A stretch of 64,000 nt of DNA from Edwardsiella piscicida (GTDB lineage: Bacteria > Pseudomonadota > Gammaproteobacteria > Enterobacterales > Enterobacteriaceae), in the NCBI RefSeq assembly GCF_001896205.1, contig NZ_MPNU01000001.1, positions 2,817,467-2,881,466 on the forward strand, in the 5' to 3' direction. A model generated the notes under the pieces. That model was not told the origin of the DNA, did not search any database, and was given only the letters and a program-made list of their open reading frames with translations. The position numbers and the translations under genes were made by a program. Below are positions 1 to 64,000 of the stretch, piece by piece (within the stretch, counting starts at the first letter, position 1; every line of letters starts with the position of its first letter).

Positions 1-14
1 CGTCCCGCCAACGC

Positions 15-197
15 ATGGCAGGTCTTGAGGATGATGTGCGCAATATCATAGAACTGCTGGAGGGAAACGACTGGTCCAAGTATTGCACCCATACGGACTT
101 AGGGAAGCGCCTTGAAGTGGAAGTAACGCTACTTATCGGCAACCTGCGCGCTTTATCCGCTGCTGGCGCAAAACAGATGCGGGAGTGCAAGGCATGA
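15..197 (+). CDS. Small hypothetical prophage protein, possibly 5'-partial
   Basis: A 60-residue, mostly charged ORF that I do not recognise. The frame is open back to the window edge, so the true start may lie outside and this could be the C-terminal part of a longer protein. It overlaps the next gene by four bases (ATGA), which fits the tightly packed early genes of a prophage. No signal peptide or membrane segment is visible. Its position at the head of a run of phage-type genes is the main support for it being real. Confidence 0.5.
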   Translation: MAGLEDDVRNIIELLEGNDWSKYCTHTDLGKRLEVEVTLLIGNLRALSAAGAKQMRECKA

Positions 198-913
198 AAC
201 GACGCCAATTCAATACATCTAGCCGTTTTCTGGTAGATACAGCATTCCACCACCTGGAAATAATCCGCGATGATGGGCTTTACCGTCACTTGCGTATGAA
301 GAAGCCAGGAACATCCTGTTATTACTTCGATGTGATCACTTGGCCCGGTTATTTGACTGTAACCGGAGATATGGGGACTTGGACATTTTCCCGCATCGCG
401 GACATGTTCGACTTCTTCGGCCCATGGCAAGACCGTATTAACACTTATTATTGGTCTGAAAAATTGAAAGCTGGAGCTGGGTGTGCGTGTGATCTTCTAG
501 CGAAAGAATACGACCACGATGCTTTTTGCCAGAGCCTGAGAGAGTCACTCAGCGAATACCTGGATGAGTCTGGGGAAGAAGAAACCGATGACGATACGCC
601 GGACAGCTATAAATCCTGCATACGCGAAATTGTCCGTGAATTGTGTAACGCTCCATTCATCAATGAATATGAAGCATACCAGGCTGTTTGTGATGCTGAT
701 TGGCCAGACAGTTATGGTATCAGTGCCTGGGATATTTGCGAAGGCTTGACCTTTAAAACCTATACAAGCCACTTCCGCTGGATACTGTTCGCTATCACCT
801 GGACTATCAGCAAATACCAAAATACCAAGATCGTTGATAAAGCCATGGGTACATATCTCGCTTTCCATAGCATTGATACCGGCTGCGCTGCTGGCGCCAG
901 TAAGGGGGAGTGA
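194..913 (+). CDS. Hypothetical prophage protein, 239 aa
   Basis: Starts at the ATG overlapping the previous stop. The protein is rich in Trp, Tyr and acidic residues, with an Asp/Glu-rich stretch around residues 120-135, and shows no signal peptide or transmembrane segment. It resembles the conserved hypothetical proteins found in replication/recombination blocks of lambdoid and P4/P2-like prophages, but I cannot name a family with certainty. The next gene follows after one base, so the two are probably translationally coupled. Base composition here is more AT-rich than in the chromosomal genes further right, consistent with phage origin. Confidence 0.65.
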   Translation: MKRRQFNTSSRFLVDTAFHHLEIIRDDGLYRHLRMKKPGTSCYYFDVITWPGYLTVTGDMGTWTFSRIADMFDFFGPWQDRINTYYWSEKLKAGAGCACDLLAKEYDHDAFCQSLRESLSEYLDESGEEETDDDTPDSYKSCIREIVRELCNAPFINEYEAYQAVCDADWPDSYGISAWDICEGLTFKTYTSHFRWILFAITWTISKYQNTKIVDKAMGTYLAFHSIDTGCAAGASKGE

Positions 914-914
914 G

Positions 915-1193
915 ATGGCCAAATCTACAGACGTACACGATCTGTTAGTCGCGTATCAGAAACAGGTGCGGAAAATACCAGCAAAAGGTGTTTATGCCTC
1001 AATGATGCGTCAGCTTGAGGTACAGGCGGCGCACGCACGCAAGTTAATGCGCAAGCGTCGGCGATCAGTCGGTAAGTCAAATAAGCTTGGCTTTCGATTT
1101 ACGGCTGAAATGCGCGTATCACTCATTTGCGATATGAATTTTTGGGCGCTTGTGTGTCGTTCTAACCGTCAGCAGGAGGCCAGTAATGACTAA
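915..1193 (+). CDS. Small basic hypothetical prophage protein, 92 aa
   Basis: Begins at an ATG preceded by a strong GGGGGAG ribosome-binding site inside the end of the upstream gene. The product is strongly basic in the middle (Lys/Arg run about residues 45-60), which would suit nucleic acid binding, although no known domain is recognised. Its stop overlaps the start of the exonuclease gene by eight bases, a typical phage early-operon arrangement. Confidence 0.55.
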   Translation: MAKSTDVHDLLVAYQKQVRKIPAKGVYASMMRQLEVQAAHARKLMRKRRRSVGKSNKLGFRFTAEMRVSLICDMNFWALVCRSNRQQEASND

Positions 1194-1791
1194 AGACGTC
1201 GTTATCGATACCGAAACCATGGATACCGTGCCCAGCGCCCTACTGCTGTCTATTGGTGCCTTTGCGGTCGATGTCAGCGATCTGGAAGATACCCAGGCCA
1301 ACATCCTGAAAGTTGCCCGCGATATCGATCTGCAGGACTTCTCCGTACTGGCCTTTTACACCCGGCTCGACGCCACAGATCAGCTGATGCTAGGCCGAAC
1401 CGTCAGCCAAAAGATCCAGACGTGGTGGAAAGACCAGGCCGAAGATGCACACGAAGCCCTAACCGGCGATCGCGTGGCCCTCAGCGAAGCCCTGATCGGC
1501 CTCTCTCGCTGGCTGGATTATCACCCCGGCGCCAGGGTGTTTTTCCGTGGGCCAGATTTTGATGGCGCCATTCTGGAGAACGCCTACCGCATGTGCGGTC
1601 TGGAGTGTCCATGGCGTTACAACGGCAAGCGCGACGTTAGGACATACATCGATACCAAGGTCCCAACCCGCGGGCGTAAGGGCTATTTAGAGGGGCACCA
1701 GCCGTGCTTCCAGATGATTAAGCACCATGCGCTTCATGACGCTATGAATGACGCAGAACAGATGGCCATCGCGTATCAGGAGGCGTGTTAA
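1186..1791 (+). CDS. DEDD-family 3'-5' exonuclease (phage exonuclease VIII-like)
   Basis: A 201-residue protein of the DEDDh exonuclease superfamily, close to the phage 3'-5' exoribonuclease/exonuclease VIII-type group. The first motif is DTETMDT near residue 7, followed by the SIGAF strand; a middle Asp motif (GPDFDGAIL) lies near residue 125; the final motif HHALHDAMNDAEQ near residue 185 supplies the catalytic His and Asp. It would degrade nucleic acid from 3' ends with two metal ions. The start is the ATG overlapping the preceding gene, with AGGAGG upstream. It is probably part of the phage recombination or nucleic acid processing functions. Family assignment is good, substrate unknown. 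Confidence 0.8.
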   Translation: MTKDVVIDTETMDTVPSALLLSIGAFAVDVSDLEDTQANILKVARDIDLQDFSVLAFYTRLDATDQLMLGRTVSQKIQTWWKDQAEDAHEALTGDRVALSEALIGLSRWLDYHPGARVFFRGPDFDGAILENAYRMCGLECPWRYNGKRDVRTYIDTKVPTRGRKGYLEGHQPCFQMIKHHALHDAMNDAEQMAIAYQEAC

Positions 1792-2075
1792 TGGAAACCT
1801 TTGCTAAATACTCAGCCACCGATTGGATGATCATGCTTCAGGTTATAAGCGTCTGGCTCTGGATGACCATCAAAGCGTGGCAGTGGATTTTCGCCATAGC
1901 CTTGCGTAAAGGCTGGAGGTGGTTGAATCGCAAGGACGAGAAGTCATTGGCCCTAGAGTCATTTTGCGAGGCGTTCAACCTTGAGACCATTCAGCCAGGG
2001 TGCTCCATGGTGGTCAAAACCAAAGGTGACATGCTGATTCTCATCAGCAGGACAAAGGAGACCAGCAATGGCTAA
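1791..2075 (+). CDS. Small membrane-associated hypothetical prophage protein, 94 aa
   Basis: Starts at the ATG in a TAATG overlap with the exonuclease gene. Residues about 10-35 form a Trp-rich hydrophobic stretch that could be a single membrane helix, followed by a basic segment (RKGWRWLNRKDEK) and a soluble tail. The family is not recognised. It overlaps the ParB-like gene by eight bases, so it belongs to the same phage transcription unit. Confidence 0.55.
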   Translation: METFAKYSATDWMIMLQVISVWLWMTIKAWQWIFAIALRKGWRWLNRKDEKSLALESFCEAFNLETIQPGCSMVVKTKGDMLILISRTKETSNG

Positions 2076-2871
2076 CTCATTCAAGAAAATGTGCAAAAAA
2101 GGCGGACCGATTAGCCGCCGTGACAGCGGCATGCTTATCAAACTAGATGATATCCACGTACAGGAAGGGTTTAACAAGCGTATTGATGATGAGCGGACGC
2201 AGCAGGCTGATGATGATCTATTTCAGTTCCTGTTTTCCGGCGGAACGGTGCCGCCGCTTGAGGTCCGTCCACGCGATGAGGGCGGTGTATGGGTCGTAGA
2301 GGGGCACCGCCGCATTCGAGCGTATCGCCGGGTAAGAGAGGCTGGCAAACCCATCGAACTGATCGCCATTGCTCCCTTCACGGGCAGCGATGTGGAGCGC
2401 GTAGCGCGCATCATGACCAGCAACAACCAATTGCCGCTGACGCAGTTCGAACAAAGCCTCGTTGTGAAGGAGCTGGCCGCGTTCAATCTGACACCAGATG
2501 AGATCGCCAAGCTGATCCACAAAAGCCGCGCAACCGTAGACAAACTGCTGATCCTCAGCGCGTCGAATTACGACGTACAGCAGCTGGTGAAAGACGGCGA
2601 GGTGGCTATGGATGTGGCAGTCGATCGCGTGAAGGAGCACGGGGAGAGCGCCGGGGATGTACTGCAGGAGGATGTGAAGCGGGCGAAAGCCCAGGGAAAA
2701 AAGAAAGTCACCCGCAGCGTCACCGGCAGCCAGTTTAGCGCAACACGCGCACGCCGGCTGGTCGAGCTGCTCAGCGATGCCGAGATCGATGGGGATGGAC
2801 GCACCCTGGTCCTGCGGGAAGGGGTTGGTGAAGAGGTGCTGAAGATTATCAACGAATACATGCATAGATAG
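2068..2871 (+). CDS. ParB-like N-terminal domain protein of prophage
   Basis: A 267-residue protein with a ParB/Srx-type N-terminal domain. The hallmark VVEGHRRIRAY motif lies near residue 80 and is followed by a helix-turn-helix region (about residues 130-175, LTPDEIAKLIHKSRATVDKLL). Stand-alone phage ParB-like proteins may bind DNA, and the ParB fold in related proteins carries CTPase or nuclease activity. Phage ParB homologues are often found near the early region without a ParA partner, as here. No ParA or parS-like repeats were noticed. It is the last gene of the tightly overlapping phage block. Confidence 0.75.
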   Translation: MANSFKKMCKKGGPISRRDSGMLIKLDDIHVQEGFNKRIDDERTQQADDDLFQFLFSGGTVPPLEVRPRDEGGVWVVEGHRRIRAYRRVREAGKPIELIAIAPFTGSDVERVARIMTSNNQLPLTQFEQSLVVKELAAFNLTPDEIAKLIHKSRATVDKLLILSASNYDVQQLVKDGEVAMDVAVDRVKEHGESAGDVLQEDVKRAKAQGKKKVTRSVTGSQFSATRARRLVELLSDAEIDGDGRTLVLREGVGEEVLKIINEYMHR

Positions 2872-2923
2872 ATCTGCTGGCGCAGACGCACTGAACACTT
2901 AGGCAATCAGATCAGGAAAAAAT

Positions 2924-2943
2924 GACAGGTTCGATTCCCTGTC
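2924..2943 (+). other. tRNA T-arm-like hairpin
   Basis: A perfect six-base-pair stem (GACAGG with CCTGTC) encloses an eight-base TTCGATTC loop, very like a tRNA T-arm. There is no matching acceptor stem or anticodon arm upstream, so this is not a tRNA gene. It lies just before the ribosome-binding site (GGAGAT) of the AlpA-like gene. It may be a relic of a tRNA captured by the phage, or coincidence. Confidence 0.35.
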
Positions 2944-2956
2944 CGGAGATAAAATC

Positions 2957-3157
2957 ATGACACATAATATGACCCCAGATTCGCTCGTTGATTTGAAATT
3001 CATCATGGCGGATACTGGCTTCGGGAAAACCTTCATTTATGACCGAGTGAAGGATGGCACCTTGGTAAAACCAGAGAAGATTCATGGACGTTCGCGCTGG
3101 CGTTATAGCGACCACTGCGAATTTAAGAATCGCCTCCTATCCAGCTCAAATGGGTAA
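2957..3157 (+). CDS. AlpA/excisionase-like small DNA-binding protein
   Basis: A 66-residue protein with the look of AlpA/MerR-type phage regulators. A recognition-helix-like segment (GFGKTFIYDRVKDGTLVKPEKI) is followed by a wing-like SRWRYSDHCEF segment. Such proteins act as excisionases or activators of int and are usually encoded next to the integrase, which fits the truncated integrase gene starting at 3400. The start ATG has GGAGATAAAATC upstream. Function is inferred from family resemblance and position. Confidence 0.65.
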   Translation: MTHNMTPDSLVDLKFIMADTGFGKTFIYDRVKDGTLVKPEKIHGRSRWRYSDHCEFKNRLLSSSNG

Positions 3158-3207
3158 AATTGCGGGTAAAAAGTTTAACGAACACATAAAAACCCAATTA
3201 TATCAAA

Positions 3208-3239
3208 TCCCTGCATATCAACTTCGGCGTATGCAGGGA
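3208..3239. repeat. Ten-base-pair inverted repeat upstream of int
   Basis: TCCCTGCATA at 3208-3217 pairs perfectly with TATGCAGGGA at 3230-3239 across a 12-base loop. It sits in the 242-base gap between the AlpA-like gene and the truncated integrase gene. It could be an RNA hairpin ending the phage transcript, though there is no T-run directly after it, or a protein-binding site in the attachment region. Confidence 0.5.
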
Positions 3240-3278
3240 ACGCCATGCCCCCTCTCCTGACATCGACCAAACTCAATA

Positions 3279-3310
3279 AAACCCTCTTATAATCAGTGAT
3301 AAACCCTCTT
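3279..3310. repeat. Direct repeat AAACCCTCTT, possible integrase arm sites
   Basis: The decamer AAACCCTCTT occurs at 3279-3288 and again at 3301-3310, spaced 22 bases start to start, about two helical turns. Short direct repeats at helical spacing close to an integrase gene are typical of arm-type integrase or excisionase binding sites. This assignment is an inference from position and spacing. Confidence 0.4.
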
Positions 3311-3399
3311 TTCTGGCTATGCGACGTCAACGGATATCTACCCATCTCAACGTGAATCTATAAACGTTTGGGGGCCTTAGTGGGGGCTTATCCTGTTCA

Positions 3400-3655
3400 A
3401 TGAAAAATGAGGCCCCAAAAACGACCTTAAATGCGCGTAAGGTCGAGACTGCAAAGCCCAGAGACCAAGCCTATAAACTCGCTGACGGTGGTGGACTGTA
3501 TCTCCAGGTCAACCCTAACGGTTCAAAATACTGGCGGATGAAATATCGATTTGCCGGCAAAGAGAAAAAGTTCTCATTCGGAACCTACCCGGACATCACA
3601 CTTGCGGAAGCTCGCACTAAACGAGATGAGGCAAGAAAGGTATTGGGGTCAGTCC
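3400..3655 (+). pseudogene. Truncated tyrosine-type phage integrase, N-terminal arm-binding domain only
   Basis: The ATG at 3400 opens a reading frame matching the start of P4-type integrases. The DUF4102/arm-DNA-binding domain is clear over about 80 residues, with the LADGGGLYLQV, GSKYWRMKYRF and SFGTYPDITLAEAR motifs. Full-length relatives have about 400 residues with a core-binding domain and catalytic R-H-R-Y residues. Here the gene stops matching after DEARKVLG, where the sequence becomes a CRISPR repeat. The frame stays open through several repeats to 3933, but that extension is repeat-encoded artefact. The catalytic domain is missing from the window, so the prophage end probably cannot excise with this enzyme. 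Confidence 0.85.
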
Positions 3656-4657
3656 ACACCCCCACGGACGTGGGGAAGACTATCCGGCATCTGCTCCAGT
3701 ACCTCATCCTCAAGAAACACCCCCACGGACGTGGGGAAGACCGGACAACTACCGCAACGGTGAGTGGCATATCGGAAACACCCCCACGGACGTGGGGAAG
3801 ACGCCAAGGCGACATCGACATAGAAACCGCGGTCAGAAACACCCCCACGGACGTGGGGAAGACGGCTCCATCAGGTTTTGGTCACGGAACCACTCAGAAA
3901 CACCCCCACGGACGTGGGGAAGACGCACCCTGATTTTTCGGCCTTACCGACAGTATGGAAACACCCCCACGGACGTGGGGAAGACCCAAAAAAGGCACCG
4001 GCGCCATACAGATCCCGAGAAACACCCCCACGGACGTGGGGAAGACCAGCCCGGAGAAGCTGACCGGCGGCTCGTACCAGAAACACCCCCACGGACGTGG
4101 GGAAGACGCTTTATCGTCGACAAACTCGCACATAAACAGGGAAACACCCCCACGGACGTGGGGAAGACTCGGCGCACCCGACCAACTCGGAGGGCGTCAG
4201 AGAAACACCCCCACGGACGTGGGGAAGACTGCCAACCCCTGATCCTGCGCAGACGCAGCTCAGAAACACCCCCACGGACGTGGGGAAGACAAAATTACCT
4301 CGCCGCCGGCATAGGTGAGATCGGAAACACCCCCACGGACGTGGGGAAGACGTCGCGCTTTACTGCTTCACTTGCGATAACGAAGAAACACCCCCACGGA
4401 CGTGGGGAAGACACAACTACTTTCTGCATGAAGCACTGCGCGTTAGAAACACCCCCACGGACGTGGGGAAGACCCCTGCTCTAGCTCGCGCTGGACGCTA
4501 AAGTAGGAAACACCCCCACGGACGTGGGGAAGACTCAACAGGTACGCCTGCCTTGATACCGTCAGCGAGAAACACCCCCACGGACGTGGGGAAGACTCTT
4601 CCATATGCTGCGCTGCGGCCGATAGGATAGAAACACCCCCACGGACGTGGGGAAGAC
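3653..4657 (-). CRISPR. Type I-E CRISPR array, 17 repeats and 16 spacers
   Basis: A 28-base repeat recurs every 61 bases. In crRNA orientation (minus strand) it begins GTCTTCCCC and ends GGGGTGTTTC, with a seven-base-pair palindromic stem CCCCACG/CGTGGGG that suits Cas6e cleavage. Repeats start on the plus strand at 3653, 3714, 3775, 3836, 3897, 3958, 4019, 4080, 4141, 4202, 4263, 4324, 4385, 4446, 4507, 4569 and 4630. All spacers are 33 bases except one of 34 (4535-4568). All repeats are identical except the leader-distal one at 3653, which differs in its last three bases at the junction with the integrase gene. Array and cas operon are transcribed in the same direction, with the leader next to cas2. 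Confidence 0.98.
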
Positions 4658-4708
4658 CCCATTATATTGTTAAAGAGCATACTAAACCAACTACATATTG
4701 TGGTTGAC
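4658..4708 (-). promoter_or_regulatory. CRISPR leader with candidate pre-crRNA promoter
   Basis: The only non-coding DNA between the cas2 stop and the first repeat is 51 AT-rich bases. On the minus strand a perfect -10 hexamer TATAAT (4661-4666) lies 18 bases downstream of a TTGGTT -35-like hexamer (4685-4690). This would start transcription at or inside the first repeat, unusually close. No good IHF consensus was seen. A direct repeat of GGTTGA occurs at the cas2 end. Upstream leader function may extend into cas2. Confidence 0.6.
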
Positions 4709-4996
4709 TTACTGGTTGAGCCGCTTCTCTACCACCAACTGCAGGCCATTTATCTCACAGAGCGTCTTGGTCGGTGATCCTATGGTATGGATCTGATACC
4801 CCGGTGCTCTAGCAATGCTTTTAAATATCACCACACCCGCTGCCGGTGAGCAGTGTTGATAAAGGTATTCGATCACGGTGTCAGCAACCGAATCCTTGAT
4901 ACCGGAAACGAAGGTATTTGGCCGCGGTTCAATAAACCAAAGTTTCATTCGTCCTCGAACTGCTGGAGGTAAATCGTTAGCGAGAACTATCAGCAT
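4709..4996 (-). CDS. cas2: Cas2, type I-E (CRISPR adaptation)
   Basis: A 95-residue protein of the Cas2e family. The N-terminal MLIVLANDLPPAVRGRMKLW pattern matches the E. coli-type strand-helix opening (ENVPPRLRGRL), followed by WFIEPRPNTFVSG. In I-E systems Cas2 forms the central dimer of the Cas1-Cas2 integrase, which captures and inserts spacers; its own nuclease activity is not needed. The ATG at 4996 is chosen because GGAGGGG precedes it; a TTG six codons upstream is less likely. It overlaps the end of cas1 by 20 bases, so the two are coupled. Confidence 0.93.
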   Translation of the reverse strand: MLIVLANDLPPAVRGRMKLWFIEPRPNTFVSGIKDSVADTVIEYLYQHCSPAAGVVIFKSIARAPGYQIHTIGSPTKTLCEINGLQLVVEKRLNQ

Positions 4997-5855
4997 CAAT
5001 ATTTGCCCCTCCAAGTAGCTGTGGTATATCTCTGGCTACACTCGCGAGCAAATTCAGTTCTATCACCCGCTCTCGAAAACGAGATGAAACCAGAGCCTTC
5101 TCATAACGCCCCGCCATCTCACGCGTCAGGGAGAAGGCAAGATCGATACAGAGATTCTCTTTATAAAGATCGGCCAGATCGTAGACGAAAGGCAGCGGGC
5201 TACCCGAGTGAATAAACCCCATGTGCGGGGAATAACCCATGGCATGCAACGCCGAGCAAAGGATGCCGTAGAGAGCAGCATTAGCTGAAGTGAGCACTCG
5301 GTTGGTTGTATCGCTAATTTCCATCTTTCCCGGAATGTACTGACGCCCTCTCCAACCGACTCCATATTGCTGTGCCTTTTGTTGATAGAGAGCGCGTACT
5401 CTACTTCCTTCCATTCCCATCATTTCTTTAAGACTCTTACCTGCCAAATCCGCATCGGGAAAACGATAGGCGAACATGCGGCGAGCGACTTCGAGAGATG
5501 ATTTTTTATTGCAGGCAAGCCGCATCTGATGATTGAGGTTGCGCGTATTAGCGGTGGGCAAAAAACCAGCAGCATAAAAGAGCAAACTATCTTCCCCCAC
5601 CCAGCAGATAGCACAGTTGGCCGCTGCAGCCGTTTTAACAGCCTCATGAGTCAAGCTGGTTCCGGGACCTAACAAAATGGCATTGAGAGTCGCTACCGGC
5701 AAACGTACAACCTGCCCTTCGGCATCGAGCCACTTTAGACTGCTATCATCAATCTCTAAGCGCCCGCGCTCTAGGTAGATAAAGGGGTATTTATCCTTAA
5801 CCTGAGGTAGAGACTCCCGAGTGATCTTGACGAATAAACGCTGACCACCACTCAT
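4977..5855 (-). CDS. cas1: Cas1, type I-E integrase
   Basis: A 292-residue Cas1 that catalyses spacer insertion at the leader-repeat junction in a complex with Cas2. Expected metal ligands are present: Glu149 (MMGMEGSR), His216 (GFIHSGSP) and Asp226/Asp229 (FVYDLADL), offset by eight from the E. coli enzyme. Length is close to the family norm of about 300. It starts three bases after the cas5 stop, in a compact operon. No damage is visible, so adaptation should be possible. Confidence 0.96.
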   Translation of the reverse strand: MSGGQRLFVKITRESLPQVKDKYPFIYLERGRLEIDDSSLKWLDAEGQVVRLPVATLNAILLGPGTSLTHEAVKTAAAANCAICWVGEDSLLFYAAGFLPTANTRNLNHQMRLACNKKSSLEVARRMFAYRFPDADLAGKSLKEMMGMEGSRVRALYQQKAQQYGVGWRGRQYIPGKMEISDTTNRVLTSANAALYGILCSALHAMGYSPHMGFIHSGSPLPFVYDLADLYKENLCIDLAFSLTREMAGRYEKALVSSRFRERVIELNLLASVARDIPQLLGGANIDADSSR

Positions 5856-5858
5856 AGT

Positions 5859-6572
5859 TTAGCCCTCGTTTATCAGCGTCACCTGCCGATCCCGATAACG
5901 CTTATGCTGACCAAATTGCAGCGGAACATCGTTTAATGTCAGCAGTTCTCCCCCTTCAGTGGCCCCCTGGACCACCATAAAGTCCTGGGTTCGTTGCTTC
6001 TGCTCGGCCAGATTGAGGGCGGCTGTCAGCGCATCATCCCGGTTGGCAAATTGTCCCTGAAAGATAAACTCGCTGGGCACGCAAGTTTTTCTGCCGAGGG
6101 AGAGATCCCAAACCGGATTTTGCAGAGCTAGGGCGACCTCGGTTAACAGGCCATCAGGAATCTGGAACAGTACAGCAAACGCCTGATCTTGCAGGTAGTA
6201 GCGGTAGGTCATCTTTGTGCCTCCCCCCACCGCTTTCTTTCCTTCACGGGTTTTGGGGATCAGCAGACTTTGCCAAGGATCCTTGTCATCGTAACCACTG
6301 CCCACCATATGAAAATCGCGTAACACCGGCTCTCGGGGCACGAGCGCCCCATTCTTGTCACGACGAGCAAAGCTGTGAACCTGCATATCGAGATCGGCAA
6401 ATTGGGCAAGTAAGGATATTTGAGGCCCCCCAGCCCCCAAGGCAGCACAGACCATCCCGAGCACCCCGGACTTAGTTGGAAAAGGCAGGGTCTCACGCCG
6501 TCCAAAGCGGGAGTCATGCCCCCAACTTTGTAGAGGCCCCTCCAGCCATAGCAACAGGTAAGGTTGACTCAT
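5859..6572 (-). CDS. cas5e: Cas5e (CasD), Cascade subunit
   Basis: A 237-residue RAMP protein. The N-terminal LLLWLEGPLQSWGHDSRFGRR motif is characteristic of Cas5e, and the following TKSGVLGMVCAALG helix is typical. Cas5e caps the 5' handle of the crRNA in Cascade. It follows cas7 with a three-base gap and precedes cas1 by three bases. Near the C-terminus a GATEGGELL/PLQFGQHKRYRDRQV pattern, usual for the family, is also seen. Confidence 0.94.
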   Translation of the reverse strand: MSQPYLLLWLEGPLQSWGHDSRFGRRETLPFPTKSGVLGMVCAALGAGGPQISLLAQFADLDMQVHSFARRDKNGALVPREPVLRDFHMVGSGYDDKDPWQSLLIPKTREGKKAVGGGTKMTYRYYLQDQAFAVLFQIPDGLLTEVALALQNPVWDLSLGRKTCVPSEFIFQGQFANRDDALTAALNLAEQKQRTQDFMVVQGATEGGELLTLNDVPLQFGQHKRYRDRQVTLINEG

Positions 6573-6575
6573 GAC

Positions 6576-7619
6576 TTACTCCACATGGTTTTGCAACTTA
6601 GCGATCAGGTGATCCAAACTGAATGTCTCATCCTCACCCCACTCATAATCGCCCAGCTTGCCAAACAGGCTGCCGGTGAGCACCTCTTTCTTGCTGATAT
6701 AGCCTTTGAGCGCGGCTACGCTGGGGGCTAAAAAGCCATGACCCGCGGCTTTTACAGGTTCATCAAAGGGCACCTGCAAGCGCTGTCCTTTACGAACCAG
6801 CACCTTGGCAAACTCCCACGGGCTGGCGCCGGACTGGGTCGTCTGACGAGCCGCGGGAACCGCAACAAACAGCGCCTGGGTAAAGGCGGCGATGGCCTGT
6901 TTCAACTGTTCTTTATTGAGTTCATCCCCACCCATGGTGTCGGCGAGTTGCCCCAGATCCAGGCTGATATAGCGGTAGTAGGTAGCGGAGTTAAATTCCA
7001 GGCTCCCCATGTGGGCCGAACCGGGCTCTTCTTGCCGATCATCGAGCGCGGTGAAGAACTCCACCTCATTGGCCACCTTGTGAGTCGAGATGGCATGGCT
7101 GAAAGAGGCAGCGGCTTCGACATTCATCTCTGCGGCCTTGGCAACCATTCGCCCAAAGAGAGCAATATCGAGCGCATCCAGGGCTGGGTTGAGATTTTTT
7201 TTAGCCCGCTTAGCCAGCTCTTTATCTTTGATCTTGTTAGAGTCGAACTCCTGCTCTCTAGCATAATCCGCCAAGGCTTCCGCCTCACTGTCGCTAATAA
7301 ACAGCAAGGTATCATCGGCCAATAGCTCGGCAATCTTGCTCGCACACGCCTGAGCTGGCTCCTGTGCTGCACCCAGTTTGATGCAGTGTTCTGTGACAAG
7401 ATCAGCGACCTTTTTAGTGCGAATACCCAGCTTAACACCAAACGCTTGCATGGCCAGACGCACCTGACGCTTCCAGCATTGGGAGCTAACCCTGGCGCGG
7501 GTGACGCCACCGACGACGGCCGTTTTGGGGGCTCCGACATCATCCCGGTTCAGACACGTAACGGGAAAAGACTGGAGGATGTGAAACTCGATACGGGTAT
7601 TCTTCAGCGCGTTATTCAT
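6576..7619 (-). CDS. cas7e: Cas7e (CasC), Cascade backbone
   Basis: A 347-residue Cas7e, present in six copies along the crRNA in Cascade. The opening RIEFHILQSFPVTCLNRDDVGAPKTAVVGG and GVTRARVSSQCWKR motifs are near-universal in type I-E Cas7. It lies between cas6e and cas5, 12 bases after cas6e. In E. coli the cas7 gene directly follows cse2; here cas6e intervenes. Length and motifs look intact. Confidence 0.96.
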   Translation of the reverse strand: MNNALKNTRIEFHILQSFPVTCLNRDDVGAPKTAVVGGVTRARVSSQCWKRQVRLAMQAFGVKLGIRTKKVADLVTEHCIKLGAAQEPAQACASKIAELLADDTLLFISDSEAEALADYAREQEFDSNKIKDKELAKRAKKNLNPALDALDIALFGRMVAKAAEMNVEAAASFSHAISTHKVANEVEFFTALDDRQEEPGSAHMGSLEFNSATYYRYISLDLGQLADTMGGDELNKEQLKQAIAAFTQALFVAVPAARQTTQSGASPWEFAKVLVRKGQRLQVPFDEPVKAAGHGFLAPSVAALKGYISKKEVLTGSLFGKLGDYEWGEDETFSLDHLIAKLQNHVE

Positions 7620-7631
7620 GATGATTCCTTG

Positions 7632-8267
7632 TCAGAAAAGGGGGTGTTCGATAAGGGGAACGACTTGCAGCAAGCCACAACCAAAGGCGCGGCCACGGCC
7701 CACTCCGCTGGCCACGCTCAGGGCGAAACGTTCGGGGTCGGTCACGGTGAGATAACCACTCAGGGTTGCCTGCTGCAGCGTGATGGCTCGCTCAGCTTTG
7801 CCCTTGAACTGGGCCACTCTCACGTCATCGACCTGAATACGCTCAGAGTCGATGTAAAAGCCCCAGTTTGTAGCCGCACGCTCGATAAACCAGTCGGCAA
7901 TAGCCTCTCGCCCTTTCACTGGCTTGAGTTGACGGCTCTGGTTATCTCGTCTGGTCGGCGAGACTGTGACGGCAAAGCGGTAGTGACGATGCGATAGAAA
8001 ATCGTCAGGCAGCGGACGTGATTCAACCTCACCGTATTCACCGGCTTGAGGAAGGCGGTCCGAGAGCAGCAAGATCTGGCGACAACGGTGATCTCCTCCC
8101 TTATCGACCCATTGGATTCCACTTGGTACGCTGGCCTGCTTTCGCATCTCTGAACGTACGTCCTCAAACAGTGCGTAAACCACCCGGTGCAGTGAGTAGA
8201 GGTCGGTCACTCGCAGCGCTTTCACTGCGGCCCGATCGAGGCGTAACACGCTGGCATAGAGGGTCAT
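7632..8267 (-). CDS. cas6e: Cas6e (CasE), pre-crRNA endoribonuclease
   Basis: A 211-residue RAMP endonuclease that cuts each repeat at the base of its hairpin and stays on the crRNA 3' end. A start-proximal SLHRVVYALFED segment carries the family's His (about residue 25), and the C-terminal GVGRGRAFGCGLLQVVPL glycine-rich loop is diagnostic. The start at 8267 has AAGGAGC upstream and overlaps the cse2 stop in ATGA; an upstream in-frame extension to 8435 inside cse2 is rejected. Its position before cas7 differs from the E. coli order. Confidence 0.93.
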   Translation of the reverse strand: MTLYASVLRLDRAAVKALRVTDLYSLHRVVYALFEDVRSEMRKQASVPSGIQWVDKGGDHRCRQILLLSDRLPQAGEYGEVESRPLPDDFLSHRHYRFAVTVSPTRRDNQSRQLKPVKGREAIADWFIERAATNWGFYIDSERIQVDDVRVAQFKGKAERAITLQQATLSGYLTVTDPERFALSVASGVGRGRAFGCGLLQVVPLIEHPLF

Positions 8268-8788
8268 GCTGTTAGCTCCTTTTCCTGCCTGCCGTAAAAC
8301 TGTTGAGCCCAGCGTGCTTTGGCGCGATCTGCACTGCGATGAAACCAGCGTAAATCCACCAGCAGTGCCGCATAATCGAGAGGTTGATTGACCCGACTCC
8401 GGATCAACGTCAACAACGGACGCAAAATGCGGCATACCTCTTCGGTATCATCACAAGCAAGCAGGCGGCGTAGCCTGGCTTTGGCTTGATCGCTCTCGCG
8501 CCCCTCGCTAAAAGCGAGAGCGATCGCCTGCCCCAGTGGCAAGCTACCATTGCATGCCTGATCGCTGCGTGCCACGGCGGCGGCAATCAGAGCAAATGGC
8601 TGGCGCTCTTCGGCCCACTCCAGATTGATCCCGAAGGCGGCCAGAGTGTCCCAACTTTGATACTCGGTAGCAGGGTTATCGGCACGGCGCAGCCGGGCGG
8701 CAAATCCCTTATCTTTTTGGCAGCGCTGACAGAGGTATGCGACAAAATCCACCTCGCGACGCTGTGAGGCTTGCGGTTGCGTATTCAT
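8264..8788 (-). CDS. cse2: Cse2 (CasB), Cascade small subunit
   Basis: A 174-residue, mainly helical protein with the size and Arg/Lys pattern of Cse2. The N-terminal helix has the DFVAYLCQRCQKDKGFAARLRRAD pattern, and the tail has LLVDLRWFHRSADRAKARWAQQFY, both typical of the family. Two copies form the belly of Cascade and stabilise the R-loop. The start codon overlaps the cse1 stop in ATGA, and the stop overlaps the cas6e start in the same way. Confidence 0.93.
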   Translation of the reverse strand: MNTQPQASQRREVDFVAYLCQRCQKDKGFAARLRRADNPATEYQSWDTLAAFGINLEWAEERQPFALIAAAVARSDQACNGSLPLGQAIALAFSEGRESDQAKARLRRLLACDDTEEVCRILRPLLTLIRSRVNQPLDYAALLVDLRWFHRSADRAKARWAQQFYGRQEKELTA

Positions 8789-10269
8789 GATTGCTCCTGT
8801 TGCAAATAGGCGGAGAGGTTTGGCTTGGTTTTGGCCCAGGCATCCATCTGCCGCGCCGTTTGATGGGGGCAAAACTGGTCAAATACCTGAGAGGTATAGC
8901 GGGCAAATTGACGGCGCAGCTGTTGTCGAGCCTTTACCTCATCACAACCATCGATCAGAGCCTGGCTCTGACGCTCACAGAGCTGCCAGAAAAGGTTGCT
9001 CGCCTGTTTGGCAAGTGACTCACCATCCACCATCTGTGCCTTGTAATAGCCCATCACGCAGCCGTAAAGGGTCTTGGCCAGCCCATCTAACTGGCCTATC
9101 TCGGTTTGGAAACGGTTAAACCAGAGCGCGTTAACGTGGCTAGGAGAGAGCCAGCAAAGCGACTCGACCATATCGTCTGAACCGGAGGCATATTGTTCAC
9201 CAGCATTACTGCTGACCCTTAATCCCCCAGACCAGATAGCAAAGTGAGCTACCTGCTTTTTAGCTTTGCGCAAAGCCAGTTTAATCTGATAACAATCAAG
9301 CGATTTTCCTCCTTGATCGATAAAACCGAGCAGGCTGGTCAATTCGCGCCAAGGGCGGCGCTCGGGATCGGCCCAGCGTACCTTGGGCTCCTTGCCGCTG
9401 ATATCGATCGCCACTGAAGGGTCGAAGACGCCCTCTTTGTAGTTGCCATGTGCAATACCTTCGGAGTAATGCAGTCCCTCATCGACCAATAAGCAGAAGC
9501 GGCACAATGGAACCAACCGCCCCATCAGAGAGCCCTTGAGCTGTTTAGCGACATGGCAATCCTCTCCCTCTGGCATCTGCTCCCAAGGCGCTATACCCAC
9601 GCCAGATGGATAAAGCGTGAGATCAACAATTTCAGCCTCGGTAAAGAGGTTGAGCCAGATACTCTCTAGCAATGATGTACCCAGACAGTAGTTATGCAGT
9701 AAGCCCATATATGCAACAGAGGGGCCTGGTTTTCCCGTTGATGGCTTCCCTTTATCATTGCTCTTACCGCTGTAACCCGGTGTTAGCACTACGCTGTTAT
9801 CGGTCTTTTTCCCCCCCAGCGCAAACCCCATCTGAGCGATCAAGAGCAGCGCCCGCTCACCATCATCGAGCGGCCGCTCAGCTTGGGACTGTGTCAACAC
9901 AGTGGTATTGCCGGTCGCCACATCGGGCTGCACGGTGCCAAAACTCTTGATAGCGGCTTTGGCAATGGCAGGCATTTGAAGAAAAGGGATCGGGCCGTAG
10001 AGATAGAAGCGATCGTGCCACTGGGCTAGATAGCGGCAGACCCGCTCTGCCATGCCTTGCCAACCCAGTTGTTGCCACGCCTTTAGATCTTGTGGAGTGG
10101 ACGCGGCTTGGGCGATAGCCTGCAGCAGCTTCAAAATGGCGGCCTTTTGCACCGGATTCCCCCCCAGAGCTCGGTATTCAGGGTGAGTGAAAATATCCTT
10201 GAGTCCGACCCGCCCATTATCGGTCACGGGGATCCAGGGTTCGTCGATCAGATTGAAGCGATGTTCCAC
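8785..10269 (-). CDS. cse1: Cse1 (CasA/Cas8e), Cascade large subunit
   Basis: A 494-residue large subunit that reads the PAM and recruits Cas3. The N-terminus (FNLIDEPWIPVTDNGRVGLKDIF) is the signature of the Cse1 family, and the length is normal. Translation probably starts at GTG (10269) with GGAG upstream, just after the cas3 stop. PAM-binding residues cannot be assigned reliably by eye. The spacer-start bias in the array suggests that this Cse1 may read a PAM different from the E. coli AAG. Confidence 0.95.
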   Translation of the reverse strand: MEHRFNLIDEPWIPVTDNGRVGLKDIFTHPEYRALGGNPVQKAAILKLLQAIAQAASTPQDLKAWQQLGWQGMAERVCRYLAQWHDRFYLYGPIPFLQMPAIAKAAIKSFGTVQPDVATGNTTVLTQSQAERPLDDGERALLLIAQMGFALGGKKTDNSVVLTPGYSGKSNDKGKPSTGKPGPSVAYMGLLHNYCLGTSLLESIWLNLFTEAEIVDLTLYPSGVGIAPWEQMPEGEDCHVAKQLKGSLMGRLVPLCRFCLLVDEGLHYSEGIAHGNYKEGVFDPSVAIDISGKEPKVRWADPERRPWRELTSLLGFIDQGGKSLDCYQIKLALRKAKKQVAHFAIWSGGLRVSSNAGEQYASGSDDMVESLCWLSPSHVNALWFNRFQTEIGQLDGLAKTLYGCVMGYYKAQMVDGESLAKQASNLFWQLCERQSQALIDGCDEVKARQQLRRQFARYTSQVFDQFCPHQTARQMDAWAKTKPNLSAYLQQEQS

Positions 10270-10272
10270 GGC

Positions 10273-12918
10273 TTACTCCTTGTATTGGGTAATGATGAGA
10301 CCGATGTCATCCCGATAGCGATAAGAGAGGCGATCGCTTAAGGGGGCGGAGCGCCCATCGACAGCCTGTAATTGATGATCTGTAGCGACCAGGGCAATAG
10401 AAATAGCGGCGTCATCCTGATCCGGATGGCCGAGATACAGTACATGGCCCAGGCCTACTTTTTGGCACCAGAGCCGCTCCGCTGGCCGAGGCAGTTGGCT
10501 TAAACGGCAGCTGACTAGATGCTGGGTCACTCGCGCCGCGCGGTTTCGCCATTCTGCTGGCGTAAGGCGATGCCCATGCCAGGGAATAACGATCTGCTCA
10601 CCATCGAGAAAGGTCAGGGTTGTAGCCTGATCGTGGTTGTTCAGAGATAGCCCCGACAGGAGCAACAAGTCACCGCTCTCCTGCTCGCTATAGCGGGTTT
10701 GTGCCTTGGCCTCGGGCAGAGTCTTGCCTCCTTTGGAGAGCGTAAGTCGTGCCAGCTGCCGAAGCGTATTAACCCCTTTACGCCGGTGCGCCCCCTCAAA
10801 GAGCTCTCGTTTCCAACGCGCCATCGCGTCATCTTCGCTGCGTTCCCGATAGGTGGACTCCACCAGCGTGCGGATATGGTCAGGCAAGGAGACCCTCCCC
10901 TCCTTCACCTGCGCAAGCCACACCTCTAAAGAACGACAAAGTAAATAAGGTGAGTAGACGTGGGCTGTTGCACCAAAGGCCTGATAGGGATCTTGGCGCG
11001 CTGCATCAAGGTCTGGGGCAAGGATCCAGGCCTCCCTAATGGCCTCTGGCGGCCTAGGCGTCTGTTCATGGCGCCAGAGGCGCCCCAAACGCTGAAACAG
11101 CATATCGCTAGGCGCCATGCGGCTGACTAGAAAATCGGCATCAATATCAAGTGATTGCTCAAGCACCTGAGTGCCTATCAAAATGCGCCCTTGCTCCCTG
11201 CGAGCAGCTCTGCCCACTTTGCCATAGCAGCCAACCCAATGAGCCTCATTTTTTTGCCGATGCAAAGCAGTAAACCGAGAGTGCAGTAGACCGCAGGCTA
11301 CCCCCAGCTCTTGGGCTCTGGCAGCCAGATCGAGATAACGTTCCTGCGCCTCAGCTACCGTATTTTCAATCCACAGCACCTGCTGGCCTTGGGACGCTCG
11401 CTTTAGCACTTCCTCTAATACAGTCTGATCCGCCATGGCCTTGCATTGCAGATATACCGTTCGGGGTTCTTCTGGTGTCACCGACAGCTCTTGCAACGGT
11501 GATGGCGTGATACCTGGTGATACAGAGATGAGCGGGTAGGCATCTCGCTGTGCTGGCTGCCCGAGCAACTCACTGCGGCGAGCCTGGCTCAACGTAGCGC
11601 TGAGAATAATCACGGTACAATGCAGGGTGCGAAGTAGTCGGATCAGCTCGTCGAGGATCACCCCGGTGTAAGCATCGTAACTGTGCACCTCATCAAGGAT
11701 CACCACCTTGCCCACCAAGCCAAAGGCTCTGACAAAACCGTGTTTGACATTCATGGCGGCCATCAATGCCTGATCGAGGGTACCCACGGCAAAGGGTGCC
11801 AGCAGACCACGCTTTGCACTGTCAAACCAGCTGCGGCCGGGTTTTCCCTCCTCACCCAATGCATGATTGACCAACCAGGCATTACCATGAAGCAGCAGAG
11901 AGTGACGGTGTGGACTCTCTTCGGTCAGGATCTGCTTGAGGTAGCCATTAAAGCGGTCTAACAGCTTGTTAGATGTCAGCTGAGTGGGCAGCGCAAAATA
12001 GATGCCTGTGGCCCTTCCCTCTTCCAACATCTTGTAGGCCGCATAGAGCGCCGCCTCGGTCTTACCAAGCCCCATGGGTGCCTCAAGCACATAGACACCG
12101 ACGCCTTGGCTATACTGGTGGAGAAGCTGCTGAGGCTCATTGGGTTGATAGGGCGTCCCATCCTCAGCCCTGAAAATATCACCGAAGGTCAGCCCATTAC
12201 GTACCTGAGGCAATACAAACCCCGCATCATCCAATGCTTGTTCTATTCTTGGTTGCCAGGGAGTGGCGGGATCTTCAAAGTGATGACCAGAGCCAATCCA
12301 ATCCGCTACGGTGGTCAGCCCTGCCAATATTCTGGCCTGCGCCGGCGTCGTGATAACGGGGATCTCTTCCCCCATTGCCCGCTGTAACGCCTCCACCAGC
12401 TTGCAGCGCTCTGTCTGCCAAGACGCACCTCCCAAAGGCGGCGCATCGGCCGTCAACATCACCTCGGGCGGATTAAAGCCGTGGTGCTGCCCAGCGACGC
12501 TAGGTACAAACGGGTTGCTTGTGATTGCGGCGAGGGCCAGCTCGCTGACGCCAGCATGGCCCCCCCATTCACGCTCTTGTATTCCGCGGAACTGAGGCAT
12601 TCGTTGCAGCCAAGGAGAATCTTCTCCCTCCACCGCGCACTGTAATTTGAGGAAAAATGTGGGGCTAATCTTACCTATGTCATGAAGCGCTGCCTGTAGG
12701 GCACTCCCCCGAGGAAAAAGTGGGTGCCGAATCGTCTCTGGTATCCGCTCCAACAAAGCCTTTGCAGTTTGCCCCACTATCTGACAATGGTTAAACACAC
12801 TTCGCCCCAGATGGGGTACACCTTGCCGATCTTTGTAGGTCTTGGCCGGACACAATTCAAAAGGGACAGCCGCGATCGCTGATTCCGTATCCGTCGCTTT
12901 GCGCCTTCTGTTTATCAT
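10273..12918 (-). CDS. cas3: Cas3 helicase-nuclease, type I-E
   Basis: An 881-residue Cas3, the effector that unwinds and shreds targeted DNA. The HD nuclease domain is N-terminal, with ALHDIGK (His79-Asp80). The SF2 helicase has Walker A APMGLGKTEA (about 280-289), the DEVH box at 409-412 and SATL at 440-443; motif VI is seen as QRLGRLWRHE. All domains are present and uninterrupted, so interference should be possible. It heads the cas operon; the promoter presumably lies in the AT-rich DNA after 12918. Confidence 0.96.
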   Translation of the reverse strand: MINRRRKATDTESAIAAVPFELCPAKTYKDRQGVPHLGRSVFNHCQIVGQTAKALLERIPETIRHPLFPRGSALQAALHDIGKISPTFFLKLQCAVEGEDSPWLQRMPQFRGIQEREWGGHAGVSELALAAITSNPFVPSVAGQHHGFNPPEVMLTADAPPLGGASWQTERCKLVEALQRAMGEEIPVITTPAQARILAGLTTVADWIGSGHHFEDPATPWQPRIEQALDDAGFVLPQVRNGLTFGDIFRAEDGTPYQPNEPQQLLHQYSQGVGVYVLEAPMGLGKTEAALYAAYKMLEEGRATGIYFALPTQLTSNKLLDRFNGYLKQILTEESPHRHSLLLHGNAWLVNHALGEEGKPGRSWFDSAKRGLLAPFAVGTLDQALMAAMNVKHGFVRAFGLVGKVVILDEVHSYDAYTGVILDELIRLLRTLHCTVIILSATLSQARRSELLGQPAQRDAYPLISVSPGITPSPLQELSVTPEEPRTVYLQCKAMADQTVLEEVLKRASQGQQVLWIENTVAEAQERYLDLAARAQELGVACGLLHSRFTALHRQKNEAHWVGCYGKVGRAARREQGRILIGTQVLEQSLDIDADFLVSRMAPSDMLFQRLGRLWRHEQTPRPPEAIREAWILAPDLDAARQDPYQAFGATAHVYSPYLLCRSLEVWLAQVKEGRVSLPDHIRTLVESTYRERSEDDAMARWKRELFEGAHRRKGVNTLRQLARLTLSKGGKTLPEAKAQTRYSEQESGDLLLLSGLSLNNHDQATTLTFLDGEQIVIPWHGHRLTPAEWRNRAARVTQHLVSCRLSQLPRPAERLWCQKVGLGHVLYLGHPDQDDAAISIALVATDHQLQAVDGRSAPLSDRLSYRYRDDIGLIITQYKE

Positions 12919-12978
12919 ATCGCAGTCGCCCTTTGTTTTATCATATTAGCTATATACTCTTCTCACCGGCTTACCCGT

Positions 12979-13239
12979 TCACTGAATATAGTGGTCAACG
13001 ATACGCCCCTTAGAAAGAGTTGTATCAGGGATCTGGCCTAGGAGCCAAAACATAATGGTCACGAATAATACCCAGTTCAACCTCACTCCAAGGTACATTT
13101 TTCCTTCTGTCGCCCCCGAACCGATCATCAACTCTAGCGCACCTAGAGTTCGCCCCAACGGCACCGCAATCTCCGCGACAGATATGGAAGAATAGTTATT
13201 TTCCAGAAAGGTTAAATTCCCCGACGGTCCACCTGGCAC
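12979..13239 (-). CDS. Orphan 86-aa ORF, possible gene relic
   Basis: I do not recognise a full-length family. Residues 8-35 (LTFLENNYSSISVAEIAVPLGRT) resemble the helix-turn-helix start of phage-type DNA-binding proteins that scan with a LENNY...IA..LGRT pattern. The C-terminal half is instead hydrophobic (LNWVLFVTIMFWLLGQI), unlike that family. This looks like a fragment joined to unrelated sequence rather than an intact gene. It lies between cas3 and a truncated insertion sequence. Confidence 0.3.
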   Translation of the reverse strand: MPGGPSGNLTFLENNYSSISVAEIAVPLGRTLGALELMIGSGATEGKMYLGVRLNWVLFVTIMFWLLGQIPDTTLSKGRIVDHYIQ

Positions 13240-13286
13240 GGTTATTACGGTAACAAAATGAATTACTCATATTTTTTGCGCCATTT

Positions 13287-13490
13287 TTACTCTGATGCAT
13301 TCTGCTTTATTTCAACATAGCGGGCGGCCAGTTGTTTCAGATACATCGCCAACTGAGACCTCGCAGCGGCAGATAAAGGAACTCCAGCAGGATTCTCTGA
13401 CAATACCCGCAGTTGCTCTTCAGCCGGCATGGACTGATTAAAAGACTGTCGGATGGAAAATACAACGGACTTCAGTTCGCTGACCGTCAT
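13287..13490 (-). CDS. Small hypothetical protein, 67 aa
   Basis: A 67-residue, helical, soluble ORF with an Ala/Leu/Gln-rich C-terminal half and no recognised domain. Its start is ten bases from the terminal inverted repeat of the neighbouring insertion sequence, so the element probably inserted right in its promoter or upstream coding region. It may be a remnant of a larger gene. Confidence 0.4.
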   Translation of the reverse strand: MTVSELKSVVFSIRQSFNQSMPAEEQLRVLSENPAGVPLSAAARSQLAMYLKQLAARYVEIKQNASE

Positions 13491-13500
13491 GTATTTACCC

Positions 13501-14222
13501 TGAACCGTACCGGGTTTCTGGGAGACTAAACTCTCAGTGAAAGGAGACCCGATATGACATCGACATCATCCAAGCATTACTCCCCCGAGCTCCGTGAGCG
13601 AGCTGTCAGAATGCTGATAGAACAGCCGGAGAGTTACCCTTCTGAACATGCTGCTATCAAATCCATTGCTCCTAAAATCGGCTGTAGCATCGACACCCTA
13701 CGCTATTGGCTTCGCCAGCATGAGCGCGGTGTTGGCGGCGGTGATGCTGGACTCACGACTACCGAACGCCAACGGCTGAAGGCGTTGGAGCGGGAGGTTA
13801 GAGAACGTCGACGCAGCAACGATATCCTGCGGCAGGCCTCTGCTTATTTTGCGAAGGCGGAGTTCGACTGTCTGTGGAAAAAATAATGCCGCTGCTGGAT
13901 ACCCTCTGCGGTAGTCATGGGGTCGGACCGGTATGTCATGAGCTGAATATCGCCCCATCGACGTACTACCGGCACCAAAATTACCGTCAGCACCCTGAAA
14001 CACGCAGTCAGCGTGACCAGCGAGATGAGCATCTGAAGCTGGAGATACAACGTGTATACGATGAAAACTACCGAGTCTATGGCATACGTAAGGTCTGGCG
14101 CCAGTTGCAGCGGGACGGCTTTAGCATGGCCAGATGCACCATCGCGAGACGGATGAAAAACATGGGGCTTGCCTGCGTGCTGCGGGGTAAAAAATTACGA
14201 ACTACAGTCAGCCGGAGAGATA
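13501..14222 (+). mobile_element. Truncated IS3-family insertion sequence
   Basis: The left end at 13501 begins TGAACCGTACCGGG, the TG-starting terminal repeat expected for this family, and lies 53 bases before orfA. orfA and the start of orfB are present in the usual -1 overlap. The element stops matching after the RGKKLRTTVSRRDK segment of orfB near 14222, and no right terminal repeat was found before the next gene. The DDE catalytic domain is missing, so the copy is dead. Confidence 0.8.
13554..13886 (+). CDS. IS3-family transposase OrfA
   Basis: A 110-residue OrfA with an N-terminal helix-turn-helix (SPELRERAVRMLIEQ through IGCSIDTLRYWLRQHE) followed by a leucine-zipper-like coiled coil (RLKALEREVRERRRSNDILRQASAYFAKAEF). 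It binds the terminal repeats and forms the fusion transposase after -1 frameshifting at the A-rich run (GGAAAAAATAA) at its 3' end. The gene itself is intact, but its partner is truncated. Confidence 0.88.
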   Translation: MTSTSSKHYSPELRERAVRMLIEQPESYPSEHAAIKSIAPKIGCSIDTLRYWLRQHERGVGGGDAGLTTTERQRLKALEREVRERRRSNDILRQASAYFAKAEFDCLWKK

Positions 14223-14275
14223 AGCTCGATTCATCGCGGCATGGCTTCCCCTCTGCGACAGGATTGTTAAAATGA
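13874..14275 (+). pseudogene. Truncated IS3-family transposase OrfB
   Basis: The frame, -1 relative to orfA, encodes only the N-terminal HTH_21 domain of OrfB (ENYRVYGIRKVWRQLQRDGFSMARCTIARRMKNMGL). The rve/DDE integrase core expected in the next 150 residues is absent; after about residue 116 the sequence is unrelated and ends at a stop at 14275. This is therefore an inactive remnant. Confidence 0.85.
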
Positions 14276-14335
14276 GCGCGCTATTCTTAACCGTGCAATA
14301 CTTTCTCTTCTCTGGCAATCAGGAACAATGTTGGA

Positions 14336-15013
14336 ATGAATCCACGCTTAACCCGCGGCTATCGCAAAATAAGGCACTATCTACACGGGCGGCCGCGCTT
14401 TCTCTTTTCCATACTGATGGCCACCGTCATCTACCTCTGCCTTACGCCGTTTTTCTCCCCGGCGATCCGCCTGATGTTTGGCTGGAACGTCTTCGCCTGG
14501 CTGTATATCCTCTTTTTGCTGACCAAAATCGTTAACCGCAGGGCCCACGATATCCGCAAAATCACCCGGCTGGAGGATGAGAGCGCCAAGATGGTGATCT
14601 TCTTCGTCGTCATCGGCTGCTGCATCAGCGTGCTGGTGCTGTTTCTGGAGCTGGCCACCGCCGGGCAGACCAGCGGCCACCAAAAGATCCTGCACTTCAT
14701 TATCACCGGCTCTACGCTGATCTCCTCCTGGCTGCTGCTGCCGATGGGCTTTACCATGCACTACGCCCATGTGTTCTACTCCAACCCCAAGACAGACGAT
14801 CCCTGGCTGCTGTTTCCCGACAAGGTCCAGGCGCCCTCCTACTGGGACTTTATGTACTTTTCGTTCACCATCGCTGTCGCCTCGCAGACCGCCGACGTCT
14901 GCGTCGGATCTCAGGAAATGCGCAAAATTGTCCTGCTGCAGTCGGTGATCTCCTTCGTGTTCAACATGACCATTCTCGGTCTGTCGATCAACGTCTGCGC
15001 CAGCCTGTTCTAA
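14336..15013 (+). CDS. DUF1345 family inner-membrane protein
   Basis: A 225-residue protein with about five or six membrane helices (around residues 24-44, 49-67, 86-108, 122-142, 172-190 and 200-222). The TMHYAHVFY segment, the PDDPW-like loop (PKTDDPWLLFP) and WDFMYFSFTIAVASQTADV are characteristic of DUF1345. Function is unknown. It stands alone, just after the truncated insertion sequence, with a GGA-type ribosome-binding site. Confidence 0.8.
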   Translation: MNPRLTRGYRKIRHYLHGRPRFLFSILMATVIYLCLTPFFSPAIRLMFGWNVFAWLYILFLLTKIVNRRAHDIRKITRLEDESAKMVIFFVVIGCCISVLVLFLELATAGQTSGHQKILHFIITGSTLISSWLLLPMGFTMHYAHVFYSNPKTDDPWLLFPDKVQAPSYWDFMYFSFTIAVASQTADVCVGSQEMRKIVLLQSVISFVFNMTILGLSINVCASLF

Positions 15014-15139
15014 GCCCGCGCTCGGGGGGTGCCGCCGCGGCGCCTCCCGGTTACTTCTGCGAGAAGCCTCACACTTCATCACTCTCTCCCGCCGTGTCTA
15101 TTGTCTGTTCAGACGCGTAACGGTAAATTTACTCAAGTC

Positions 15140-15151
15140 TGGTTTAAACCA
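15140..15151. promoter_or_regulatory. Candidate GntR operator, perfect palindrome
   Basis: TGGTTTAAACCA is a perfect 12-base palindrome containing GT-N-TA-N-AC, the core of GntR-family operators. It ends one base before the putative ATG of the GntR gene. The placement suggests autoregulation of the whole downstream operon. Confidence 0.6.
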
Positions 15152-15152
15152 A

Positions 15153-15872
15153 ATGGATTATATCATGGAGACAGTTTCTACCGTCGAGCTGGCCAAAGAG
15201 CAGCTCAATCAATGGATTGACAATGGCATGATCGGCGCCGGCGGAAAGCTTCCCTCAGAGCGTGAGCTCAGTGAGCTGCTCGGCATCAAGCGGATGACCC
15301 TGCGTCAGGCGCTGCTCAATCTGGAGGGGGAGTCCAAAATCTTCCGCAAAGATCGCCGCGGCTGGTTTGTCGCCCTGCCGCGCTTTAACTACAACCCCAA
15401 TGAGGCGACCAGCTATAAGCAGGCCGCCATCGAGCAGGGGCGCGTGCCCTCCTGGGGCTATCTGGAAAAACAGCGGGTGCTGGATGCGCCGCCGCGGATG
15501 CAGTCGCTATTGCAGGCCGACCCGCAGCAGGGGCTGTTCCGTATTCGCGGCTGGGGGGCGCTGGACGGCCACAAGGTGTTCTATCACGAAACCTATATCA
15601 ACCCGCTGGTCGCCCCCGACTTTATCGACCATCTGGGCGAAAGCGCCTTTGCCGACGTGTGGAGCCAGCACTACCAGCGCCCGACGGTCACCCGGCATCT
15701 GGCGTTCAAGCCGACGCGGCTGAATGCCGAAGCCAGCCGGGTTATCGGCGGCAACTGCACGACGCCGGCGATCCAGGTGGAGAAGTTCCGTGCCGATATG
15801 CTGCGCAATATCCTGCAGATTGACATCGAATACTGGCGTTTTGAATCCGTAGATTTTTATATCGACCTATAA
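15153..15872 (+). CDS. GntR-family (HutC/UTRA) transcriptional regulator
   Basis: A 239-residue regulator with an N-terminal winged helix (KLPSERELSELLGIKRMTLRQALLNLEGE, about residues 32-60) and a C-terminal UTRA-type effector domain (residues about 90-235). UTRA domains commonly bind sugar phosphates or related small molecules. The start could be 15153 or the ATG at 15165; neither has a strong Shine-Dalgarno. It is followed ten bases later by a TIM-barrel gene and then an MFS transporter, which suggests it controls uptake and catabolism of an unknown sugar-like compound. Confidence 0.85.
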   Translation: MDYIMETVSTVELAKEQLNQWIDNGMIGAGGKLPSERELSELLGIKRMTLRQALLNLEGESKIFRKDRRGWFVALPRFNYNPNEATSYKQAAIEQGRVPSWGYLEKQRVLDAPPRMQSLLQADPQQGLFRIRGWGALDGHKVFYHETYINPLVAPDFIDHLGESAFADVWSQHYQRPTVTRHLAFKPTRLNAEASRVIGGNCTTPAIQVEKFRADMLRNILQIDIEYWRFESVDFYIDL

Positions 15873-15882
15873 GGTAATTCCC

Positions 15883-16854
15883 ATGACACCCGAACAGGCT
15901 ACAAAAATCGTTGCGCGCGCCGACACGCTGCCGCTGTATCTGCACGCCTACGCTTACCACCTGAATATGCGTCTGGAGCGAATTCTTCCCGAGGATCTGC
16001 TGGAGATCGCCCATCGGCAGGGGCTGCACGGCGTAAAGGTTCACGTGCTGGATGGCGAAAGCCGCTCGCTGGCCCACGCCAGCGCCGAGCGGCTGACGCG
16101 CTTTGGCGCCGCGGCGCGTCGGCTGGGGCTGGATATTCACATTGAAACCAGCGCCTCAGATAGCGATGCCCTGGCGCAGGCCATCGCCATCGCCGAGGGC
16201 TGCGGCGCCAGCTCGGTACGCTTCTACCCGCGCTATGAGGGCGCCCTGAGTCAGGTGCTGAGCCAAATCCGCGCCGATATCCAGACGCTGCGCCAGCATC
16301 ACCGGCACAGCGGGCTCCGCTTTACCCTGGAGCAGCATGAGGACCTGAAAAGCCACGAGCTGGCGGCGCTGATCGCCGAAAGCGACTTTCCCGCCCTCTC
16401 CCTGCTGTTCGACTTTGCCAACATGATCAACGCCAACGAAGAGCCGCTGCCGGCCCTGCGCGCGATGGCACCCCATGTCACTCAGGTGCACATCAAGGAC
16501 GCGCGGATCACCCGCGAGGCCCGCGGGCTCGGGCACCAGGCCTGTATCTCCGGTCAGGGGGAGATGCCCATGCGCCAGCTGCTGACCGAGCTGATCTGCC
16601 TGGGCGAGACGCAGCCGCAGGTCACCGCCTATGGGCTGGAGGAGGAGGTCGACTACTACGCCCCGCCGCTGCGCTTTGCCGACGAGGGCGCCGATCCCTG
16701 GATCCCGTGGCGCGCGATGAGCGAAACTCCGCTCCCTCAGCGCGATCTGGCGCAGCGCTTGGCGCAGGAGCAGCAGGATGCGCTGAATCAAATCCACTAT
16801 GTCCGCACGCTGGTTCAGGATATCAAGCGAGAAGCCTTAAATTTAATTAATTGA
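15883..16854 (+). CDS. Sugar phosphate isomerase/epimerase-like TIM-barrel protein
   Basis: A 323-residue protein of the AP endonuclease 2/xylose isomerase-like TIM-barrel superfamily. Metal-ligand-like positions are visible: Glu in FTLEQHEDL (about residue 150), FDFANM with Asp (about 180), HIKDA (about 205) and GLEEEVDYY near 250. Members isomerise or epimerise sugars, keto acids or inositol derivatives. It is sandwiched between a GntR regulator and an MFS transporter, so it is probably the catabolic enzyme of that operon. The substrate cannot be told from sequence. Confidence 0.75.
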   Translation: MTPEQATKIVARADTLPLYLHAYAYHLNMRLERILPEDLLEIAHRQGLHGVKVHVLDGESRSLAHASAERLTRFGAAARRLGLDIHIETSASDSDALAQAIAIAEGCGASSVRFYPRYEGALSQVLSQIRADIQTLRQHHRHSGLRFTLEQHEDLKSHELAALIAESDFPALSLLFDFANMINANEEPLPALRAMAPHVTQVHIKDARITREARGLGHQACISGQGEMPMRQLLTELICLGETQPQVTAYGLEEEVDYYAPPLRFADEGADPWIPWRAMSETPLPQRDLAQRLAQEQQDALNQIHYVRTLVQDIKREALNLIN

Positions 16855-16978
16855 TCGCCATTATTATTTTTTAATTTATTCCGCAGCGTCAGCGCGAATT
16901 ATTCCTTCGGGAGTAAGGATGCCTGTCGACCCTACATAACGCCATGCCATACATTTTTATGTGTGTCGGGGGGACTTT

Positions 16979-18247
16979 ATGCTAACGAAAAGAAAATGGG
17001 CCATCTTCAGTCTATTAATGCTATGCGGTGGCACGATTTATAAACTGCCATCGTTAAAAGATGCGTTCTATATTCCAATGCAGCAATATTTTCACTTAAG
17101 CAACGGTGAGATCGGCAATGCAATGTCGGTAAACTCGATTGTCACCACCATCGGATTTTTTCTCTCGATCTATTTTTCCGACCGCCTGCCGCGCAAATAC
17201 ACCATGTCCTTTTCGCTGATCGCCACCGGCCTGCTCGGCCTGTACCTGAGCACCATGCCGGGCTACTGGGGGATCCTGTTCGTCTGGGCGCTGTTCGGCG
17301 TGACCTGCGATATGCTCAACTGGCCGGTGCTGCTCAAATCCGTCAGCCTGCTGGGCGATAATACCCAGCAGGGGCGTCTGTTCGGCTTCTTTGAGACCGG
17401 GCGCGGCGTGGTCGATACCGTCATCGCCTTTTCCGCGCTGGCGATCTTCGCCGGATTCGGCAGCGGCTATCTGGGGTTTAAGGCGGGGATCCTGTTCTAC
17501 GCCGGCTGCGCCATCGTGATCGGCATCTTGATCCTGTTCGTCCTCCGCGCAGACGGCGATGCGCCCTCTGCGCCCGTCGCCAAGCCCGAGCAGGCCAAAC
17601 CGGGCATCGGCAGCGTACTGAAGGACAAGACGGTCTGGCTGATCGCCTTCAGCGTCTTCTGCGTCTACGCCGTCTACTGCGGGCTCACCTTCTTTATTCC
17701 GTTCCTGAGCACCGTCTACGCCCTGCCCATCGCGCTGGTCGGCGCCTATGGCATCATCAACCAGTATTGCCTGAAAATGGTCGGCGGCCCCATCGGCGGG
17801 CTGATCGCCGATAAAATTCTCCGCTCACCGAGCCGCTACCTTTTTTACACCTTTATTCTCAGCGTACTGGCGCTGCTGCTGCTGATCGTACTGCCCCATG
17901 AGAAGATGCCGGTATACCTTGGCATGATGTGTACCCTGGGGTTCGGCGCCATCGTGTTCACCCAGCGCGCCGTCTTCTTCGCCCCCATCGGCGAAGCGCG
18001 GATTGACGAGGCGCACACCGGCGCCGCCATGGCGCTGGGCAGCTTTATCGGCTACGCCCCGGCCATGTTCTGCTTTAGCCTGTACGGTCATCTGCTGGAC
18101 GCCTATCCCGGGCTGCGCGGTTATCAGATCGTGTTTGCCCTGATGGCCTGCTTTGCCTGCCTGGGGATCATGGTCTCCGGTCTGCTGGTCAAGCGTATCC
18201 GTACCCAGCGCGCCGCCGCGCCGCAGCCGGCGCCGACCGACGCCTAA
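16979..18247 (+). CDS. MFS transporter, YihN-like
   Basis: A 422-residue major facilitator with twelve predicted helices and the inter-helix YFSDRLPRKY motif after helix 2. The overall pattern (KLPSLKDAFYIPMQQYF at the start, DMLNWPVLLKSVSLLG in the middle) recalls the YihN group of uncharacterised MFS carriers. The ATG at 16979 is preceded by GGGGGGAC. It follows the TIM-barrel gene after 124 bases and probably imports the compound sensed by the GntR regulator. Confidence 0.82.
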   Translation: MLTKRKWAIFSLLMLCGGTIYKLPSLKDAFYIPMQQYFHLSNGEIGNAMSVNSIVTTIGFFLSIYFSDRLPRKYTMSFSLIATGLLGLYLSTMPGYWGILFVWALFGVTCDMLNWPVLLKSVSLLGDNTQQGRLFGFFETGRGVVDTVIAFSALAIFAGFGSGYLGFKAGILFYAGCAIVIGILILFVLRADGDAPSAPVAKPEQAKPGIGSVLKDKTVWLIAFSVFCVYAVYCGLTFFIPFLSTVYALPIALVGAYGIINQYCLKMVGGPIGGLIADKILRSPSRYLFYTFILSVLALLLLIVLPHEKMPVYLGMMCTLGFGAIVFTQRAVFFAPIGEARIDEAHTGAAMALGSFIGYAPAMFCFSLYGHLLDAYPGLRGYQIVFALMACFACLGIMVSGLLVKRIRTQRAAAPQPAPTDA

Positions 18248-18272
18248 AAACGAAAGGCCCGCACCGCGGGCC
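18246..18272 (-). terminator. Intrinsic terminator between convergent genes
   Basis: GGCCCGC (18256-18262) and GCGGGCC (18266-18272) form a seven-base-pair hairpin with a three-base loop. On the minus strand it is followed by TTTCGTTTTT, so it mainly ends the DUF3313 lipoprotein transcript, and may also serve the MFS gene. Confidence 0.8.
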
Positions 18273-18306
18273 CTCTATAAGCAAGACGCAAGCGCGGCGG
18301 AGACGC

Positions 18307-18981
18307 TCAGGTGCCGAAGCCGTTATAGGCGCGAATGTCGCTCGCCAGCGCATTCAGGGCCGGCTGCATATCCTGCAGCGTCAGCGGGGTCTGATCGTTG
18401 CGCAGCGGATTACCGGCGATCTTGCGCACCACCTTCAAGACCGGCTTATTGGTCGCCGCATCGATAAACTCCGCCTGCAGATAGATAGCGCTATCCAGCG
18501 TACGGTGCCCCGTCGCGGCCTGCGTCCCGGCGATCAGCAGCGTCACCGGCAACACCTCATAAAACTGCAGCCCCTTTTTCTCCGTGTCGATGGCGGTGAT
18601 CGCCCCGCGGAAGATCAGCGTCTTACCGGTCGGCTTATCCACCAGCGGGTAGTGACTGGCCAACGCCGCCTTCACCCTATCGTTGGCGTATGCCAGGATC
18701 TGATCCAGCGTGCTTTGGCTGATCTGCGCCGTTGGCTTCGGACGCGGCGCATAGATCACCGGTTGATAGATCAGGCTGTTAAACTGCTTCATATCCACCC
18801 CGGGCGCCCGCCAGTACAGCACCGGCTGGCCCGACGCCGTCGTTCCCCGGGTGACGTTTTCATAGGGGGTAAAATAATTGCCGTATTTGTCCTTCTCCGG
18901 CACCTTGGAGGCGCAGCCGGCCAGCAGCAGCAGCGCCGGCAGCACGACGCAGCCAATGACCTTACTCTTCAATCGTTTCAT
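18307..18981 (-). CDS. DUF3313 family outer-membrane-type lipoprotein
   Basis: A 224-residue lipoprotein. The N-terminal signal (KSKVIGCVVLPALLLLAGC) ends in a lipobox with Cys22; the next residues Ala-Ser give no inner-membrane retention signal, so outer-membrane location is likely. The rest matches the DUF3313 pattern (a domain with GAITAIDTEKKGLQFYEVLP and a C-terminal LKVVRKIAGNPL). Function is unknown. It is a single-gene unit with its own terminator. Confidence 0.85.
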   Translation of the reverse strand: MKRLKSKVIGCVVLPALLLLAGCASKVPEKDKYGNYFTPYENVTRGTTASGQPVLYWRAPGVDMKQFNSLIYQPVIYAPRPKPTAQISQSTLDQILAYANDRVKAALASHYPLVDKPTGKTLIFRGAITAIDTEKKGLQFYEVLPVTLLIAGTQAATGHRTLDSAIYLQAEFIDAATNKPVLKVVRKIAGNPLRNDQTPLTLQDMQPALNALASDIRAYNGFGT

Positions 18982-19341
18982 ATTTTACCGATCCTTAAAT
19001 AACATCTGAGTTGCCCGTTCGATGCCGCAATACGCGCGGAGGAGCAGCGCGGTAATAAGACGCAGCGGTGCCGCCAGCCTGCCGCAATAACAGGCTGTGC
19101 CATCCCTTATTTATCCTCTTCTCCATCAGACGCTTTATTTTCCAGCGGGGCGCTGGAGCCCATCCGAGAGACCCGCGGGCGTCAACGTAATCTAGACGCA
19201 TGTCCGGGCCGCCCCCCACCGTTATTCCACCGCCGACGCCGCGGGATAATAACAGCGTAGCACACGCCTGACGCCGCGCTGGCCCGTTTATAGATGCGCG
19301 CGACGCCGCGGATAACCCGTTTGTCCAACAGCCTGATGACG

Positions 19342-19428
19342 TTAAAAAAACCCCGCCAGGGGGCGGGGAAACGTCGTGCAGCGGTTATCTTTCGCCGCCA
19401 TCATAATCTGCGCGCCAGGCGTCATCAT
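19342..19428 (-). CDS. Candidate 28-aa leader-type small ORF ending in a terminator
   Basis: On the minus strand, facing away from the LysR gene, a tiny 10-codon ORF (19425-19457) has a perfect AGGAGGT nine bases upstream of its ATG. Its TGA overlaps the ATG of this 28-codon ORF, whose last codons form the intrinsic terminator. The peptide has no recognised family. The short transcript could be a leader peptide/attenuator or a small RNA. Expression is not shown; this is inference from the coupled signals. Confidence 0.4.
   Translation of the reverse strand: MMTPGAQIMMAAKDNRCTTFPRPLAGFF
19344..19368 (-). terminator. Strong intrinsic terminator upstream of LysR gene (minus strand)
   Basis: CCCCGCC (19351-19357) and GGCGGGG (19362-19368) pair around a four-base loop, and on the minus strand are followed by seven T residues (19344-19350). 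The only DNA upstream of it in that direction before the LysR coding region is about 120 bases. Confidence 0.85.
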
Positions 19429-19450
19429 CTGGTATTTTTGCTAAAGATAG

Positions 19451-19466
19451 ATATCATTTTTGATAT
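19451..19466. promoter_or_regulatory. Candidate LysR operator palindrome
   Basis: ATATCATTTTTGATAT is a perfect inverted repeat (ATATCA-TTTT-TGATAT) 20 bases upstream of the LysR start codon, with the T-N11-A form typical of LysR-family sites. It probably mediates autoregulation and could control the divergent short transcript. Confidence 0.6.
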
Positions 19467-19486
19467 ACCTCCTACTGGATCACCCG

Positions 19487-20413
19487 ATGAAAGATTATAA
19501 GTTTGATGAGCTGCGTATCGCCCTGGCGATCGCCGGTCAGGGCAGCGTCACCCGGGCGGCGCAGCTGCTGCAGATGCCACAGCCCAACGTGTCGCGCACC
19601 CTGGGCAGCCTAGAACGCCGTCTGGGGCTGGCGCTCTTTGTCCGCCACCGGCAGGGGCTGATCCCCAGCGAATTCGGCCAGAGTTTCCTGGCTCAGGCCG
19701 AGCTCATGCTGGAGCAGCATCGCGCCCTGCAGAGCTTCTCCGACAGCTACAAGCGCAGCCTGCAGGGCGGCGTGACGCTGGGTGCGCCCATCGCTATCCA
19801 CGCGCTGCTGGCCCGCCATCTGCTCCCCGCGCTGCAGCGCGACATGCCCGGCCTGATCCTCGATCTGCGCACCCGGAACCCCAGCGCCACGGAGCGCCAG
19901 TACGGCGCCATCTTCGACAGCGACTGCGATCTGCTGATCAGCCCCTTTCAGCCGCAGAACGAAAGCCTGATCGCCCGCCCGCTGGTCAACTTTCGCATGG
20001 GGATCTTCGCCGCGCCGGCGTATCTGGATCGTCGCCCGCTGACGCTGGCCCAGGCCGCCGATCTGGACGGACACGACTGCATCACCCTCAGCATGCTCGG
20101 CGGGCAGCGCAACCGCTGGCAGTTTCCCGACGCCCAGGGCCACCTCCAGCAGTGCGAGGTCAGCGGCGTCTGCATCTGCGACAATCTGCTGCCGGCCATC
20201 GAGCTGGCTCGTCAGGGGATCGGGCTGCTCTACGCCCCCTTCTACGCAGTGGCCGCCGATCTGCAGGCGGGCACCCTGCGCACCTGTCTCGCCCACGCCG
20301 ACGGCCTGTCGATGAACAGCTACCTGATTTACCGCCAGCGCAGCACCCTGCCACACCGAGTACAGGCGGTGATGGAGGCCATCGCCAGCCAGCTGCCGCG
20401 CATCCTGCCCTGA
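19487..20413 (+). CDS. LysR-family transcriptional regulator
   Basis: A 308-residue LysR protein. The N-terminal winged helix (ELRIALAIAGQGSVTRAAQLLQMPQPNVSRTLGSLERRLG, residues about 5-45) is typical, followed by the periplasmic-binding-like effector domain. The ATG at 19487 is preferred over upstream frames because homologous HTH sequence begins immediately. The effector is unknown; neighbouring genes give no pathway clue other than the short divergent transcript. Confidence 0.88.
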   Translation: MKDYKFDELRIALAIAGQGSVTRAAQLLQMPQPNVSRTLGSLERRLGLALFVRHRQGLIPSEFGQSFLAQAELMLEQHRALQSFSDSYKRSLQGGVTLGAPIAIHALLARHLLPALQRDMPGLILDLRTRNPSATERQYGAIFDSDCDLLISPFQPQNESLIARPLVNFRMGIFAAPAYLDRRPLTLAQAADLDGHDCITLSMLGGQRNRWQFPDAQGHLQQCEVSGVCICDNLLPAIELARQGIGLLYAPFYAVAADLQAGTLRTCLAHADGLSMNSYLIYRQRSTLPHRVQAVMEAIASQLPRILP

Positions 20414-20762
20414 CGCGCGGCAGCCGCCGCCCCGCACCCGCAGACTATTCGCCGATACGACCACGCGGGCGGTTTTTTCTGCGTGGACAGCGCTATTTCC
20501 GCACAATTTTATCCTCACCGTCAAAATCGACTTGAGGCGTTGGCTAAAAACGCGTAGATATTAATATCAAAAAAGAAAGCTTCGGCGTTTAACATAAATC
20601 CGATGAATCATTCAGCCTTTTTTTAAATAAAATCTAAATTGGCATCGCCAACGTATTTTGATTATCCTGCACCAGTCGCATAGACAGACACGTTGACCAT
20701 AAATAAATTATGGATGGAATGTTAATTTTATACGGATATTAAATTTAATTAAGGTGAGACAT
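20414..20762. other. AT-rich intergenic region upstream of fimbrial operon
   Basis: No gene is seen in these 349 bases. The right half is strongly AT-rich, as is common for silenced fimbrial promoters. A TTGGC-ATC-GCCAA inverted repeat at 20639-20651 is a possible regulator site. The pilin ribosome-binding site AAGGTGAG lies at the end. Confidence 0.5.
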
Positions 20763-21347
20763 ATGCTGCATAAGAAAAGTATCTTGGCATTAGCATTAAT
20801 CACGGCGCCGCTGTTCGTGCAGGCCGCCGTAACGCAGGGTCAGTTAACGTTTACCTGGCAAGCCACGGTGCCTGCGACAGATGTACTCAGTGGCGCCTGG
20901 AAATTTACCGATCCAACCGGCGGTGATTATACGCCGAGCGTTATCGCTCTGCAGGCGAGCATTAACGATGATAAATCATTGGATCTGGTGACACAGACAC
21001 CGGCAACCTTTGAGATCCGCAGCGTAAACGCGAATAATCTGAACTCCGTTTCGGCCTATCTGGCCAGCGTCCCGAGCGGCACCGGTATCACTAAGCCGTT
21101 GACGCTGAAAACCACGCTGGCGGCGCCTGGAGAAGACGAGGTGATCGTGGTTCTCAATGACCAGGCGCTGAACTCTGGCAGCAACAACGCCATCACGATC
21201 CAAAACAATGTGAATAATACCGCTACCAGCATGTCGCTGGCGCTGTATGCTAAGGTTGCGACGAATAATTATACCCCGGGCGGCAGTATCAGCTTCACGA
21301 CGCCGGTTATTTTCTCGGTTAATGTCGCTGATTCCATTTCCTCTTAA
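20763..21347 (+). CDS. Major fimbrial subunit, CS1/class 5-like alternate chaperone-usher
   Basis: A 194-residue secreted protein with a clear signal peptide (KKSILALALITAPLFVQA, cleavage before Ala-Val-Thr). The mature part is Thr/Ser/Asn-rich, lacks cysteines and ends in a beta-strand pattern (ISFTTPVIFSVNVADS), as expected of alternate chaperone-usher pilins that use strand exchange. It begins the operon and is separated from the chaperone by about 180 bases, where a structure allowing high pilin expression would be expected. Family assignment rests on the neighbouring usher as much as on the pilin itself. Confidence 0.72.
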   Translation: MLHKKSILALALITAPLFVQAAVTQGQLTFTWQATVPATDVLSGAWKFTDPTGGDYTPSVIALQASINDDKSLDLVTQTPATFEIRSVNANNLNSVSAYLASVPSGTGITKPLTLKTTLAAPGEDEVIVVLNDQALNSGSNNAITIQNNVNNTATSMSLALYAKVATNNYTPGGSISFTTPVIFSVNVADSISS

Positions 21348-21531
21348 TCGTCCGCAGCCACTCTTGCTGTAGTTTTGTAGTAACGCGTTATTGAACAAAT
21401 CAATTACGTTATCAAGCAAGCATTGATATTGCATATAGCGCTGACGATAAATTCTTATATTAACGGCAAGCATGATTAGCCGCTCGCCGTTATTTAAAAC
21501 GCGCCGAATTATTTATTACGGTATATTATCG

Positions 21532-22245
21532 ATGATGAAATATGCTCTGCTTTTGTGGCTATTGATTATCTATAGCCAGCCTGGCTTCGCCTTCAGCGTA
21601 GATTCGCTATTCAAGGTAGATGGAGAGAATAGCCGTTTCTTCGTGTTGAAAAATCCAGAGCGTGATCCGATTTATCTCGCTATCACCCTAAGCGAACTCC
21701 AGCGCAAGGCGGGGGGAGGATATCACGAGACGCCCTTCCTCGCCGCGGAGTTCCTGAACTGGCCGCTGTATATCGATCCGCCCGATGTGGTGGTCGATGC
21801 GGAAGGCGAGGTGCGCGTCTCGGTGATACGGGCCAATCGCGTGCCGGAATACGATCGGATCATCGGCGTCTCGTTTATTCCCGATGCGCTGCGCCAGCAG
21901 CAGGAGCAGCCAGACAGCAATGTCGCTATCTCTATCGGCTATAAATCGTGGTACATCATCCCCGGCAGCCTGCCTATCAAGGGTGAGCCGACGGCCTGGG
22001 TGGGCGACGGAAAGATCCACTTCAACAACCAGAGCTCGCGGGTCCTGCGTTTCGAGATGGATCTCTGCCAGGGCGTCAGCGAAGAAAAGGCCAAGGCGCT
22101 GTGCTACGGCGAATCCATATTGCTCCCCGGTAATCACAAGATCATCGATGTCCCTTTAGGCGCCAACGTCCGTCAGGGTCGGGTCACCTTTTCCGCACTC
22201 AGCGGCAGCTACAACAAAGCGATTGCGCTGCAACCTGCGCACTAA
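21532..22245 (+). CDS. Fimbrial periplasmic chaperone, alternate chaperone-usher type
   Basis: A 237-residue protein with a signal peptide (MKYALLLWLLIIYSQPGFAF) and the two-domain immunoglobulin layout of CS1-type chaperones. It has FVLKNPERDPIYLAITLSEL in domain 1 and WVGDGKIHFNNQSSRVLRFEMDLC in domain 2, plus a Cys pair (about residues 184 and 194). It would carry pilin subunits across the periplasm to the usher. The start is taken at the ATG directly before the signal peptide; no strong ribosome-binding site is present. It lies 47 bases upstream of the usher gene. Confidence 0.8.
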   Translation: MMKYALLLWLLIIYSQPGFAFSVDSLFKVDGENSRFFVLKNPERDPIYLAITLSELQRKAGGGYHETPFLAAEFLNWPLYIDPPDVVVDAEGEVRVSVIRANRVPEYDRIIGVSFIPDALRQQQEQPDSNVAISIGYKSWYIIPGSLPIKGEPTAWVGDGKIHFNNQSSRVLRFEMDLCQGVSEEKAKALCYGESILLPGNHKIIDVPLGANVRQGRVTFSALSGSYNKAIALQPAH

Positions 22246-22292
22246 TAGACGATGGAACACGCTGGTTTAGTTTAGCCAGTGTCTTTGTATAA

Positions 22293-24848
22293 ATGCTTAT
22301 GGATATGAACGCCCGCCTCAACAAACTAAAATTAAAGCGGAGATATTTACCGCTCTTATTTCTGCCGCTGGCGGCCTGGGCTGATAATCCCCCAGCAACG
22401 CAGACGCTGGCCAACAATAGCCCTCCCCCGATGACGATTGCCGCGACGAATACGGCGACGCTGGCCATGGCGCGCGGCATGGCGCTAGCATCGGGAGAAC
22501 TGCTGGCGCATTCGCGCTACGGCAAGATATTAACCCCCAGCGCCATGGCGCTGACGCTGGTGATCCCCCAGTTGGCCGAAGCGCAGATGGAGGGCGCACT
22601 GGCGCTCGACAGCGTGCAAATCGGCGATGAGCGTGCGGTGATCCGTTTCCTGCGGCAGGCCGGACTGGCGCCGGAGTATGCCCGTCAGGCCGCGACACAG
22701 CTGGCGCAGGGGGTGAATCATGACGCCCGCTGTAAGGGGAGCCGCAGCCAGTGCGTGGTGAACAGCGACGGCATGGCGGTGGTCATCGACTACTATGCGC
22801 GCCAGGTGCGCCTGTTCTTCGCCCCGGCATGGTTTATCCGCGATGAGCGTCAGGTGGAATATCTGCAGAGCGGCAGCGGCCGCATGGCGCTGATCAACCA
22901 CGCCAGCCTCTCCGCCAACCGCTACAGCAGCGGCAGCAGCATCTACGCCCGCGATTACGGCCTGCTCGGCCTGCCCGGCGGCTACCTGAAATATGACGCC
23001 TCCGCCAACGAAACGCGGGTCGATGTCAGCGACTTCAACTATGTTTTTCAGCGCGGTTGGCTCAAGGCGCAGCTGGGCGCCATCGGCAATGGCTACGACT
23101 TTAACCCCTCGACGCAGCGCAGCCTGTTCCGTAACAGCCAGATGAGCGGCGCCATGGTGGGGAACTCCGCGGAGCTACGGGTACGCGACCGCAGCGATCG
23201 CAGCTACGGCTACTACGCCCCCCTGCCGGGGGTCCTTGAGGTGTGGCGTGACGATAAGCTGCTGCTGCGGCGCAGCGTGACGGCAGGCCGGGGGGAGCTC
23301 TCCTACCAGACGTTACCGAGCGGGATCTATCAGGCGCAGGTACAGATAAAGGGGTTGAATGATGAGATCTTCTCCAGCCAGTCGCTGCTGATCGTCAACG
23401 ATGGCCCCGCGCTAGAGGGAATGAGCAGCCATATCACCGCCGCTCATCTGGACAGGCACGGCTACTATGGCAATAGCTGGATGAGCGAGCTGGGCGTCAC
23501 CGTGCCCGTCGGCCCGCGTCTGAGTCTCTCCGCCCTGGGGAACTACGTGAGCGGAGATAACGGCGAGTGGCTGGGCACCCTGGGCGCGGACTGGCGCAGC
23601 GGCGACATCACCCTGTCGATGCTGCAGACCCTGGGTAACAACGGCTACCTGAAGAGCGATGCCATCGCCACCCTCTACCCGCTGTCGCTGCAGTTTACCC
23701 AGGAGCGCTACCGCCAGCGCAACAGTCGCGCGATCGACGCCCCCGCGCTGACGTTAACGCCGGAGGATGTCCTGGCGCCGGCAACGCTGCCGGACTACCG
23801 CCGCGATAATCCCGGCGAGACCCTGACCCGCCGCAGTCTGCTGGCAAACTACAGTGTGTCCCTGACGACGAATCACTCCCTGCAGCTGGGCTATCAATGG
23901 TTTGATGAGCGCGCGCAGCGTAGCAACAACTACAATGTAACCCTGTTTAGTCGCCTGTGGTGGGAGATCAACCTGACCGCGGGCGTAAATTATACCCGCC
24001 GCGATCTCTGGAGTGCCAATCTCGGCCTCTCGATTCCGTTCGGTAGCCTGCAGGCGAGCAGCTACTACCTACAGCAGAATCACGGACGCTGGCGTAGCCA
24101 GAACACGCTCAATTACACCCAGAACCTTGGCGAGGCCTGGTCGGTCAACGCCCAGGCGGGCCAGCAGTTTGCCAATAACGGCCCGCAGAGCAGCCTCTCG
24201 TTCGGCGGGACCTATCAGGGCCTCATCGATGCCCGTAGCCAGATCTATCTGGCCAGCGACCAGCACGGCGTCACGGGCAGCCTGGATCTGCAGTCCCATC
24301 AGGTGGTTTCCGCGCAGGGGATCTCGTTCCACAGCGCTAGCGAGCTGGGCCAGAACGCCATTCTGCGTCTGCCCCCGCAGCCCACAGGCGAGGTTCAGCT
24401 GGCGTTAAAAGATCAGGCCAGCGGCCATACTCGCTATTACGCCCAGGGAGAGGGGCGGATCGTCGCCCTGCCGGCCTACAGCCGCTACCAGCTGGAGGGG
24501 CGCCTGATCGGCAGCGACAGGGTCTTCGATAACCACCAGTCCCACTACCGACGTCAGGTGGATCTGCTGCCGGGGCGGATGATCGACGCCGGGCGCCCGG
24601 TGTTCTCGGTGCGCAATCAGGCGGTGCTGGTCCGGCGTGACGGCAAGGCCATCGATCAATTGCGCTGCGAGGGCGCCGGCTGCATCAACGTGCGGCGGGT
24701 ACAGGAGGGGCTGTTTATTCTGCAGCTACAGCAAAATGGGGCGATCCATCTGCTTTCCGACGGTGAGCGCTGTGCCACGCTGCCCTCGGCAACGGCACTC
24801 CCCGCCGATCAACTACCCATCGTGGAGTGTCAGCGTGAAAAAGTATAA
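22293..24848 (+). CDS. Outer-membrane usher, alternate chaperone-usher family
   Basis: An 851-residue usher with a signal peptide (LPLLFLPLAAWA). The body shows many alternating beta-strands of a large barrel, for example SGGYLKYDASANETRVDVSDFNY and the LPGVLEVWRDDKLLLRRSVTAGRGELSY plug/N-domain segment, resembling TcfC/CfaC-type ushers. It assembles pilins on the cell surface. Its 3' end overlaps the next gene by 14 bases, so they are translationally coupled. Confidence 0.85.
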   Translation: MLMDMNARLNKLKLKRRYLPLLFLPLAAWADNPPATQTLANNSPPPMTIAATNTATLAMARGMALASGELLAHSRYGKILTPSAMALTLVIPQLAEAQMEGALALDSVQIGDERAVIRFLRQAGLAPEYARQAATQLAQGVNHDARCKGSRSQCVVNSDGMAVVIDYYARQVRLFFAPAWFIRDERQVEYLQSGSGRMALINHASLSANRYSSGSSIYARDYGLLGLPGGYLKYDASANETRVDVSDFNYVFQRGWLKAQLGAIGNGYDFNPSTQRSLFRNSQMSGAMVGNSAELRVRDRSDRSYGYYAPLPGVLEVWRDDKLLLRRSVTAGRGELSYQTLPSGIYQAQVQIKGLNDEIFSSQSLLIVNDGPALEGMSSHITAAHLDRHGYYGNSWMSELGVTVPVGPRLSLSALGNYVSGDNGEWLGTLGADWRSGDITLSMLQTLGNNGYLKSDAIATLYPLSLQFTQERYRQRNSRAIDAPALTLTPEDVLAPATLPDYRRDNPGETLTRRSLLANYSVSLTTNHSLQLGYQWFDERAQRSNNYNVTLFSRLWWEINLTAGVNYTRRDLWSANLGLSIPFGSLQASSYYLQQNHGRWRSQNTLNYTQNLGEAWSVNAQAGQQFANNGPQSSLSFGGTYQGLIDARSQIYLASDQHGVTGSLDLQSHQVVSAQGISFHSASELGQNAILRLPPQPTGEVQLALKDQASGHTRYYAQGEGRIVALPAYSRYQLEGRLIGSDRVFDNHQSHYRRQVDLLPGRMIDAGRPVFSVRNQAVLVRRDGKAIDQLRCEGAGCINVRRVQEGLFILQLQQNGAIHLLSDGERCATLPSATALPADQLPIVECQREKV

Positions 24849-25455
24849 CCCCCCCCTCGGGCTGGTATTCCTTCTGCTGGCGGGGGCGGCCTCGGCCGCG
24901 ACAATCACCAATAATAGCCAACGAATAGAGGAGACGCTGCTGCTGACCGCCGATATCGATCTGGGCCAGAGTGTCGTCGCGCCGCTGGAGGTGATCAGCA
25001 ATACCCCGCCCTTTCAGCATATCCTCTGGGACAGCGCGACCCGACGCTTCAGTGAGATGAGGATCTCGCTGCGCGCGCTGAGCGGGAGTCACGGCCAGCC
25101 GCTGCTGCTGGATATCCTCAGCGACAGCTACCTCTGCGCCAGCATCTCCCCCCAGGCCAGCGCACAGATCACCTTCTCCGCGATCAATGCGGGATACACC
25201 TACGCTGTCGAGACCGGCGGGCGCACGGTCGCCACGCTGCGCTCAGGCGGCGCGACGCGGCATACCTTTGAGACCGGGCAATGGCAGTATTCAGGCGCGC
25301 TTTCCGGCGCCGAGCGCGGCAAATATCTGCTGGATTTTTTACTCAGGGTGACGCTGCCCGATATCGCGGAGAAGCTACCTGACCATCCGGCACCGGTAAT
25401 CTGCGACGGGCAGGTGATACTGATGGTCAGTACGCCGCTCGCGGCCTCATCGTAA
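24835..25455 (+). CDS. Minor fimbrial subunit or accessory protein, 206 aa
   Basis: The frame starts with GTG at 24835, overlapping the usher end, with GGAG seven bases upstream. The product has a signal peptide (GLVFLLLAGAASA) and a mature part with two well separated cysteines and beta-rich character. It is not clearly a chaperone or tip adhesin; its place between usher and adhesin suggests a minor pilin. I do not recognise a precise family. Confidence 0.65.
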   Translation: MKKYNPPLGLVFLLLAGAASAATITNNSQRIEETLLLTADIDLGQSVVAPLEVISNTPPFQHILWDSATRRFSEMRISLRALSGSHGQPLLLDILSDSYLCASISPQASAQITFSAINAGYTYAVETGGRTVATLRSGGATRHTFETGQWQYSGALSGAERGKYLLDFLLRVTLPDIAEKLPDHPAPVICDGQVILMVSTPLAASS

Positions 25456-25558
25456 CCCCGGCAATGACGGCTCACCGCCGGGCCCCCCGCGCTAAGACGT
25501 GCGGCTAAGGGCGGCGGGCCCGGGGCCTGTCTAACCGTTCAACCTCGTGGGTAGGAAA

Positions 25559-26686
25559 ATGTTATCGAAGAAAATAAAGCGCCTCTCTGTTACCGCTCGC
25601 ACGCGTTGGCTCTGCTTTCTGCTGAGCGTATCCATTGTCTCACCGCTGTGGGCGGTACGGATCGGCGTCAATACGTATAATGACATTGCAAGGATTGCCT
25701 ATGGTGACAATATAGATACGATTGATGGCGGTATCATCCGTGCTAATGACGGCTATAGCAGCATCACCGGCTTTCAGTTAAATGACGTTGGTGATAGCGC
25801 CGGACGTCACTTCCGCGATAACAGCTTATTCAGCGTTACGCTGACCGGTTATCAACATGGGCAGACCATCCAACTGCCCGTTAAACTGGGGCAGACGACC
25901 TTCAATACTCGGTCGAATAGGGCAACACATTTTCATGATAATAATACGGTCGTCAATAATGGCTGCGTTAGCATAGAGCCGTCGACCATTTATCTTCCCA
26001 TCGGAGAGCAAACGGTCGATATCGTGCCGGGTAACAATATCAGCCAAAACTGCAGCGGAAATAGCGTCGAATTCCGTTACACTGATATTAAGCCCGCGCA
26101 GGGTATCCGCCGTGAGGTGCTGTTCGATCTCCCCTCTATGATGCGCACCGAGGCGTATCAGCGACTGCCGCCCGATCTCTACTTTTTCCAGGGCAGCGTA
26201 TCGGGCCTGGAGCACTGGAAAGCCCGCGTCGGCGGCTCACGCGATTTTCCCCTGCCCCTTACTATCAACATTCGTAAGCAGGCCTACTTCACCGGGCTCT
26301 CCCTGCCCGCAACCACCCTGCCGCTGAGGGTCACCTATGCCGATCAGCGGGTACGGGGCAGCGCCTCAATGCCGATAACCCTGCAAGGGGCCTTCGACCC
26401 GGCCTTTGGCCAGGTCAGACTCAGCGCGCGCTCCAGCGGCAGCTTCTCGCTGCGCAGTGGCAGCAGCGAAGTACCCTATCGGGCCGAGGCGGTGGTCAAT
26501 CAGCGGCGCTACGCGCTCAATGACGGCAGCAGCGCCAGCGCACCGGTCGTATTGGGGAACCTTAACGATGTGCGCCAGATCCCCCTGCAGCTGGAGGTGA
26601 CGTTCGATAGCCCCCGCAGCCAGATTAGCGTCAGCGGAAGCTATCGCGATAACCTGACGCTGATCGCCGAGGTGCCACTGGTATAG
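25559..26686 (+). CDS. Putative fimbrial tip adhesin, CS1 type (CfaE/CooD-like)
   Basis: A 375-residue secreted protein, the last gene of the operon, with a signal peptide (WLCFLLSVSIVSPLWA). It has an N-terminal domain of about 200 residues containing one Cys pair, and a C-terminal pilin-like domain (PLPLTINIRKQAYFTGLSLPATTLPLRV onward) that would receive a donor strand. Two-domain tip adhesins of alternate chaperone-usher fimbriae have this layout and size. The ATG at 25559 is preceded by TAGGAAA. Ligand specificity cannot be inferred. Confidence 0.7.
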   Translation: MLSKKIKRLSVTARTRWLCFLLSVSIVSPLWAVRIGVNTYNDIARIAYGDNIDTIDGGIIRANDGYSSITGFQLNDVGDSAGRHFRDNSLFSVTLTGYQHGQTIQLPVKLGQTTFNTRSNRATHFHDNNTVVNNGCVSIEPSTIYLPIGEQTVDIVPGNNISQNCSGNSVEFRYTDIKPAQGIRREVLFDLPSMMRTEAYQRLPPDLYFFQGSVSGLEHWKARVGGSRDFPLPLTINIRKQAYFTGLSLPATTLPLRVTYADQRVRGSASMPITLQGAFDPAFGQVRLSARSSGSFSLRSGSSEVPYRAEAVVNQRRYALNDGSSASAPVVLGNLNDVRQIPLQLEVTFDSPRSQISVSGSYRDNLTLIAEVPLV

Positions 26687-26728
26687 ACTGACACAATACC
26701 GCTGGCGCATCCAATAATGCGATCCGAT

Positions 26729-26749
26729 GCCCGGCGATGATCGCCGGGC
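26729..26749 (+). terminator. Hairpin after the fimbrial operon
   Basis: GCCCGGCGA and TCGCCGGGC form a nine-base-pair stem with a TGA loop, 43 bases after the adhesin stop. The following T content is poor, so it may be a weak terminator or a 3'-stabilising structure. Confidence 0.55.
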
Positions 26750-27249
26750 GCTATTCCACGGCGGCATATCTCGTCGCCGCGCGGTCGCGGCGGGACCGCG
26801 CCGGGTGCGTCCAGGCGCAGGGGCATCCCTCTTTATTGGTGGGCATGGCATCGCGGGGAAATACCACACGAACGTAATATGATCATCCCTTATTTATATG
26901 ATTTATTCTTATTAAATAAAACACTAATCTATATCGATCTATTTTTATAAATAAAAATAAAAACATCTTGTTGATATCCATCGCCATTATTCCTTTCACT
27001 CCCCCAGCCCGTATAACCGCCGCGTCATAAACGGCGCCATCATTGATCTGACGCAGTTTTTAGCCGCCATTTTGGCGTAGTTTTATCCACAATCTCATTT
27101 TTATTGTTTGCTGCCCCGCCCTATCCCACCGCGGTGGGCCGCCGGGCCGCCATTTTTTTATCGATGAACCCATACTGCCTCGCCCTACGGGTGGCGGTAG
27201 GTTTTACGGTTGTCTCTTTTCCCTGTACAACAACTGATAAAGAAGCAAT
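26750..27249. other. Intergenic region upstream of GltD-like/PFOR operon
   Basis: No convincing gene is present. The stretch 26880-26970 is very AT-rich, with long A/T runs, and probably contains the promoter of the redox operon or bends DNA. No clear FNR, CRP or ArcA consensus was recognised by eye. Confidence 0.4.
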
Positions 27250-28887
27250 ATGATGAGCAAAAATCAACGTGATATGACGCAGCCACCGGATCTGGGCGCC
27301 GCCTCAGGCACCGGCCCTATCCGCAGCCAACGCCCCGTCTATCGGGATTCCCTGCCCCCCTGTAATCATGCCTGCCCCGCCGGCGAAAACATTCAGGCCT
27401 GGCTGGCGCTGGTGCAAGCGCAGCGCTATGAAGAGGCCTGGCAAAGCCTGATCGCCAACAACCCGATGCCGGCGATCCACGGCCGCGTCTGCTACCATCC
27501 CTGCGAACAGGCCTGCAATCGCCTGCAGGCCGATCAGCCGGTCAGCATTCACGCCGTCGAGCGCTTCCTGGGTGACATGGCGCTGGAGCAGCGCTGGAAA
27601 CCCCGCATCGACGCCGTCGACAGCGGTAAAAAGGTGCTGGTGATCGGCGCCGGCCCCTCCGGTCTCTCCTGCGCCTGGCACCTGCGCCGCCTGGGCCACC
27701 GGGTTGAGATCCGCGAGGCGGGACCGATGCCCGGCGGGATGATGCGCTTCGGTATTCCCGCCTACCGCATGCCGCGCGACATCCTCGACCGGGAAATCGA
27801 CACCCTCCTCTCCACCGGCATCACCCTCACCCTGAACCATAAAGTCGACGACGTGCAGCAAGAGATGCACGACGGCGGCTTCGACGCCGTCTTTATGGCT
27901 ATCGGCGCCCATCTGGCGAAAAAAACCGATATTCCGGCGCGCGAGGCGGGGAAAATCCTGGACGCCGTCGGCTATCTGGCCGCCGTCGAACGCGGTGAGG
28001 CGCCGAAGCTGGGGCGGCGGGTCGCCATTTACGGCGGGGGGAACACCGCCATGGACGCCGCGCGCACCGCGCGACGCCTCGGCGCCGACGAGGCGATGAT
28101 CATCTACCGCCGCGACATGGCGCATATGCCGGCCCACGCCTTTGAGGCCGAAGAGGCCATGGAGGAGGGGATCAAGATCAACTGGCTGCGCACCATCCGC
28201 AACATTGACAGCACCACCGTGACCGTAGAGCAGATGACCATCGACGATCAGGGGCGCCCGCAGCCGACCGGCCGCTTTGAGACGCTGCAGGCCGACAGCC
28301 TGATCCTGGCGCTGGGCCAGGACGTCGATACCCGAGTGCTGACGCGTATTCCGGGGATCACCGTACGCCCGGACGGCATCGTCGAGGTAGATGAACATAT
28401 GATGACCGGCGTGCCCGGGCTGTTCGCCGGCGGCGACATGGTGCCCTCCGAGCGCACCGTCACCATCGCCACCGGCCACGGTAAAAAAGCGGCGCGTCAC
28501 ATCGACGGCTGGCTGCGTGACCACCCCTATCACAAAGCGCCCAGCGGGCCGACGCTGGCGTACCCGCGCCTGCACCTGTGGTTCAACACCGACGCCGACG
28601 CCACTCGTCAGCCGGAGGTGTCACCGGCGCAGCGCTGCGGATTTGACGAAATCATCGGTGGGCTAAGCAGCGAACAGGCGACCTATGAGGCCGCCCGCTG
28701 CTACTCCTGCGGCAACTGCTTCGAGTGCGACGGCTGCTACGGCGCCTGTCCGGAGGGGGCGGTGATCAAGCTGGGCAAAGGGCTGCATTACCGCTTCGAT
28801 TACGATAAATGCACCGGTTGCCAGGCCTGCTACCTGCAGTGCCCATGTCATGCCATTGAAATGATTGCCGAGGAGAACGCCCGATGA
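27250..28887 (+). CDS. GltD-like NAD(P)H/FAD iron-sulfur oxidoreductase
   Basis: A 545-residue member of the glutamate synthase small-subunit/NfnB-like family. It has an N-terminal Fe-S binding part (CNHACPAGENIQ near residue 38; HPCEQACNR near 80), an FAD Rossmann motif (GAGPSGLSCAW near 132), an NAD(P)H motif (GGGNTAMDAART near 261), and an added C-terminal two-cluster ferredoxin segment (CYSCGNCFECDGCYGACP near 483; CTGCQACYLQCPCHA near 520). It overlaps the pyruvate:flavodoxin oxidoreductase gene by four bases (ATGA). It probably passes electrons between NAD(P)H and the oxidoreductase's ferredoxin-like clusters. The electron acceptor is inferred, not shown. Confidence 0.88.
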   Translation: MMSKNQRDMTQPPDLGAASGTGPIRSQRPVYRDSLPPCNHACPAGENIQAWLALVQAQRYEEAWQSLIANNPMPAIHGRVCYHPCEQACNRLQADQPVSIHAVERFLGDMALEQRWKPRIDAVDSGKKVLVIGAGPSGLSCAWHLRRLGHRVEIREAGPMPGGMMRFGIPAYRMPRDILDREIDTLLSTGITLTLNHKVDDVQQEMHDGGFDAVFMAIGAHLAKKTDIPAREAGKILDAVGYLAAVERGEAPKLGRRVAIYGGGNTAMDAARTARRLGADEAMIIYRRDMAHMPAHAFEAEEAMEEGIKINWLRTIRNIDSTTVTVEQMTIDDQGRPQPTGRFETLQADSLILALGQDVDTRVLTRIPGITVRPDGIVEVDEHMMTGVPGLFAGGDMVPSERTVTIATGHGKKAARHIDGWLRDHPYHKAPSGPTLAYPRLHLWFNTDADATRQPEVSPAQRCGFDEIIGGLSSEQATYEAARCYSCGNCFECDGCYGACPEGAVIKLGKGLHYRFDYDKCTGCQACYLQCPCHAIEMIAEENAR

Positions 28888-31800
28888 GCCAGCCGGATAA
28901 TGATGTCATGATCGACGGTAATGAGGCCGCCGCCTGGGTCGCCTATAAACTGAGCGAGGTCTGCGCGATTTACCCCATCACCCCCAGCTCTACCATGGCG
29001 GAGCTGGCGGACGAGTGGGCCAGCCGCCATATCACCAACCTGTGGGGCAACGTTCCCGCCATTATGGAGATGCAGCATGAGGGGGGCGCCGCCGGGACGG
29101 TGCACGGTGCCCTGCAGGCGGGCGCCCTGAGCACCACCTTCACCTCGTCGCAGGGGCTGATGCTGATGCTGCCCAATATGTATAAGATCGCCGGCGAGCT
29201 GACCAGCGCGGTGTTCCACGTCGCCTCCCGCTCCCTGGCTACCCAGGGGCTGTCGATCTTTGGCGACCACCAAGACGTGATGGCGGCCCGCAGTACCGGC
29301 TTTGCCATGCTGAGCAGCGCCTCGGTTCAGCAGGCGCAGGATCTGGCGCTGATCGCCCACGCGGCGACCCTGGAGTCACGCATCCCCTTTGTCCACTTCT
29401 TCGACGGTTTCCGGACCTCGCACGAGGTCAACAAAATCCATACGCTGAGCGAAGACGATCTGCGCGAGATGATCGATGACGAACTGGTGTTGGCCCACCG
29501 CGCACGCGCGCTGAATCCGGACCGCCCGGTGATGCGCGGCACCGCGCAGAATCCGGATACCTATTTCCAGGGGCGCGAGAGCGTCAACGCCTACTACCAG
29601 CGCGTACCGGGCATCGTCGAGCGGCATATGGCCCGCTTTGCCGAGCTGACCGGGCGCCGCTATCGCCTGGTGGAGTACGACGGTCCGGCCGACGCCCGCC
29701 ACGTGGTGGTGGTAATGGGCTCCGCCGCCGCCACCCTGCGTCAGACCGCCGCCCTGCTCAACCGGGACGGCGGCAGCAATGGCGTGCTGACGCTGCACCT
29801 CTACCGCCCCTTCCCCAGCGAGGCCTTTCTGAATGCGTTGCCCGCCGCCTGCCAGGTGGTCACGGTGCTCGATCGCACCAAAGAGCCGGGCGCGCAGGGG
29901 GAGCCGCTGTATCAGGATGTGCTGGCGACCCTGGTCTATGGGGTGCAGCACGGCCTGCGCGCCGCGCTGCCGCGCCTGAGCGGCGGGCGCTACGGTCTCT
30001 CCTCCAAAGAGTTTACCCCGGCGATGGCGCGCGCCGTATTCGAACAGCAGCAGGCCGCCAGCGCGCGTCCGTTCTTTACCATCGGCATCCACGACGACGT
30101 CAGCGGGCTGAGCCTCCCCTGGGACGCCGACTGGAAGCCCGAACCTGACGATCAGATCCGCGCCCTGTTCTTCGGCCTCGGCGCCGACGGCACCGTCGGC
30201 GCCAACAAGAACAGCATTAAGATTATCGGCGGGCTGCCCGACTTCTACGCCCAGGGCTATTTCGTCTATGACTCGCGCAAGTCGGGATCGCGCACCACCT
30301 CGCACCTGCGCTTTGGGCCACGCCCCATCGACTCCCCCTACCTGATCGGCAGCGCCAACTTTATCGGCTGCCACCAGTTCAACTTTGTCCACACGCTGGA
30401 TATGCTGGAGCACGCGCGCCCCGGCGCCACTTTCCTGCTCAACAGCCCCTACCCGGCCGAGGCGGTCTGGTCCCATCTGCCGGCGGCGATGCAGCGGCAG
30501 ATCCGCGCAAAAGCCCTGGCGTTTTATGTCATCGACGCCGCCGCGGTCGCGCAGGAGGTCGGCATGGGCAGCCGCATCAATACCATCATGCAGACCTGCT
30601 TTTTTGCCCTCTCCGGCGTGATGGACAAGGAGAAGGCGATCGCGCTCATCAAGAGCAGCATCCGCAAGACCTACGGGAAGAAGGGAGAGGATGTGGTGCA
30701 GAAGAACTTTCTGGCCGTCGATAAAACCCTGGAGCATCTGCATGCGGTGACGCCGCCGGCGACGGACACCCTCTCGGAGGAGCAGGGCTGGCACCTGCCG
30801 ACAACGGCGCCGCGCTTCGTACGCGAGGTCACCGCGCCGATGCTGCTCGACCGCGGCGAACGGATTCCGGTCTCGCTGCTGCCGGCCGACGGCACCTATC
30901 CCACCGGCACCACCCGCTTTGAAAAACGCAATATCGCCCTGGAGATCCCCGCCTGGCGCCCGGATCTGTGCATCCAGTGCGGCAACTGCGCCTTTGTCTG
31001 CCCCCATGCCGCCATCCGCGCCAAGTTTTACCATCAGGATCTGCTCGACGGCGCGCCGCAGGATTTCCGCTCTGCGCCGATCAGCGCGCGCGGTTTCCCG
31101 GAGACCCGCTATACCCTGCAGGTCTACCCGGAGGATTGCACCGGCTGTGGGCTGTGCGTTGAGGCCTGTCCGGTGCGTCATACGGAGGCGGGTCAACCCA
31201 CCCCGCAGCGCGCCATCAGCATGCAGGACAAGCTGCCGCTGCTCGAGGCCGAAAAGCGGGCGCTGGCGTGGTTTGAGCACCTGCCGTGGCCGAATCGGGC
31301 GCGGGTCGACTTCTCCAACGTGCGCGGCGTACAGTTCCTTGAGCCGCTGTTTGAGTTCTCCGGCGCCTGCAGCGGCTGCGGCGAGACGCCGTACCTGAAG
31401 ACCCTCACCCAGCTGTTCGGCGACCGGATGATGGTGGCTAACGCCACCGGCTGCTCCTCTATCTACGGCGGCAACCTGCCGACCACCCCCTGGAGCCACA
31501 ACGCCGAAGGGCGGGGCCCGGCCTGGTCCAACTCGCTGTTTGAGGACAACGCCGAATTCGGCCTGGGCTTCCGCCTGGCCGCCGATAAACACCTGGCGAT
31601 GGCGCAGAGCCAGCTACAGGCGCTGGCGCCCCAGATCGGCGCCGATCTGGTCGCCGAGATCCTGCAGGCTCCGCAGCAGCAGGAAAGTCAGATCTGCGCC
31701 CAGCGCGCCCGTCTGCAGCAGGTGCGCGATCGCCTGAGCCGCCTGCGCGGCGCGCAGATCGATAGCCTGCTGAGCCTGCTGGATCACCTGGTGCGTCGGT

Positions 31801-32465
31801 CGGTGTGGATCATCGGCGGCGACGGCTGGGCCTACGATATCGGCTCCTCCGGGCTGGACCACGTGCTGGCCTCCGGGCGCGATGTGAACGTACTGGTCAT
31901 GGATACCGAGGTCTACTCCAACACCGGCGGGCAGATGTCCAAGTCGACCCCGCTGGGCGCCGTGGCCAAGTTTGCCGCCGGTGGCAAGACGATGGCGAAG
32001 AAGGATATCGCCCTGCAGGCCATCGCCTACGGCGATGTCTACGTGGCCCGCATCGCCTTTGGCGCCAACCCGCAGCAAACGCTGGAGGTACTGCGCGAGG
32101 CCGAGGCCTATCCAGGGCCGTCGCTGATCATCGCCTACAGCCACTGTATCGCCCACGGCATCGATATGCGCCAGGGGCTGATGCAGCAGAAGCGGGCGGT
32201 CTACGCCGGCCACTGGCCGCTGATCCGCTATAACCCGGTGCTGCGGGAGCGGCATGTCAATCCGTTCCTCCTCGACAGCCTGCGTCCATCGCTGCCGCTG
32301 CTGGAGTACCGTCAGCATGAAACCCGCTACCAGGCGCTGATGCGCGCCCACCCGCAGGAGGCGCAGCGCATGATGGCGATTGCCCAGCAGGTGGTCGATC
32401 TGAAGTGGGCGGAGTACGAGGCGATGGCGCGCCGCGACGAGCGCGCCTTCCCGGATACGCACTGA
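28884..32465 (+). CDS. nifJ: Pyruvate:flavodoxin/ferredoxin oxidoreductase
   Basis: A 1193-residue single-chain enzyme that converts pyruvate and CoA to acetyl-CoA and CO2 using TPP and Fe-S clusters. It has the conserved YPITPSSTMAE near residue 30, a CoA/domain II region, two ferredoxin-like clusters (CIQCGNCAFVCP near 694; CTGCGLCVEACP near 751) and the TPP domain with CSGCGETPYLK near 829 and GDGWAYDIG near 980. Length matches the YdbK/NifJ norm. The translational coupling with the upstream GltD-like gene suggests a stoichiometric partner that makes it NAD(P)-linked. Confidence 0.95.
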   Translation: MSQPDNDVMIDGNEAAAWVAYKLSEVCAIYPITPSSTMAELADEWASRHITNLWGNVPAIMEMQHEGGAAGTVHGALQAGALSTTFTSSQGLMLMLPNMYKIAGELTSAVFHVASRSLATQGLSIFGDHQDVMAARSTGFAMLSSASVQQAQDLALIAHAATLESRIPFVHFFDGFRTSHEVNKIHTLSEDDLREMIDDELVLAHRARALNPDRPVMRGTAQNPDTYFQGRESVNAYYQRVPGIVERHMARFAELTGRRYRLVEYDGPADARHVVVVMGSAAATLRQTAALLNRDGGSNGVLTLHLYRPFPSEAFLNALPAACQVVTVLDRTKEPGAQGEPLYQDVLATLVYGVQHGLRAALPRLSGGRYGLSSKEFTPAMARAVFEQQQAASARPFFTIGIHDDVSGLSLPWDADWKPEPDDQIRALFFGLGADGTVGANKNSIKIIGGLPDFYAQGYFVYDSRKSGSRTTSHLRFGPRPIDSPYLIGSANFIGCHQFNFVHTLDMLEHARPGATFLLNSPYPAEAVWSHLPAAMQRQIRAKALAFYVIDAAAVAQEVGMGSRINTIMQTCFFALSGVMDKEKAIALIKSSIRKTYGKKGEDVVQKNFLAVDKTLEHLHAVTPPATDTLSEEQGWHLPTTAPRFVREVTAPMLLDRGERIPVSLLPADGTYPTGTTRFEKRNIALEIPAWRPDLCIQCGNCAFVCPHAAIRAKFYHQDLLDGAPQDFRSAPISARGFPETRYTLQVYPEDCTGCGLCVEACPVRHTEAGQPTPQRAISMQDKLPLLEAEKRALAWFEHLPWPNRARVDFSNVRGVQFLEPLFEFSGACSGCGETPYLKTLTQLFGDRMMVANATGCSSIYGGNLPTTPWSHNAEGRGPAWSNSLFEDNAEFGLGFRLAADKHLAMAQSQLQALAPQIGADLVAEILQAPQQQESQICAQRARLQQVRDRLSRLRGAQIDSLLSLLDHLVRRSVWIIGGDGWAYDIGSSGLDHVLASGRDVNVLVMDTEVYSNTGGQMSKSTPLGAVAKFAAGGKTMAKKDIALQAIAYGDVYVARIAFGANPQQTLEVLREAEAYPGPSLIIAYSHCIAHGIDMRQGLMQQKRAVYAGHWPLIRYNPVLRERHVNPFLLDSLRPSLPLLEYRQHETRYQALMRAHPQEAQRMMAIAQQVVDLKWAEYEAMARRDERAFPDTH

Positions 32466-32487
32466 TCCCGCGTGCCTATCCCTCTAC

Positions 32488-32520
32488 AGCACACCGCCCG
32501 GTTCAACCGGGCGGTGTGCT
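32488..32520. terminator. Bidirectional hairpin between nifJ and ygaP
   Basis: A perfect 14-base-pair stem (AGCACACCGCCCGG with CCGGGCGGTGTGCT) with a TTCAA loop lies between the convergent ends of the nifJ and rhodanese genes. The T-run is short (ATTCT), but the stem is strong and the placement fits a shared terminator. Confidence 0.75.
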
Positions 32521-32527
32521 ATTCTCG

Positions 32528-33058
32528 CTATGAGTTCACGCGGCGGTTCCACGGCATCTTCATCAGGAGACGCGCCATACCGCAAAAGCCGCTGATCCCG
32601 GCAAACAGCAGACCGGCGCCGACCACGCCGGAGATCAGGAAGAACCCCGGCGCCACGCCGTAGCCCAAGATAACCCCCAGCAGCACCAGCGCACCGGCGG
32701 CAATCTGTACCTGACGCATCAGCGGCAGGGGCTGACGCCGATCCTCCACCGTCGGCAGACCGGCCTGCTTCCAGGCCGCCAGCCCCCCCTGCATCACATA
32801 GGCCTGGCCCGGCGCCACCCGCGAGGCCAGCAGCGCCGCGTTGCTATCCGAGCGCATCCCGGACTGACACATAAAAATGACCGCCCCCGACGGCGGCGGC
32901 GTCAGCGGCATCCCCTGCTGCCAGGCGGAAAGCGGCGCCAGCGTCGCCTCGGCAACGTGTTCACGCGCATACTCCTGCGCATCGCGGATATCGATCAGCC
33001 GGGCGCCCTGCGCCAGTATCTCGCTGGCCTGACGCGGTGTAAGGGTATTCACCTGCAT
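32528..33058 (-). CDS. ygaP: Membrane rhodanese-family protein YgaP
   Basis: A 176-residue protein with an N-terminal rhodanese domain carrying the catalytic CQSGMRS loop (Cys64), followed by two transmembrane helices of the DUF2892 type (about residues 118-160), as in E. coli YgaP. It transfers sulfane sulfur near the inner membrane. It lies 12 bases after the ygaV-like regulator gene, the same arrangement as E. coli ygaVP. Confidence 0.92.
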   Translation of the reverse strand: MQVNTLTPRQASEILAQGARLIDIRDAQEYAREHVAEATLAPLSAWQQGMPLTPPPSGAVIFMCQSGMRSDSNAALLASRVAPGQAYVMQGGLAAWKQAGLPTVEDRRQPLPLMRQVQIAAGALVLLGVILGYGVAPGFFLISGVVGAGLLFAGISGFCGMARLLMKMPWNRRVNS

Positions 33059-33070
33059 AGCTGCCTCCCG

Positions 33071-33379
33071 TTACGGGCAATAGTGGGTTTTGAGCGTGGC
33101 GATGATCTGGGCGATCGCCGGGTTATGGATCCTGTACCGTACGTGGGTGCCCTCCCGCTCACTGGCGATCAGCCCTTCGGCGCGCATCTTGGCCAGATGT
33201 TGGGAGGTCGCCGAAGGCGTTAGACCGACGGCGCGGGCCAGCTCGCCGGCCCCGGCGCGCGGCTGCCCCAGCAGAATGCACAGGATCAGCAGACGCTGGG
33301 GATGGCCCATGGCCTTCAGCAGCGCCGACGCCCGATCGGCGCTGGCCTGCAGCTGCTGTAGCGAAGGACGTTCTTCCAT
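33071..33379 (-). CDS. ygaV: ArsR-family regulator YgaV
   Basis: A 102-residue ArsR/SmtB-type winged-helix repressor: the LLKAMGHPQRLLILCILL opening, the recognition helix SATSQHLAKMRAEGLI and the terminal KTHYCP match YgaV closely. Two cysteines (in LILCILL and in the C-terminal YCP) correspond to the pair thought to sense sulfide or persulfide in E. coli. The ATG at 33379 has GAGGTGAG upstream. A 36-base imperfect palindrome upstream is the likely operator. Confidence 0.92.
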   Translation of the reverse strand: MEERPSLQQLQASADRASALLKAMGHPQRLLILCILLGQPRAGAGELARAVGLTPSATSQHLAKMRAEGLIASEREGTHVRYRIHNPAIAQIIATLKTHYCP

Positions 33380-33392
33380 CGGCCTCACCTCT

Positions 33393-33428
33393 ATTTTAGC
33401 AAATTCTTAATTAAGCAAATACTAAAAT
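33393..33428. promoter_or_regulatory. Candidate YgaV operator/promoter
   Basis: ATTTTAG (33393-33399) and CTAAAAT (33422-33428) form the outer arms of a 36-base AT-rich imperfect palindrome centred on TTAATTAA, 14 bases upstream of the ygaV start. Such symmetric sites overlapping the promoter are typical ArsR-family operators. Confidence 0.6.
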
Positions 33429-33539
33429 AAAGACGGCGCAGGCGCAAGCGCCGAGGTATCGCCGCGGCGGCAAGCAAACGGGACAGCGTAGAGAACGTCC
33501 CCGCGGCGGGCCTTGGCGCCGCGCGGGGAGACGGTGGGA

Positions 33540-34628
33540 TCAGCGTCCCGCGGAGCGGACCACCGACTCGCCCAGCTGCCATACGGCCATGGCGTAGTGG
33601 GTGCTGTGGTTATAGCGGGTGATCGTGTAGAAGTTGGACAGGCCGTACCAGTACTGGTAACCGCTGCCGACGTCAAGGCGCAGCAGGCTGACCTGACGCT
33701 CGTCCGCCAGCGCGCGCTGGGGCGATAGCCCGGCCTGCGCCAGCTCGCTCACCGAGTAGCGGGTCTTGAAGCCGTTATCCAGCCCCGGCGCCTGGCCGTT
33801 GGCCTGCACCGCGACCGTGGCGCCAGGCGTCCAGCCGTGCCCTTTAAAATAGCTGGCCACGCTGCCGATGGCGTCCACCGGATCCCACAGGTTCACGTGG
33901 CCGTCGCCGTTAAAGTCGACCGCATAGGCCTGAAACGCCGAGGGCATAAACTGACCGTAGCCCATGGCACCGGCGAACGAGCCGCGCAGCGTCAGCGGAT
34001 CCTTCCCCTCCTCACGCGCCATCAGCAGATAGGTTTGCAGCTCGCCGCGGAAGTAGTCGGCGCGGCGCGGGTAGGCGAAGGCCAGCGTGGCCAGCGCATC
34101 GATGATGCGCGTCTTGCCCATCACCCGTCCCCAGCGGGTCTCCACCCCGATGATACCGACGATGATCTCCGGCGGCACCCCGTAGATCTGCTGCGCCCGC
34201 AGCAGCTCGGCATAGTACTGGTTATAAAACTGCACGCCGTTCTGAATGTTGTCCGGCGTAATAAACTTGTCGCGATAGCGCAGCCAGGCGCCGTTTGGCC
34301 CGGCGGCCGGCCGGCCGGTCGGCGCCTGCCGATCCATCAGGCGCAGCACATAGTCCAGACGCTGGGTCTGCGACAGCACCGTCTCCAGCTGGCGGCGCTC
34401 GAATCCATGCTCACGCACCATCGTGTCGATAAACTGGGCGGCGGCGGGGCTATAGACAAAATCGCCGGTCGGCTGATACTGCGCGTGCTCGGGCGCCAGC
34501 GTAAAGCCCCCCGACTGGCTACGGCTCAGCGCCTGCTCCGCCGTCTCCGGCGCCGCGGTTTTCGGTTTATGGCTGCTACAGGCGCTCAGCATCGCTACCA
34601 GGGGGAGCAGCACGATTAATTGACGCAT
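33540..34628 (-). CDS. mltB: Membrane-bound lytic murein transglycosylase B
   Basis: A 362-residue lipoprotein that cleaves peptidoglycan glycan strands to 1,6-anhydro products at the outer membrane. The lipobox LLPLVAMLSAC puts the lipidated Cys at residue 17. The catalytic Glu163 sits in the conserved GVETRWGRVMGKTRIID motif, and GSFAGAMGYGQFMPS and DGHVNLWDPVDAIGSV follow. It aligns almost end to end with E. coli MltB (361 aa). The start at 34628 is chosen to place the lipoprotein signal at the N-terminus; longer frames add an unlikely extension. Confidence 0.95.
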   Translation of the reverse strand: MRQLIVLLPLVAMLSACSSHKPKTAAPETAEQALSRSQSGGFTLAPEHAQYQPTGDFVYSPAAAQFIDTMVREHGFERRQLETVLSQTQRLDYVLRLMDRQAPTGRPAAGPNGAWLRYRDKFITPDNIQNGVQFYNQYYAELLRAQQIYGVPPEIIVGIIGVETRWGRVMGKTRIIDALATLAFAYPRRADYFRGELQTYLLMAREEGKDPLTLRGSFAGAMGYGQFMPSAFQAYAVDFNGDGHVNLWDPVDAIGSVASYFKGHGWTPGATVAVQANGQAPGLDNGFKTRYSVSELAQAGLSPQRALADERQVSLLRLDVGSGYQYWYGLSNFYTITRYNHSTHYAMAVWQLGESVVRSAGR

Positions 34629-35130
34629 TGGACTTCCATTTAACGAGGTCAAAAATAGGGTATCGCTATGGTAGAACATTGCCCGCGGCGAAAACATCCC
34701 CGAAAGCGGTTCCTGGACGCATCGGCGGCGATCGCCGAGCGCCGCCGATGCGTTTGCGCAAACTCTGTCCATCCGCGCCGCGCGGACGCAACCTTTTTCA
34801 CATCGGCCTGCGGACAGGAGATGATTTTTTATAAACCGTTAACAATGGCACATTGTTGATCGCCCTAACGCAGAGTAAAATGGCCGGCGCCGAGGCGGAA
34901 ATACCGCGCCCGGCGCACCGTAGGGCGGCTCAAGCCGCTTTCCGGCTGTGAAAATCGTTACACGTCTATGCCCCCTGCACGTTGCGCAAACGCCGCGGCG
35001 TTTCCCGTTCGGGTGGGGGTCAGCGTCGGCGTAACCCACGTTTTCATACCGCCCGCGATAATCTCAACGCCGTTAACCGTCGCGCCTGTCCCCTGGGGTC
35101 AGCCGCACACCGATCTTCGGGTTATAAAAA
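34629..35130. other. Intergenic region upstream of mltB with strong hairpin
   Basis: No convincing gene is seen in these 502 bases. The main structure is a perfect 13-base-pair inverted repeat, ACGCATCGGCGGC (34717-34729) with GCCGCCGATGCGT (34741-34753), with an 11-base loop, about 90 bases upstream of mltB. It could be in the mltB 5' leader or be a terminator for an unseen short transcript. Confidence 0.5.
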
Positions 35131-35322
35131 ATGAATCAAGTACAAGACGAAACCTATTGGAAATTCTATAACACCGCCAATGGCCAGTGGCGCTGGTGCC
35201 AAGTGGAGTCGACCGGATATATTATTTGCTGCTCTGGCACCACCTTTCGCCAGCGCGCCGACTGTATCCGCGATGCCCAGGCGCACGGCTATGAAAGCCC
35301 TCTGGCGCTGAGCCACGCCTGA
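35131..35322 (+). CDS. Small hypothetical protein, DUF1508/YegP-like pattern
   Basis: A 63-residue ORF. The TYWKFYNTANGQWRWCQVESTGYIICCS segment recalls one repeat of the YegP/DUF1508 fold, and the following RADCIRDAQAHGY helix fits the same pattern; this is a weak resemblance. It has no strong ribosome-binding site. A seven-base-pair hairpin (35337-35356) follows the stop, which supports it being a separate expressed unit. Confidence 0.5.
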   Translation: MNQVQDETYWKFYNTANGQWRWCQVESTGYIICCSGTTFRQRADCIRDAQAHGYESPLALSHA

Positions 35323-35734
35323 GTTTACCGTTTCGGAGGCCGATGTCCCTCGGCCTTCGCACCTTATTCCTTCCCCTATTCTGCTCCCTTTCACCCCCGC
35401 GCTTTTCTGCGCCTTTTAGCGTATTTATTACTATCACATATCTATTAATCAGATAATTCACACCGCCAATACGTTCGCGCTCGATAGCCGTATCCGACCG
35501 ACGATAAACGCGCCATTACCCTGTATTTGCTGCGCCTTCTCTGCTGGTTTATCACGCAATAACGCGTCTCGTTGCATCCTATACAAGCGCAATCAGTGAT
35601 CCTTTCTGCAAGATCGATAAAACATTACCAAATGTAACATCGCGCACGGAGCGCTCCATTATTATTCATAGGCATTGTTGTTTATATGCAAACCCATTTG
35701 TCTGTGCATGAAAAATAAAAGCAAAAGGAATGTT
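35323..35734. other. btsT upstream region
   Basis: Contains the AGGCCGA/TCGGCCT hairpin at 35337-35356 ending the small upstream gene, then AT-rich promoter-like DNA and an AAAGGAA ribosome-binding site for btsT. In E. coli the btsT promoter is activated by the BtsS/BtsR system; no clear BtsR or CRP site was identified by eye. Confidence 0.45.
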
Positions 35735-37846
35735 ATGGATAATCTTGGTAAGTCCCTCCTCTGGATCGCGCTGGCGCTCCTCGGCGCCTTCTCGCTCGGC
35801 TACATCGCCCTGAACCGCGGCGAGCAGATCAATGCGCTGTGGATCGTCGTCGCGGCGGTGTGCGTCTATCTGATCGCTTATCGCTACTATGGGCTCTATA
35901 TCGCCAACCGCGTGCTGGGGGTCGATGCCACGCGCATGACGCCGGCGGTGCGCCACAACGATGGCCTGGACTATGTCCCGACCGATAAGAAGGTGCTGTT
36001 TGGCCACCACTTTGCCGCGATCGCCGGCGCCGGTCCGCTGGTCGGCCCGGTGCTCGCCGCCCAGATGGGCTATCTGCCGGGCATGCTATGGCTGCTGGCG
36101 GGGGTCGTACTGGCCGGTGCGGTGCAGGATTTTATGGTGCTGTTTGTCTCCACCCGCCGCGACGGTCGCTCGCTGGGGGATCTGGTGAAAACCGAGATGG
36201 GCAACACCGCCGGGGTGATCGCCCTGGTGGCCACCTTTATCATCATGGTGATCATCCTGGCGGTGCTGGCGATGATCGTCGTGAAGGCCCTGACCCACAG
36301 CCCGTGGGGGACCTATACCGTCGCCTTTACTATTCCGCTGGCGATCTTCATGGGTATTTATACTCGCTACCTGCGGCCGGGACGCATCGGCGAGGTGTCG
36401 ATCATTGGCCTGGTCTGCCTGATCTTTGCCATCATCTCCGGCGGATGGGTCGCCGAAAGTCCGGTCTGGGGCCCCTATTTTGACTTTAGCGGGGTTCAAC
36501 TGACCTGGATGCTGGTCGGCTACGGCTTTGTCGCCTCGGTGCTGCCGGTATGGCTACTGCTGGCGCCGCGCGACTACCTCTCCACCTTTCTGAAGATCGG
36601 CACCATCGTCGGGCTGGCCATCGGTATCCTGATCATGCGCCCGACCCTGCAGATGCCGGCGCTGACCCGCTTTATCGACGGCAGCGGGCCGGTCTGGGCC
36701 GGGGATCTGTTCCCCTTCCTGTTTATCACCATCGCCTGCGGGGCGGTCTCCGGCTTTCACGCCCTGATCGCCTCGGGAACCACCCCCAAAATGCTGGCCA
36801 ATGAAAATCAGGCCTGCTTTATCGGCTACGGCGGCATGCTGATGGAGTCCTTTGTCGCCATCATGGCGCTGGTCGCCGCCTGCGTCATCGATCCGGGGGT
36901 CTACTTTGCCATGAACAGCCCGCTGGCGATCCTGGCGCCGGCCGGCAGCGCCGACGTGGTGGCCTCCGCCGCCCAGGTGGTCAGCAGCTGGGGCTTCCAC
37001 ATCACGCCGGATGCCCTGAACGCCATCGCCAGCGAGGTGGGCGAACAGAGCATTATCTCCCGCGCCGGCGGCGCGCCGACGCTGGCGGTCGGCATGGCCT
37101 ATATTCTGCACGGCGCCCTCGGTGGGCTGATGGATGTCTCCTTCTGGTATCACTTCGCCATCCTGTTTGAAGCGCTGTTTATCCTGACCGCCGTCGACGC
37201 CGGCACCCGGGCGGCGCGCTTTATGCTGCAGGATCTGCTGGGCGTGATCTCGCCGTCGCTGAAAAAGACCAACTCGCTACCGGCCAACCTGCTGGCGACC
37301 GCGCTGTGCGTGCTGGCCTGGGGCTACTTTCTCCACCAGGGGGTGGTCGACCCCCTCGGCGGGATCAATACCCTGTGGCCGCTGTTCGGCATTGCCAATC
37401 AGATGCTGGCGGGCATGGCACTGATGCTGTGTGCCGTGGTGCTGTTCCGCATGAAGCGCCAGGCCTACGCCTGGGTCGCCCTGCTGCCGACCGCCTGGCT
37501 GCTGATCTGCACCATGAGCGCCGGCTGGGAGAAAACCTTCAGCGCCGATCCGCGGGTCGGCTTCCTCGCCATCGCCAACAAGTTCCAGGCGATGATCGAC
37601 AGCGGCGCCATTCCGGCGCAGTACACCCAGTCGCAGCTGGCGCAGCTGGTCTTTAACAACCGCCTGGACGCCGGGCTCACCCTGTTCTTTATGGTGGTGG
37701 TCGTGGTGCTGGGGCTGTTCTCCCTGAAAACGGCGCTGTCCGCGCTGCGTAACCCGCAGCCCAGCGCGCATGAGGTGCCCTACCAGGCGATGACGCCGCC
37801 GTCGCACGGGGATCATCGGTTGCCTGAGCATCAGCGTCAGGCGTGA
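35735..37846 (+). CDS. btsT: Pyruvate/H+ symporter, CstA family (BtsT-like)
   Basis: A 703-residue inner-membrane carrier with many helices. The invariant [48 protein letters not shown] and [19 protein letters not shown] motifs of the CstA superfamily are present. It is closer to E. coli BtsT (YjiY) than to CstA in the opening [13 protein letters not shown] segment, and it is followed by yjiX and yjiA as in E. coli. It imports pyruvate, which could serve the nearby pyruvate oxidoreductase. The ATG at 35735 is preceded by AAAGGAA. Confidence 0.93.
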
Positions 37847-37902
37847 AGGTGGCCACGCCGCGTCGGTACAGCGCGCCGACGCGGCGCAACGAAGGAGGCG
37901 CT

Positions 37903-38100
37903 ATGTTCGATACCCTGGCCAAGGCCGGTAAATACCTCGGGCAGGCAGCCAAGCTAATGGTCGGCGTGCCCGATTACGATAACTATGTCCAGCATATGCG
38001 GCTGACGCACCCCGAGCAGACGCCGATGAGCTATGAGGACTTTTTCCGTGAGCGCCAGGATGCCCGCTACGGCGGCAAAGGCAGCACCCGCTGCTGCTGA
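37903..38100 (+). CDS. yjiX: YbdD/YjiX family small protein
   Basis: A 65-residue protein with the family-specific [20 protein letters not shown] and [22 protein letters not shown] segments. Members always accompany CstA/BtsT carriers; the exact role is unknown but is probably linked to transporter function. GGAGGCGCT precedes the ATG. The Cys-Cys ending is typical. Confidence 0.93.
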
Positions 38101-38164
38101 GCGACGGCGCGCGGCGTTATGTATCCGCGGGGCGCCTGCGCGCCCCGCCAACCCGGGAGAGACC

Positions 38165-39205
38165 ATGCAGAGCCCCGTTTCCGTTACCCTGTTGACCGGC
38201 TTCCTCGGCGCCGGCAAAACCACCCTGCTCAACCACTATCTGCGCAGCGGCCCCGATCGGCGCCTGGCCATCGTGGAGAATGAGTTTGGCGCCGTCAACC
38301 TCGACGGCGCCCTGCTGGAGGCCGACGCGTCGGTGTCGGTCACCGAGCTCAGCAACGGCTGCCTCTGCTGCAGCGTGCGCGGCGAGTTCAGCGCAGCGCT
38401 GAGCGATCTGCTGGCCCAGCGCCGCGCCGGGCAGCGCCAGTTCGACCATATCATCATCGAAAGCACCGGCCTGGCCGATCCCGCGCCGATCGTGCAGACC
38501 TTCTTTGTCGAGCCCGCGCTGCGCGATGCCCTGCGTCTGGACGCGGTGATCGCGCTGGCCGACTGTCAGCACCTGCCCCGCCAGCTGGACGAGCATCCCG
38601 TCGCCGCCGCCCAGTTGGGCTTTGCCGATCGCATCCTGCTGACCAAGGCCGATAGGGTCGACGAGGCACAGCGCGAGGCGGTCATCGCCCGGATTCGGCG
38701 CATCAACTCGCGGGCCGAGCTGTATCAGGTCGAGCGCGGTATCTGTCCCGCGGCCCTGTGGCTGAATCTGCACGCCTTTACCCTCAGCGACGATCTCAGC
38801 GTCTCCCGCGGGCTGCATATCGTCACGGCGCACGCCGCGGCGGCGCCGCGCTTTCAGCCGTTCCGCGCCGCGGCGGCCCCTTCCACCGCGGTCGATGACG
38901 CCATTCAGGCGCATCTGCTGGAGGGGGGAGAGCTGGATCTTCAGCGTATCGGCGCCTTTATGGCGCAGTGCGTCGAACGCCACGGCAACGATATGCTGCG
39001 CTATAAGGGGGTATTGGCCATCGCCGATCAGCCTTGCCGCCTGGTGGTACAGGGCATCCATCGGGTGGTCGGCTTTGACTATGGCTCCCCCTGGCCGCCC
39101 GATGCGCCGCGTCGCTCCCAGCTGGTGATCATTGGCCGTCATCTGCCGATAGCGACGCTGCGGGCCGAGTTTAACGCCGCCCAGGGCGGTGAAGGCGCAG
39201 CGTGA
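38165..39205 (+). CDS. yjiA: COG0523/CobW family GTPase YjiA
   Basis: A 346-residue P-loop GTPase. Walker A is GFLGAGKTTLL (residues 12-22), the metal-binding CxCC motif is NGCLCCSVRGE, Walker B/switch is ESTGLADP, and TKAD gives guanine specificity. Homologues bind zinc and other metals. It is longer than E. coli YjiA (318 aa), mainly in the C-terminal part. It is the third gene of the btsT-yjiX-yjiA operon. Confidence 0.92.
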   Translation: MQSPVSVTLLTGFLGAGKTTLLNHYLRSGPDRRLAIVENEFGAVNLDGALLEADASVSVTELSNGCLCCSVRGEFSAALSDLLAQRRAGQRQFDHIIIESTGLADPAPIVQTFFVEPALRDALRLDAVIALADCQHLPRQLDEHPVAAAQLGFADRILLTKADRVDEAQREAVIARIRRINSRAELYQVERGICPAALWLNLHAFTLSDDLSVSRGLHIVTAHAAAAPRFQPFRAAAAPSTAVDDAIQAHLLEGGELDLQRIGAFMAQCVERHGNDMLRYKGVLAIADQPCRLVVQGIHRVVGFDYGSPWPPDAPRRSQLVIIGRHLPIATLRAEFNAAQGGEGAA

Positions 39206-39306
39206 CGCTCCCCGCGGACGCAGAGGCTCAGGACGATGCTCGGTATTCAGGCACAAGCGCGGAGGAGGAGAAACGGCGCAGAGATATAAATATATTGAAT
39301 TAAATA

Positions 39307-39346
39307 ATGCCGCCTATGTCATTAGGCTCGCTGGCATAGGCGGCAT
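39307..39346. repeat. Twelve-base-pair hairpin after yjiA
   Basis: ATGCCGCCTATG (39307-39318) and CATAGGCGGCAT (39335-39346) form a perfect stem with a 16-base loop, 101 bases after yjiA and before the convergent membrane protein gene. There is no T-run. It may protect the mRNA 3' end or act as a terminator with help. Confidence 0.55.
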
Positions 39347-39405
39347 GGGAAACGTCCGAAGACTGTGCGGGAGGTTAAATCAACCTTTACCTGTTTAATA
39401 AACCG

Positions 39406-39645
39406 TTACTCCTTAATGGCACGCTCCACCATCCACGCCAGCGCATATGCGATCATCAGCAGAGGAATATTAATAAATACGTGATACCAGCTATTCATTT
39501 CACCCCAGGCCATTGAACGCACCAGGCTCATTCCGAAGAAAAAAACCACTGTAAACAATAAAGTATAATCACCATGCCCACGATAGACCGGCATGAGAGC
39601 CCAACGCATCGAACCACGAAAACCAGAATAAATTGCCGTCAACAT
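39406..39645 (-). CDS. Small inner-membrane protein, 79 aa
   Basis: A 79-residue ORF with two hydrophobic segments (about residues 27-44 and 53-72) and a basic Arg-rich first loop, so probably a two-helix membrane protein. An AGGAGAAA ribosome-binding site precedes the ATG. I do not recognise the family. Confidence 0.6.
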   Translation of the reverse strand: MLTAIYSGFRGSMRWALMPVYRGHGDYTLLFTVVFFFGMSLVRSMAWGEMNSWYHVFINIPLLMIAYALAWMVERAIKE

Positions 39646-40306
39646 AATATTTCTCCTTGGATTAAACAGAACCTATACCTTTTGGTTCTAAGACGACTCA
39701 TTAATCTCACGATAAAATGTGGCGTTCAAGTCAAAACCCAGAAATTAACGCTGACAATAGAATTTGTCGTAATCGGCTTATAGTTATAAGTTTTGCTAAT
39801 TATGGAATTTTATGCAGATCGCCTGTGCGAATATTCTACAACGTCGCCGATGTAATCCGCTTCTCAGCCTCCCCCGCCGCATAGATGTGGTAAAAACGTG
39901 CGTAAATAAGCATATCCATAGGTGTACGCCAGCGCGTACGCCGACGACCAAAGAAATGCCGACGACGCTGGCGGGTTGCAACGCATTTCACAAATCTATA
40001 TGTTCGCTAAAGTAATAATGATTACACTAAATAGTGTTCCGCGCAGCGTCGGAACACCGCCTCTCGTCAGCGCGGGCCGCACGCCGCGTCAGACGAAGGC
40101 ACGTCGGGTCGGCGTCGGTAGGAATAGGGGAAAAAACAATAAATTATCTCTATCTTCCCCTAGGCACCCCGCGGACATCGCGGCGGCGCACCACCGCGCC
40201 GACACTCGTTTTTTTAACGCACGGTACGTTTCTGCGTTTCGGACCGGGGAGCACCCGCCATCCGTGGCGATGTCGCCTCCCGCCGACGATTCATTCGAGG
40301 CTACAC
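39646..40306. other. Long intergenic region
   Basis: No gene I would defend lies in these 661 bases. A 14-base palindrome ACACTA-AA-TAGTGT at 40024-40037 looks like a repressor operator. The left part is AT-rich; the right part is GC-rich and carries only short overlapping frames without good starts. Confidence 0.45.
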
Positions 40307-40516
40307 ATGCAACAGTTTCTCTGCCGTTATGACCGTATTCTCACCCTGAGAGAGGAAAACACCGGGAAAACCACCGCCAGCAAAGAGCAAGGCGCCTTTG
40401 TCATCAGCGCGGAGTCGCGCCCCAAGGCGATGATGAAGGCCAACGCTCGCCTGGCGGCGATGATCGATCTGCATAGCACCTACCATTTGACCAGCGTCGA
40501 CTGCTGTACCGCCTAG
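40307..40516 (+). CDS. Small hypothetical protein, 69 aa
   Basis: A 69-residue soluble ORF starting at an ATG with GAGG upstream. It has the composition of an enterobacterial orphan protein: an N-terminal beta-rich part, a central Lys/Ala helix (RPKAMMKANARLAAMIDL) and two adjacent cysteines near the end. No domain is recognised. Confidence 0.5.
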   Translation: MQQFLCRYDRILTLREENTGKTTASKEQGAFVISAESRPKAMMKANARLAAMIDLHSTYHLTSVDCCTA

Positions 40517-40594
40517 CGCTCCGTCCGGGCGCCGCGGAGAAGTGCTGTCCCGACAGGCCGTGCGCAGCCCGGCTTGGCGGTGAGGCTACGCCGG

Positions 40595-40626
40595 AAAAAA
40601 GGTCGCCGCGAGACGCTCCGCGACCT
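40595..40626 (-). terminator. Minus-strand intrinsic terminator upstream of leuE
   Basis: AGGTCGC (40600-40606) pairs with GCGACCT (40620-40626); on the minus strand the hairpin is followed by a run of T residues (40595-40600). No annotated minus-strand gene lies upstream of it before leuE, which is transcribed the other way, so it may end a short RNA of roughly 70-100 bases. Confidence 0.6.
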
Positions 40627-40725
40627 GCATCTTGCCTCTGCCATTCGGCGCCTAAAGTGTGTAGAATAATCGAACATTATTAAGGCAATAGTTCCACATA
40701 ACTCACTAACTAAAACGAGGTTGAT

Positions 40726-41364
40726 GTGTTAGAAAGCTTTGGCGTACTCAATATCTGGACGTATGTCCTGGGTGCGATATTCATCATTCTGGTCCCCGGT
40801 CCCAATACGCTGTTCGTCCTCAAGACCGGGATCACCGGCGGTATCCGTGAAGGGTATAAGGCCGCCAGCGCAGTGCTGATCGGCGATGGAGTCCTGATCT
40901 TCCTGGCCTATTTAGGGATCGCGTCGCTGATCCGCTCCTCCCCGTTTCTGTTTAACCTGATCAAAATGCTCGGGGCACTCTATCTGCTCTATCTGGGGAT
41001 CAAAATCCTCTACTCTGCCCTGCGCCACACCCCGCGTCAGGCCAGCGAGGAGCACGTCGAGGTGAGCCATACCTTCCGTAAGGCGCTGACGCTCAGCCTG
41101 ACCAACCCTAAGTCGATCCTGTTCTATGTCTCCTTCTTCGTGCAGTTTATCGACCTGAACTACGCCCACACCGGGCTCTCGTTTTTGATCCTGGCGACCA
41201 TCCTGGAGTGCATCAGCATCTGCTACATGACGTTTCTGATCTTCTCCGGCGCCGCGCTGGCCCACTTTTTGGGACAGAAACAGCGTCTGGCCCGCCTGGG
41301 GAACTCCATGGTCGGCCTGATGTTCCTTGGCTTCGCCAGCAAACTGGCCACCGCCACCGCCTAA
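40726..41364 (+). CDS. leuE: Leucine efflux protein LeuE, LysE/RhtB family
   Basis: A 212-residue, six-helix exporter closely similar to E. coli LeuE (YeaS). The LVPGPNTLFVLKTGITGG motif after helix 1 and LTNPKSILFYVSFFVQFID in the middle are typical. The frame starts at GTG (40726), since the overlapping ATG one base earlier meets a stop at once; AACGAGG lies upstream. It exports leucine and some analogues. Confidence 0.93.
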   Translation: MLESFGVLNIWTYVLGAIFIILVPGPNTLFVLKTGITGGIREGYKAASAVLIGDGVLIFLAYLGIASLIRSSPFLFNLIKMLGALYLLYLGIKILYSALRHTPRQASEEHVEVSHTFRKALTLSLTNPKSILFYVSFFVQFIDLNYAHTGLSFLILATILECISICYMTFLIFSGAALAHFLGQKQRLARLGNSMVGLMFLGFASKLATATA

Positions 41365-41574
41365 CGACCGCCTCACCGCCGCCCGGCGAAGACCCGATCT
41401 TCGCCGGCCTCCTCCATATTCTCTCCCCATTGCCGCCATTATTACGCCTGGAAACACCTAGCTGGCATTTCTTTACAAAACAACAAGAAGCCTTAGTTTT
41501 TGTATAAGTCTCTCTATTTTTGTTCCGCTACTATGGAGACAGGCACACACAACGCCAGCGATGAGGGACACCCA

Positions 41575-41943
41575 ATGACAACCCAGGGACAGCACCAGCT
41601 GTTGGTCGACGCATTAATTCAGTGGATAGAGCAGAATCTGGACAAGCGTATTCTGATCGACGATATCGCCGAACGGGCGGGTTATTCCAAATGGTATCTG
41701 CAGCGCCTGTTTAAAGAGGTCACCGGCTACAGCCTGGCCGCCTATGTGCGCAAACGCCGCCTGATCCGGGCGGCGGCGGAGCTGCAGCGCAGCAATAAGA
41801 AGATTATGGAGATCACGCTGCAGTACGGCTTTGATAGCCAGCAGACCTTCAGCCGGGCCTTTAAGCGCCGCTACGGCACCTCGCCCGGCAGCTATCGCCA
41901 GCAAACGGACGGCGAGCACCGCGTTGCGCTATCGCTCGCCTAA
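41575..41943 (+). CDS. MarA/SoxS/RamA-type AraC-family activator
   Basis: A 122-residue single-domain AraC protein: two helix-turn-helices, with AERAGYSKWYLQRLFKEVTGYSLAAYVRKRRL and LQYGFDSQQTFSRAFKRRYGTSPGSYR. It is near MarA, SoxS, RamA and Rob in the DNA-contacting residues, so it may bind a marbox and control efflux or stress genes. It lacks an effector domain, so it is probably regulated by its own amount. Exact orthology is unclear. The ATG at 41575 has GAGGG upstream. Confidence 0.85.
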   Translation: MTTQGQHQLLVDALIQWIEQNLDKRILIDDIAERAGYSKWYLQRLFKEVTGYSLAAYVRKRRLIRAAAELQRSNKKIMEITLQYGFDSQQTFSRAFKRRYGTSPGSYRQQTDGEHRVALSLA

Positions 41944-41991
41944 TGTCCGTACGCCCCATCGCGGCGGGCGTCATCGGCCCGCCACCGCGCC

Positions 41992-42498
41992 TTATTTGAT
42001 CTGCGCGTCCATCACCGCCAGCTGGGCCTGCCAGATACGGTATTTCACCTGAACGCCCTGCGGCACATAGACCACCAGCGGCAGCTTGCTGTTGTAGCGC
42101 TGCAGCGCGCTATCGCCTAAGTGAACCGTCACAAACGCCGGATGACGCTGATTATCCGGGCAGGCCATCAGCGTACCCATCGGTCCACTGACCTTATCCA
42201 TCACCAGGTAGTCGTATCCCCACCCCTGCAGGGTCTTGCTCTCTAGCTGCCCCATCAGGCGCTGGCGGTTACAGTCGACCTGCAGCGTTTTACCGATCAA
42301 CAGCTCAACCCGCAGCGCCGCTTCATCGTCGCGCGGCGGCAGATAGATAACCTGACGCGTCATGCCCTGTTCGGCCTGAGGATAGGGTGCCACCTTATCC
42401 AGCGGCTGACGGCTGAGATCCGCCGAGCCGGCCCAGGCGCTCACGGAAGAAGCGGCTAGCATCATGCCCGCCATCATCATAGAGAATGTCTTCATCAT
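41992..42498 (-). CDS. eco: Ecotin, periplasmic serine protease inhibitor
   Basis: A 168-residue secreted protein with a signal peptide ([17 protein letters not shown]). The mature part follows ecotin closely: [64 protein letters not shown]. It dimerises and blocks trypsin-, chymotrypsin- and elastase-type host proteases. The reactive loop reads GTLMACPD, so the P1 position seems to be Leu where E. coli has Met; both cysteines of the loop disulfide are present. The start is either of two adjacent ATGs. Confidence 0.94.
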
Positions 42499-42648
42499 CA
42501 AATCCTTATTTATCCTGTGCGCGATGCGCCAAACGGGTAACAGCCTACCACACCGGCATGCGCGCTCCCCATAGGCGCATTCTGACAAACAGGGGCAGCG
42601 CGCGGCGTCGGCCGTGCGACAACGCGCGCGCGCCGCCGCCGTGCCCCG

Positions 42649-42674
42649 AAAAAAAACGGCCCCGCAGGGCCGTT
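42649..42674 (-). terminator. Intrinsic terminator of ybiT
   Basis: Just after the ybiT stop on the minus strand, AACGGCCC and GGGCCGTT form an eight-base-pair stem with a four-base loop, followed by eight T residues. A textbook rho-independent terminator. Confidence 0.93.
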
Positions 42675-42677
42675 CGT

Positions 42678-44273
42678 TTACTCATCGACGCCTTTACTGC
42701 GCAGGTACTCTTCGTAGCCGCCGCCAAAGTCCACCACCTTCTGCGGGGTGATCTCCACGATCCGAGTCGCCAGCGAACTGACAAACTCACGGTCGTGGGA
42801 GACGAAGATCAGCGTTCCCTGATACAGCTCCAGCGCAATATTCAGCGCCTCGATCGACTCCATGTCCATATGGTTGGTCGGCTCATCCATCACCAGGACG
42901 TTGGGGCGGCGCATCATCAGCTTACCGAACAGCAGACGCCCCTTCTCACCGCCGGAGAGCACCTTAACCGACTTTTTGATGTCCTCTTGGCTAAACAGCA
43001 GACGACCGAGGAACCCTCGCACGGCCTGCTCGTCATCGCCCTGTTGGCGCCACTGGCTCATCCAGTCGAACAGGGTCATATCCTGTTCAAACTCATACTC
43101 GTGATCCTGCGCGTAGTAGCCTATCTGGGCGTTTTCAGCCCACTTGACGCCGCCGGCGTCCGGTGTCAGATCGCCAACCAGGGTTTTCAGCAGGGTGGAT
43201 TTACCGACGCCGTTGGTCCCCAGCACCGCCAGCTTCTCGCCGGCCTCCAGCAGCAGCTTCACCCCGCTGAACAGCGGGCCGTTATCGAAGCCTTTGCTCA
43301 GGTCCGTCAGCTCCAGCGCGTTGCGGAACAGCTTTTTCTCCTGCTCGAAGCGGATGAACGGGTTCTGACGGCTAGAGGCCTTCACATCGTCCAGCTTGAT
43401 CTTATCGATCTGACGGGCGCGCGAGGTAGCCTGACGCGACTTAGAGGCGTTGGCGCTAAAGCGACTGACGAACGACTGCAGCTCTGCGATCTGCGCCTTT
43501 TTCTTGGCGTTGTCCGCCAGCAGGCGCTCGCGGGCCTGGGTGGCCGCCGTCATATAGTCATCATAGTTGCCCGGGTAAATGCGCAGCTCGCCGTAGTCCA
43601 GATCGGCCATATGGGTGCACACCATATTCAGAAAATGGCGGTCATGGGAGATGATGATCATGGTACTGTTGCGCTCGTTCAGCACCGTCTCCAGCCAGCG
43701 GATAGTATCGATATCCAGGTTGTTGGTCGGTTCGTCGAGCAGCAGGATATCCGGATCGGAAAACAGCGCCTGCGCCAGCAGCACGCGCAGCTTCCAGCCC
43801 GGCGCCACTTCGCTCATGGTGCCATAGTGCTGTTCGACCGGGATGCCGACGCCCAACAGCAGTTCACCGGCGCGGGCCTCGGCGCTGTAGCCGTCCATTT
43901 CACCGTAGGCGACCTCCAGATCGGCGACGCGGTATCCCTCCTCTTCGCTCATCTCCGCCAGCGCGTAGATACGATCGCGCTCCTCTTTCACCGCCCACAG
44001 CTCCTGGTGCCCCATGATGACCGTATCGATCACGCTGTATTTTTCAAAGGCGAACTGATCCTGACGCAGCTTACCCAGACGCTCATTCGGATCCAGCGCG
44101 ACGTTCCCGGCCGTCGGCTGCAGATCGCCGCCGAGGATCTTCATCAGCGTAGACTTTCCGCAGCCGTTGGCGCCGATCAGACCGTAGCGGTTTCCACCGC
44201 CAAATTTGACAGAAATATTCTCAAACAGCGGCTTACTGCCAAACTGCATGGTGATGTTGTTACTTATCAGCAC
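42678..44273 (-). CDS. ybiT: ABC-F family ATPase YbiT
   Basis: A 531-residue soluble tandem ATP-binding protein without membrane segments. The two Walker A motifs are GANGCGKST and GTNGVGKST; the Walker B regions are LDEPTNNLD and MDEPTNHMD; between them lies the charged linker (about residues 240-310) that reaches toward the ribosomal P-site in ABC-F proteins. YbiT is one of four ABC-F proteins of E. coli and helps translation under certain conditions. It has its own terminator. Confidence 0.95.
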
Positions 44274-44870
44274 AGCGCAATCTCAATAGGTTAACGTGAT
44301 TTTGTTCACATTATGCCACAAACGCAGCACAAATGTCGTCCACTGCGCGGCGCGATGGCGCACCACCCCCGCCGCGCTCGCGGGAGACCCGCGTCCCGCC
44401 GGCGTCCACGACATATTTCGTGTGCGACCAATAAGCGATCGGACAAAATAAAAAAGATTATTCTCTGCGACAGCGCCAATAGCGTCGCACTCAATTAATA
44501 ATTAGCATATATTTACGGGGCAGCTCATTAATACTTTCTATTTAGAATAAAAAGAAAATAAAATTTATTACACTGACGGCAAAACATTAATCACTCCGCG
44601 CAAATAGTAACCCGCGGGCTTTATATTTAATCACCACACCAAAATAAATATACAGATATATCTGCATAGCTATTCAAAGGGATATATGATAATTAATTTG
44701 CGTTATGGCAAGATGAAAGTTTTTCTTTTATCTAAAGTATCGAATAAAAAAATAAATCGGCGTTTATCCGTATTCACTTTCCGTATTTTGCTGATGGGCC
44801 ATGCCCTTTTCACGCATGACGAAAAGCGCATCGACCACCGGCGCGCGACGCGCCCCGGACGGAGCCGCCT
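44274..44870. other. AT-rich intergenic region between ybiT and lysR gene
   Basis: No gene is recognised in these 597 bases. The right part is very AT-rich. A 12-base palindrome CAGATATATCTG at 44653-44664 and the close LysR start suggest an operator region; the rest shows nothing I can name. Confidence 0.4.
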
Positions 44871-45773
44871 ATGCGTATAAATCTGGAGGTGCTGCTGATC
44901 CTCGATGCGCTTGATCGACACGGCAGCTTCGCGGCGGCCGCCCAGTCGCTGTATAAAACCCCCGCCGCCCTGAGCTACATGGTACAAAAGCTGGAAAGTA
45001 ACCTGAATCTACAGCTGCTCGACCGCAGCGGCCACCGCGCGCGCTTTACCCGCGCCGGGCGCATCATTCTGGAAAAGGGGCGCCGCCTGCTGAACGAGGC
45101 GCAGGAGCTAGAGCGCCAGGCGACGCTGCTGGAGTCGGGCTGGGAGATGGAGATGTTCATGGCGCTGGAGGGCTATATCCTGCCGCACACCCTGCACCCG
45201 GTGATCGATGCCTTCATTCAGGCACACCGTCATACCCGCCTGCACCTGATGCCCCATGCGCCGACGCAGAGCGGAGCAGGCGGCGAGCGCGGCGCCATGG
45301 CCGATATCATCATTGGCACGGCCCCCCAGCTGCCGGAAAACGGCGGCTACACCTATCAGAGCCTGGGCTATATCGATACCCTGCTGGCGGTGGCACCCGA
45401 CCATCCCCTGAACCGCTGCGCGCACCCGCTGACGCCGCAGCAGCTCGGCGAGCAGCGAACCATCGTGATGGGCGACAGGCTCACCGTCAGCCCCGCCGCC
45501 GTGGGGCAGGAGACGCCGCAGCATATCGTGGTCTATGACGCGGCATACCAAATCAGCCTCTTGCTTAGCGGCGCGGGGGCCGGCTACCTGCCGCGACACG
45601 CCGCGCGCCCCTACCTGACGCAGCGGCGCCTCTGCGCGCCGCCCCTGGCGTTTACCCCCCCGCGCGAGGTGGCCTACGTCGGCTGGCGCCACGCCAAGGC
45701 CGGACGCGCCGTGCAGTGGTGGCGAGAACGCCTGCTGAATGGCGACCTTCATCCCACGTTGTTTGGCGATTAA
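44871..45773 (+). CDS. LysR-family transcriptional regulator
   Basis: A 300-residue LysR protein. The N-terminal helix-turn-helix (LILDALDRHGSFAAAAQSLYKTPAALSYMVQKLESNLN) is close to the YhaJ/AllS type group, and the rest is a short effector domain. The ATG has GGAG seven bases upstream. It stands alone with long AT-rich DNA in front; target and effector are unknown. Confidence 0.85.
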   Translation: MRINLEVLLILDALDRHGSFAAAAQSLYKTPAALSYMVQKLESNLNLQLLDRSGHRARFTRAGRIILEKGRRLLNEAQELERQATLLESGWEMEMFMALEGYILPHTLHPVIDAFIQAHRHTRLHLMPHAPTQSGAGGERGAMADIIIGTAPQLPENGGYTYQSLGYIDTLLAVAPDHPLNRCAHPLTPQQLGEQRTIVMGDRLTVSPAAVGQETPQHIVVYDAAYQISLLLSGAGAGYLPRHAARPYLTQRRLCAPPLAFTPPREVAYVGWRHAKAGRAVQWWRERLLNGDLHPTLFGD

Positions 45774-45982
45774 TGGCGTCCGTTTTATCCTACCGCAGAA
45801 CGGTCAATGCGACTCGTTCTGCGCTGGGATCGCCACGTTATCCTTACACGCCACATTTAATTAATTAGCTAAACCATTAAAGTTTTTACACTATCAACCG
45901 ACAGTAATAGCACACCTTTTTCCGGCCTCGGTACCTCTGCGCGCCGGACATTGACTCCATTACTGCTCACGACAGGTTAGAT

Positions 45983-47650
45983 ATGTTTGAACGATTGAAA
46001 ATTTCACGGGGACTGATGGCCGTTCTGGCCCTGTTCTGCGGCCTGCAGATCTTTTCCGGCATCTGGAGTCTGCGCGATGCCTCCAGCACCGACACCCGCC
46101 TCGATCAAATCTCCAGCGGCTTCAACCAAATTATGGCGATGGACCGCGCCTATGCCTCCATTACCCAGATCCGCGAAGAGATCATGAAGGATGCCCTGGC
46201 GCTGAGCGCCCACAGCGATGAGGGCAACGCCCGCGTCTCCCTCGGCAACCTGCTGCAGAAGCTCGGCAACGTCGATAAAGAGATGGAGAACTTCTACAGC
46301 CTCTCCCTCAGCAGCGGCCACGATAACGGCCGCGCCGAAAAAGTACGCGGTCTGTATGGCAAAGCGCGCGCCGATCTGGTCTCGATGATCGAATGCCTGC
46401 AGAGCAACGATATCGCCGGCTTTCAGAGCGTGCTGAAAAACCACTCCAGCAGCGGCTTTATGTCCTCTCTGGATGAGGCCTCCGACTACGTCGCCAACCA
46501 GATCATCAGCCCGGCCTCCCAGGCAGCGGCGGCCAACTACCGCCAGATGATCCCGCTGACCATCGGCTTTATGATCCTGTTCCTGGCGATGACCGCCCTG
46601 GTGCTGTACTGGGTGCGTAACCACATCATCGCCCGTATCCAGCAGGTGATCGCCTATCAGGCCGAGATTGCCCACGGCAACCTGGCCATCGATATTCAGG
46701 CGCGCGGCGATAACGAAGTCAGCCAGCTGATGCAGGGGCTGCGCCATATGCGCGACGAGCTGGCCCACATGGTCGGCGCGGTACGCGCCGGCACCCAGAA
46801 TATCTTTACCGGCGTGCAGGAGATTGCCGCCGGCAACAACGACCTCTCCAGCCGTACCGAGGAGCAGGCCAGCTCGCTGGAGGAGACCGCCTCCAGCATG
46901 GAGCAGATCTCCAGCACGGTGAAAAACAACGCCGACAGCGCCCGCGAGGCCACCGACCTGGTGCAGAAGGCCTCAACCATCGCCGTCAACGGTGGAAAGA
47001 TCACCCGTCAGATGGTCAGCACCATGACCGAAATTGCCGAAAGTTCACGTAAAATTGGCGATATTACCGGCGTAATCGACGGCATCGCCTTCCAGACCAA
47101 CATCCTGGCACTGAACGCCGCGGTCGAAGCCGCCCGCGCCGGTGAGCAGGGACGCGGCTTCGCCGTCGTCGCCGGCGAAGTGCGCAACCTGGCGCAGCGC
47201 AGCGCGCAGGCCGCCAAAGAGATCAAGGGGCTGATCGACACCTCGGTAACCCGAGTCGATCAGGGCAATCAGCTGGTGGAAAACGTCAGCCATGCGATGG
47301 AAGAGATCGTCACCTCCGTGAACCACATCTCCGACACCATGCAGGAGATCTCCTCTGCCTCCGAAGAGCAGAGCCGCGGCATTGCCCAGATAGCACTGGC
47401 GATCAATGAGATGGATAAGGTAACCCAGCAGAACGCCGCCCTGGTGGAGCAGTCCGCCGCCGCCGCCGGCGCGCTGGAGGATCAGGCCGACCGCCTGAAC
47501 CAGACCGTTTCCCAGTTCCGCACCAACGACCAGGAAGAGAAGGCGCCGGTCAGTGCCAAGCCCGTCGCCGCACCGGCGACGCCGGCGCCGTCCGCCAAGG
47601 CGGCCGCGGCCTCCCGCAGCGACGACGACGCCAACTGGGATCAGTTCTAA
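45983..47650 (+). CDS. Methyl-accepting chemotaxis protein
   Basis: A 555-residue receptor: membrane helix 1 (about residues 10-28), periplasmic four-helix-bundle sensor (30-190), membrane helix 2 (about 192-214), HAMP, and a cytoplasmic signalling bundle with the hairpin tip [37 protein letters not shown]. The C-terminus DDDANWDQF ends in an NWxxF-type pentapeptide, the docking site for CheR/CheB seen in Tar and Tsr. It should therefore be a high-abundance, self-methylating receptor. Ligand unknown. Confidence 0.94.
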
Positions 47651-47669
47651 TCCTTGAGACGATCGGCAG

Positions 47670-47693
47670 GGAGCGGCGCCTGGGCGCCGCTCC
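47670..47693 (+). terminator. Hairpin after the chemotaxis receptor gene
   Basis: GGAGCGGCGC and GCGCCGCTCC form a ten-base-pair stem with a CTGG loop 20 bases after the stop, followed by a pyrimidine-rich CTCTCACTCCTCTCC stretch. Probably the transcription end, though a true T-run is lacking. Confidence 0.65.
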
Positions 47694-47834
47694 TCTCACT
47701 CCTCTCCCCGCCTTGCCCAGCGGCAAAACCGGCGTCCGCTCGCACAATTAACGCCGCACCGGCAATCGCCGAGTGATCGCAGCGCCGCTTTGCCCTACCA
47801 TAGACGCCATCCTTTTTCTCGACGAGATAAGCGT

Positions 47835-48182
47835 ATGGCTATCATTCCCAAAAACTATGCCCGATTGGAAAGCGGCTACCGCGAACAGGCCCTGAAGCTG
47901 TTTCCCTGGGTCTGCGGACGCTGCGCCCGCGAATTTGTCTACTCCAACCTGCGTGAGCTAACGGTGCACCACCTCGATCACGACCACACCAACAACCCCG
48001 CCGACGGCAGCAACTGGGAGCTCCTGTGCCTCTATTGCCACGATCATGAGCACGAAAAATACACGGAGGCCGACGCATTTGGCACCCGCGTAGTCGCCGG
48101 TGAAGATGCGCAGCAAGAGGTGGGCGTAGCGACCTACAACCCGTTTGCCGACCTGAAAAGCCGCCTAAACGGGAAAAAATAG
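47835..48182 (+). CDS. yajD: HNH nuclease family protein YajD
   Basis: A 115-residue protein with a complete HNH/zinc motif: CGRCAREF, the catalytic HHLDHDH and the LLCLYCHDHEH end. It matches YajD of E. coli almost throughout. HNH folds cut nucleic acid, but a role for YajD is not established. The start at 47835 follows a short GAGAT-type ribosome-binding site; an upstream in-frame ATG at 47790 adds non-conserved sequence. Confidence 0.92.
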   Translation: MAIIPKNYARLESGYREQALKLFPWVCGRCAREFVYSNLRELTVHHLDHDHTNNPADGSNWELLCLYCHDHEHEKYTEADAFGTRVVAGEDAQQEVGVATYNPFADLKSRLNGKK

Positions 48183-48188
48183 TCCCAG

Positions 48189-48216
48189 CCGGGGTGACGC
48201 CGCCGCGTAACCCCGG
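48189..48216. terminator. Hairpin between convergent yajD and kdgM-type genes
   Basis: CCGGGGT (48189-48195) pairs with ACCCCGG (48210-48216) just after yajD and just before the end of the porin gene. Without a T-run, but placed as a shared terminator. Confidence 0.55.
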
Positions 48217-48232
48217 TGAGCGCGGGTGCGGA

Positions 48233-48943
48233 TTACCAGGTATATTTTAGACCGATACGATAGCGTCCCTGGCGCCGATCGCTGTCGCGGCTCTCCTTGA
48301 TATCGCCGATTTCGATAAAGGGGCGCCAGTTGGCATCAATGGCGTATACCACCCTAAAGTTATTCGCATAGTCCCACTTTTTACCGTTATACAGCGGCTG
48401 GCCGTTGGCGGACATCTCACGCATCAGATCCAGCTGATACTGAAAGTTCCACTGCCCCCACTTATAGCCAATAAACGTATCAAACTCCTGGATCTTTGAA
48501 TGGTAAGGCTGTTGGTCTACCCCCTTCATCGAGTAGTCCCATAGCTTCCACTTATAGCGCCCATTGATATAGAAACCATTATCAAAGGTGTAGTTCAGGC
48601 GCACAAACGGAATGAATACCAGCCCCTCAGAGGTAAAGTCAAAGGAGTTACCTGCCAGCAGCAGGGTATTTTTATTCAGATCGGTATAATAAAAAACATT
48701 TAGCTCAGAGCCATTCAGGTACATCTGATCATAGGCTTTATCATCGTGGTTACCATAGCGGGCATCAAACTCGAAGCCGATATGATTGCCGGTATCTAAA
48801 AATACCTTAAACCTATCGCTATGTTTTTTTACGCCCTCACGATACTCATGACGGTATTCAACGCTGGTTTTATAATTATTGGCCCATGACGGAGAGGCAG
48901 AAAACAAGCATGGGAGTGCGGCCAAGTAAATTAACTTGTTCAT
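48233..48943 (-). CDS. KdgM-family anionic oligosaccharide porin
   Basis: A 236-residue outer-membrane protein with a signal peptide (MNKLIYLAALPCLFSASPSWA). The mature part starts with the YKTSVEYRHEYREG strand and alternates as twelve-stranded barrels do, with FEFDARYG, GFYINGRYKWKLWDY and a terminal RIGLKYTW. Members such as KdgM and NanC pass negatively charged oligosaccharides (oligogalacturonates, sialic acid). A row of CTTTC motifs upstream resembles the AgaR sites of the adjacent locus, so it may bring in sulfated or uronate-containing oligosaccharides. Confidence 0.9.
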   Translation of the reverse strand: MNKLIYLAALPCLFSASPSWANNYKTSVEYRHEYREGVKKHSDRFKVFLDTGNHIGFEFDARYGNHDDKAYDQMYLNGSELNVFYYTDLNKNTLLLAGNSFDFTSEGLVFIPFVRLNYTFDNGFYINGRYKWKLWDYSMKGVDQQPYHSKIQEFDTFIGYKWGQWNFQYQLDLMREMSANGQPLYNGKKWDYANNFRVVYAIDANWRPFIEIGDIKESRDSDRRQGRYRIGLKYTW

Positions 48944-49140
48944 CGTATCCTTAACTCTTTTCAATATTAATTATTGACTGATGGGTAACCCGCGCGTTGC
49001 CGTTATGATGCCCGAGCCATAGCGCATTGACGCCGCGCAGCGCCGACGCCAGAGCGATCGAAGCCGCCGTTGGCGTAGGGATATACTACGCGCGCTAAAG
49101 TTTCATTTTATTACGCACGATCACAAAATCACACCAAATA

Positions 49141-49169
49141 GAAAGCAAGCGAAAGAAATAGAAAGAAAG
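49141..49169 (-). promoter_or_regulatory. AgaR-like CTTTC array upstream of the porin gene
   Basis: On the minus strand CTTTC ends successive ten-base units at 49165-49161, 49155-49151 and 49145-49141, with one more at 49169-49165. The exact ten-base step puts all on one face of the helix. The CTTTC-N5-CTTTC form is the same as upstream of agaR. Confidence 0.6.
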
Positions 49170-49183
49170 GATAGTGCCATAAT

Positions 49184-49216
49184 AAAAAAAACGGTATCCC
49201 CCGTAGGCGATACCGT
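49184..49216 (-). terminator. Intrinsic terminator after the DJ-1/PfpI gene
   Basis: ACGGTATC and GATACCGT form an eight-base-pair stem; on the minus strand it is followed by about eight T residues. It closes the unit running from the sulfatase maturase through the DJ-1-like gene and separates it from the porin gene. Confidence 0.88.
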
Positions 49217-49251
49217 CGCAGTAAAATAACCCCAAAACTTTCGGCAATCGA

Positions 49252-49833
49252 TCAATATCCCGTTAACGGCCAGCGCCGAAAATAGATATGGCTGGCCTGA
49301 GCATCTACCTTGGCAACATTATCCGCCAATAAATGGCGAGCGACGGTAAAGGCAAACTCAAAACTGACGCCCAGTCCCTTGGCCGAGATAAAGCGGCCAT
49401 CGACCACCACATCCCTGTCCACATACTCGCCGTCGGCAAAACGCTCGGCCAGCTTGTCTCCGGTGCTGTAGCGCCGTCCCTCGAGCAGGCCATGGGCGGC
49501 TAACACCTTGGCGCCAGAGGAGCACAGCGCGCAGATATATTTATCTGCCGCAATGTGGCGGCGTAAAAATGCGACCACGCTGGCGCTGGCGTTCAGGCGG
49601 TCGGTGCCCTGAGGCCCGCCCGGCATCATCACCGCGTCGTACAGCGTCTCCAGGCGATCGGCTAGCAGCGCATCGGCCCGGATAGGGGTCTCAAAATAGC
49701 TGTTCAGCGCCAGGCTCTCCTCGCAGGAGAGGATCTCCACCTGAATATCCAGGCGACGCATGATGTCGATAAACACCACCGCCTCACCCTCTTCAAACCC
49801 GTGCGCCAACAGGACGGCAACCCGTTTCGTCAT
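49252..49833 (-). CDS. DJ-1/PfpI family protein
   Basis: A 193-residue DJ-1 superfamily protein. The opening VAVLLAHGFEEGEAV carries the conserved Glu; the nucleophile elbow is ICALCSSGAKVLAAHGLL with Cys near residue 105. Length and motifs are close to YajL-type proteins, which act on glyoxal adducts or as chaperones, but the specific role is unknown. It ends the kbaY-containing transcription unit, so it may deal with reactive triose or carbonyl by-products of the aldolase pathway; that is an inference. Confidence 0.85.
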   Translation of the reverse strand: MTKRVAVLLAHGFEEGEAVVFIDIMRRLDIQVEILSCEESLALNSYFETPIRADALLADRLETLYDAVMMPGGPQGTDRLNASASVVAFLRRHIAADKYICALCSSGAKVLAAHGLLEGRRYSTGDKLAERFADGEYVDRDVVVDGRFISAKGLGVSFEFAFTVARHLLADNVAKVDAQASHIYFRRWPLTGY

Positions 49834-49847
49834 GCTCAGTGCTCTCC

Positions 49848-50720
<873 letters not shown>

Positions 50721-50756
50721 TCATCTGCTTTCATTTAATCATTAAAACAAAATAAA

Positions 50757-50771
50757 GAAAACATTCAAAAG
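50757..50771 (-). promoter_or_regulatory. Weak AgaR-like motif upstream of kbaY
   Basis: The minus strand reads CTTTT-GAATG-TTTTC, the YTTTY-N5-YTTTC pattern seen more clearly at agaR, the porin and the maturase genes. It lies about 55 bases upstream of kbaY in AT-rich DNA, so kbaY may have its own promoter. Confidence 0.35.
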
Positions 50772-50801
50772 ACAATAAAAGTGTGACATTGACCGGCGAA
50801 A

Positions 50802-52292
50802 CTAAAAGTAAAGATCCATCTTCGAACTGTAGCAGGTCACCCCCTTGCGCAGCAGGTTGTTTTTTGGCCGCTCGGCGCGCCCCGTTAGGCTCTCCTGCAG
50901 CCACTGCCACGGGCGCTGGCGCAGCAGGCGACGGCTCAGGGGACTCTGCGCCTTGGTATAGTCGTGCAGGAACAGCGCCACGCTCTCGCCGGTCTCCTGA
51001 CAGCCCAGAAGCTGCACGCCGATCGCGTCGATGCGGTGCGAAAAGTCGCCCTGCTCTACCGGCAGCGGCAGCGACGTCGCCTGCCATAGCCCGCTCTGCG
51101 GCGCGCTGTACAGCGCGATATTCAGCGCGCGCAGCGACCAAAAGCTGCTGGCCGGCCCGCTGTAGTTGTCCACCAGGCGCGCATCATCGGCAAACAGCCC
51201 CTGGGTCGGCGCGCCGGCCCGCATCGCCCCGTTGGCGATGAAATAGCGCAGCGTCACCTCCAGCGCCCGCCGCGCACAGCCCAGGCTCTGCGCCGTCGCA
51301 GCCTGACTGGCCTCCGCCAGCAGCGGCGCGGCGGCGGCCAGGCGATAGCAGGCGCTGCGGCCGAAGAAGGCGATCCCCTGGGGGGTAATCAGGTGACGGT
51401 AGCCGTCGTTAAACTGGCGCAGGGCGTCGTGAATAAAGGCCCGGTCAAACTGCGGATCGATCTGATCCAGCCAGTACAGGGAGTAGTGGAATCCCCAGGC
51501 ATTGTAGTAGTCATAGTTACCGCGCGCGCCGTCGCGGAACCACCCCTCGCCGACATAAAACGCCTTGATTCGCTGATACTTTTGCGGGTCTATCTCGCCT
51601 TCGCCGCTCAGATCACACAGCACCGCCTCGACCGTCAGGCCGAACAGGTGCCAGTTGTTGTCCACCGTTTGACGCGCCGGCACCTGGCGAAACCAGGTCA
51701 GGATCTGCGCGCGCGCGCGCGCGTCGAAGCGCGACCAGACCCACGTCTTGCTCAGCCACAGCGCCAGCGCCAGATCGGCGCTCTCGCAGATGCGCTGATC
51801 GTAGTCGTGCAGCGTACCCCAATAGCCGGGATGCGCCGGATCGGTGCCGGCCAGAAACGCCCGGCTCAGCATCTCGGCGATGTCCCAGCGCTGTCCGTTC
51901 AGCCCCGTCAGGACGCTGTTCCGCCCCTGCGCCGCCGCACTATGCAGCCAGGTCGCCAGCGTCGGCAGCACCCGGCTGCACCCCTCCATGGCGTCGGTGC
52001 GGGCATTCTGCTGACTGGGTCGGCCGGGGTAGTAGGCATGGGTATAATCCCACACCGCGTAGTGGTCAAACGCCTCCGCCACGTAGCGCACCAGCGTGTC
52101 GCACTGGCGCTCCAGCGGCTGGCTCTCGTCGGCAAAGCAGGCCCGCAGGGCGGCGTCGTTGCGGGTATAGGCGCGCTTACGCCAGCGCAGGCGGATCAGA
52201 CGCTCGCGCAGCAGACGCAGGTACATCTGCCCATCGGGGTGCTCATAGGGAATGATCGGACGCGGTGCGCCCTCGATTTTCTTCTGCGCCAT
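50802..52292 (-). CDS. DUF2264 family protein
   Basis: A 496-residue, mostly helical protein of the DUF2264 family, with WRKRAYTRNDAAL, ARTDAMEGCSRVLPTLATWL, NNWHLFGLTVEAVL and GAMRAGAPTQGLFADD motifs and no signal peptide. DUF2264 proteins have an (alpha/alpha)6-type look and are found near glycoside hydrolases in polysaccharide loci, but no activity is established to my knowledge. It lies 69 bases after the sulfatase gene in the same orientation. A role in cleavage or modification of uronate-containing oligosaccharides is an inference from context. Confidence 0.82.
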   Translation of the reverse strand: MAQKKIEGAPRPIIPYEHPDGQMYLRLLRERLIRLRWRKRAYTRNDAALRACFADESQPLERQCDTLVRYVAEAFDHYAVWDYTHAYYPGRPSQQNARTDAMEGCSRVLPTLATWLHSAAAQGRNSVLTGLNGQRWDIAEMLSRAFLAGTDPAHPGYWGTLHDYDQRICESADLALALWLSKTWVWSRFDARARAQILTWFRQVPARQTVDNNWHLFGLTVEAVLCDLSGEGEIDPQKYQRIKAFYVGEGWFRDGARGNYDYYNAWGFHYSLYWLDQIDPQFDRAFIHDALRQFNDGYRHLITPQGIAFFGRSACYRLAAAAPLLAEASQAATAQSLGCARRALEVTLRYFIANGAMRAGAPTQGLFADDARLVDNYSGPASSFWSLRALNIALYSAPQSGLWQATSLPLPVEQGDFSHRIDAIGVQLLGCQETGESVALFLHDYTKAQSPLSRRLLRQRPWQWLQESLTGRAERPKNNLLRKGVTCYSSKMDLYF

Positions 52293-52361
52293 ACGGACGC
52301 CCTCGCTCAGAAAAAAGTCAAAAAAAGGGCAGCGCATACGGCGCTGCCCCGCTCAGGCCCC

Positions 52362-53981
52362 TCAGCTGCGGGCCGACTGCTCCAGCATATGGTAGCGGTC
52401 CTGTCCCCAGGCGACCGGCTTGGGCTTGGTCTTGATCCAGTCGTGGTAGGCCGCCTTCATCTCGGCCACCCGCTGCGGATACTTGGTCGCCAGATCCTGA
52501 GACTCCGCCGGGTCGAGGCGATCGTTGAACAGCTGTACCCGATTGCTGCCGTCGTCATAGAAGTAGAGCGTCCACTCCCCGTCGCGTACCGCCCAGGATG
52601 AAGGCGAGAGCTTCTCCAGGTTCGGGTTCTTCGGCGGCATCGGCGCTTCATAGGTGATCCACTTCCAGTAGTCGAACCAGAACGGCTGGTTCTCCTCGCT
52701 GTAGTGCTTGGCGCCCGGCCCCGCCCAGAACAGGTAGCGGTGCGGTGACGTCTGCGCCTTACCGCTCAGCTGCGGCATGATGTCACGTCCGTCCACCTTC
52801 ATCGCGTCGGGGATAGTGATCCCGGCGGCCTTCAGCGCCGTAGGCAGAATATCGATGGCGCTGACCATCACGTTGCTCTGGGTACCGGCCGGGATATGCT
52901 TCGGCCAGTAGGCGACGAACGGCACGTGCACGCCGCCGTTGAACATCTGCCCCTTGAAGCCGCGATCCATTCCGTTGAGCGGCATCGGCGATTCGTGCAC
53001 CGCCCCGTTATCAGAAATGAAGAAGATCAGGGTGTTATCCAGCTCCCCCAGCGCCTTCAGGCGTTCGATAATCTGTCCAATGCCCTCGTCGGCGGCGTTG
53101 ACGGCGGCAAAATACTTGTCCGCCTCGGCGTTGCCGGTATGGAATTTATCCATATAGCGGGCCGGAGAGGCCTGCTCCAGCGGAATATGGGGAACGCTGT
53201 AGGCCAGACTGATGAAGAAGGGCTTGCCCTGATGATCGTCGAGAAACTTCAGCGTCTCGTTAGTCAGGTTATGGGTCAGGTAGCCCGGCGCGGCAATATT
53301 CTTGCCATTCTGCCAAATTGCCGGCGAATTCCACAGCGCCGCGCCGGAGGCGTAGTAGCTGTAGGAGTAATCGAAGCCGCGCGACTCCGGGCCATAGCCC
53401 GGTGCGCTGACGGAGATCATGTTGTCGTGATAGTCGCGGGTCTGATCGGCCTTATCGACAAAGTTCTTCTTGTCGATGCGGGCGTTGTGCCACTTGCCGA
53501 TATTGGCGGTCGCATAGCCGTTTTCCTGGAACAGCGCCGGCAGCAGCGTGATGTCCAGCGGAACGCCGAGCATAGCATCGTCGTTGCTGTAGGTGCCAAA
53601 GCTGGCCGGATAGCGCCCGGTGAAGATGCCGGCGCGGGACGGGCCGCACACTGGATGGGCGACAAAGGCGTTGGTCATTTTCACGCCCTGGTTCGCCAGC
53701 TGGGCCACGTTGGGCATCGCCCGACGCGCCGCATCGATCATCTTGTCCAGATCGCCCTGGTAACGCGCGGCCACCGGGCGTTTGCCCAGCGCCTGGGGAT
53801 CCAGCGCATCCAGCGCAAAGTCCAGCTGACCGGTGCCCAGATCGTCCATAATCACCAGCAGGACATTGGGGCGGCTGTCGGTCGCCGCCGCCGGCGCCGC
53901 CGACGCCGACGATGCACCGCACAGACAGGCAGCGGCCACCAGCCCTGCCAACTGCTTCTTTTTGCTACTGAAAAACGTCAT
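52362..53981 (-). CDS. Periplasmic sulfatase, Cys-type
   Basis: A 539-residue member of the arylsulfatase family. The signal peptide (LAGLVAAACLCGASSASA) directs export. The metal/substrate residues begin at LLVIMDDLG (about residues 41-49); the formylglycine site is CGPSR at residues 112-116 in the CxPSR form, so the active Cys needs conversion; GKWHN and FISDNGA follow. The upstream gene encodes the matching anaerobic maturase. It would remove sulfate esters from sugars in the periplasm. Sequence alone does not show whether 4-O- or 6-O-sulfated GalNAc, uronate or another sugar is the substrate. Confidence 0.92.
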   Translation of the reverse strand: MTFFSSKKKQLAGLVAAACLCGASSASAAPAAATDSRPNVLLVIMDDLGTGQLDFALDALDPQALGKRPVAARYQGDLDKMIDAARRAMPNVAQLANQGVKMTNAFVAHPVCGPSRAGIFTGRYPASFGTYSNDDAMLGVPLDITLLPALFQENGYATANIGKWHNARIDKKNFVDKADQTRDYHDNMISVSAPGYGPESRGFDYSYSYYASGAALWNSPAIWQNGKNIAAPGYLTHNLTNETLKFLDDHQGKPFFISLAYSVPHIPLEQASPARYMDKFHTGNAEADKYFAAVNAADEGIGQIIERLKALGELDNTLIFFISDNGAVHESPMPLNGMDRGFKGQMFNGGVHVPFVAYWPKHIPAGTQSNVMVSAIDILPTALKAAGITIPDAMKVDGRDIMPQLSGKAQTSPHRYLFWAGPGAKHYSEENQPFWFDYWKWITYEAPMPPKNPNLEKLSPSSWAVRDGEWTLYFYDDGSNRVQLFNDRLDPAESQDLATKYPQRVAEMKAAYHDWIKTKPKPVAWGQDRYHMLEQSARS

Positions 53982-54056
53982 TGCCAACTCCGTTGTTATG
54001 CATGTTTAACCAGGATGTGTACCGTAATGGTGCGTGTCGTCGACGCTCACGACCCG

Positions 54057-55286
54057 TTACGGAACACGTCCTAAAGACATCACATCCGCCGCCACCCCCC
54101 CGCGCCGGATCACCGCCTGCATCATCTGCATTGCCGGGGCGGTGTGGGTAAAAAAGTGCAGATAGGACGGGCACAGGTAGTTGTGCCGATGACGCTCGTC
54201 GGAGAGCCCCATAATTCGGTGTTTGGGACAGCCCCCCTGGCACAGCTGGCGCACCGGACACTGCTGACAGCGCGCCGTGAGCCGATCCTGCTTCGCCTGG
54301 CCAAAGCGCTGCTGACGCGCCGACGTCGCCAGCGTCGCCAGCGAGGTATCGGCAACGTTGCCCAGGCGGTTGGCCGGGTAGACAAAGTGGTCGCAGCTGT
54401 AGACGTCGCCGCTGGCTTCAATGATCATCGCCTGGCCGCAGGTGGCCGACTGAACGCAGGTCGAGGCCGGATAGCCCATCCATACCCCGAGCAGGCTGTC
54501 GAACTCACGCACGTAGTAGCGTCCGACGTCATGCGCCACCCAGGCATCAAAGACATCGGCCATAAACGCGCCGTAGCCGTGGGCCGGGACGCTAAAGGGC
54601 GCCATCTGCGGCGAGGCAGGCGGTGAATAGTGGTGGCCATGGCCACAGCCGCAGGCGGCGTCCACCTCCACCAGCGGAATGAACTGCATAAAGGTCGAGC
54701 CCAGCGCCTTGAGCGCCTCATAGGTCTGACGCCCCTTGTCCCAGTTCTGATCGTTCACCACCGTCAGGGTATTGAACTCGACCTGATGGCTACGCAGCGT
54801 GTCGATGGCGCGGCAGACGCGATCAAACGTGGGCTGCCCCTGCGCGGCGATACGGTAGCGGTTGTGCACCGCGGCCAGCCCATCCACCGAGACGCCGATC
54901 AGAAACCCGTTCTCGGCAAAGAAGTCGGCCCACTGGCTATTGATGGCGATCCCATTGGTCTGAAAGCTATTGGTGATGGTCTTGCCGCCGGCATATTTCT
55001 TCTGGTACTCCACGGCCCGCTGATAAAACGGCAGACCGGCCAGCATCGGCTCGCCGCCCTGCCAGGCAAAGTCCACCTGCTCCCCCGCGTGGGACTGGAT
55101 ATAGTCACGCACGTAGCGCCGCAGCGTCGCGTCGCTCATGGTTTCCGCCGAGCGCGCGCCGGCCTGCTGCGGCACTACCTCCTCCTTTTCCAGATAGAAG
55201 CAGTAGCTGCAGCGCAGATTGCAGCGATAGCTCGCTGGCTTGGCCATCATATGAAAGTTGGCTTGCTGTGACGGAGAACGCGACAT
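54057..55286 (-). CDS. Anaerobic sulfatase-maturating enzyme (radical SAM, AslB-like)
   Basis: A 409-residue radical SAM protein that oxidises the sulfatase active-site Cys to formylglycine without oxygen. The SAM cluster is CNLRCSYCF (Cys22, 26, 29). The C-terminal SPASM region has the extra cluster cysteines (TCGQAMIIEASGDVYSCDHF, CQQCPVRQLCQGGCPKHR and YLCPSYL). It works in the cytoplasm on the sulfatase before Sec export. It heads the unit anSME-sulfatase-DUF2264-kbaY-DJ-1. Confidence 0.94.
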   Translation of the reverse strand: MSRSPSQQANFHMMAKPASYRCNLRCSYCFYLEKEEVVPQQAGARSAETMSDATLRRYVRDYIQSHAGEQVDFAWQGGEPMLAGLPFYQRAVEYQKKYAGGKTITNSFQTNGIAINSQWADFFAENGFLIGVSVDGLAAVHNRYRIAAQGQPTFDRVCRAIDTLRSHQVEFNTLTVVNDQNWDKGRQTYEALKALGSTFMQFIPLVEVDAACGCGHGHHYSPPASPQMAPFSVPAHGYGAFMADVFDAWVAHDVGRYYVREFDSLLGVWMGYPASTCVQSATCGQAMIIEASGDVYSCDHFVYPANRLGNVADTSLATLATSARQQRFGQAKQDRLTARCQQCPVRQLCQGGCPKHRIMGLSDERHRHNYLCPSYLHFFTHTAPAMQMMQAVIRRGGVAADVMSLGRVP

Positions 55287-55366
55287 GGGAGAGACTCTTA
55301 TTTAAAACGATGTTTCTTATTTTACGAAATACAAGGAAAATAAGTGATGCGTAAAATCACAATACC

Positions 55367-55381
55367 GAAAAAAAACGAAAG
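55367..55381 (-). promoter_or_regulatory. AgaR-like motif upstream of the maturase-sulfatase unit
   Basis: The minus strand reads CTTTC-GTTTT-TTTTC, 81 bases upstream of the maturase start, in AT-rich promoter-like DNA. The surrounding bases (ATCTTTCG before, GGTATT after) also fit the degenerate AgaR consensus known from E. coli. Confidence 0.55.
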
Positions 55382-55450
55382 ATATTGAGCGGTACAGCGT
55401 AACCAAACAGGCACGTTTGCGCCGAGTCATGCGCGAATGAAAATCAATGA

Positions 55451-55477
55451 AAGAAAAGCCCGACACTAAGCCGGGCT
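55451..55477 (-). terminator. Terminator after the GH88/GH105-type gene
   Basis: AGCCCG and CGGGCT form a six-base-pair stem followed on the minus strand by TTTTCTTTC. It separates the aga PTS operon from the maturase-sulfatase unit, which therefore needs its own promoter. Confidence 0.8.
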
Positions 55478-55496
55478 AGAGATTCAGCGCTGCGGA

Positions 55497-56546
55497 TCAG
55501 GCATACAGCGCCAGCATCGCGCTGCCCGCCAGCAGATAAGCGCCCGCGCCGTAGTCAATATTGTGCTCCGCACTCACGTCGCGCGGGTTGAACGCCGGCA
55601 GCTGTACCCACCCCAGCATACCGTTGTCATGAATGCAGCCGCGCAGCGCCGACCAGGCGCGCTCAACCATGGGCAGATAGCGCGCGCGATCCAGGATCCC
55701 CTGCTGGATCCCCCAGGCCACGCCGTAGCAGAACAGCGCGGTGGCGCTGCTCTCCGGCGCCGGGAAGCGCGCCGGGTCGCGCATGCTGGTACGCCAGAAG
55801 CCGTCCGCCTGCTGATAGTCGCTCACCGTTGCCGCCAGGGCGCTGAACATCGCCAGATAGCGTGGGCGGCTGGGGTGATCGGTCGGCAGATGCGCCAGGA
55901 TACGCGGCACCGCGGCCAGCACCCAGCCGTTGCCGCGGCTCCAAAAGACCTTCTCGCCGTTCTCTTCGCGCAGTTCACCGCCTTTGCCATCGGGAATGTA
56001 GCGGTAATCGCGGTAAAACAGCCCGCTCTGCGCATCGTACAGGTGCTCGACCGCATCCCAGAAGGCGACATCCATATAGTCGGCATAGCGGCTATCGCCG
56101 GTGCGCGCGCTGAGGGCGGCAAAGGCCGGCGGCGCCATAAACAGCGCGTCGCACCACCACCAGTCCTCGCGCCCCGGACGCGGCTCATCCACCATCAGCC
56201 CCAGGGACTTGATGGTCGGCTCCAGCGCCTCTGGCTGATTCACCTGGGGATAGACATCCAGATAGGCCTGACAGCACACCATATCATCGGCGAAGCGGGC
56301 GTTAGGGCCGGTGCGGAAGCCGGTATGCAGGGTGTAGTTCATCACCCCGTCCAGATAGGTCGTATCGCCAGTGGCCTGCCAGGCCGCCGCCGCGCAGGAC
56401 CAGAACACGCCGCGCTCCCAGTCCGTATCCTTGATGAAGCGCGTCTTACCGCTGCGGCGTACGACGCTGCGCGTCTGGTGAGCCGCCTGATAGCGGTACA
56501 CCCGCAGCATGTCGCGCAGAATCTCTTCACGTGTTATCGCAGTCAT
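55497..56546 (-). CDS. Unsaturated uronyl hydrolase, GH88/GH105-type
   Basis: A 349-residue (alpha/alpha)6-barrel hydrolase without a signal peptide, so cytoplasmic. It has FADDMVCCQAYLDVYPQ (Asp87/88), WWWCDALFMAPP (Asp133) and FWSRGNGWVLAAVPRILAHL, a pattern of GH88/GH105 enzymes that hydrate and remove 4,5-unsaturated uronates left by polysaccharide lyases. The two Asp positions match the catalytic pair. It directly follows agaA in the PTS operon, which would give it a product pairing uronate with GalNAc. Specificity for chondroitin-type or pectin-type products cannot be decided. The start at 56546 excludes a long non-conserved extension. Confidence 0.85.
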   Translation of the reverse strand: MTAITREEILRDMLRVYRYQAAHQTRSVVRRSGKTRFIKDTDWERGVFWSCAAAAWQATGDTTYLDGVMNYTLHTGFRTGPNARFADDMVCCQAYLDVYPQVNQPEALEPTIKSLGLMVDEPRPGREDWWWCDALFMAPPAFAALSARTGDSRYADYMDVAFWDAVEHLYDAQSGLFYRDYRYIPDGKGGELREENGEKVFWSRGNGWVLAAVPRILAHLPTDHPSRPRYLAMFSALAATVSDYQQADGFWRTSMRDPARFPAPESSATALFCYGVAWGIQQGILDRARYLPMVERAWSALRGCIHDNGMLGWVQLPAFNPRDVSAEHNIDYGAGAYLLAGSAMLALYA

Positions 56547-56674
56547 TGCATTATCCTCGCTGGGCCCGCTCATCTCCGCACTGGCGATGACTCCCCTGCG
56601 GGCCTTCGGTTTACCGCGGCCATGGCTGACATGGCCGCGCCTGGTTGTGTAGGGGCGAGCGACGCCGCCGACGC

Positions 56675-57829
56675 TCAGGCCGGGCGTCGATAGGCGCACT
56701 CGCCGTTAATGTAGGTCTCCGCCACCGTCATGGCCGGATCCACCGCCGTAAAGCTGGCGGCGGCGCCGGGGCGGATCGCGCCCAGACGATCCTGCAGGCC
56801 GAGATAGGCCGCCGGCACCGCCGACGCCATCTGCACCGCCTCCCAGACCGGAACGCCGGCCAGGGTGACCATGTTACGCACCGCCTGATCCAGGCTGCAG
56901 GTGCTGCCCGCCAGCGAGCCGTCGTCGGTTCGCGCCTCGCCGTGGCGCACCGTGATCTCCTGAGCGCCCAGGCGATAGCGCCCTTCGCCCAGTCCACCGG
57001 CGCGCATGCAGTCGGTGATCAGCGCGATGTGGCGGTAGCCCTTCATTCGATAGGCCAGATTCAGCATCACCGGGTTAACGTGGATCCCGTCGGCGATCAG
57101 CTCCGCCAGCATATCCAGATACAGCACCGCGCCGCAGCAGCCCGGCTCCCGATGGTGCAGGCCAGACATGCCGTTATACAGATGCACGCCGCAGTCGGCG
57201 CCCAGCGCATGGGCCTCGTTGACCTGGGCAAAGCTGGCCGCGGTATGGGCTACGCCGACCTTTACGCCGCGCGCACGCCACCAGGCGATCGCCTGCATCG
57301 CCGCCGTCGACTCCGGCGCCAGCGCGGCGCGCAGCAGCGTTCCCTCGCTGGCCAGCCACAGGGCCTCCAGCGCGGCGCCCTCGGGGGCGCTCAGAAACGC
57401 CTCTGGGTGCGATCCCCGGAAGGGGGCGGTAAAGTGCGGCCCCTCCAGAAAGCTGCCCAGCAGGCGAGCCCCCTGCGCTTGACCGGCGGCGATAAACGCG
57501 CCGACCTGCCGCAGCGCCCGGCAGACATCCTGCTGCGGCGCGCTGACCGTGGTGCCGACCCAGGCCACCACGCCGGTCTGCGGCAGCGCATCGGCGATGG
57601 TCTGCAGCGCCTGCGGCGTCGCATCCATCACGTCGGCGCCGGCGCGACCGTGAATGTGGATATCGATAAGCCCCGGCCACAGGCTGTGACCGGGCAGACG
57701 CACCATCCGGGTGCCCGGCGGGATCGGCTGACCGACGCCGGTGATCACGCCGTCGGCAACCAGCACGGCGACGTCCCGCTCAATCCCTCGGGGGGTGAAT
57801 ACGCTGTCGGCCAGGTAGGCGGTTAACAT
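56675..57829 (-). CDS. agaA: N-acetylgalactosamine-6-phosphate deacetylase
   Basis: A 384-residue amidohydrolase of the NagA/AgaA family. Motifs: PGLIDIHIHGRAGADVMD (metal-binding HxH), FLEGPHFT with Glu, VGVAHTAAS with His, HLYNGMSGLHHREPG and ITDCMRAGG with the catalytic Asp. It removes acetate from GalNAc-6-P (or GlcNAc-6-P). Context (AgaS, KbaZ, AgaR, PTS) favours GalNAc-6-P. It starts three bases after the EIIA stop. Confidence 0.92.
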   Translation of the reverse strand: MLTAYLADSVFTPRGIERDVAVLVADGVITGVGQPIPPGTRMVRLPGHSLWPGLIDIHIHGRAGADVMDATPQALQTIADALPQTGVVAWVGTTVSAPQQDVCRALRQVGAFIAAGQAQGARLLGSFLEGPHFTAPFRGSHPEAFLSAPEGAALEALWLASEGTLLRAALAPESTAAMQAIAWWRARGVKVGVAHTAASFAQVNEAHALGADCGVHLYNGMSGLHHREPGCCGAVLYLDMLAELIADGIHVNPVMLNLAYRMKGYRHIALITDCMRAGGLGEGRYRLGAQEITVRHGEARTDDGSLAGSTCSLDQAVRNMVTLAGVPVWEAVQMASAVPAAYLGLQDRLGAIRPGAAASFTAVDPAMTVAETYINGECAYRRPA

Positions 57830-57832
57830 GGT

Positions 57833-58273
57833 TTACAGTCCGTCGCTGGCTTCACACTCGGCCGGTGCCATCGCAGCCTCCAGCGTCTGGCGCATATTCT
57901 GTACGCTGCTGGCGCCAATCTCCTGCAGAATGGCCACCAGCTCCGCCAGCGTCGCACCGTCGCGCTCAAAGGCGGCGTTGGCGATCATCGGCAGGTTGAC
58001 CCCGGCCAGCACCTCAACGCCCTCGCGGCGCATCAGTACGTTCAGCGCGCGGTTGCACGGCGAGCCCCCCGGCAGGTCGGTCAGGAACAGCACCCCTTCC
58101 CCGTCGTCGACCTCATCGGCCGCCTGGCGCAGCGCGTCCTCCAGATCGTCGGTCGACATGGATTCAACAAAATCGATAAAGCGCATCTGCGGCTGATCAC
58201 CGGCGATGGCGTGCACGGCGGAGGCCATGCCGGTTGCAAAATGGATGTGCCCGGAAATGACAAGACCAATCAT
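57833..58273 (-). CDS. agaF: PTS EIIA, mannose/GalNAc family
   Basis: A 146-residue EIIA of the mannose-family PTS. The phosphorylated His is residue 9 in LVISGHIHFATGM, the same place as in E. coli AgaF, and FLTDLPGGSPCNRA is typical. It passes phosphate from HPr to EIIB. The gene lies between EIID and agaA in the same operon. Confidence 0.92.
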   Translation of the reverse strand: MIGLVISGHIHFATGMASAVHAIAGDQPQMRFIDFVESMSTDDLEDALRQAADEVDDGEGVLFLTDLPGGSPCNRALNVLMRREGVEVLAGVNLPMIANAAFERDGATLAELVAILQEIGASSVQNMRQTLEAAMAPAECEASDGL

Positions 58274-58342
58274 CGTATTACCCTTACAGCTTACTCATCG
58301 GGAACGCCCCGCCCAGCCTTAGGCCGCGACGGGGCGCAGTGG

Positions 58343-59233
58343 TTACAGAATGCCCAGCAGGTGACCGACCACGCCGGCCGCCAGCGTGGAGAAGATCAGC
58401 ACCGGTGGCTTAGCCCAGAACCCGGTCCCCTTCACCATGCGGAACATAAAGAACACCAGCAGCAGCGGCAGCATGTTCGGCATGATCTTATCGAACAGGG
58501 CGCTCTGCAGATCCACCGTCTTGCCGCCGAGCTCTATCGACGCCGTGGTACTAAATCGTATAAAGGTGGCGCACAGCGCACCGATGACGAAGATACCCAT
58601 GATGTTGGCGGCGCGCGCCAGCTTCTCCGTCGCGTCGCTCATGCTGACCATCGCCGCCGTACCGGCGCGGTAGCCCATGAACATCAGGCCAAAGTAGACC
58701 AGGAAATGCACGACCTGATACAGGATGAAGAATACGAACGGACCGGCGATGGAGCCATCGATGGCGATGGATGCGCCCAGCGCCAGGGTCAGCGGCATCA
58801 GCGTCATGTGGTCAATGGCGTCGCCAATCCCACCGGTCGGCCCCATGCCCGCCACCTTCATCACGTTGATGGTCGACGGCTTCTCTTTGTTCTCTTCCAT
58901 CGCAATGGCGGTGCCCAGCAGGAAGGTGAACAGCTTCGGACTGGCGTTAAAGAACTGCAGATGGTTCTTCAGCGACTTGGCCAGATCCGCCCGGTTATTA
59001 CCGTGGATCTTCTTCAGCGCCGGGATCATCGAGTAGGCAAAACCACCGCCCTGCATACGTTCGAAGTTAAAGTTGCCTTCCATGAACAGGCCGCGGAACG
59101 CGCACTTCCACAGATCTTTCTTGGTGATAACCTTGCGGACCTCGCCATCCTGATAGGCATCAACGTTGTCTACCAGGCTTGCGGCCTTACGCTTTTCATC
59201 CTGCGCCGGGGAGATAATGACTTCAGATGCCAT
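58343..59233 (-). CDS. agaE: PTS EIID membrane component
   Basis: A 296-residue EIID with the family's GNFNFERMQGGGFAYSMIPALK, FFNASPKLFTFLLGTAIAMEE and MGPTGGIGDAID segments, then hydrophobic stretches toward the C-terminus. Together with EIIC it forms the sugar channel. Its first bases overlap the EIIC stop. Mannose-family EIICD pairs bring in GalNAc, galactosamine, mannose and, in some Gram-positives, unsaturated disaccharides from glycosaminoglycans. Confidence 0.92.
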   Translation of the reverse strand: MASEVIISPAQDEKRKAASLVDNVDAYQDGEVRKVITKKDLWKCAFRGLFMEGNFNFERMQGGGFAYSMIPALKKIHGNNRADLAKSLKNHLQFFNASPKLFTFLLGTAIAMEENKEKPSTINVMKVAGMGPTGGIGDAIDHMTLMPLTLALGASIAIDGSIAGPFVFFILYQVVHFLVYFGLMFMGYRAGTAAMVSMSDATEKLARAANIMGIFVIGALCATFIRFSTTASIELGGKTVDLQSALFDKIMPNMLPLLLVFFMFRMVKGTGFWAKPPVLIFSTLAAGVVGHLLGIL

Positions 59234-59993
59234 CTTCGAATTCCTCTTTAACCTGCTGCTGTGAATTGGTCTTATTACCGCTGAAGAAGTAGTACAGCAC
59301 CGCGATGGACGCGCCGAGGATCGCCACGGCCATGATCGGCAGCTTCAGATAGGTGGTCATGACGAAGCCGATGAAGAACACCCCGGCCATCTCTTTGGAC
59401 CACATGATTTTCAGCAGCATGGCGAAGCCGATAGCCGGAACCATCTTGGCACCGATACCCAGCCCTTCCAGCAGCGCTTTCGGCGTGTTCTGATCGATCC
59501 ACTCGGCGGCGTGCTCACCGAAGTAGACCGTGGCAAAGGCGATCACGAAGTACAGCATCGAGCGGGTGATGATGGTGCCTATCAGCAGGCGGGAAATACC
59601 GCCGGCATCGGCCTGTTCCGCGCACTCGTCCGCTTTACCCATGGTGAACGCGGTCAGCGCAAAGAAACCGATGACGATCATCTGCATCAAGACCGCGATC
59701 GGCATGCCGACCCCCATGGCCACTTCCGGAGACTGGCCGGTCATCACAGCGAAGGCGACGGCGGCGATGGTGCCCATGGTCACATCCGGCGGCTGCGCCC
59801 CGGCGTTCGGCACCAGACCCAGCCAGGCCAGCTCCAGGGTGGCGCCGGCGATCAGCCCGATCTCCATATTCCCCATGATTAAACCGACCACCGGGCCAGT
59901 AATTAATGGACGGTGAATATTTAATGCAACGTCGTATTTATCGATACCACATAAGAATGCCCAAATGGCAACCAGGGTAGCTTCGAAGACCAT
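59223..59993 (-). CDS. agaW: PTS EIIC membrane component
   Basis: A 256-residue EIIC with about seven hydrophobic segments and the signature GLIMGNMEIGLIAGATLELAWLGL and GAQPPDVTMGTIAAVAFAV motifs near the N-terminus. It is the translocating partner of EIID. It lies 53 bases after EIIB; the gap holds a GGGGGG...CCCCC hairpin (60007-60026) that may adjust expression of the membrane subunits. Confidence 0.9.
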   Translation of the reverse strand: MVFEATLVAIWAFLCGIDKYDVALNIHRPLITGPVVGLIMGNMEIGLIAGATLELAWLGLVPNAGAQPPDVTMGTIAAVAFAVMTGQSPEVAMGVGMPIAVLMQMIVIGFFALTAFTMGKADECAEQADAGGISRLLIGTIITRSMLYFVIAFATVYFGEHAAEWIDQNTPKALLEGLGIGAKMVPAIGFAMLLKIMWSKEMAGVFFIGFVMTTYLKLPIMAVAILGASIAVLYYFFSGNKTNSQQQVKEEFEDGI

Positions 59994-60046
59994 AAATATA
60001 TTCCTTAGACGGAGTGTTACAGCGGGGGAATAATCCCCCCACTGAA

Positions 60047-60544
60047 TTAGGCGCTTTTAGCCAGTGTCAGAATATCAACCGGTGACTGGTCTGGCGTATT
60101 CTGCACGGTGCAGGAAACCCCCAGATTGATCATGCGACGGAAGGCATCCAGATCGCTGTCATCAACCGATACCGTCTTAGCGATTTGGCGCTTGCCCTCA
60201 TGGAAATGCATATTACCGATATTACAATGAGTAATCGGCACACCGCCCTCAACCAGGCGCGCAACATCGTGCGGATTATTGCACAGAATAAAAATTTTCT
60301 GGCGCGCGGCGGCTTTGTGAATCACATCGATGGTTTTTTGAATGGTAAAGAAGCGCACATCATATTCACCGCCAGCGGAGGCTTTCATCCCCGCCTGCAT
60401 AAATGCAGCGCTATCGCCTTCGGCCGCGTCATCATTAGCCACCAGAATCAGGTTGGCCTCCGTATGTTTACCCCAGGTAATGCGGATCTGCCCGTGCAGT
60501 AAACGTTCGTCGATACGAGTCCAGACAATGTTAGGCTGATTCAT
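60047..60544 (-). CDS. agaV: PTS EIIB, mannose/GalNAc family
   Basis: A 165-residue EIIB: the phosphorylated His lies in IDERLLHGQIRITWG near residue 17, and FILCNNPHDVARLVEGG and CNIGNMHF are typical. It receives phosphate from EIIA and passes it to the incoming sugar. The ATG at 60544 overlaps the agaS end by 14 bases and has AAGGGAAA upstream, so it is chosen over an ATG nine codons earlier. Confidence 0.92.
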   Translation of the reverse strand: MNQPNIVWTRIDERLLHGQIRITWGKHTEANLILVANDDAAEGDSAAFMQAGMKASAGGEYDVRFFTIQKTIDVIHKAAARQKIFILCNNPHDVARLVEGGVPITHCNIGNMHFHEGKRQIAKTVSVDDSDLDAFRRMINLGVSCTVQNTPDQSPVDILTLAKSA

Positions 60545-61727
60545 AAATTTTCCCTTCGAGTGATTTTTCAAAACCGTAAATAGTTACGCCCTGAACAACC
60601 CGGTTAATCTCCCCGGTCGGAGATGGGTTATCCGGTGAATTTCCAACGGCGATTGAATTATGGAATGCAAATGCCTGTGCCAACATCAAATACGCAAATA
60701 ACAGTCCAATGTCATCGCTTTGCGCTACGCCCGGCACAATAATATGCCGACCGGCAGTTACCGTATTATCTTCATAGGCGGACACGGCAATAATTTCGCG
60801 TGCAACATTATCGCTACGAAGCTCTTTCAACAGGTCGAGGTCGTACTTACGCGTATAAGGATTGTTAGAAATAAAAACGAAGATTAATGTTTCGTTGTTA
60901 ACTATTGCTTTAGGGCCATGACGGAATCCCAACGGGGAATCGAACATAGCAGCAATTCTTCCTGAGGTTAATTCCAGCACCTTCAGTGCCGACTCCTGAG
61001 CCAATCCTTGTAATCCTCCGCTACCAAGATAGATAACGCGCTGATACTGCCCGGCCCGGATATTATCTACAAATTGGCGGTTTATTTGTTTGAACCAATC
61101 CGCACTTTTTTTACAAAATTCTTCGATATCTTTCGAATATTTATCAAGACCGGCAAAAATCGTAACTGCCGCCATCATCATGGAGGAGAAGCTGGAGGTC
61201 ATCGCCAGCGACTGATCGTTGGTCTCCGGCGGCGTCAACACCGCCAGCGCGTCCGGGCTATTCTGGCAGAAGCGGTACAGATGACCGTCCTGGTTACAGG
61301 TCAGCACCAGATGGCAGCACTGGGTCAGGCACTCGGAGGCCACCTGCAGCGCCGCGACGCTCTCCGGACTGTTGCCGGAGCGGGCGAAAGAGACCAGCAG
61401 GGTCGGGACATCTTCGCTCAGATACTGCTGCGGGCAGGAGACCAGATCGGTGGTGGCGATCGCCTCCATCCGGCGTGACACATAGCGTGACAGCAGCGGC
61501 ACCAGCGCACGGCCGGCAAAGGCCGAGGTGCCTGCGCCGGTGAAGATCACCCGCGCATTATCGGCGGCCAGCGCACGGCGTAGAAACGTCTCGATCTCCG
61601 TGTGCATGCCGCTGACGATCTGCTGGGTCTTCTCCCAGCATACCGGCTGTTGCTCAATCTCTTTCGCCGTCCATGTCGCGCCGAGACGCTGCAGCGCGTC
61701 CAGGTCATATCCCATATAGTGTTGCAT
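60531..61727 (-). CDS. agaS: AgaS, galactosamine-6-phosphate deaminase/isomerase-type SIS protein
   Basis: A 398-residue two-SIS-domain protein of the AgaS family. Sugar-phosphate loops are visible in FTGAGTSAFAGRAL and SFARSGNSPESVAAL; the second domain has YLGSGGLQGLAQESALKVLEL and MFDSPLGFRHGPKAIV. It converts galactosamine-6-P to tagatose-6-P and ammonia in the E. coli pathway. The ATG at 61727 has AGGA seven bases upstream. It follows kbaZ after 13 bases. Confidence 0.92.
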   Translation of the reverse strand: MQHYMGYDLDALQRLGATWTAKEIEQQPVCWEKTQQIVSGMHTEIETFLRRALAADNARVIFTGAGTSAFAGRALVPLLSRYVSRRMEAIATTDLVSCPQQYLSEDVPTLLVSFARSGNSPESVAALQVASECLTQCCHLVLTCNQDGHLYRFCQNSPDALAVLTPPETNDQSLAMTSSFSSMMMAAVTIFAGLDKYSKDIEEFCKKSADWFKQINRQFVDNIRAGQYQRVIYLGSGGLQGLAQESALKVLELTSGRIAAMFDSPLGFRHGPKAIVNNETLIFVFISNNPYTRKYDLDLLKELRSDNVAREIIAVSAYEDNTVTAGRHIIVPGVAQSDDIGLLFAYLMLAQAFAFHNSIAVGNSPDNPSPTGEINRVVQGVTIYGFEKSLEGKIYESA

Positions 61728-61740
61728 AGTCACGTCCTAA

Positions 61741-63021
61741 TTAGTTACGCAGGCAGGCCTGCGCGTAGCCGGATAAAATCTGTTTAATGTGCGCCTTGAC
61801 CAACGCCTCAGGCTGCAGCGCCAGTTCGCCTTCACGCACGGCGGTGAACTCGCGCGGCAGATACTGGCTGAGCAGCGGATAAGGGATCGGCGCCTGGGTC
61901 AGGTTGTGGAACAGCGTCTGCTGTGCCGCCTGCACCGCCGGCGTCGGCCAGTAGTAGCGAATGCGGTCGCTGAAGCTGTAGCGACGGGCGAAACGCACCT
62001 GCTCGTCGCTGCCGCTGTAGTATTTTTGCCAGTTCTGCGGGGCTTCCAGCATCGCCGTTTCAATCGCCTGGCGCAGACCGGAACACTGCTCCGGCCCATA
62101 CATTTCCTCTTCGATGTGGCACAGGCTGAACAGCGCCTCACGCAGGGCGAAGGTCAGCGCCGGGCCGACCTTCAGGATCGCAAAGTGGTTGTCCACCAGC
62201 TCGCGGTAGGCGCGATCGGTCTGGTAATCGGTGGAGTGGGCCTCGAACACCTGGTGCGGGTAATCCGCCAGCACCTGGCTGAGCGCCTGGGCCTGCTGCG
62301 GGCGAAAATCGATCACCCCGGTATGGTCAAACTCGACGCCCGGCTGTACGACCAGGCCGATGACGCGGTTCCAGCATTCGGCGATCCCGGCGCGGGCAAA
62401 GGCTTCGCGGTGACACTCGATGGTCTGGCGCGCCGCCTGCGGCGAGGTGACCTCCAGCGTATCGATATGCTCTTTGGCGCCGCCCGGCACCGGCACTTCG
62501 GTACCGATAACGTACACCAGCTGGCTACGGCCAACCTGTTCACGGGCGGTGCGCTCGGCGATGGCGGCCAGACGTGCGGCGCGCTCGGCGACCGTGGCAT
62601 CGCTCAGCGGCACCGGATCGTCGGCGCAGGACATGCTGCAATCGAGATGGATTTTTTGGAAACCGGCGGCCACGTAGGCGGCGATCAGGGTGTCGGCGTG
62701 GGCCATCGCCTCGGCGGCCGGCAGGTGCTGCCAGCGGTTAGGGCCCAAATGGTCGCCGCCCAGGATCAGGTTGGCTAACGGGAACTGCAGTAAATCGGCC
62801 TGGCGACAGACATAGTCGCGAAAATCGGCCGGCGTCATCCCGGTGTAGCCGCCAAACTGATCCACCTGGTTGGAGGTGGCTTCGATCAGCAGGAGCGAGT
62901 CGTCCTGCAGCGCCTGCTCCATCGCGGCCTCAATCACCAGCGGATGGGCAGAGCAGACTGAATAGATACCGACCGGCTCACCGGCCTTGTGACGCTGTAC
63001 GAGCTGTTCTAACTGATGCAT
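61741..63021 (-). CDS. kbaZ: Tagatose-bisphosphate aldolase accessory subunit KbaZ
   Basis: A 426-residue GatZ/KbaZ-type protein, with [59 protein letters not shown] and [13 protein letters not shown], all characteristic. It is needed for full activity and stability of KbaY; it has no proven kinase function of its own. It is the first structural gene after agaR. Tagatose-6-P kinase is not encoded in the window and would have to be supplied elsewhere, for example by PfkA. Confidence 0.94.
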
Positions 63022-63070
63022 CAAAATACTCCACAATAAACACGGGCCGGTTTACCGTGGAGTCAGCGCG

Positions 63071-63850
63071 TCACTTCTCTTTTTCAGCGATAATCACTTC
63101 AACGTGTGCTTCCCGCAGACGCTCGACGTACTCGTCGGGAATGCCGGAATCCGTGACCAGAATATCGATATCAGCGAAGTCCCGGATCATGTGGTAGCCG
63201 CGCTTGCCAAACTTGGTCGAGTCGGCAACGGCGATCACCTGATCGGAGATCTCACACATCAAGCGGTTAAGACTGGCTTCCTGCTCATTGTGTGTGGTGA
63301 TACCCGCCCGCAAATCGAAACCATCCACCCCGAGAAAAACCTTGTCGAAACAGAAGTTTTTCAAACAGGCTTCGGCCTGCGAGCCTGAAAAAGACATTGC
63401 GCTCTTACGTAACACCCCGCCGGTGCAGACCACTTCCACTCCCGGCGAGGAGACGAGCTCCACGGCGACATCCAGACCGTTAGTCATGACCACCACGTTC
63501 TCCAGGCCCCGCAGGTGCCCGGCGATCTCACGGGTCGTCGTACCAGAATCCAGAATCACCGCGTCACCGCTGTTAATCAGCTTGGCCGCCGCCAGACCTA
63601 TCTGAGACTTCACACCGCTGTTGCGGTGGCGCTTCTCGTGGACGCTCAGTTCGGCGATCACCCCGGTATTAGGGATTGCCGCGCCGTGCGAACGCACGAT
63701 GTAGCCGTTCTCTTCCAGAAAAGTCAGGTCACTGCGGATGGTGACGCTTGAGACGTTAAACCGTGCGGCCAACTCCTCAACGCGTGCCTTCCCTTGGGCG
63801 GTCACTACGTTGAAGATTTCCATGCGCCTTTCGATTGCTGCCGCTTTCAC
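63071..63850 (-). CDS. agaR: AgaR, DeoR-family repressor
   Basis: A 259-residue DeoR-type regulator. The N-terminal helix-turn-helix (RVEELAARFNVSSVTIRSDLTFLEENGYIVRSHGAA) is followed by the sugar-phosphate sensor domain with ILDSGTTTREIA, TNGLDVAVEL and FLGVDGFDLRAGITTHNEQEA. It matches AgaR of E. coli, which represses the aga genes until an intermediate is bound. The frame starts with GTG at 63850. Several CTTTC repeats lie upstream, as expected for autoregulation. Confidence 0.93.
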   Translation of the reverse strand: MKAAAIERRMEIFNVVTAQGKARVEELAARFNVSSVTIRSDLTFLEENGYIVRSHGAAIPNTGVIAELSVHEKRHRNSGVKSQIGLAAAKLINSGDAVILDSGTTTREIAGHLRGLENVVVMTNGLDVAVELVSSPGVEVVCTGGVLRKSAMSFSGSQAEACLKNFCFDKVFLGVDGFDLRAGITTHNEQEASLNRLMCEISDQVIAVADSTKFGKRGYHMIRDFADIDILVTDSGIPDEYVERLREAHVEVIIAEKEK

Positions 63851-63923
63851 TTTTGTCCCCTTACGAAACCGGTTAAAGCGAACTTCAACAGGCCTCGACC
63901 TAAGATTAATAACATTACGATTG

Positions 63924-63991
63924 CTTTCAACACAAACAACCGAAAAATATGATTGCTTTCACAAACTTTCGAATAACAGCCAAAGACTTTC
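63924..63991 (+). promoter_or_regulatory. AgaR operator region, four phased CTTTC motifs
   Basis: CTTTC occurs at 63924, 63956, 63966 and 63987, giving steps of 32, 10 and 21 bases, all close to whole helical turns. The pair at 63956-63970 has the CTTTC-N5-CTTTC form also seen at the porin gene. It lies in the region before agaR and the whole aga operon and continues to the window edge. Confidence 0.65.
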
Positions 63992-64000
63992 AAAACGATC

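Follow-up and report, generated by a model that had tools for sequence, protein, structure and literature searches.

A probable chondroitin sulfate gene cluster in Edwardsiella piscicida

A minus-strand gene cluster in a 64,000-nucleotide stretch of the Edwardsiella piscicida genome (the window) is likely to serve, under AgaR, the use of chondroitin/dermatan sulfate by means of lyases encoded elsewhere in the genome, sulfatases, disaccharide import by a phosphotransferase enzyme II (EII), and cytoplasmic hydrolysis. Gene content, families, N-terminal signals, linkage, and operator-like sites were computed directly. Families were assigned by profile scores in bits, compared with model cut-offs where these are given, and N-terminal signals by simple hydropathy. 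Published work is cited for the excerpts that bear on the locus.

Every gene named in the original prediction is present, open, on the minus strand, and where it had been placed. The cluster starts with an AgaR-type DeoR repressor (63071..63850; PF00455 and PF08220) that is 72-85% identical to its counterpart in most non-Edwardsiella loci, 62-66% in Pasteurellaceae, and 32% in locus L054. Next come KbaZ, a tagatose-bisphosphate aldolase subunit (61741..63036; NF012002, 796 bits against a cut-off of 707), and a putative AgaS-family GalN-6-P deaminase/isomerase (60531..61733), a softer label with a TIGR02815 score just under the cut-off (518.6 against 529.2 bits). The mannose-family EII comprises IIB (60047..60544; 50% identical to E. 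coli AgaV), IIC (59223..59993; 41% identical to E. coli AgaW), IID (58343..59233; PF03613, 271 bits, with likeness to E. coli AgaE), and IIA (57833..58273; PF03610 [EIIA-man], 92 bits). The putative GalNAc-6-P deacetylase AgaA, of the NagA family (56675..57829), is likewise named more softly, the model that it passes being nagA (TIGR00221, 268.8 bits against 225.65). Downstream of the hydrolase, sulfatase, and dehydratase genes treated below lies a probable KbaY-type tagatose-bisphosphate aldolase (49848..50708), which passes the family model TIGR01858 (489.9 bits against 443.55) and falls short of the equivalog model for KbaY (387.5 against 542). The last gene encodes a KdgM-family anionic oligosaccharide porin (48233..48943; PF06178, 116 bits). 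A plain GalNAc operon is ruled out by the hydrolase, the dehydratase, and the sulfatases. Two genes had been overlooked at first reading: one for a DUF2264 protein, between those for the sulfatase and KbaY, and one for a DJ-1/PfpI family protein (49252..49833; PF01965), to which we assign no role.

Chondroitinase-Type Lyases Lie Elsewhere in the Genome

The genome search for a polysaccharide lyase that the original prediction had proposed yielded two PL8 enzymes outside the window, both of chondroitinase ABC types; the closest match was chondroitin ABC lyase I for one (1393 bits) and 2q1f for the other (482 bits). Near both PL8 genes is a sulfatase gene whose product scores 790 bits to a CS/DS 4-O-endosulfatase, together with a porin and an autotransporter identified by eye. 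Of 10 Proteus loci of the hydrolase type, 8 have both lyases alongside, and the other two are truncated. An excerpt of PMC8306027 credits Edwardsiella tarda LMG2793 with two CS-degrading lyases that are inactive on hyaluronan. The PL8 genes near a 4-O-sulfatase homologue, the Proteus linkage, and this report strongly support the predicted use of sulfated, lyase-cut chondroitin or dermatan disaccharides. As had also been noted, the window lacks a lyase, the unsaturated uronate isomerase/reductase, and tagatose-6-P kinase; these are nevertheless not gaps, because the lyases and KduI are encoded elsewhere in the genome and the annotated aga cluster of E. coli K-12 also lists no kinase. The kduD gene of this genome is broken into two frames.

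We rejected, as improbable in the extreme, a locus for pectin- or ulvan-type unsaturated uronides with the aga genes as coincidental neighbors. The solved structure closest to the hydrolase is an ulvan GH105 enzyme and KdgM belongs to an oligogalacturonate porin family, but the lyases and sulfatases point to chondroitin: The genome holds chondroitinase-type PL8 enzymes and a chondroitin 4-O-sulfatase homologue, the lyases adjoin the locus in Proteus, the window sulfatase resembles a GalNAc-6-O-sulfatase, and a DUF2264-family enzyme works on chondrosine (PMC12269599).

The Gene Set Recurs Across Gammaproteobacteria

One scan seeded on the window hydrolase gave 99 confirmed relatives, and the best 80 were used: 60 for linkage counts (gammaproteobacteria, L004-L062 and L064) and 20 as an unlinked comparison set, in which several loci are short, so that EII absence cannot always be judged. 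Broadly the same gene set occurs in Edwardsiella, Yersinia, Salmonella, Proteus, Providencia, Budvicia, Photobacterium, Aliivibrio, Vibrio, Psychromonas, and Pasteurellaceae, with single genes gained or lost between loci. Because much the same set recurs in so many genera, the arrangement is not due to chance. Among the 60 gammaproteobacterial loci from the best 80 of 99, all four EII genes lie upstream of the hydrolase in 57, KduI or KduD is found in 49, either sulfatase (at least 50% identity) in 46, PL8 (at least 30%) in 21, DUF2264 (at least 40%) in 21, and the DJ-1/PfpI gene in 7. The loci of Salmonella arizonae/diarizonae (L029 and L030) retain EII, hydrolase, sulfatases, and DUF2264 and lack AgaS, KbaZ, and AgaA, with AgaS found on a different contig. 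An E. coli island has the order DeoR-EII-GH105-DUF2264-PL8, with the aga catabolic genes absent from the stretch viewed; at least 80% of this island is carried by 46 of 5426 genomes.

That island resembles the hyaluronan plasmid locus of Enterobacter asburiae (a PL8 of 799 aa in each, a PTS, and two GH88-type genes), which would favor hyaluronan disaccharide over chondroitin sulfate as the main substrate. For the window we hold this to be very improbable: AgaA-AgaS-KbaYZ fit GalNAc, not GlcNAc, and two sulfatases with a maturase are of no use on unsulfated hyaluronan. The E. tarda ABC lyases, said to cut chondroitin sulfate and not hyaluronan (PMC8306027), argue the same way.

A Probable 6-O-Sulfatase Would Free the Position for Phosphorylation

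The window encodes a predicted periplasmic sulfatase (52362..53987; PF00884, 196 bits) whose CGPSR motif marks it as Cys-type, and an anaerobic sulfatase-maturating enzyme (54057..55286; TIGR03942, 512.6 bits against 349). A hydrophobic N-terminus is seen in the window sulfatase and in 19 of 21 sulfatases of its type. Photobacterium orthologues, 61-62% identical to the window sulfatase, match the primer-coded peptides of PB_3285 at 18 of 19 residues, a comparison of short peptides only, and a PB_3285-type 6-O-exosulfatase frees C6 of the reducing-end GalNAc (PMC8819143). The window enzyme is, from these resemblances, a probable GalNAc-6-O-exosulfatase; its closest solved chains are carrageenan sulfatases (two entries labeled S1-19), not GalNAc-6-sulfatases. 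If so, the freed C6 would be the very position that the PTS must phosphorylate, giving a chemical reason for the 6-O-sulfatase.

A Predicted Cytoplasmic GH105-Like Hydrolase Carries a Basic Segment

The candidate unsaturated uronyl hydrolase (55497..56546; PF07470 [Glyco_hydro_88], 248 bits) has the ulvan GH105 enzyme 4ce7 as its best solved-structure match. The PDB assigns the second and third, 5noa and 4q88, to family 88 by name, and both families share the Pfam model. No UGL chain (S. agalactiae 2zzr and 3ank; Bacillus GL1) is among the sequence matches listed. By sequence, then, the hydrolase is GH105-like and not closest to GH88 UGL. Its paired catalytic residues, Asp88 and Asp133, are invariant across 21 aligned rows. 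The window hydrolase lacks a hydrophobic N-terminus; such an N-terminus occurs in none of the 60 PTS-linked hydrolases (gammaproteobacterial loci, best 80 of 99) and in all 18 assessable unlinked ones, Bacteroidota included; L063 (a fused ORF trimmed to its last 400 residues) and L078 (at a contig edge) could not be assessed.

In the window hydrolase, a basic segment, RSVVRRSGKTRFIKDTDWERG (residues 26-46), precedes the active-site aromatic Trp43. Some form of this segment is present in the PTS-linked hydrolases; 4ce7 is shorter here by about ten residues, and two unlinked homologues fall within the linked charge range (L065, +4; L069, +3). The linked hydrolases probably form one clade, and therefore the missing signal and the basic segment may trace back to one event. 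The GH105 enzyme YteR bound dGlcA-GalNAc but could not hydrolyze it (PMC4528949). A tentative reading, which may well be wrong, is that the window enzyme is a GH105 6-phospho-disaccharide hydrolase whose basic segment, beside the active-site aromatic, reads the phosphate added by EII to C6 of GalNAc. The periplasmic 6-O-sulfatase would be the gate that frees C6, the cytoplasmic dehydratase would admit saturated disaccharides, and this phosphorylated glycosaminoglycan (GAG) route, running from lyase cleavage and desulfation through PTS phosphorylation and dehydration to hydrolysis, would be common to many Gammaproteobacteria. We infer, in a form open to testing, that the hydrolase would cleave the 6-phosphorylated disaccharide.

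Hydrolase-Linked EIIs and Probable Disaccharide Import

The EII trees sample 23 of the 60 loci, to which the window, a pair of E. coli islands, and named outgroups were added. The EIIDs of hydrolase-linked loci, that of the window included, form one clade separate from the GalNAc protein AgaE. The window IIC is 75-98% identical to those of the compared hydrolase-linked loci except L054 (46%). The EIIC tree gives no support for grouping EIIs from the E. coli islands with the main set (81/42), and for both the EIIC and EIID trees the program warned that long branches meet and such joins may be false. EII and hydrolase genes are clustered, the hydrolase is predicted to be cytoplasmic, and a GAG lyase is present in the genome, as in GAG-PTS clusters. 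Import of the intact disaccharide by the PTS, as first proposed from the window, is probable; its supposed novelty in an enteric bacterium does not hold as an idea, since such import has already been proposed in print for hyaluronan in two Gram-negative gammaproteobacteria, one of which is enteric (PMC8222515 and PMC11432990).

The same polymer could be used with the PTS importing free GalNAc only, the disaccharide entering by another transporter or the hydrolase reaching the outside of the membrane by an unknown route. The EII does resemble AgaVWEF (41-50% identity), and AgaA/AgaS/KbaYZ is a GalNAc pathway. Only one mannose-family EIID is present in Proteus mirabilis ATCC 29906, so the window-type EII may indeed carry GalNAc. 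Growth on chondroitin sulfate C is poor in a P. mirabilis ptsH mutant, a result that the authors attribute to free GalNAc import, and this mutant also does poorly on several nitrogen sources (excerpt of PMC13289894); the phenotype fits disaccharide import equally well. We nevertheless consider import of free GalNAc only unlikely. None of the 60 PTS-linked hydrolases has a hydrophobic N-terminus, EII and hydrolase persist without GalNAc genes in the Salmonella and E. coli loci, and a second AgaS-EII locus, for a related sugar, is present in the genome. Among unmatched clusters present in at least five loci, the one transporter-like gene recognized by eye is of the sodium-solute-symporter type, and it sits amid apparent sialic-acid genes in eight Photobacterium loci.

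A DUF2264 Protein Is a Predicted Glucuronate Dehydratase

The DUF2264 protein (50802..52337, likely start 52292; PF10022) matches 9o4u with a profile E of 4.1e-67, and also 9nwf and 8oi4 by sequence; fold comparison to these three gives Z 26-28. Against BcGDH, Z is 26.7 with an rmsd of 3.6 over 356. BcGDH needs ten residues: E74, R78, N176, N177, W178, F181, Y229, R285, Y289, and Y354 (PMC12269599). Seven align directly with N212, N213, W214, F217, Y263, R312, and Y316 of the window protein; E103, R107, and Y377 would correspond to the other three, judging by spacing and a profile alignment to 8oi4. The protein thus probably belongs to the β-D-glucuronate dehydratase family (former GH154), with activity predicted from these matches. 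A truncated or frameshifted gene was ruled out, as most full-length relatives share a similar terminal RAERPKNNLLRKGV motif. None of 21 DUF2264 proteins has a hydrophobic N-terminus, which suggests a cytoplasmic location. None of the papers searched pairs DUF2264 with chondroitin. As excerpted, PMC12269599 reports that β-D-glucuronate dehydratases prime chondroitin ends for uronyl hydrolases and that a DUF2264-family enzyme is active on chondrosine.

Operator-Like Sites

Candidate AgaR-like operators, all on the minus strand, occur before the maturase gene (55368..55381, exact), nearby with one mismatch (55440..55453), and before kdgM with one mismatch (49142..49155). The window and lyase loci together hold 6 of the 27 genome sites with at most one mismatch, within ~28 kb, for a pattern that is partly post hoc, having been picked after inspection of intergenic DNA. 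Genome-wide, the 27 sites are no excess over 35 in a reversed control, and two of the four exact sites lie outside both loci, with no GAG gene recognized next to them. Across 55 loci, a k-mer search of the DNA 5′ to agaR recovered conserved strings and no clean operator consensus.

Proposed Pathway

From these data we infer substrates, intact-disaccharide transport, and a phosphorylated intermediate as follows. Secreted PL8 lyases would cut the polymer to unsaturated disaccharides, each original chain end leaving one saturated GlcA-GalNAc unit, and KdgM-type porins would pass the products into the periplasm. There, sulfate would be removed by two Cys-type sulfatases that the anaerobic maturase has activated, the lyase-locus enzyme working at C4 and the window enzyme at C6 of the reducing-end GalNAc; with its C6 hydroxyl free, the disaccharide could then serve the PTS as a substrate. 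The mannose-family EII would import and phosphorylate it, and probably free GalNAc as well. In the cytoplasm, the GH105-like hydrolase would cleave off the unsaturated uronate, saturated GlcA ends having first been turned into hydrolase substrate by the DUF2264 dehydratase. Released GalNAc-6-P would pass to AgaA, AgaS, and KbaYZ, and the uronate to KduI and KduD.

To our knowledge, a pathway of this kind has been experimentally shown only in a Gram-positive. If true, the scheme would explain cartilage glycan use by Proteus, Edwardsiella, some Yersinia, Photobacterium, and relatives; offer a new reading of the P. mirabilis ptsH phenotype on chondroitin sulfate; add an intracellular dehydratase step of the kind described in Bacteroides; and propose phosphorylated disaccharides as a new substrate class for GH105.

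Comparison with Known Systems

The GAG-PTS of Streptococcus agalactiae likewise clusters EII genes with a cytoplasmic unsaturated glucuronyl hydrolase, and its import of unsaturated hyaluronan disaccharide has been shown, with C6-sulfated disaccharides stated to be unsuitable (excerpt of PMC6837340). It differs in being Gram-positive and directed at hyaluronan, and its UGL is not among the sequence matches of the window hydrolase. Vibrio alginolyticus LWW-9 (PMC8222515) and Enterobacter asburiae CGJ001 (PMC11432990) share PL8, a GH88-type hydrolase, and a PTS, with import of unsaturated hyaluronan disaccharide proposed as a model; their loci serve hyaluronan, and the excerpts name no sulfatase or dehydratase. 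Bacteroides caccae PUL25 pairs a former-GH154 glucuronate dehydratase with an unsaturated uronyl hydrolase on chondroitin but is a Bacteroidota PUL with PL35, GH88, and GH109, a PTS going unmentioned in the excerpt (PMC12269599). Photobacterium sp. QA16 has PB_3262, a 4-O-sulfatase of the same type as that at the lyase locus, and PB_3285, a GalNAc-6-O-exosulfatase acting at the reducing end, which were studied as tools, with locus, PTS, and dehydratase not discussed in the excerpt (PMC8819143). The E. coli aga/gam cluster shares AgaR, KbaZ, AgaS, KbaY, a mannose-family EII, and AgaA, whereas hydrolase, sulfatase, dehydratase, and porin are not annotated in the stretches viewed; its GalNAc EII, 41-50% identical to that of the window, falls outside the hydrolase-linked EIID clade.

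Gene Content of the Locus and of Its Genome

The locus (48233-63850) lies on the minus strand in the order agaR-kbaZ-agaS-IIB-IIC-IID-IIA-agaA-hydrolase, then maturase-sulfatase-DUF2264-kbaY-pfpI, and then kdgM. The original prediction listed these genes correctly, except that it omitted DUF2264 (50802-52337) and the DJ-1/PfpI gene (49252-49833, 3′ of kbaY), the latter present in 7 of 60 related loci. Elsewhere in the window, an ALIL pseudoknot (13841-13957) is a hallmark of IS3-type elements.

Use of sulfated, lyase-cut chondroitin or dermatan disaccharides had been predicted with no lyase in the window. A PL8 family search of the whole 3.84-Mb genome returned two matches, C1:3287632 and C1:3290720, both beyond the window. 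They are tandem proteins of 1022 residues each: the first matches chondroitin ABC lyase I at 1393 bits, and the second is closest to 2q1f (482 bits). Upstream of the pair is a second Cys-type sulfatase (790 bits against chondroitin/dermatan 4-O-endosulfatase), with porin-like and autotransporter-like genes, both named by eye, in between. Lyases of chondroitinase type and a 4-O-endosulfatase homologue in the same genome support the prediction, and the locus very probably serves chondroitin/dermatan sulfate use. An Edwardsiella chondroitinase has been named a virulence factor (PMC8714846). The uronate isomerase missing from the window is likewise encoded elsewhere, KduI being an open frame of 278 residues. 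The kduD gene is two overlapping open frames (C1:2130577-2131319; fetched loci L096 and L105) and is whole in three other Edwardsiella genomes; the split is either a lesion or a sequence error.

An autotransporter-type gene adjoins PL8 lyases in Edwardsiella (by eye), in seven Proteus loci (by gene clustering), and in an E. coli island (annotated), with coordinates 6627-8717 in the lyase locus L084, 20141-22828 in the E. coli-type island L097, and 17901-20084 in the gammaproteobacterial relative L044. It possibly serves polymer display or binding.

The pattern CTTTCRTTTNNTTT was taken from E. coli aga intergenic DNA and was also seen in Edwardsiella intergenic regions, a partly post hoc choice. 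Four exact matches occur in the genome, one 5′ of the maturase gene (54057-55286) and one ∼25 bases 5′ of the lyase-locus sulfatase. With at most one mismatch, 6 of 27 genome sites fall in the two loci, where ∼0.2 would be expected under even spread, uncorrected for base composition. The window has 3 sites against 0.20 expected (3 reached in 0 of 100 shuffles), and the lyase locus has 2 against 0.09 (2 reached in 2 of 200 shuffles). The genome-wide total (27) is no higher than that of the reversed control (35).

Distribution in Relatives

The hydrolase (55497-56546) served as query in a single scan across species genomes, which gave 99 loci; the best 80 were kept, 60 of them gammaproteobacterial. 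Its nearest named counterparts come from E. anguillarum and E. ictaluri (97%). Linkage was counted in the fetched flanks only (≤10 kb). All four EII genes lie upstream of the hydrolase on the same strand in 57 of the 60; of the exceptions, L020 and L059 are cut by a contig end and L043 is without a detected IIA. AgaS or KbaZ occurs in 55 of the 60 loci, AgaA in 53, KduI or KduD in 49, at least one of the two sulfatase types in 46, the maturase in 39, and PL8 lyases (≥30% identity) and DUF2264 in 21 each. Both lyases adjoin the gene set in 8 of 10 Proteus loci, the remaining two being cut short. Salmonella arizonae and diarizonae group EII, hydrolase, sulfatases, and DUF2264 without AgaA, AgaS, or KbaZ, AgaS lying on a separate contig. 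The E. coli island reads DeoR-EII-GH105-DUF2264-unknown-PL8-autotransporter, with no aga catabolic genes seen within 25 kb; its DeoR-to-PL8 part is at least 80% covered in 46 of 5426 E. coli genomes and in 10 plasmid records. This mobile hyaluronan-type cassette (L097 10587-20131; L098 5758-16415) occurs chromosomally in E. coli and also on plasmids of E. coli, Yersinia enterocolitica, and Citrobacter. The locus is patchy: of 40 genomes drawn from its GTDB family, with its own among them, the 39 others show no hydrolase match above 34% identity.

Transporter and Enzyme Location

The EIID tree places 24 hydrolase-linked loci, counting the window, together with the two E. coli islands in a single clade (100/99), separate from AgaE of E. 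coli and Klebsiella, from AgaD, and from the genome's second EII. The EIIC tree groups 23 rows likewise (99/96) but does not resolve where the E. coli islands and L054 belong (81/42). A long-branch warning applies to both trees. The window EII is 41-50% identical to GalNAc-type AgaV, AgaW, and AgaE. P. mirabilis ATCC 29906 has this EIID only, and a ptsH mutant of strain HI4320 grows poorly on GalNAc as well as on chondroitin sulfate C (PMC13289894); thus, the EII can probably carry both disaccharide and GalNAc. Import of the intact disaccharide by this PTS is likely. The genome's second aga-like locus (L112 5146-9448) has DeoR, AgaS-like, IIB, IIC, and IID genes, with no IIA recognized beside them, and may take free amino sugars.

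Export was called by a simple hydropathy test, which found a hydrophobic N terminus in 0 of 60 PTS-linked hydrolases, 0 of 21 DUF2264 proteins, 19 of 21 window-type sulfatases, and 0 of 38 lyase-locus-type sulfatases. Those of the last group displayed start with SRRxxLKG, a sequence we read as Tat-type. Outside the gammaproteobacteria, all 18 assessable hydrolase homologues (n = 20) were hydrophobic at the N terminus. By this contrast, the hydrolase looks cytoplasmic where PTS linked and exported where no PTS is seen. Three nongammaproteobacterial loci (L077, L080, and L081) pair an exported homologue with a DUF2264 gene (24-25% identity); the pairing is therefore older than the PTS arrangement or arose twice.

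Hydrolase, DUF2264 Protein, and Sulfatase

The best solved match of the hydrolase is the ulvan GH105 4ce7 (E 1e-62 by single sequence, 8e-95 by profile). The matches listed include no GH88 UGL chain, although 5noa and 4q88 bear the family 88 name. All 21 alignment rows keep Asp88 and Asp133. Relative to 4ce7, ten residues are inserted directly N-terminal to the TDW containing Trp43; the remaining nine solved matches are uninformative on this segment because their alignments begin at residue 39 or later. At the starts of the profile alignments, Trp43 coincides with YteR residue 41 and lies near CA_C0359 residue 25, both active-site tyrosines (PMC4528949). Net charge of the segment has a median of +5 (range 2 to 7, strongly basic) in 63 PTS-linked hydrolases vs. 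−1 (range −2 to +4, mostly not basic) in 20 unlinked ones. Judged from sequence, the basic segment may recognize phosphate, and cleavage of a 6-phosphorylated disaccharide has at best an even chance of being the hydrolase's reaction.

The DUF2264 protein matches Bacteroides caccae glucuronate dehydratase (BcGDH) at E 1e-11 by single sequence and 4e-67 with a 19-row profile. Its AlphaFold2 model (mean pLDDT 87, pTM 0.91) is closest in fold to 8oi4 (Z 28.2), 9o4u (26.7), and 9nwf (26.0), the following row scoring 19.7; Foldseek gave E values of 8e-11 to 6e-9 and query TM-scores of 0.52-0.59. Loss of each of ten BcGDH residues abolished detectable activity (PMC12269599); all ten are found in the DUF2264 protein, seven by direct alignment and three by spacing and the 8oi4 alignment. 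An enzyme of this kind was shown to generate the unsaturated terminus on which the uronyl hydrolase depends (PMC12269599).

C6-sulfated disaccharides are unable to serve as PTS substrates (PMC6837340), and a PTS route would therefore need a 6-O-sulfatase step. Photobacterium PB_3285 (507 residues, not counting a signal of 28) acts on unsaturated disaccharides, taking the 6-O-sulfate off their reducing-end GalNAc with a low specific activity of 3.64 mU/mg (PMC8819143). Its primers code for AYVATPVCGPSRAGMLTGR, where Photobacterium loci read NAYVATPVCGPSRAGMMTGR and the window sulfatase (52362-53987) reads NAFVAHPVCGPSRAGIFTGR, all of them short peptides only. Photobacterium frames with NAYVATPVCGPSRAGMMTGR have 535-537 residues and are 61-62% identical to the window sulfatase, whose closest solved relatives are carrageenan sulfatases.

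Comparison with Known Systems

Comparative studies of GalNAc pathways in Proteobacteria exist. Among the open-access papers listed, we found none that describes, for Gammaproteobacteria, a PTS route for chondroitin sulfate that includes sulfatases and a dehydratase. PTS import of the unsaturated hyaluronan disaccharide has been shown in Streptococcus agalactiae (PMC6837340); for Vibrio alginolyticus (PMC8222515) and Enterobacter asburiae (PMC11432990), PTS import has been proposed, likewise with hyaluronan.
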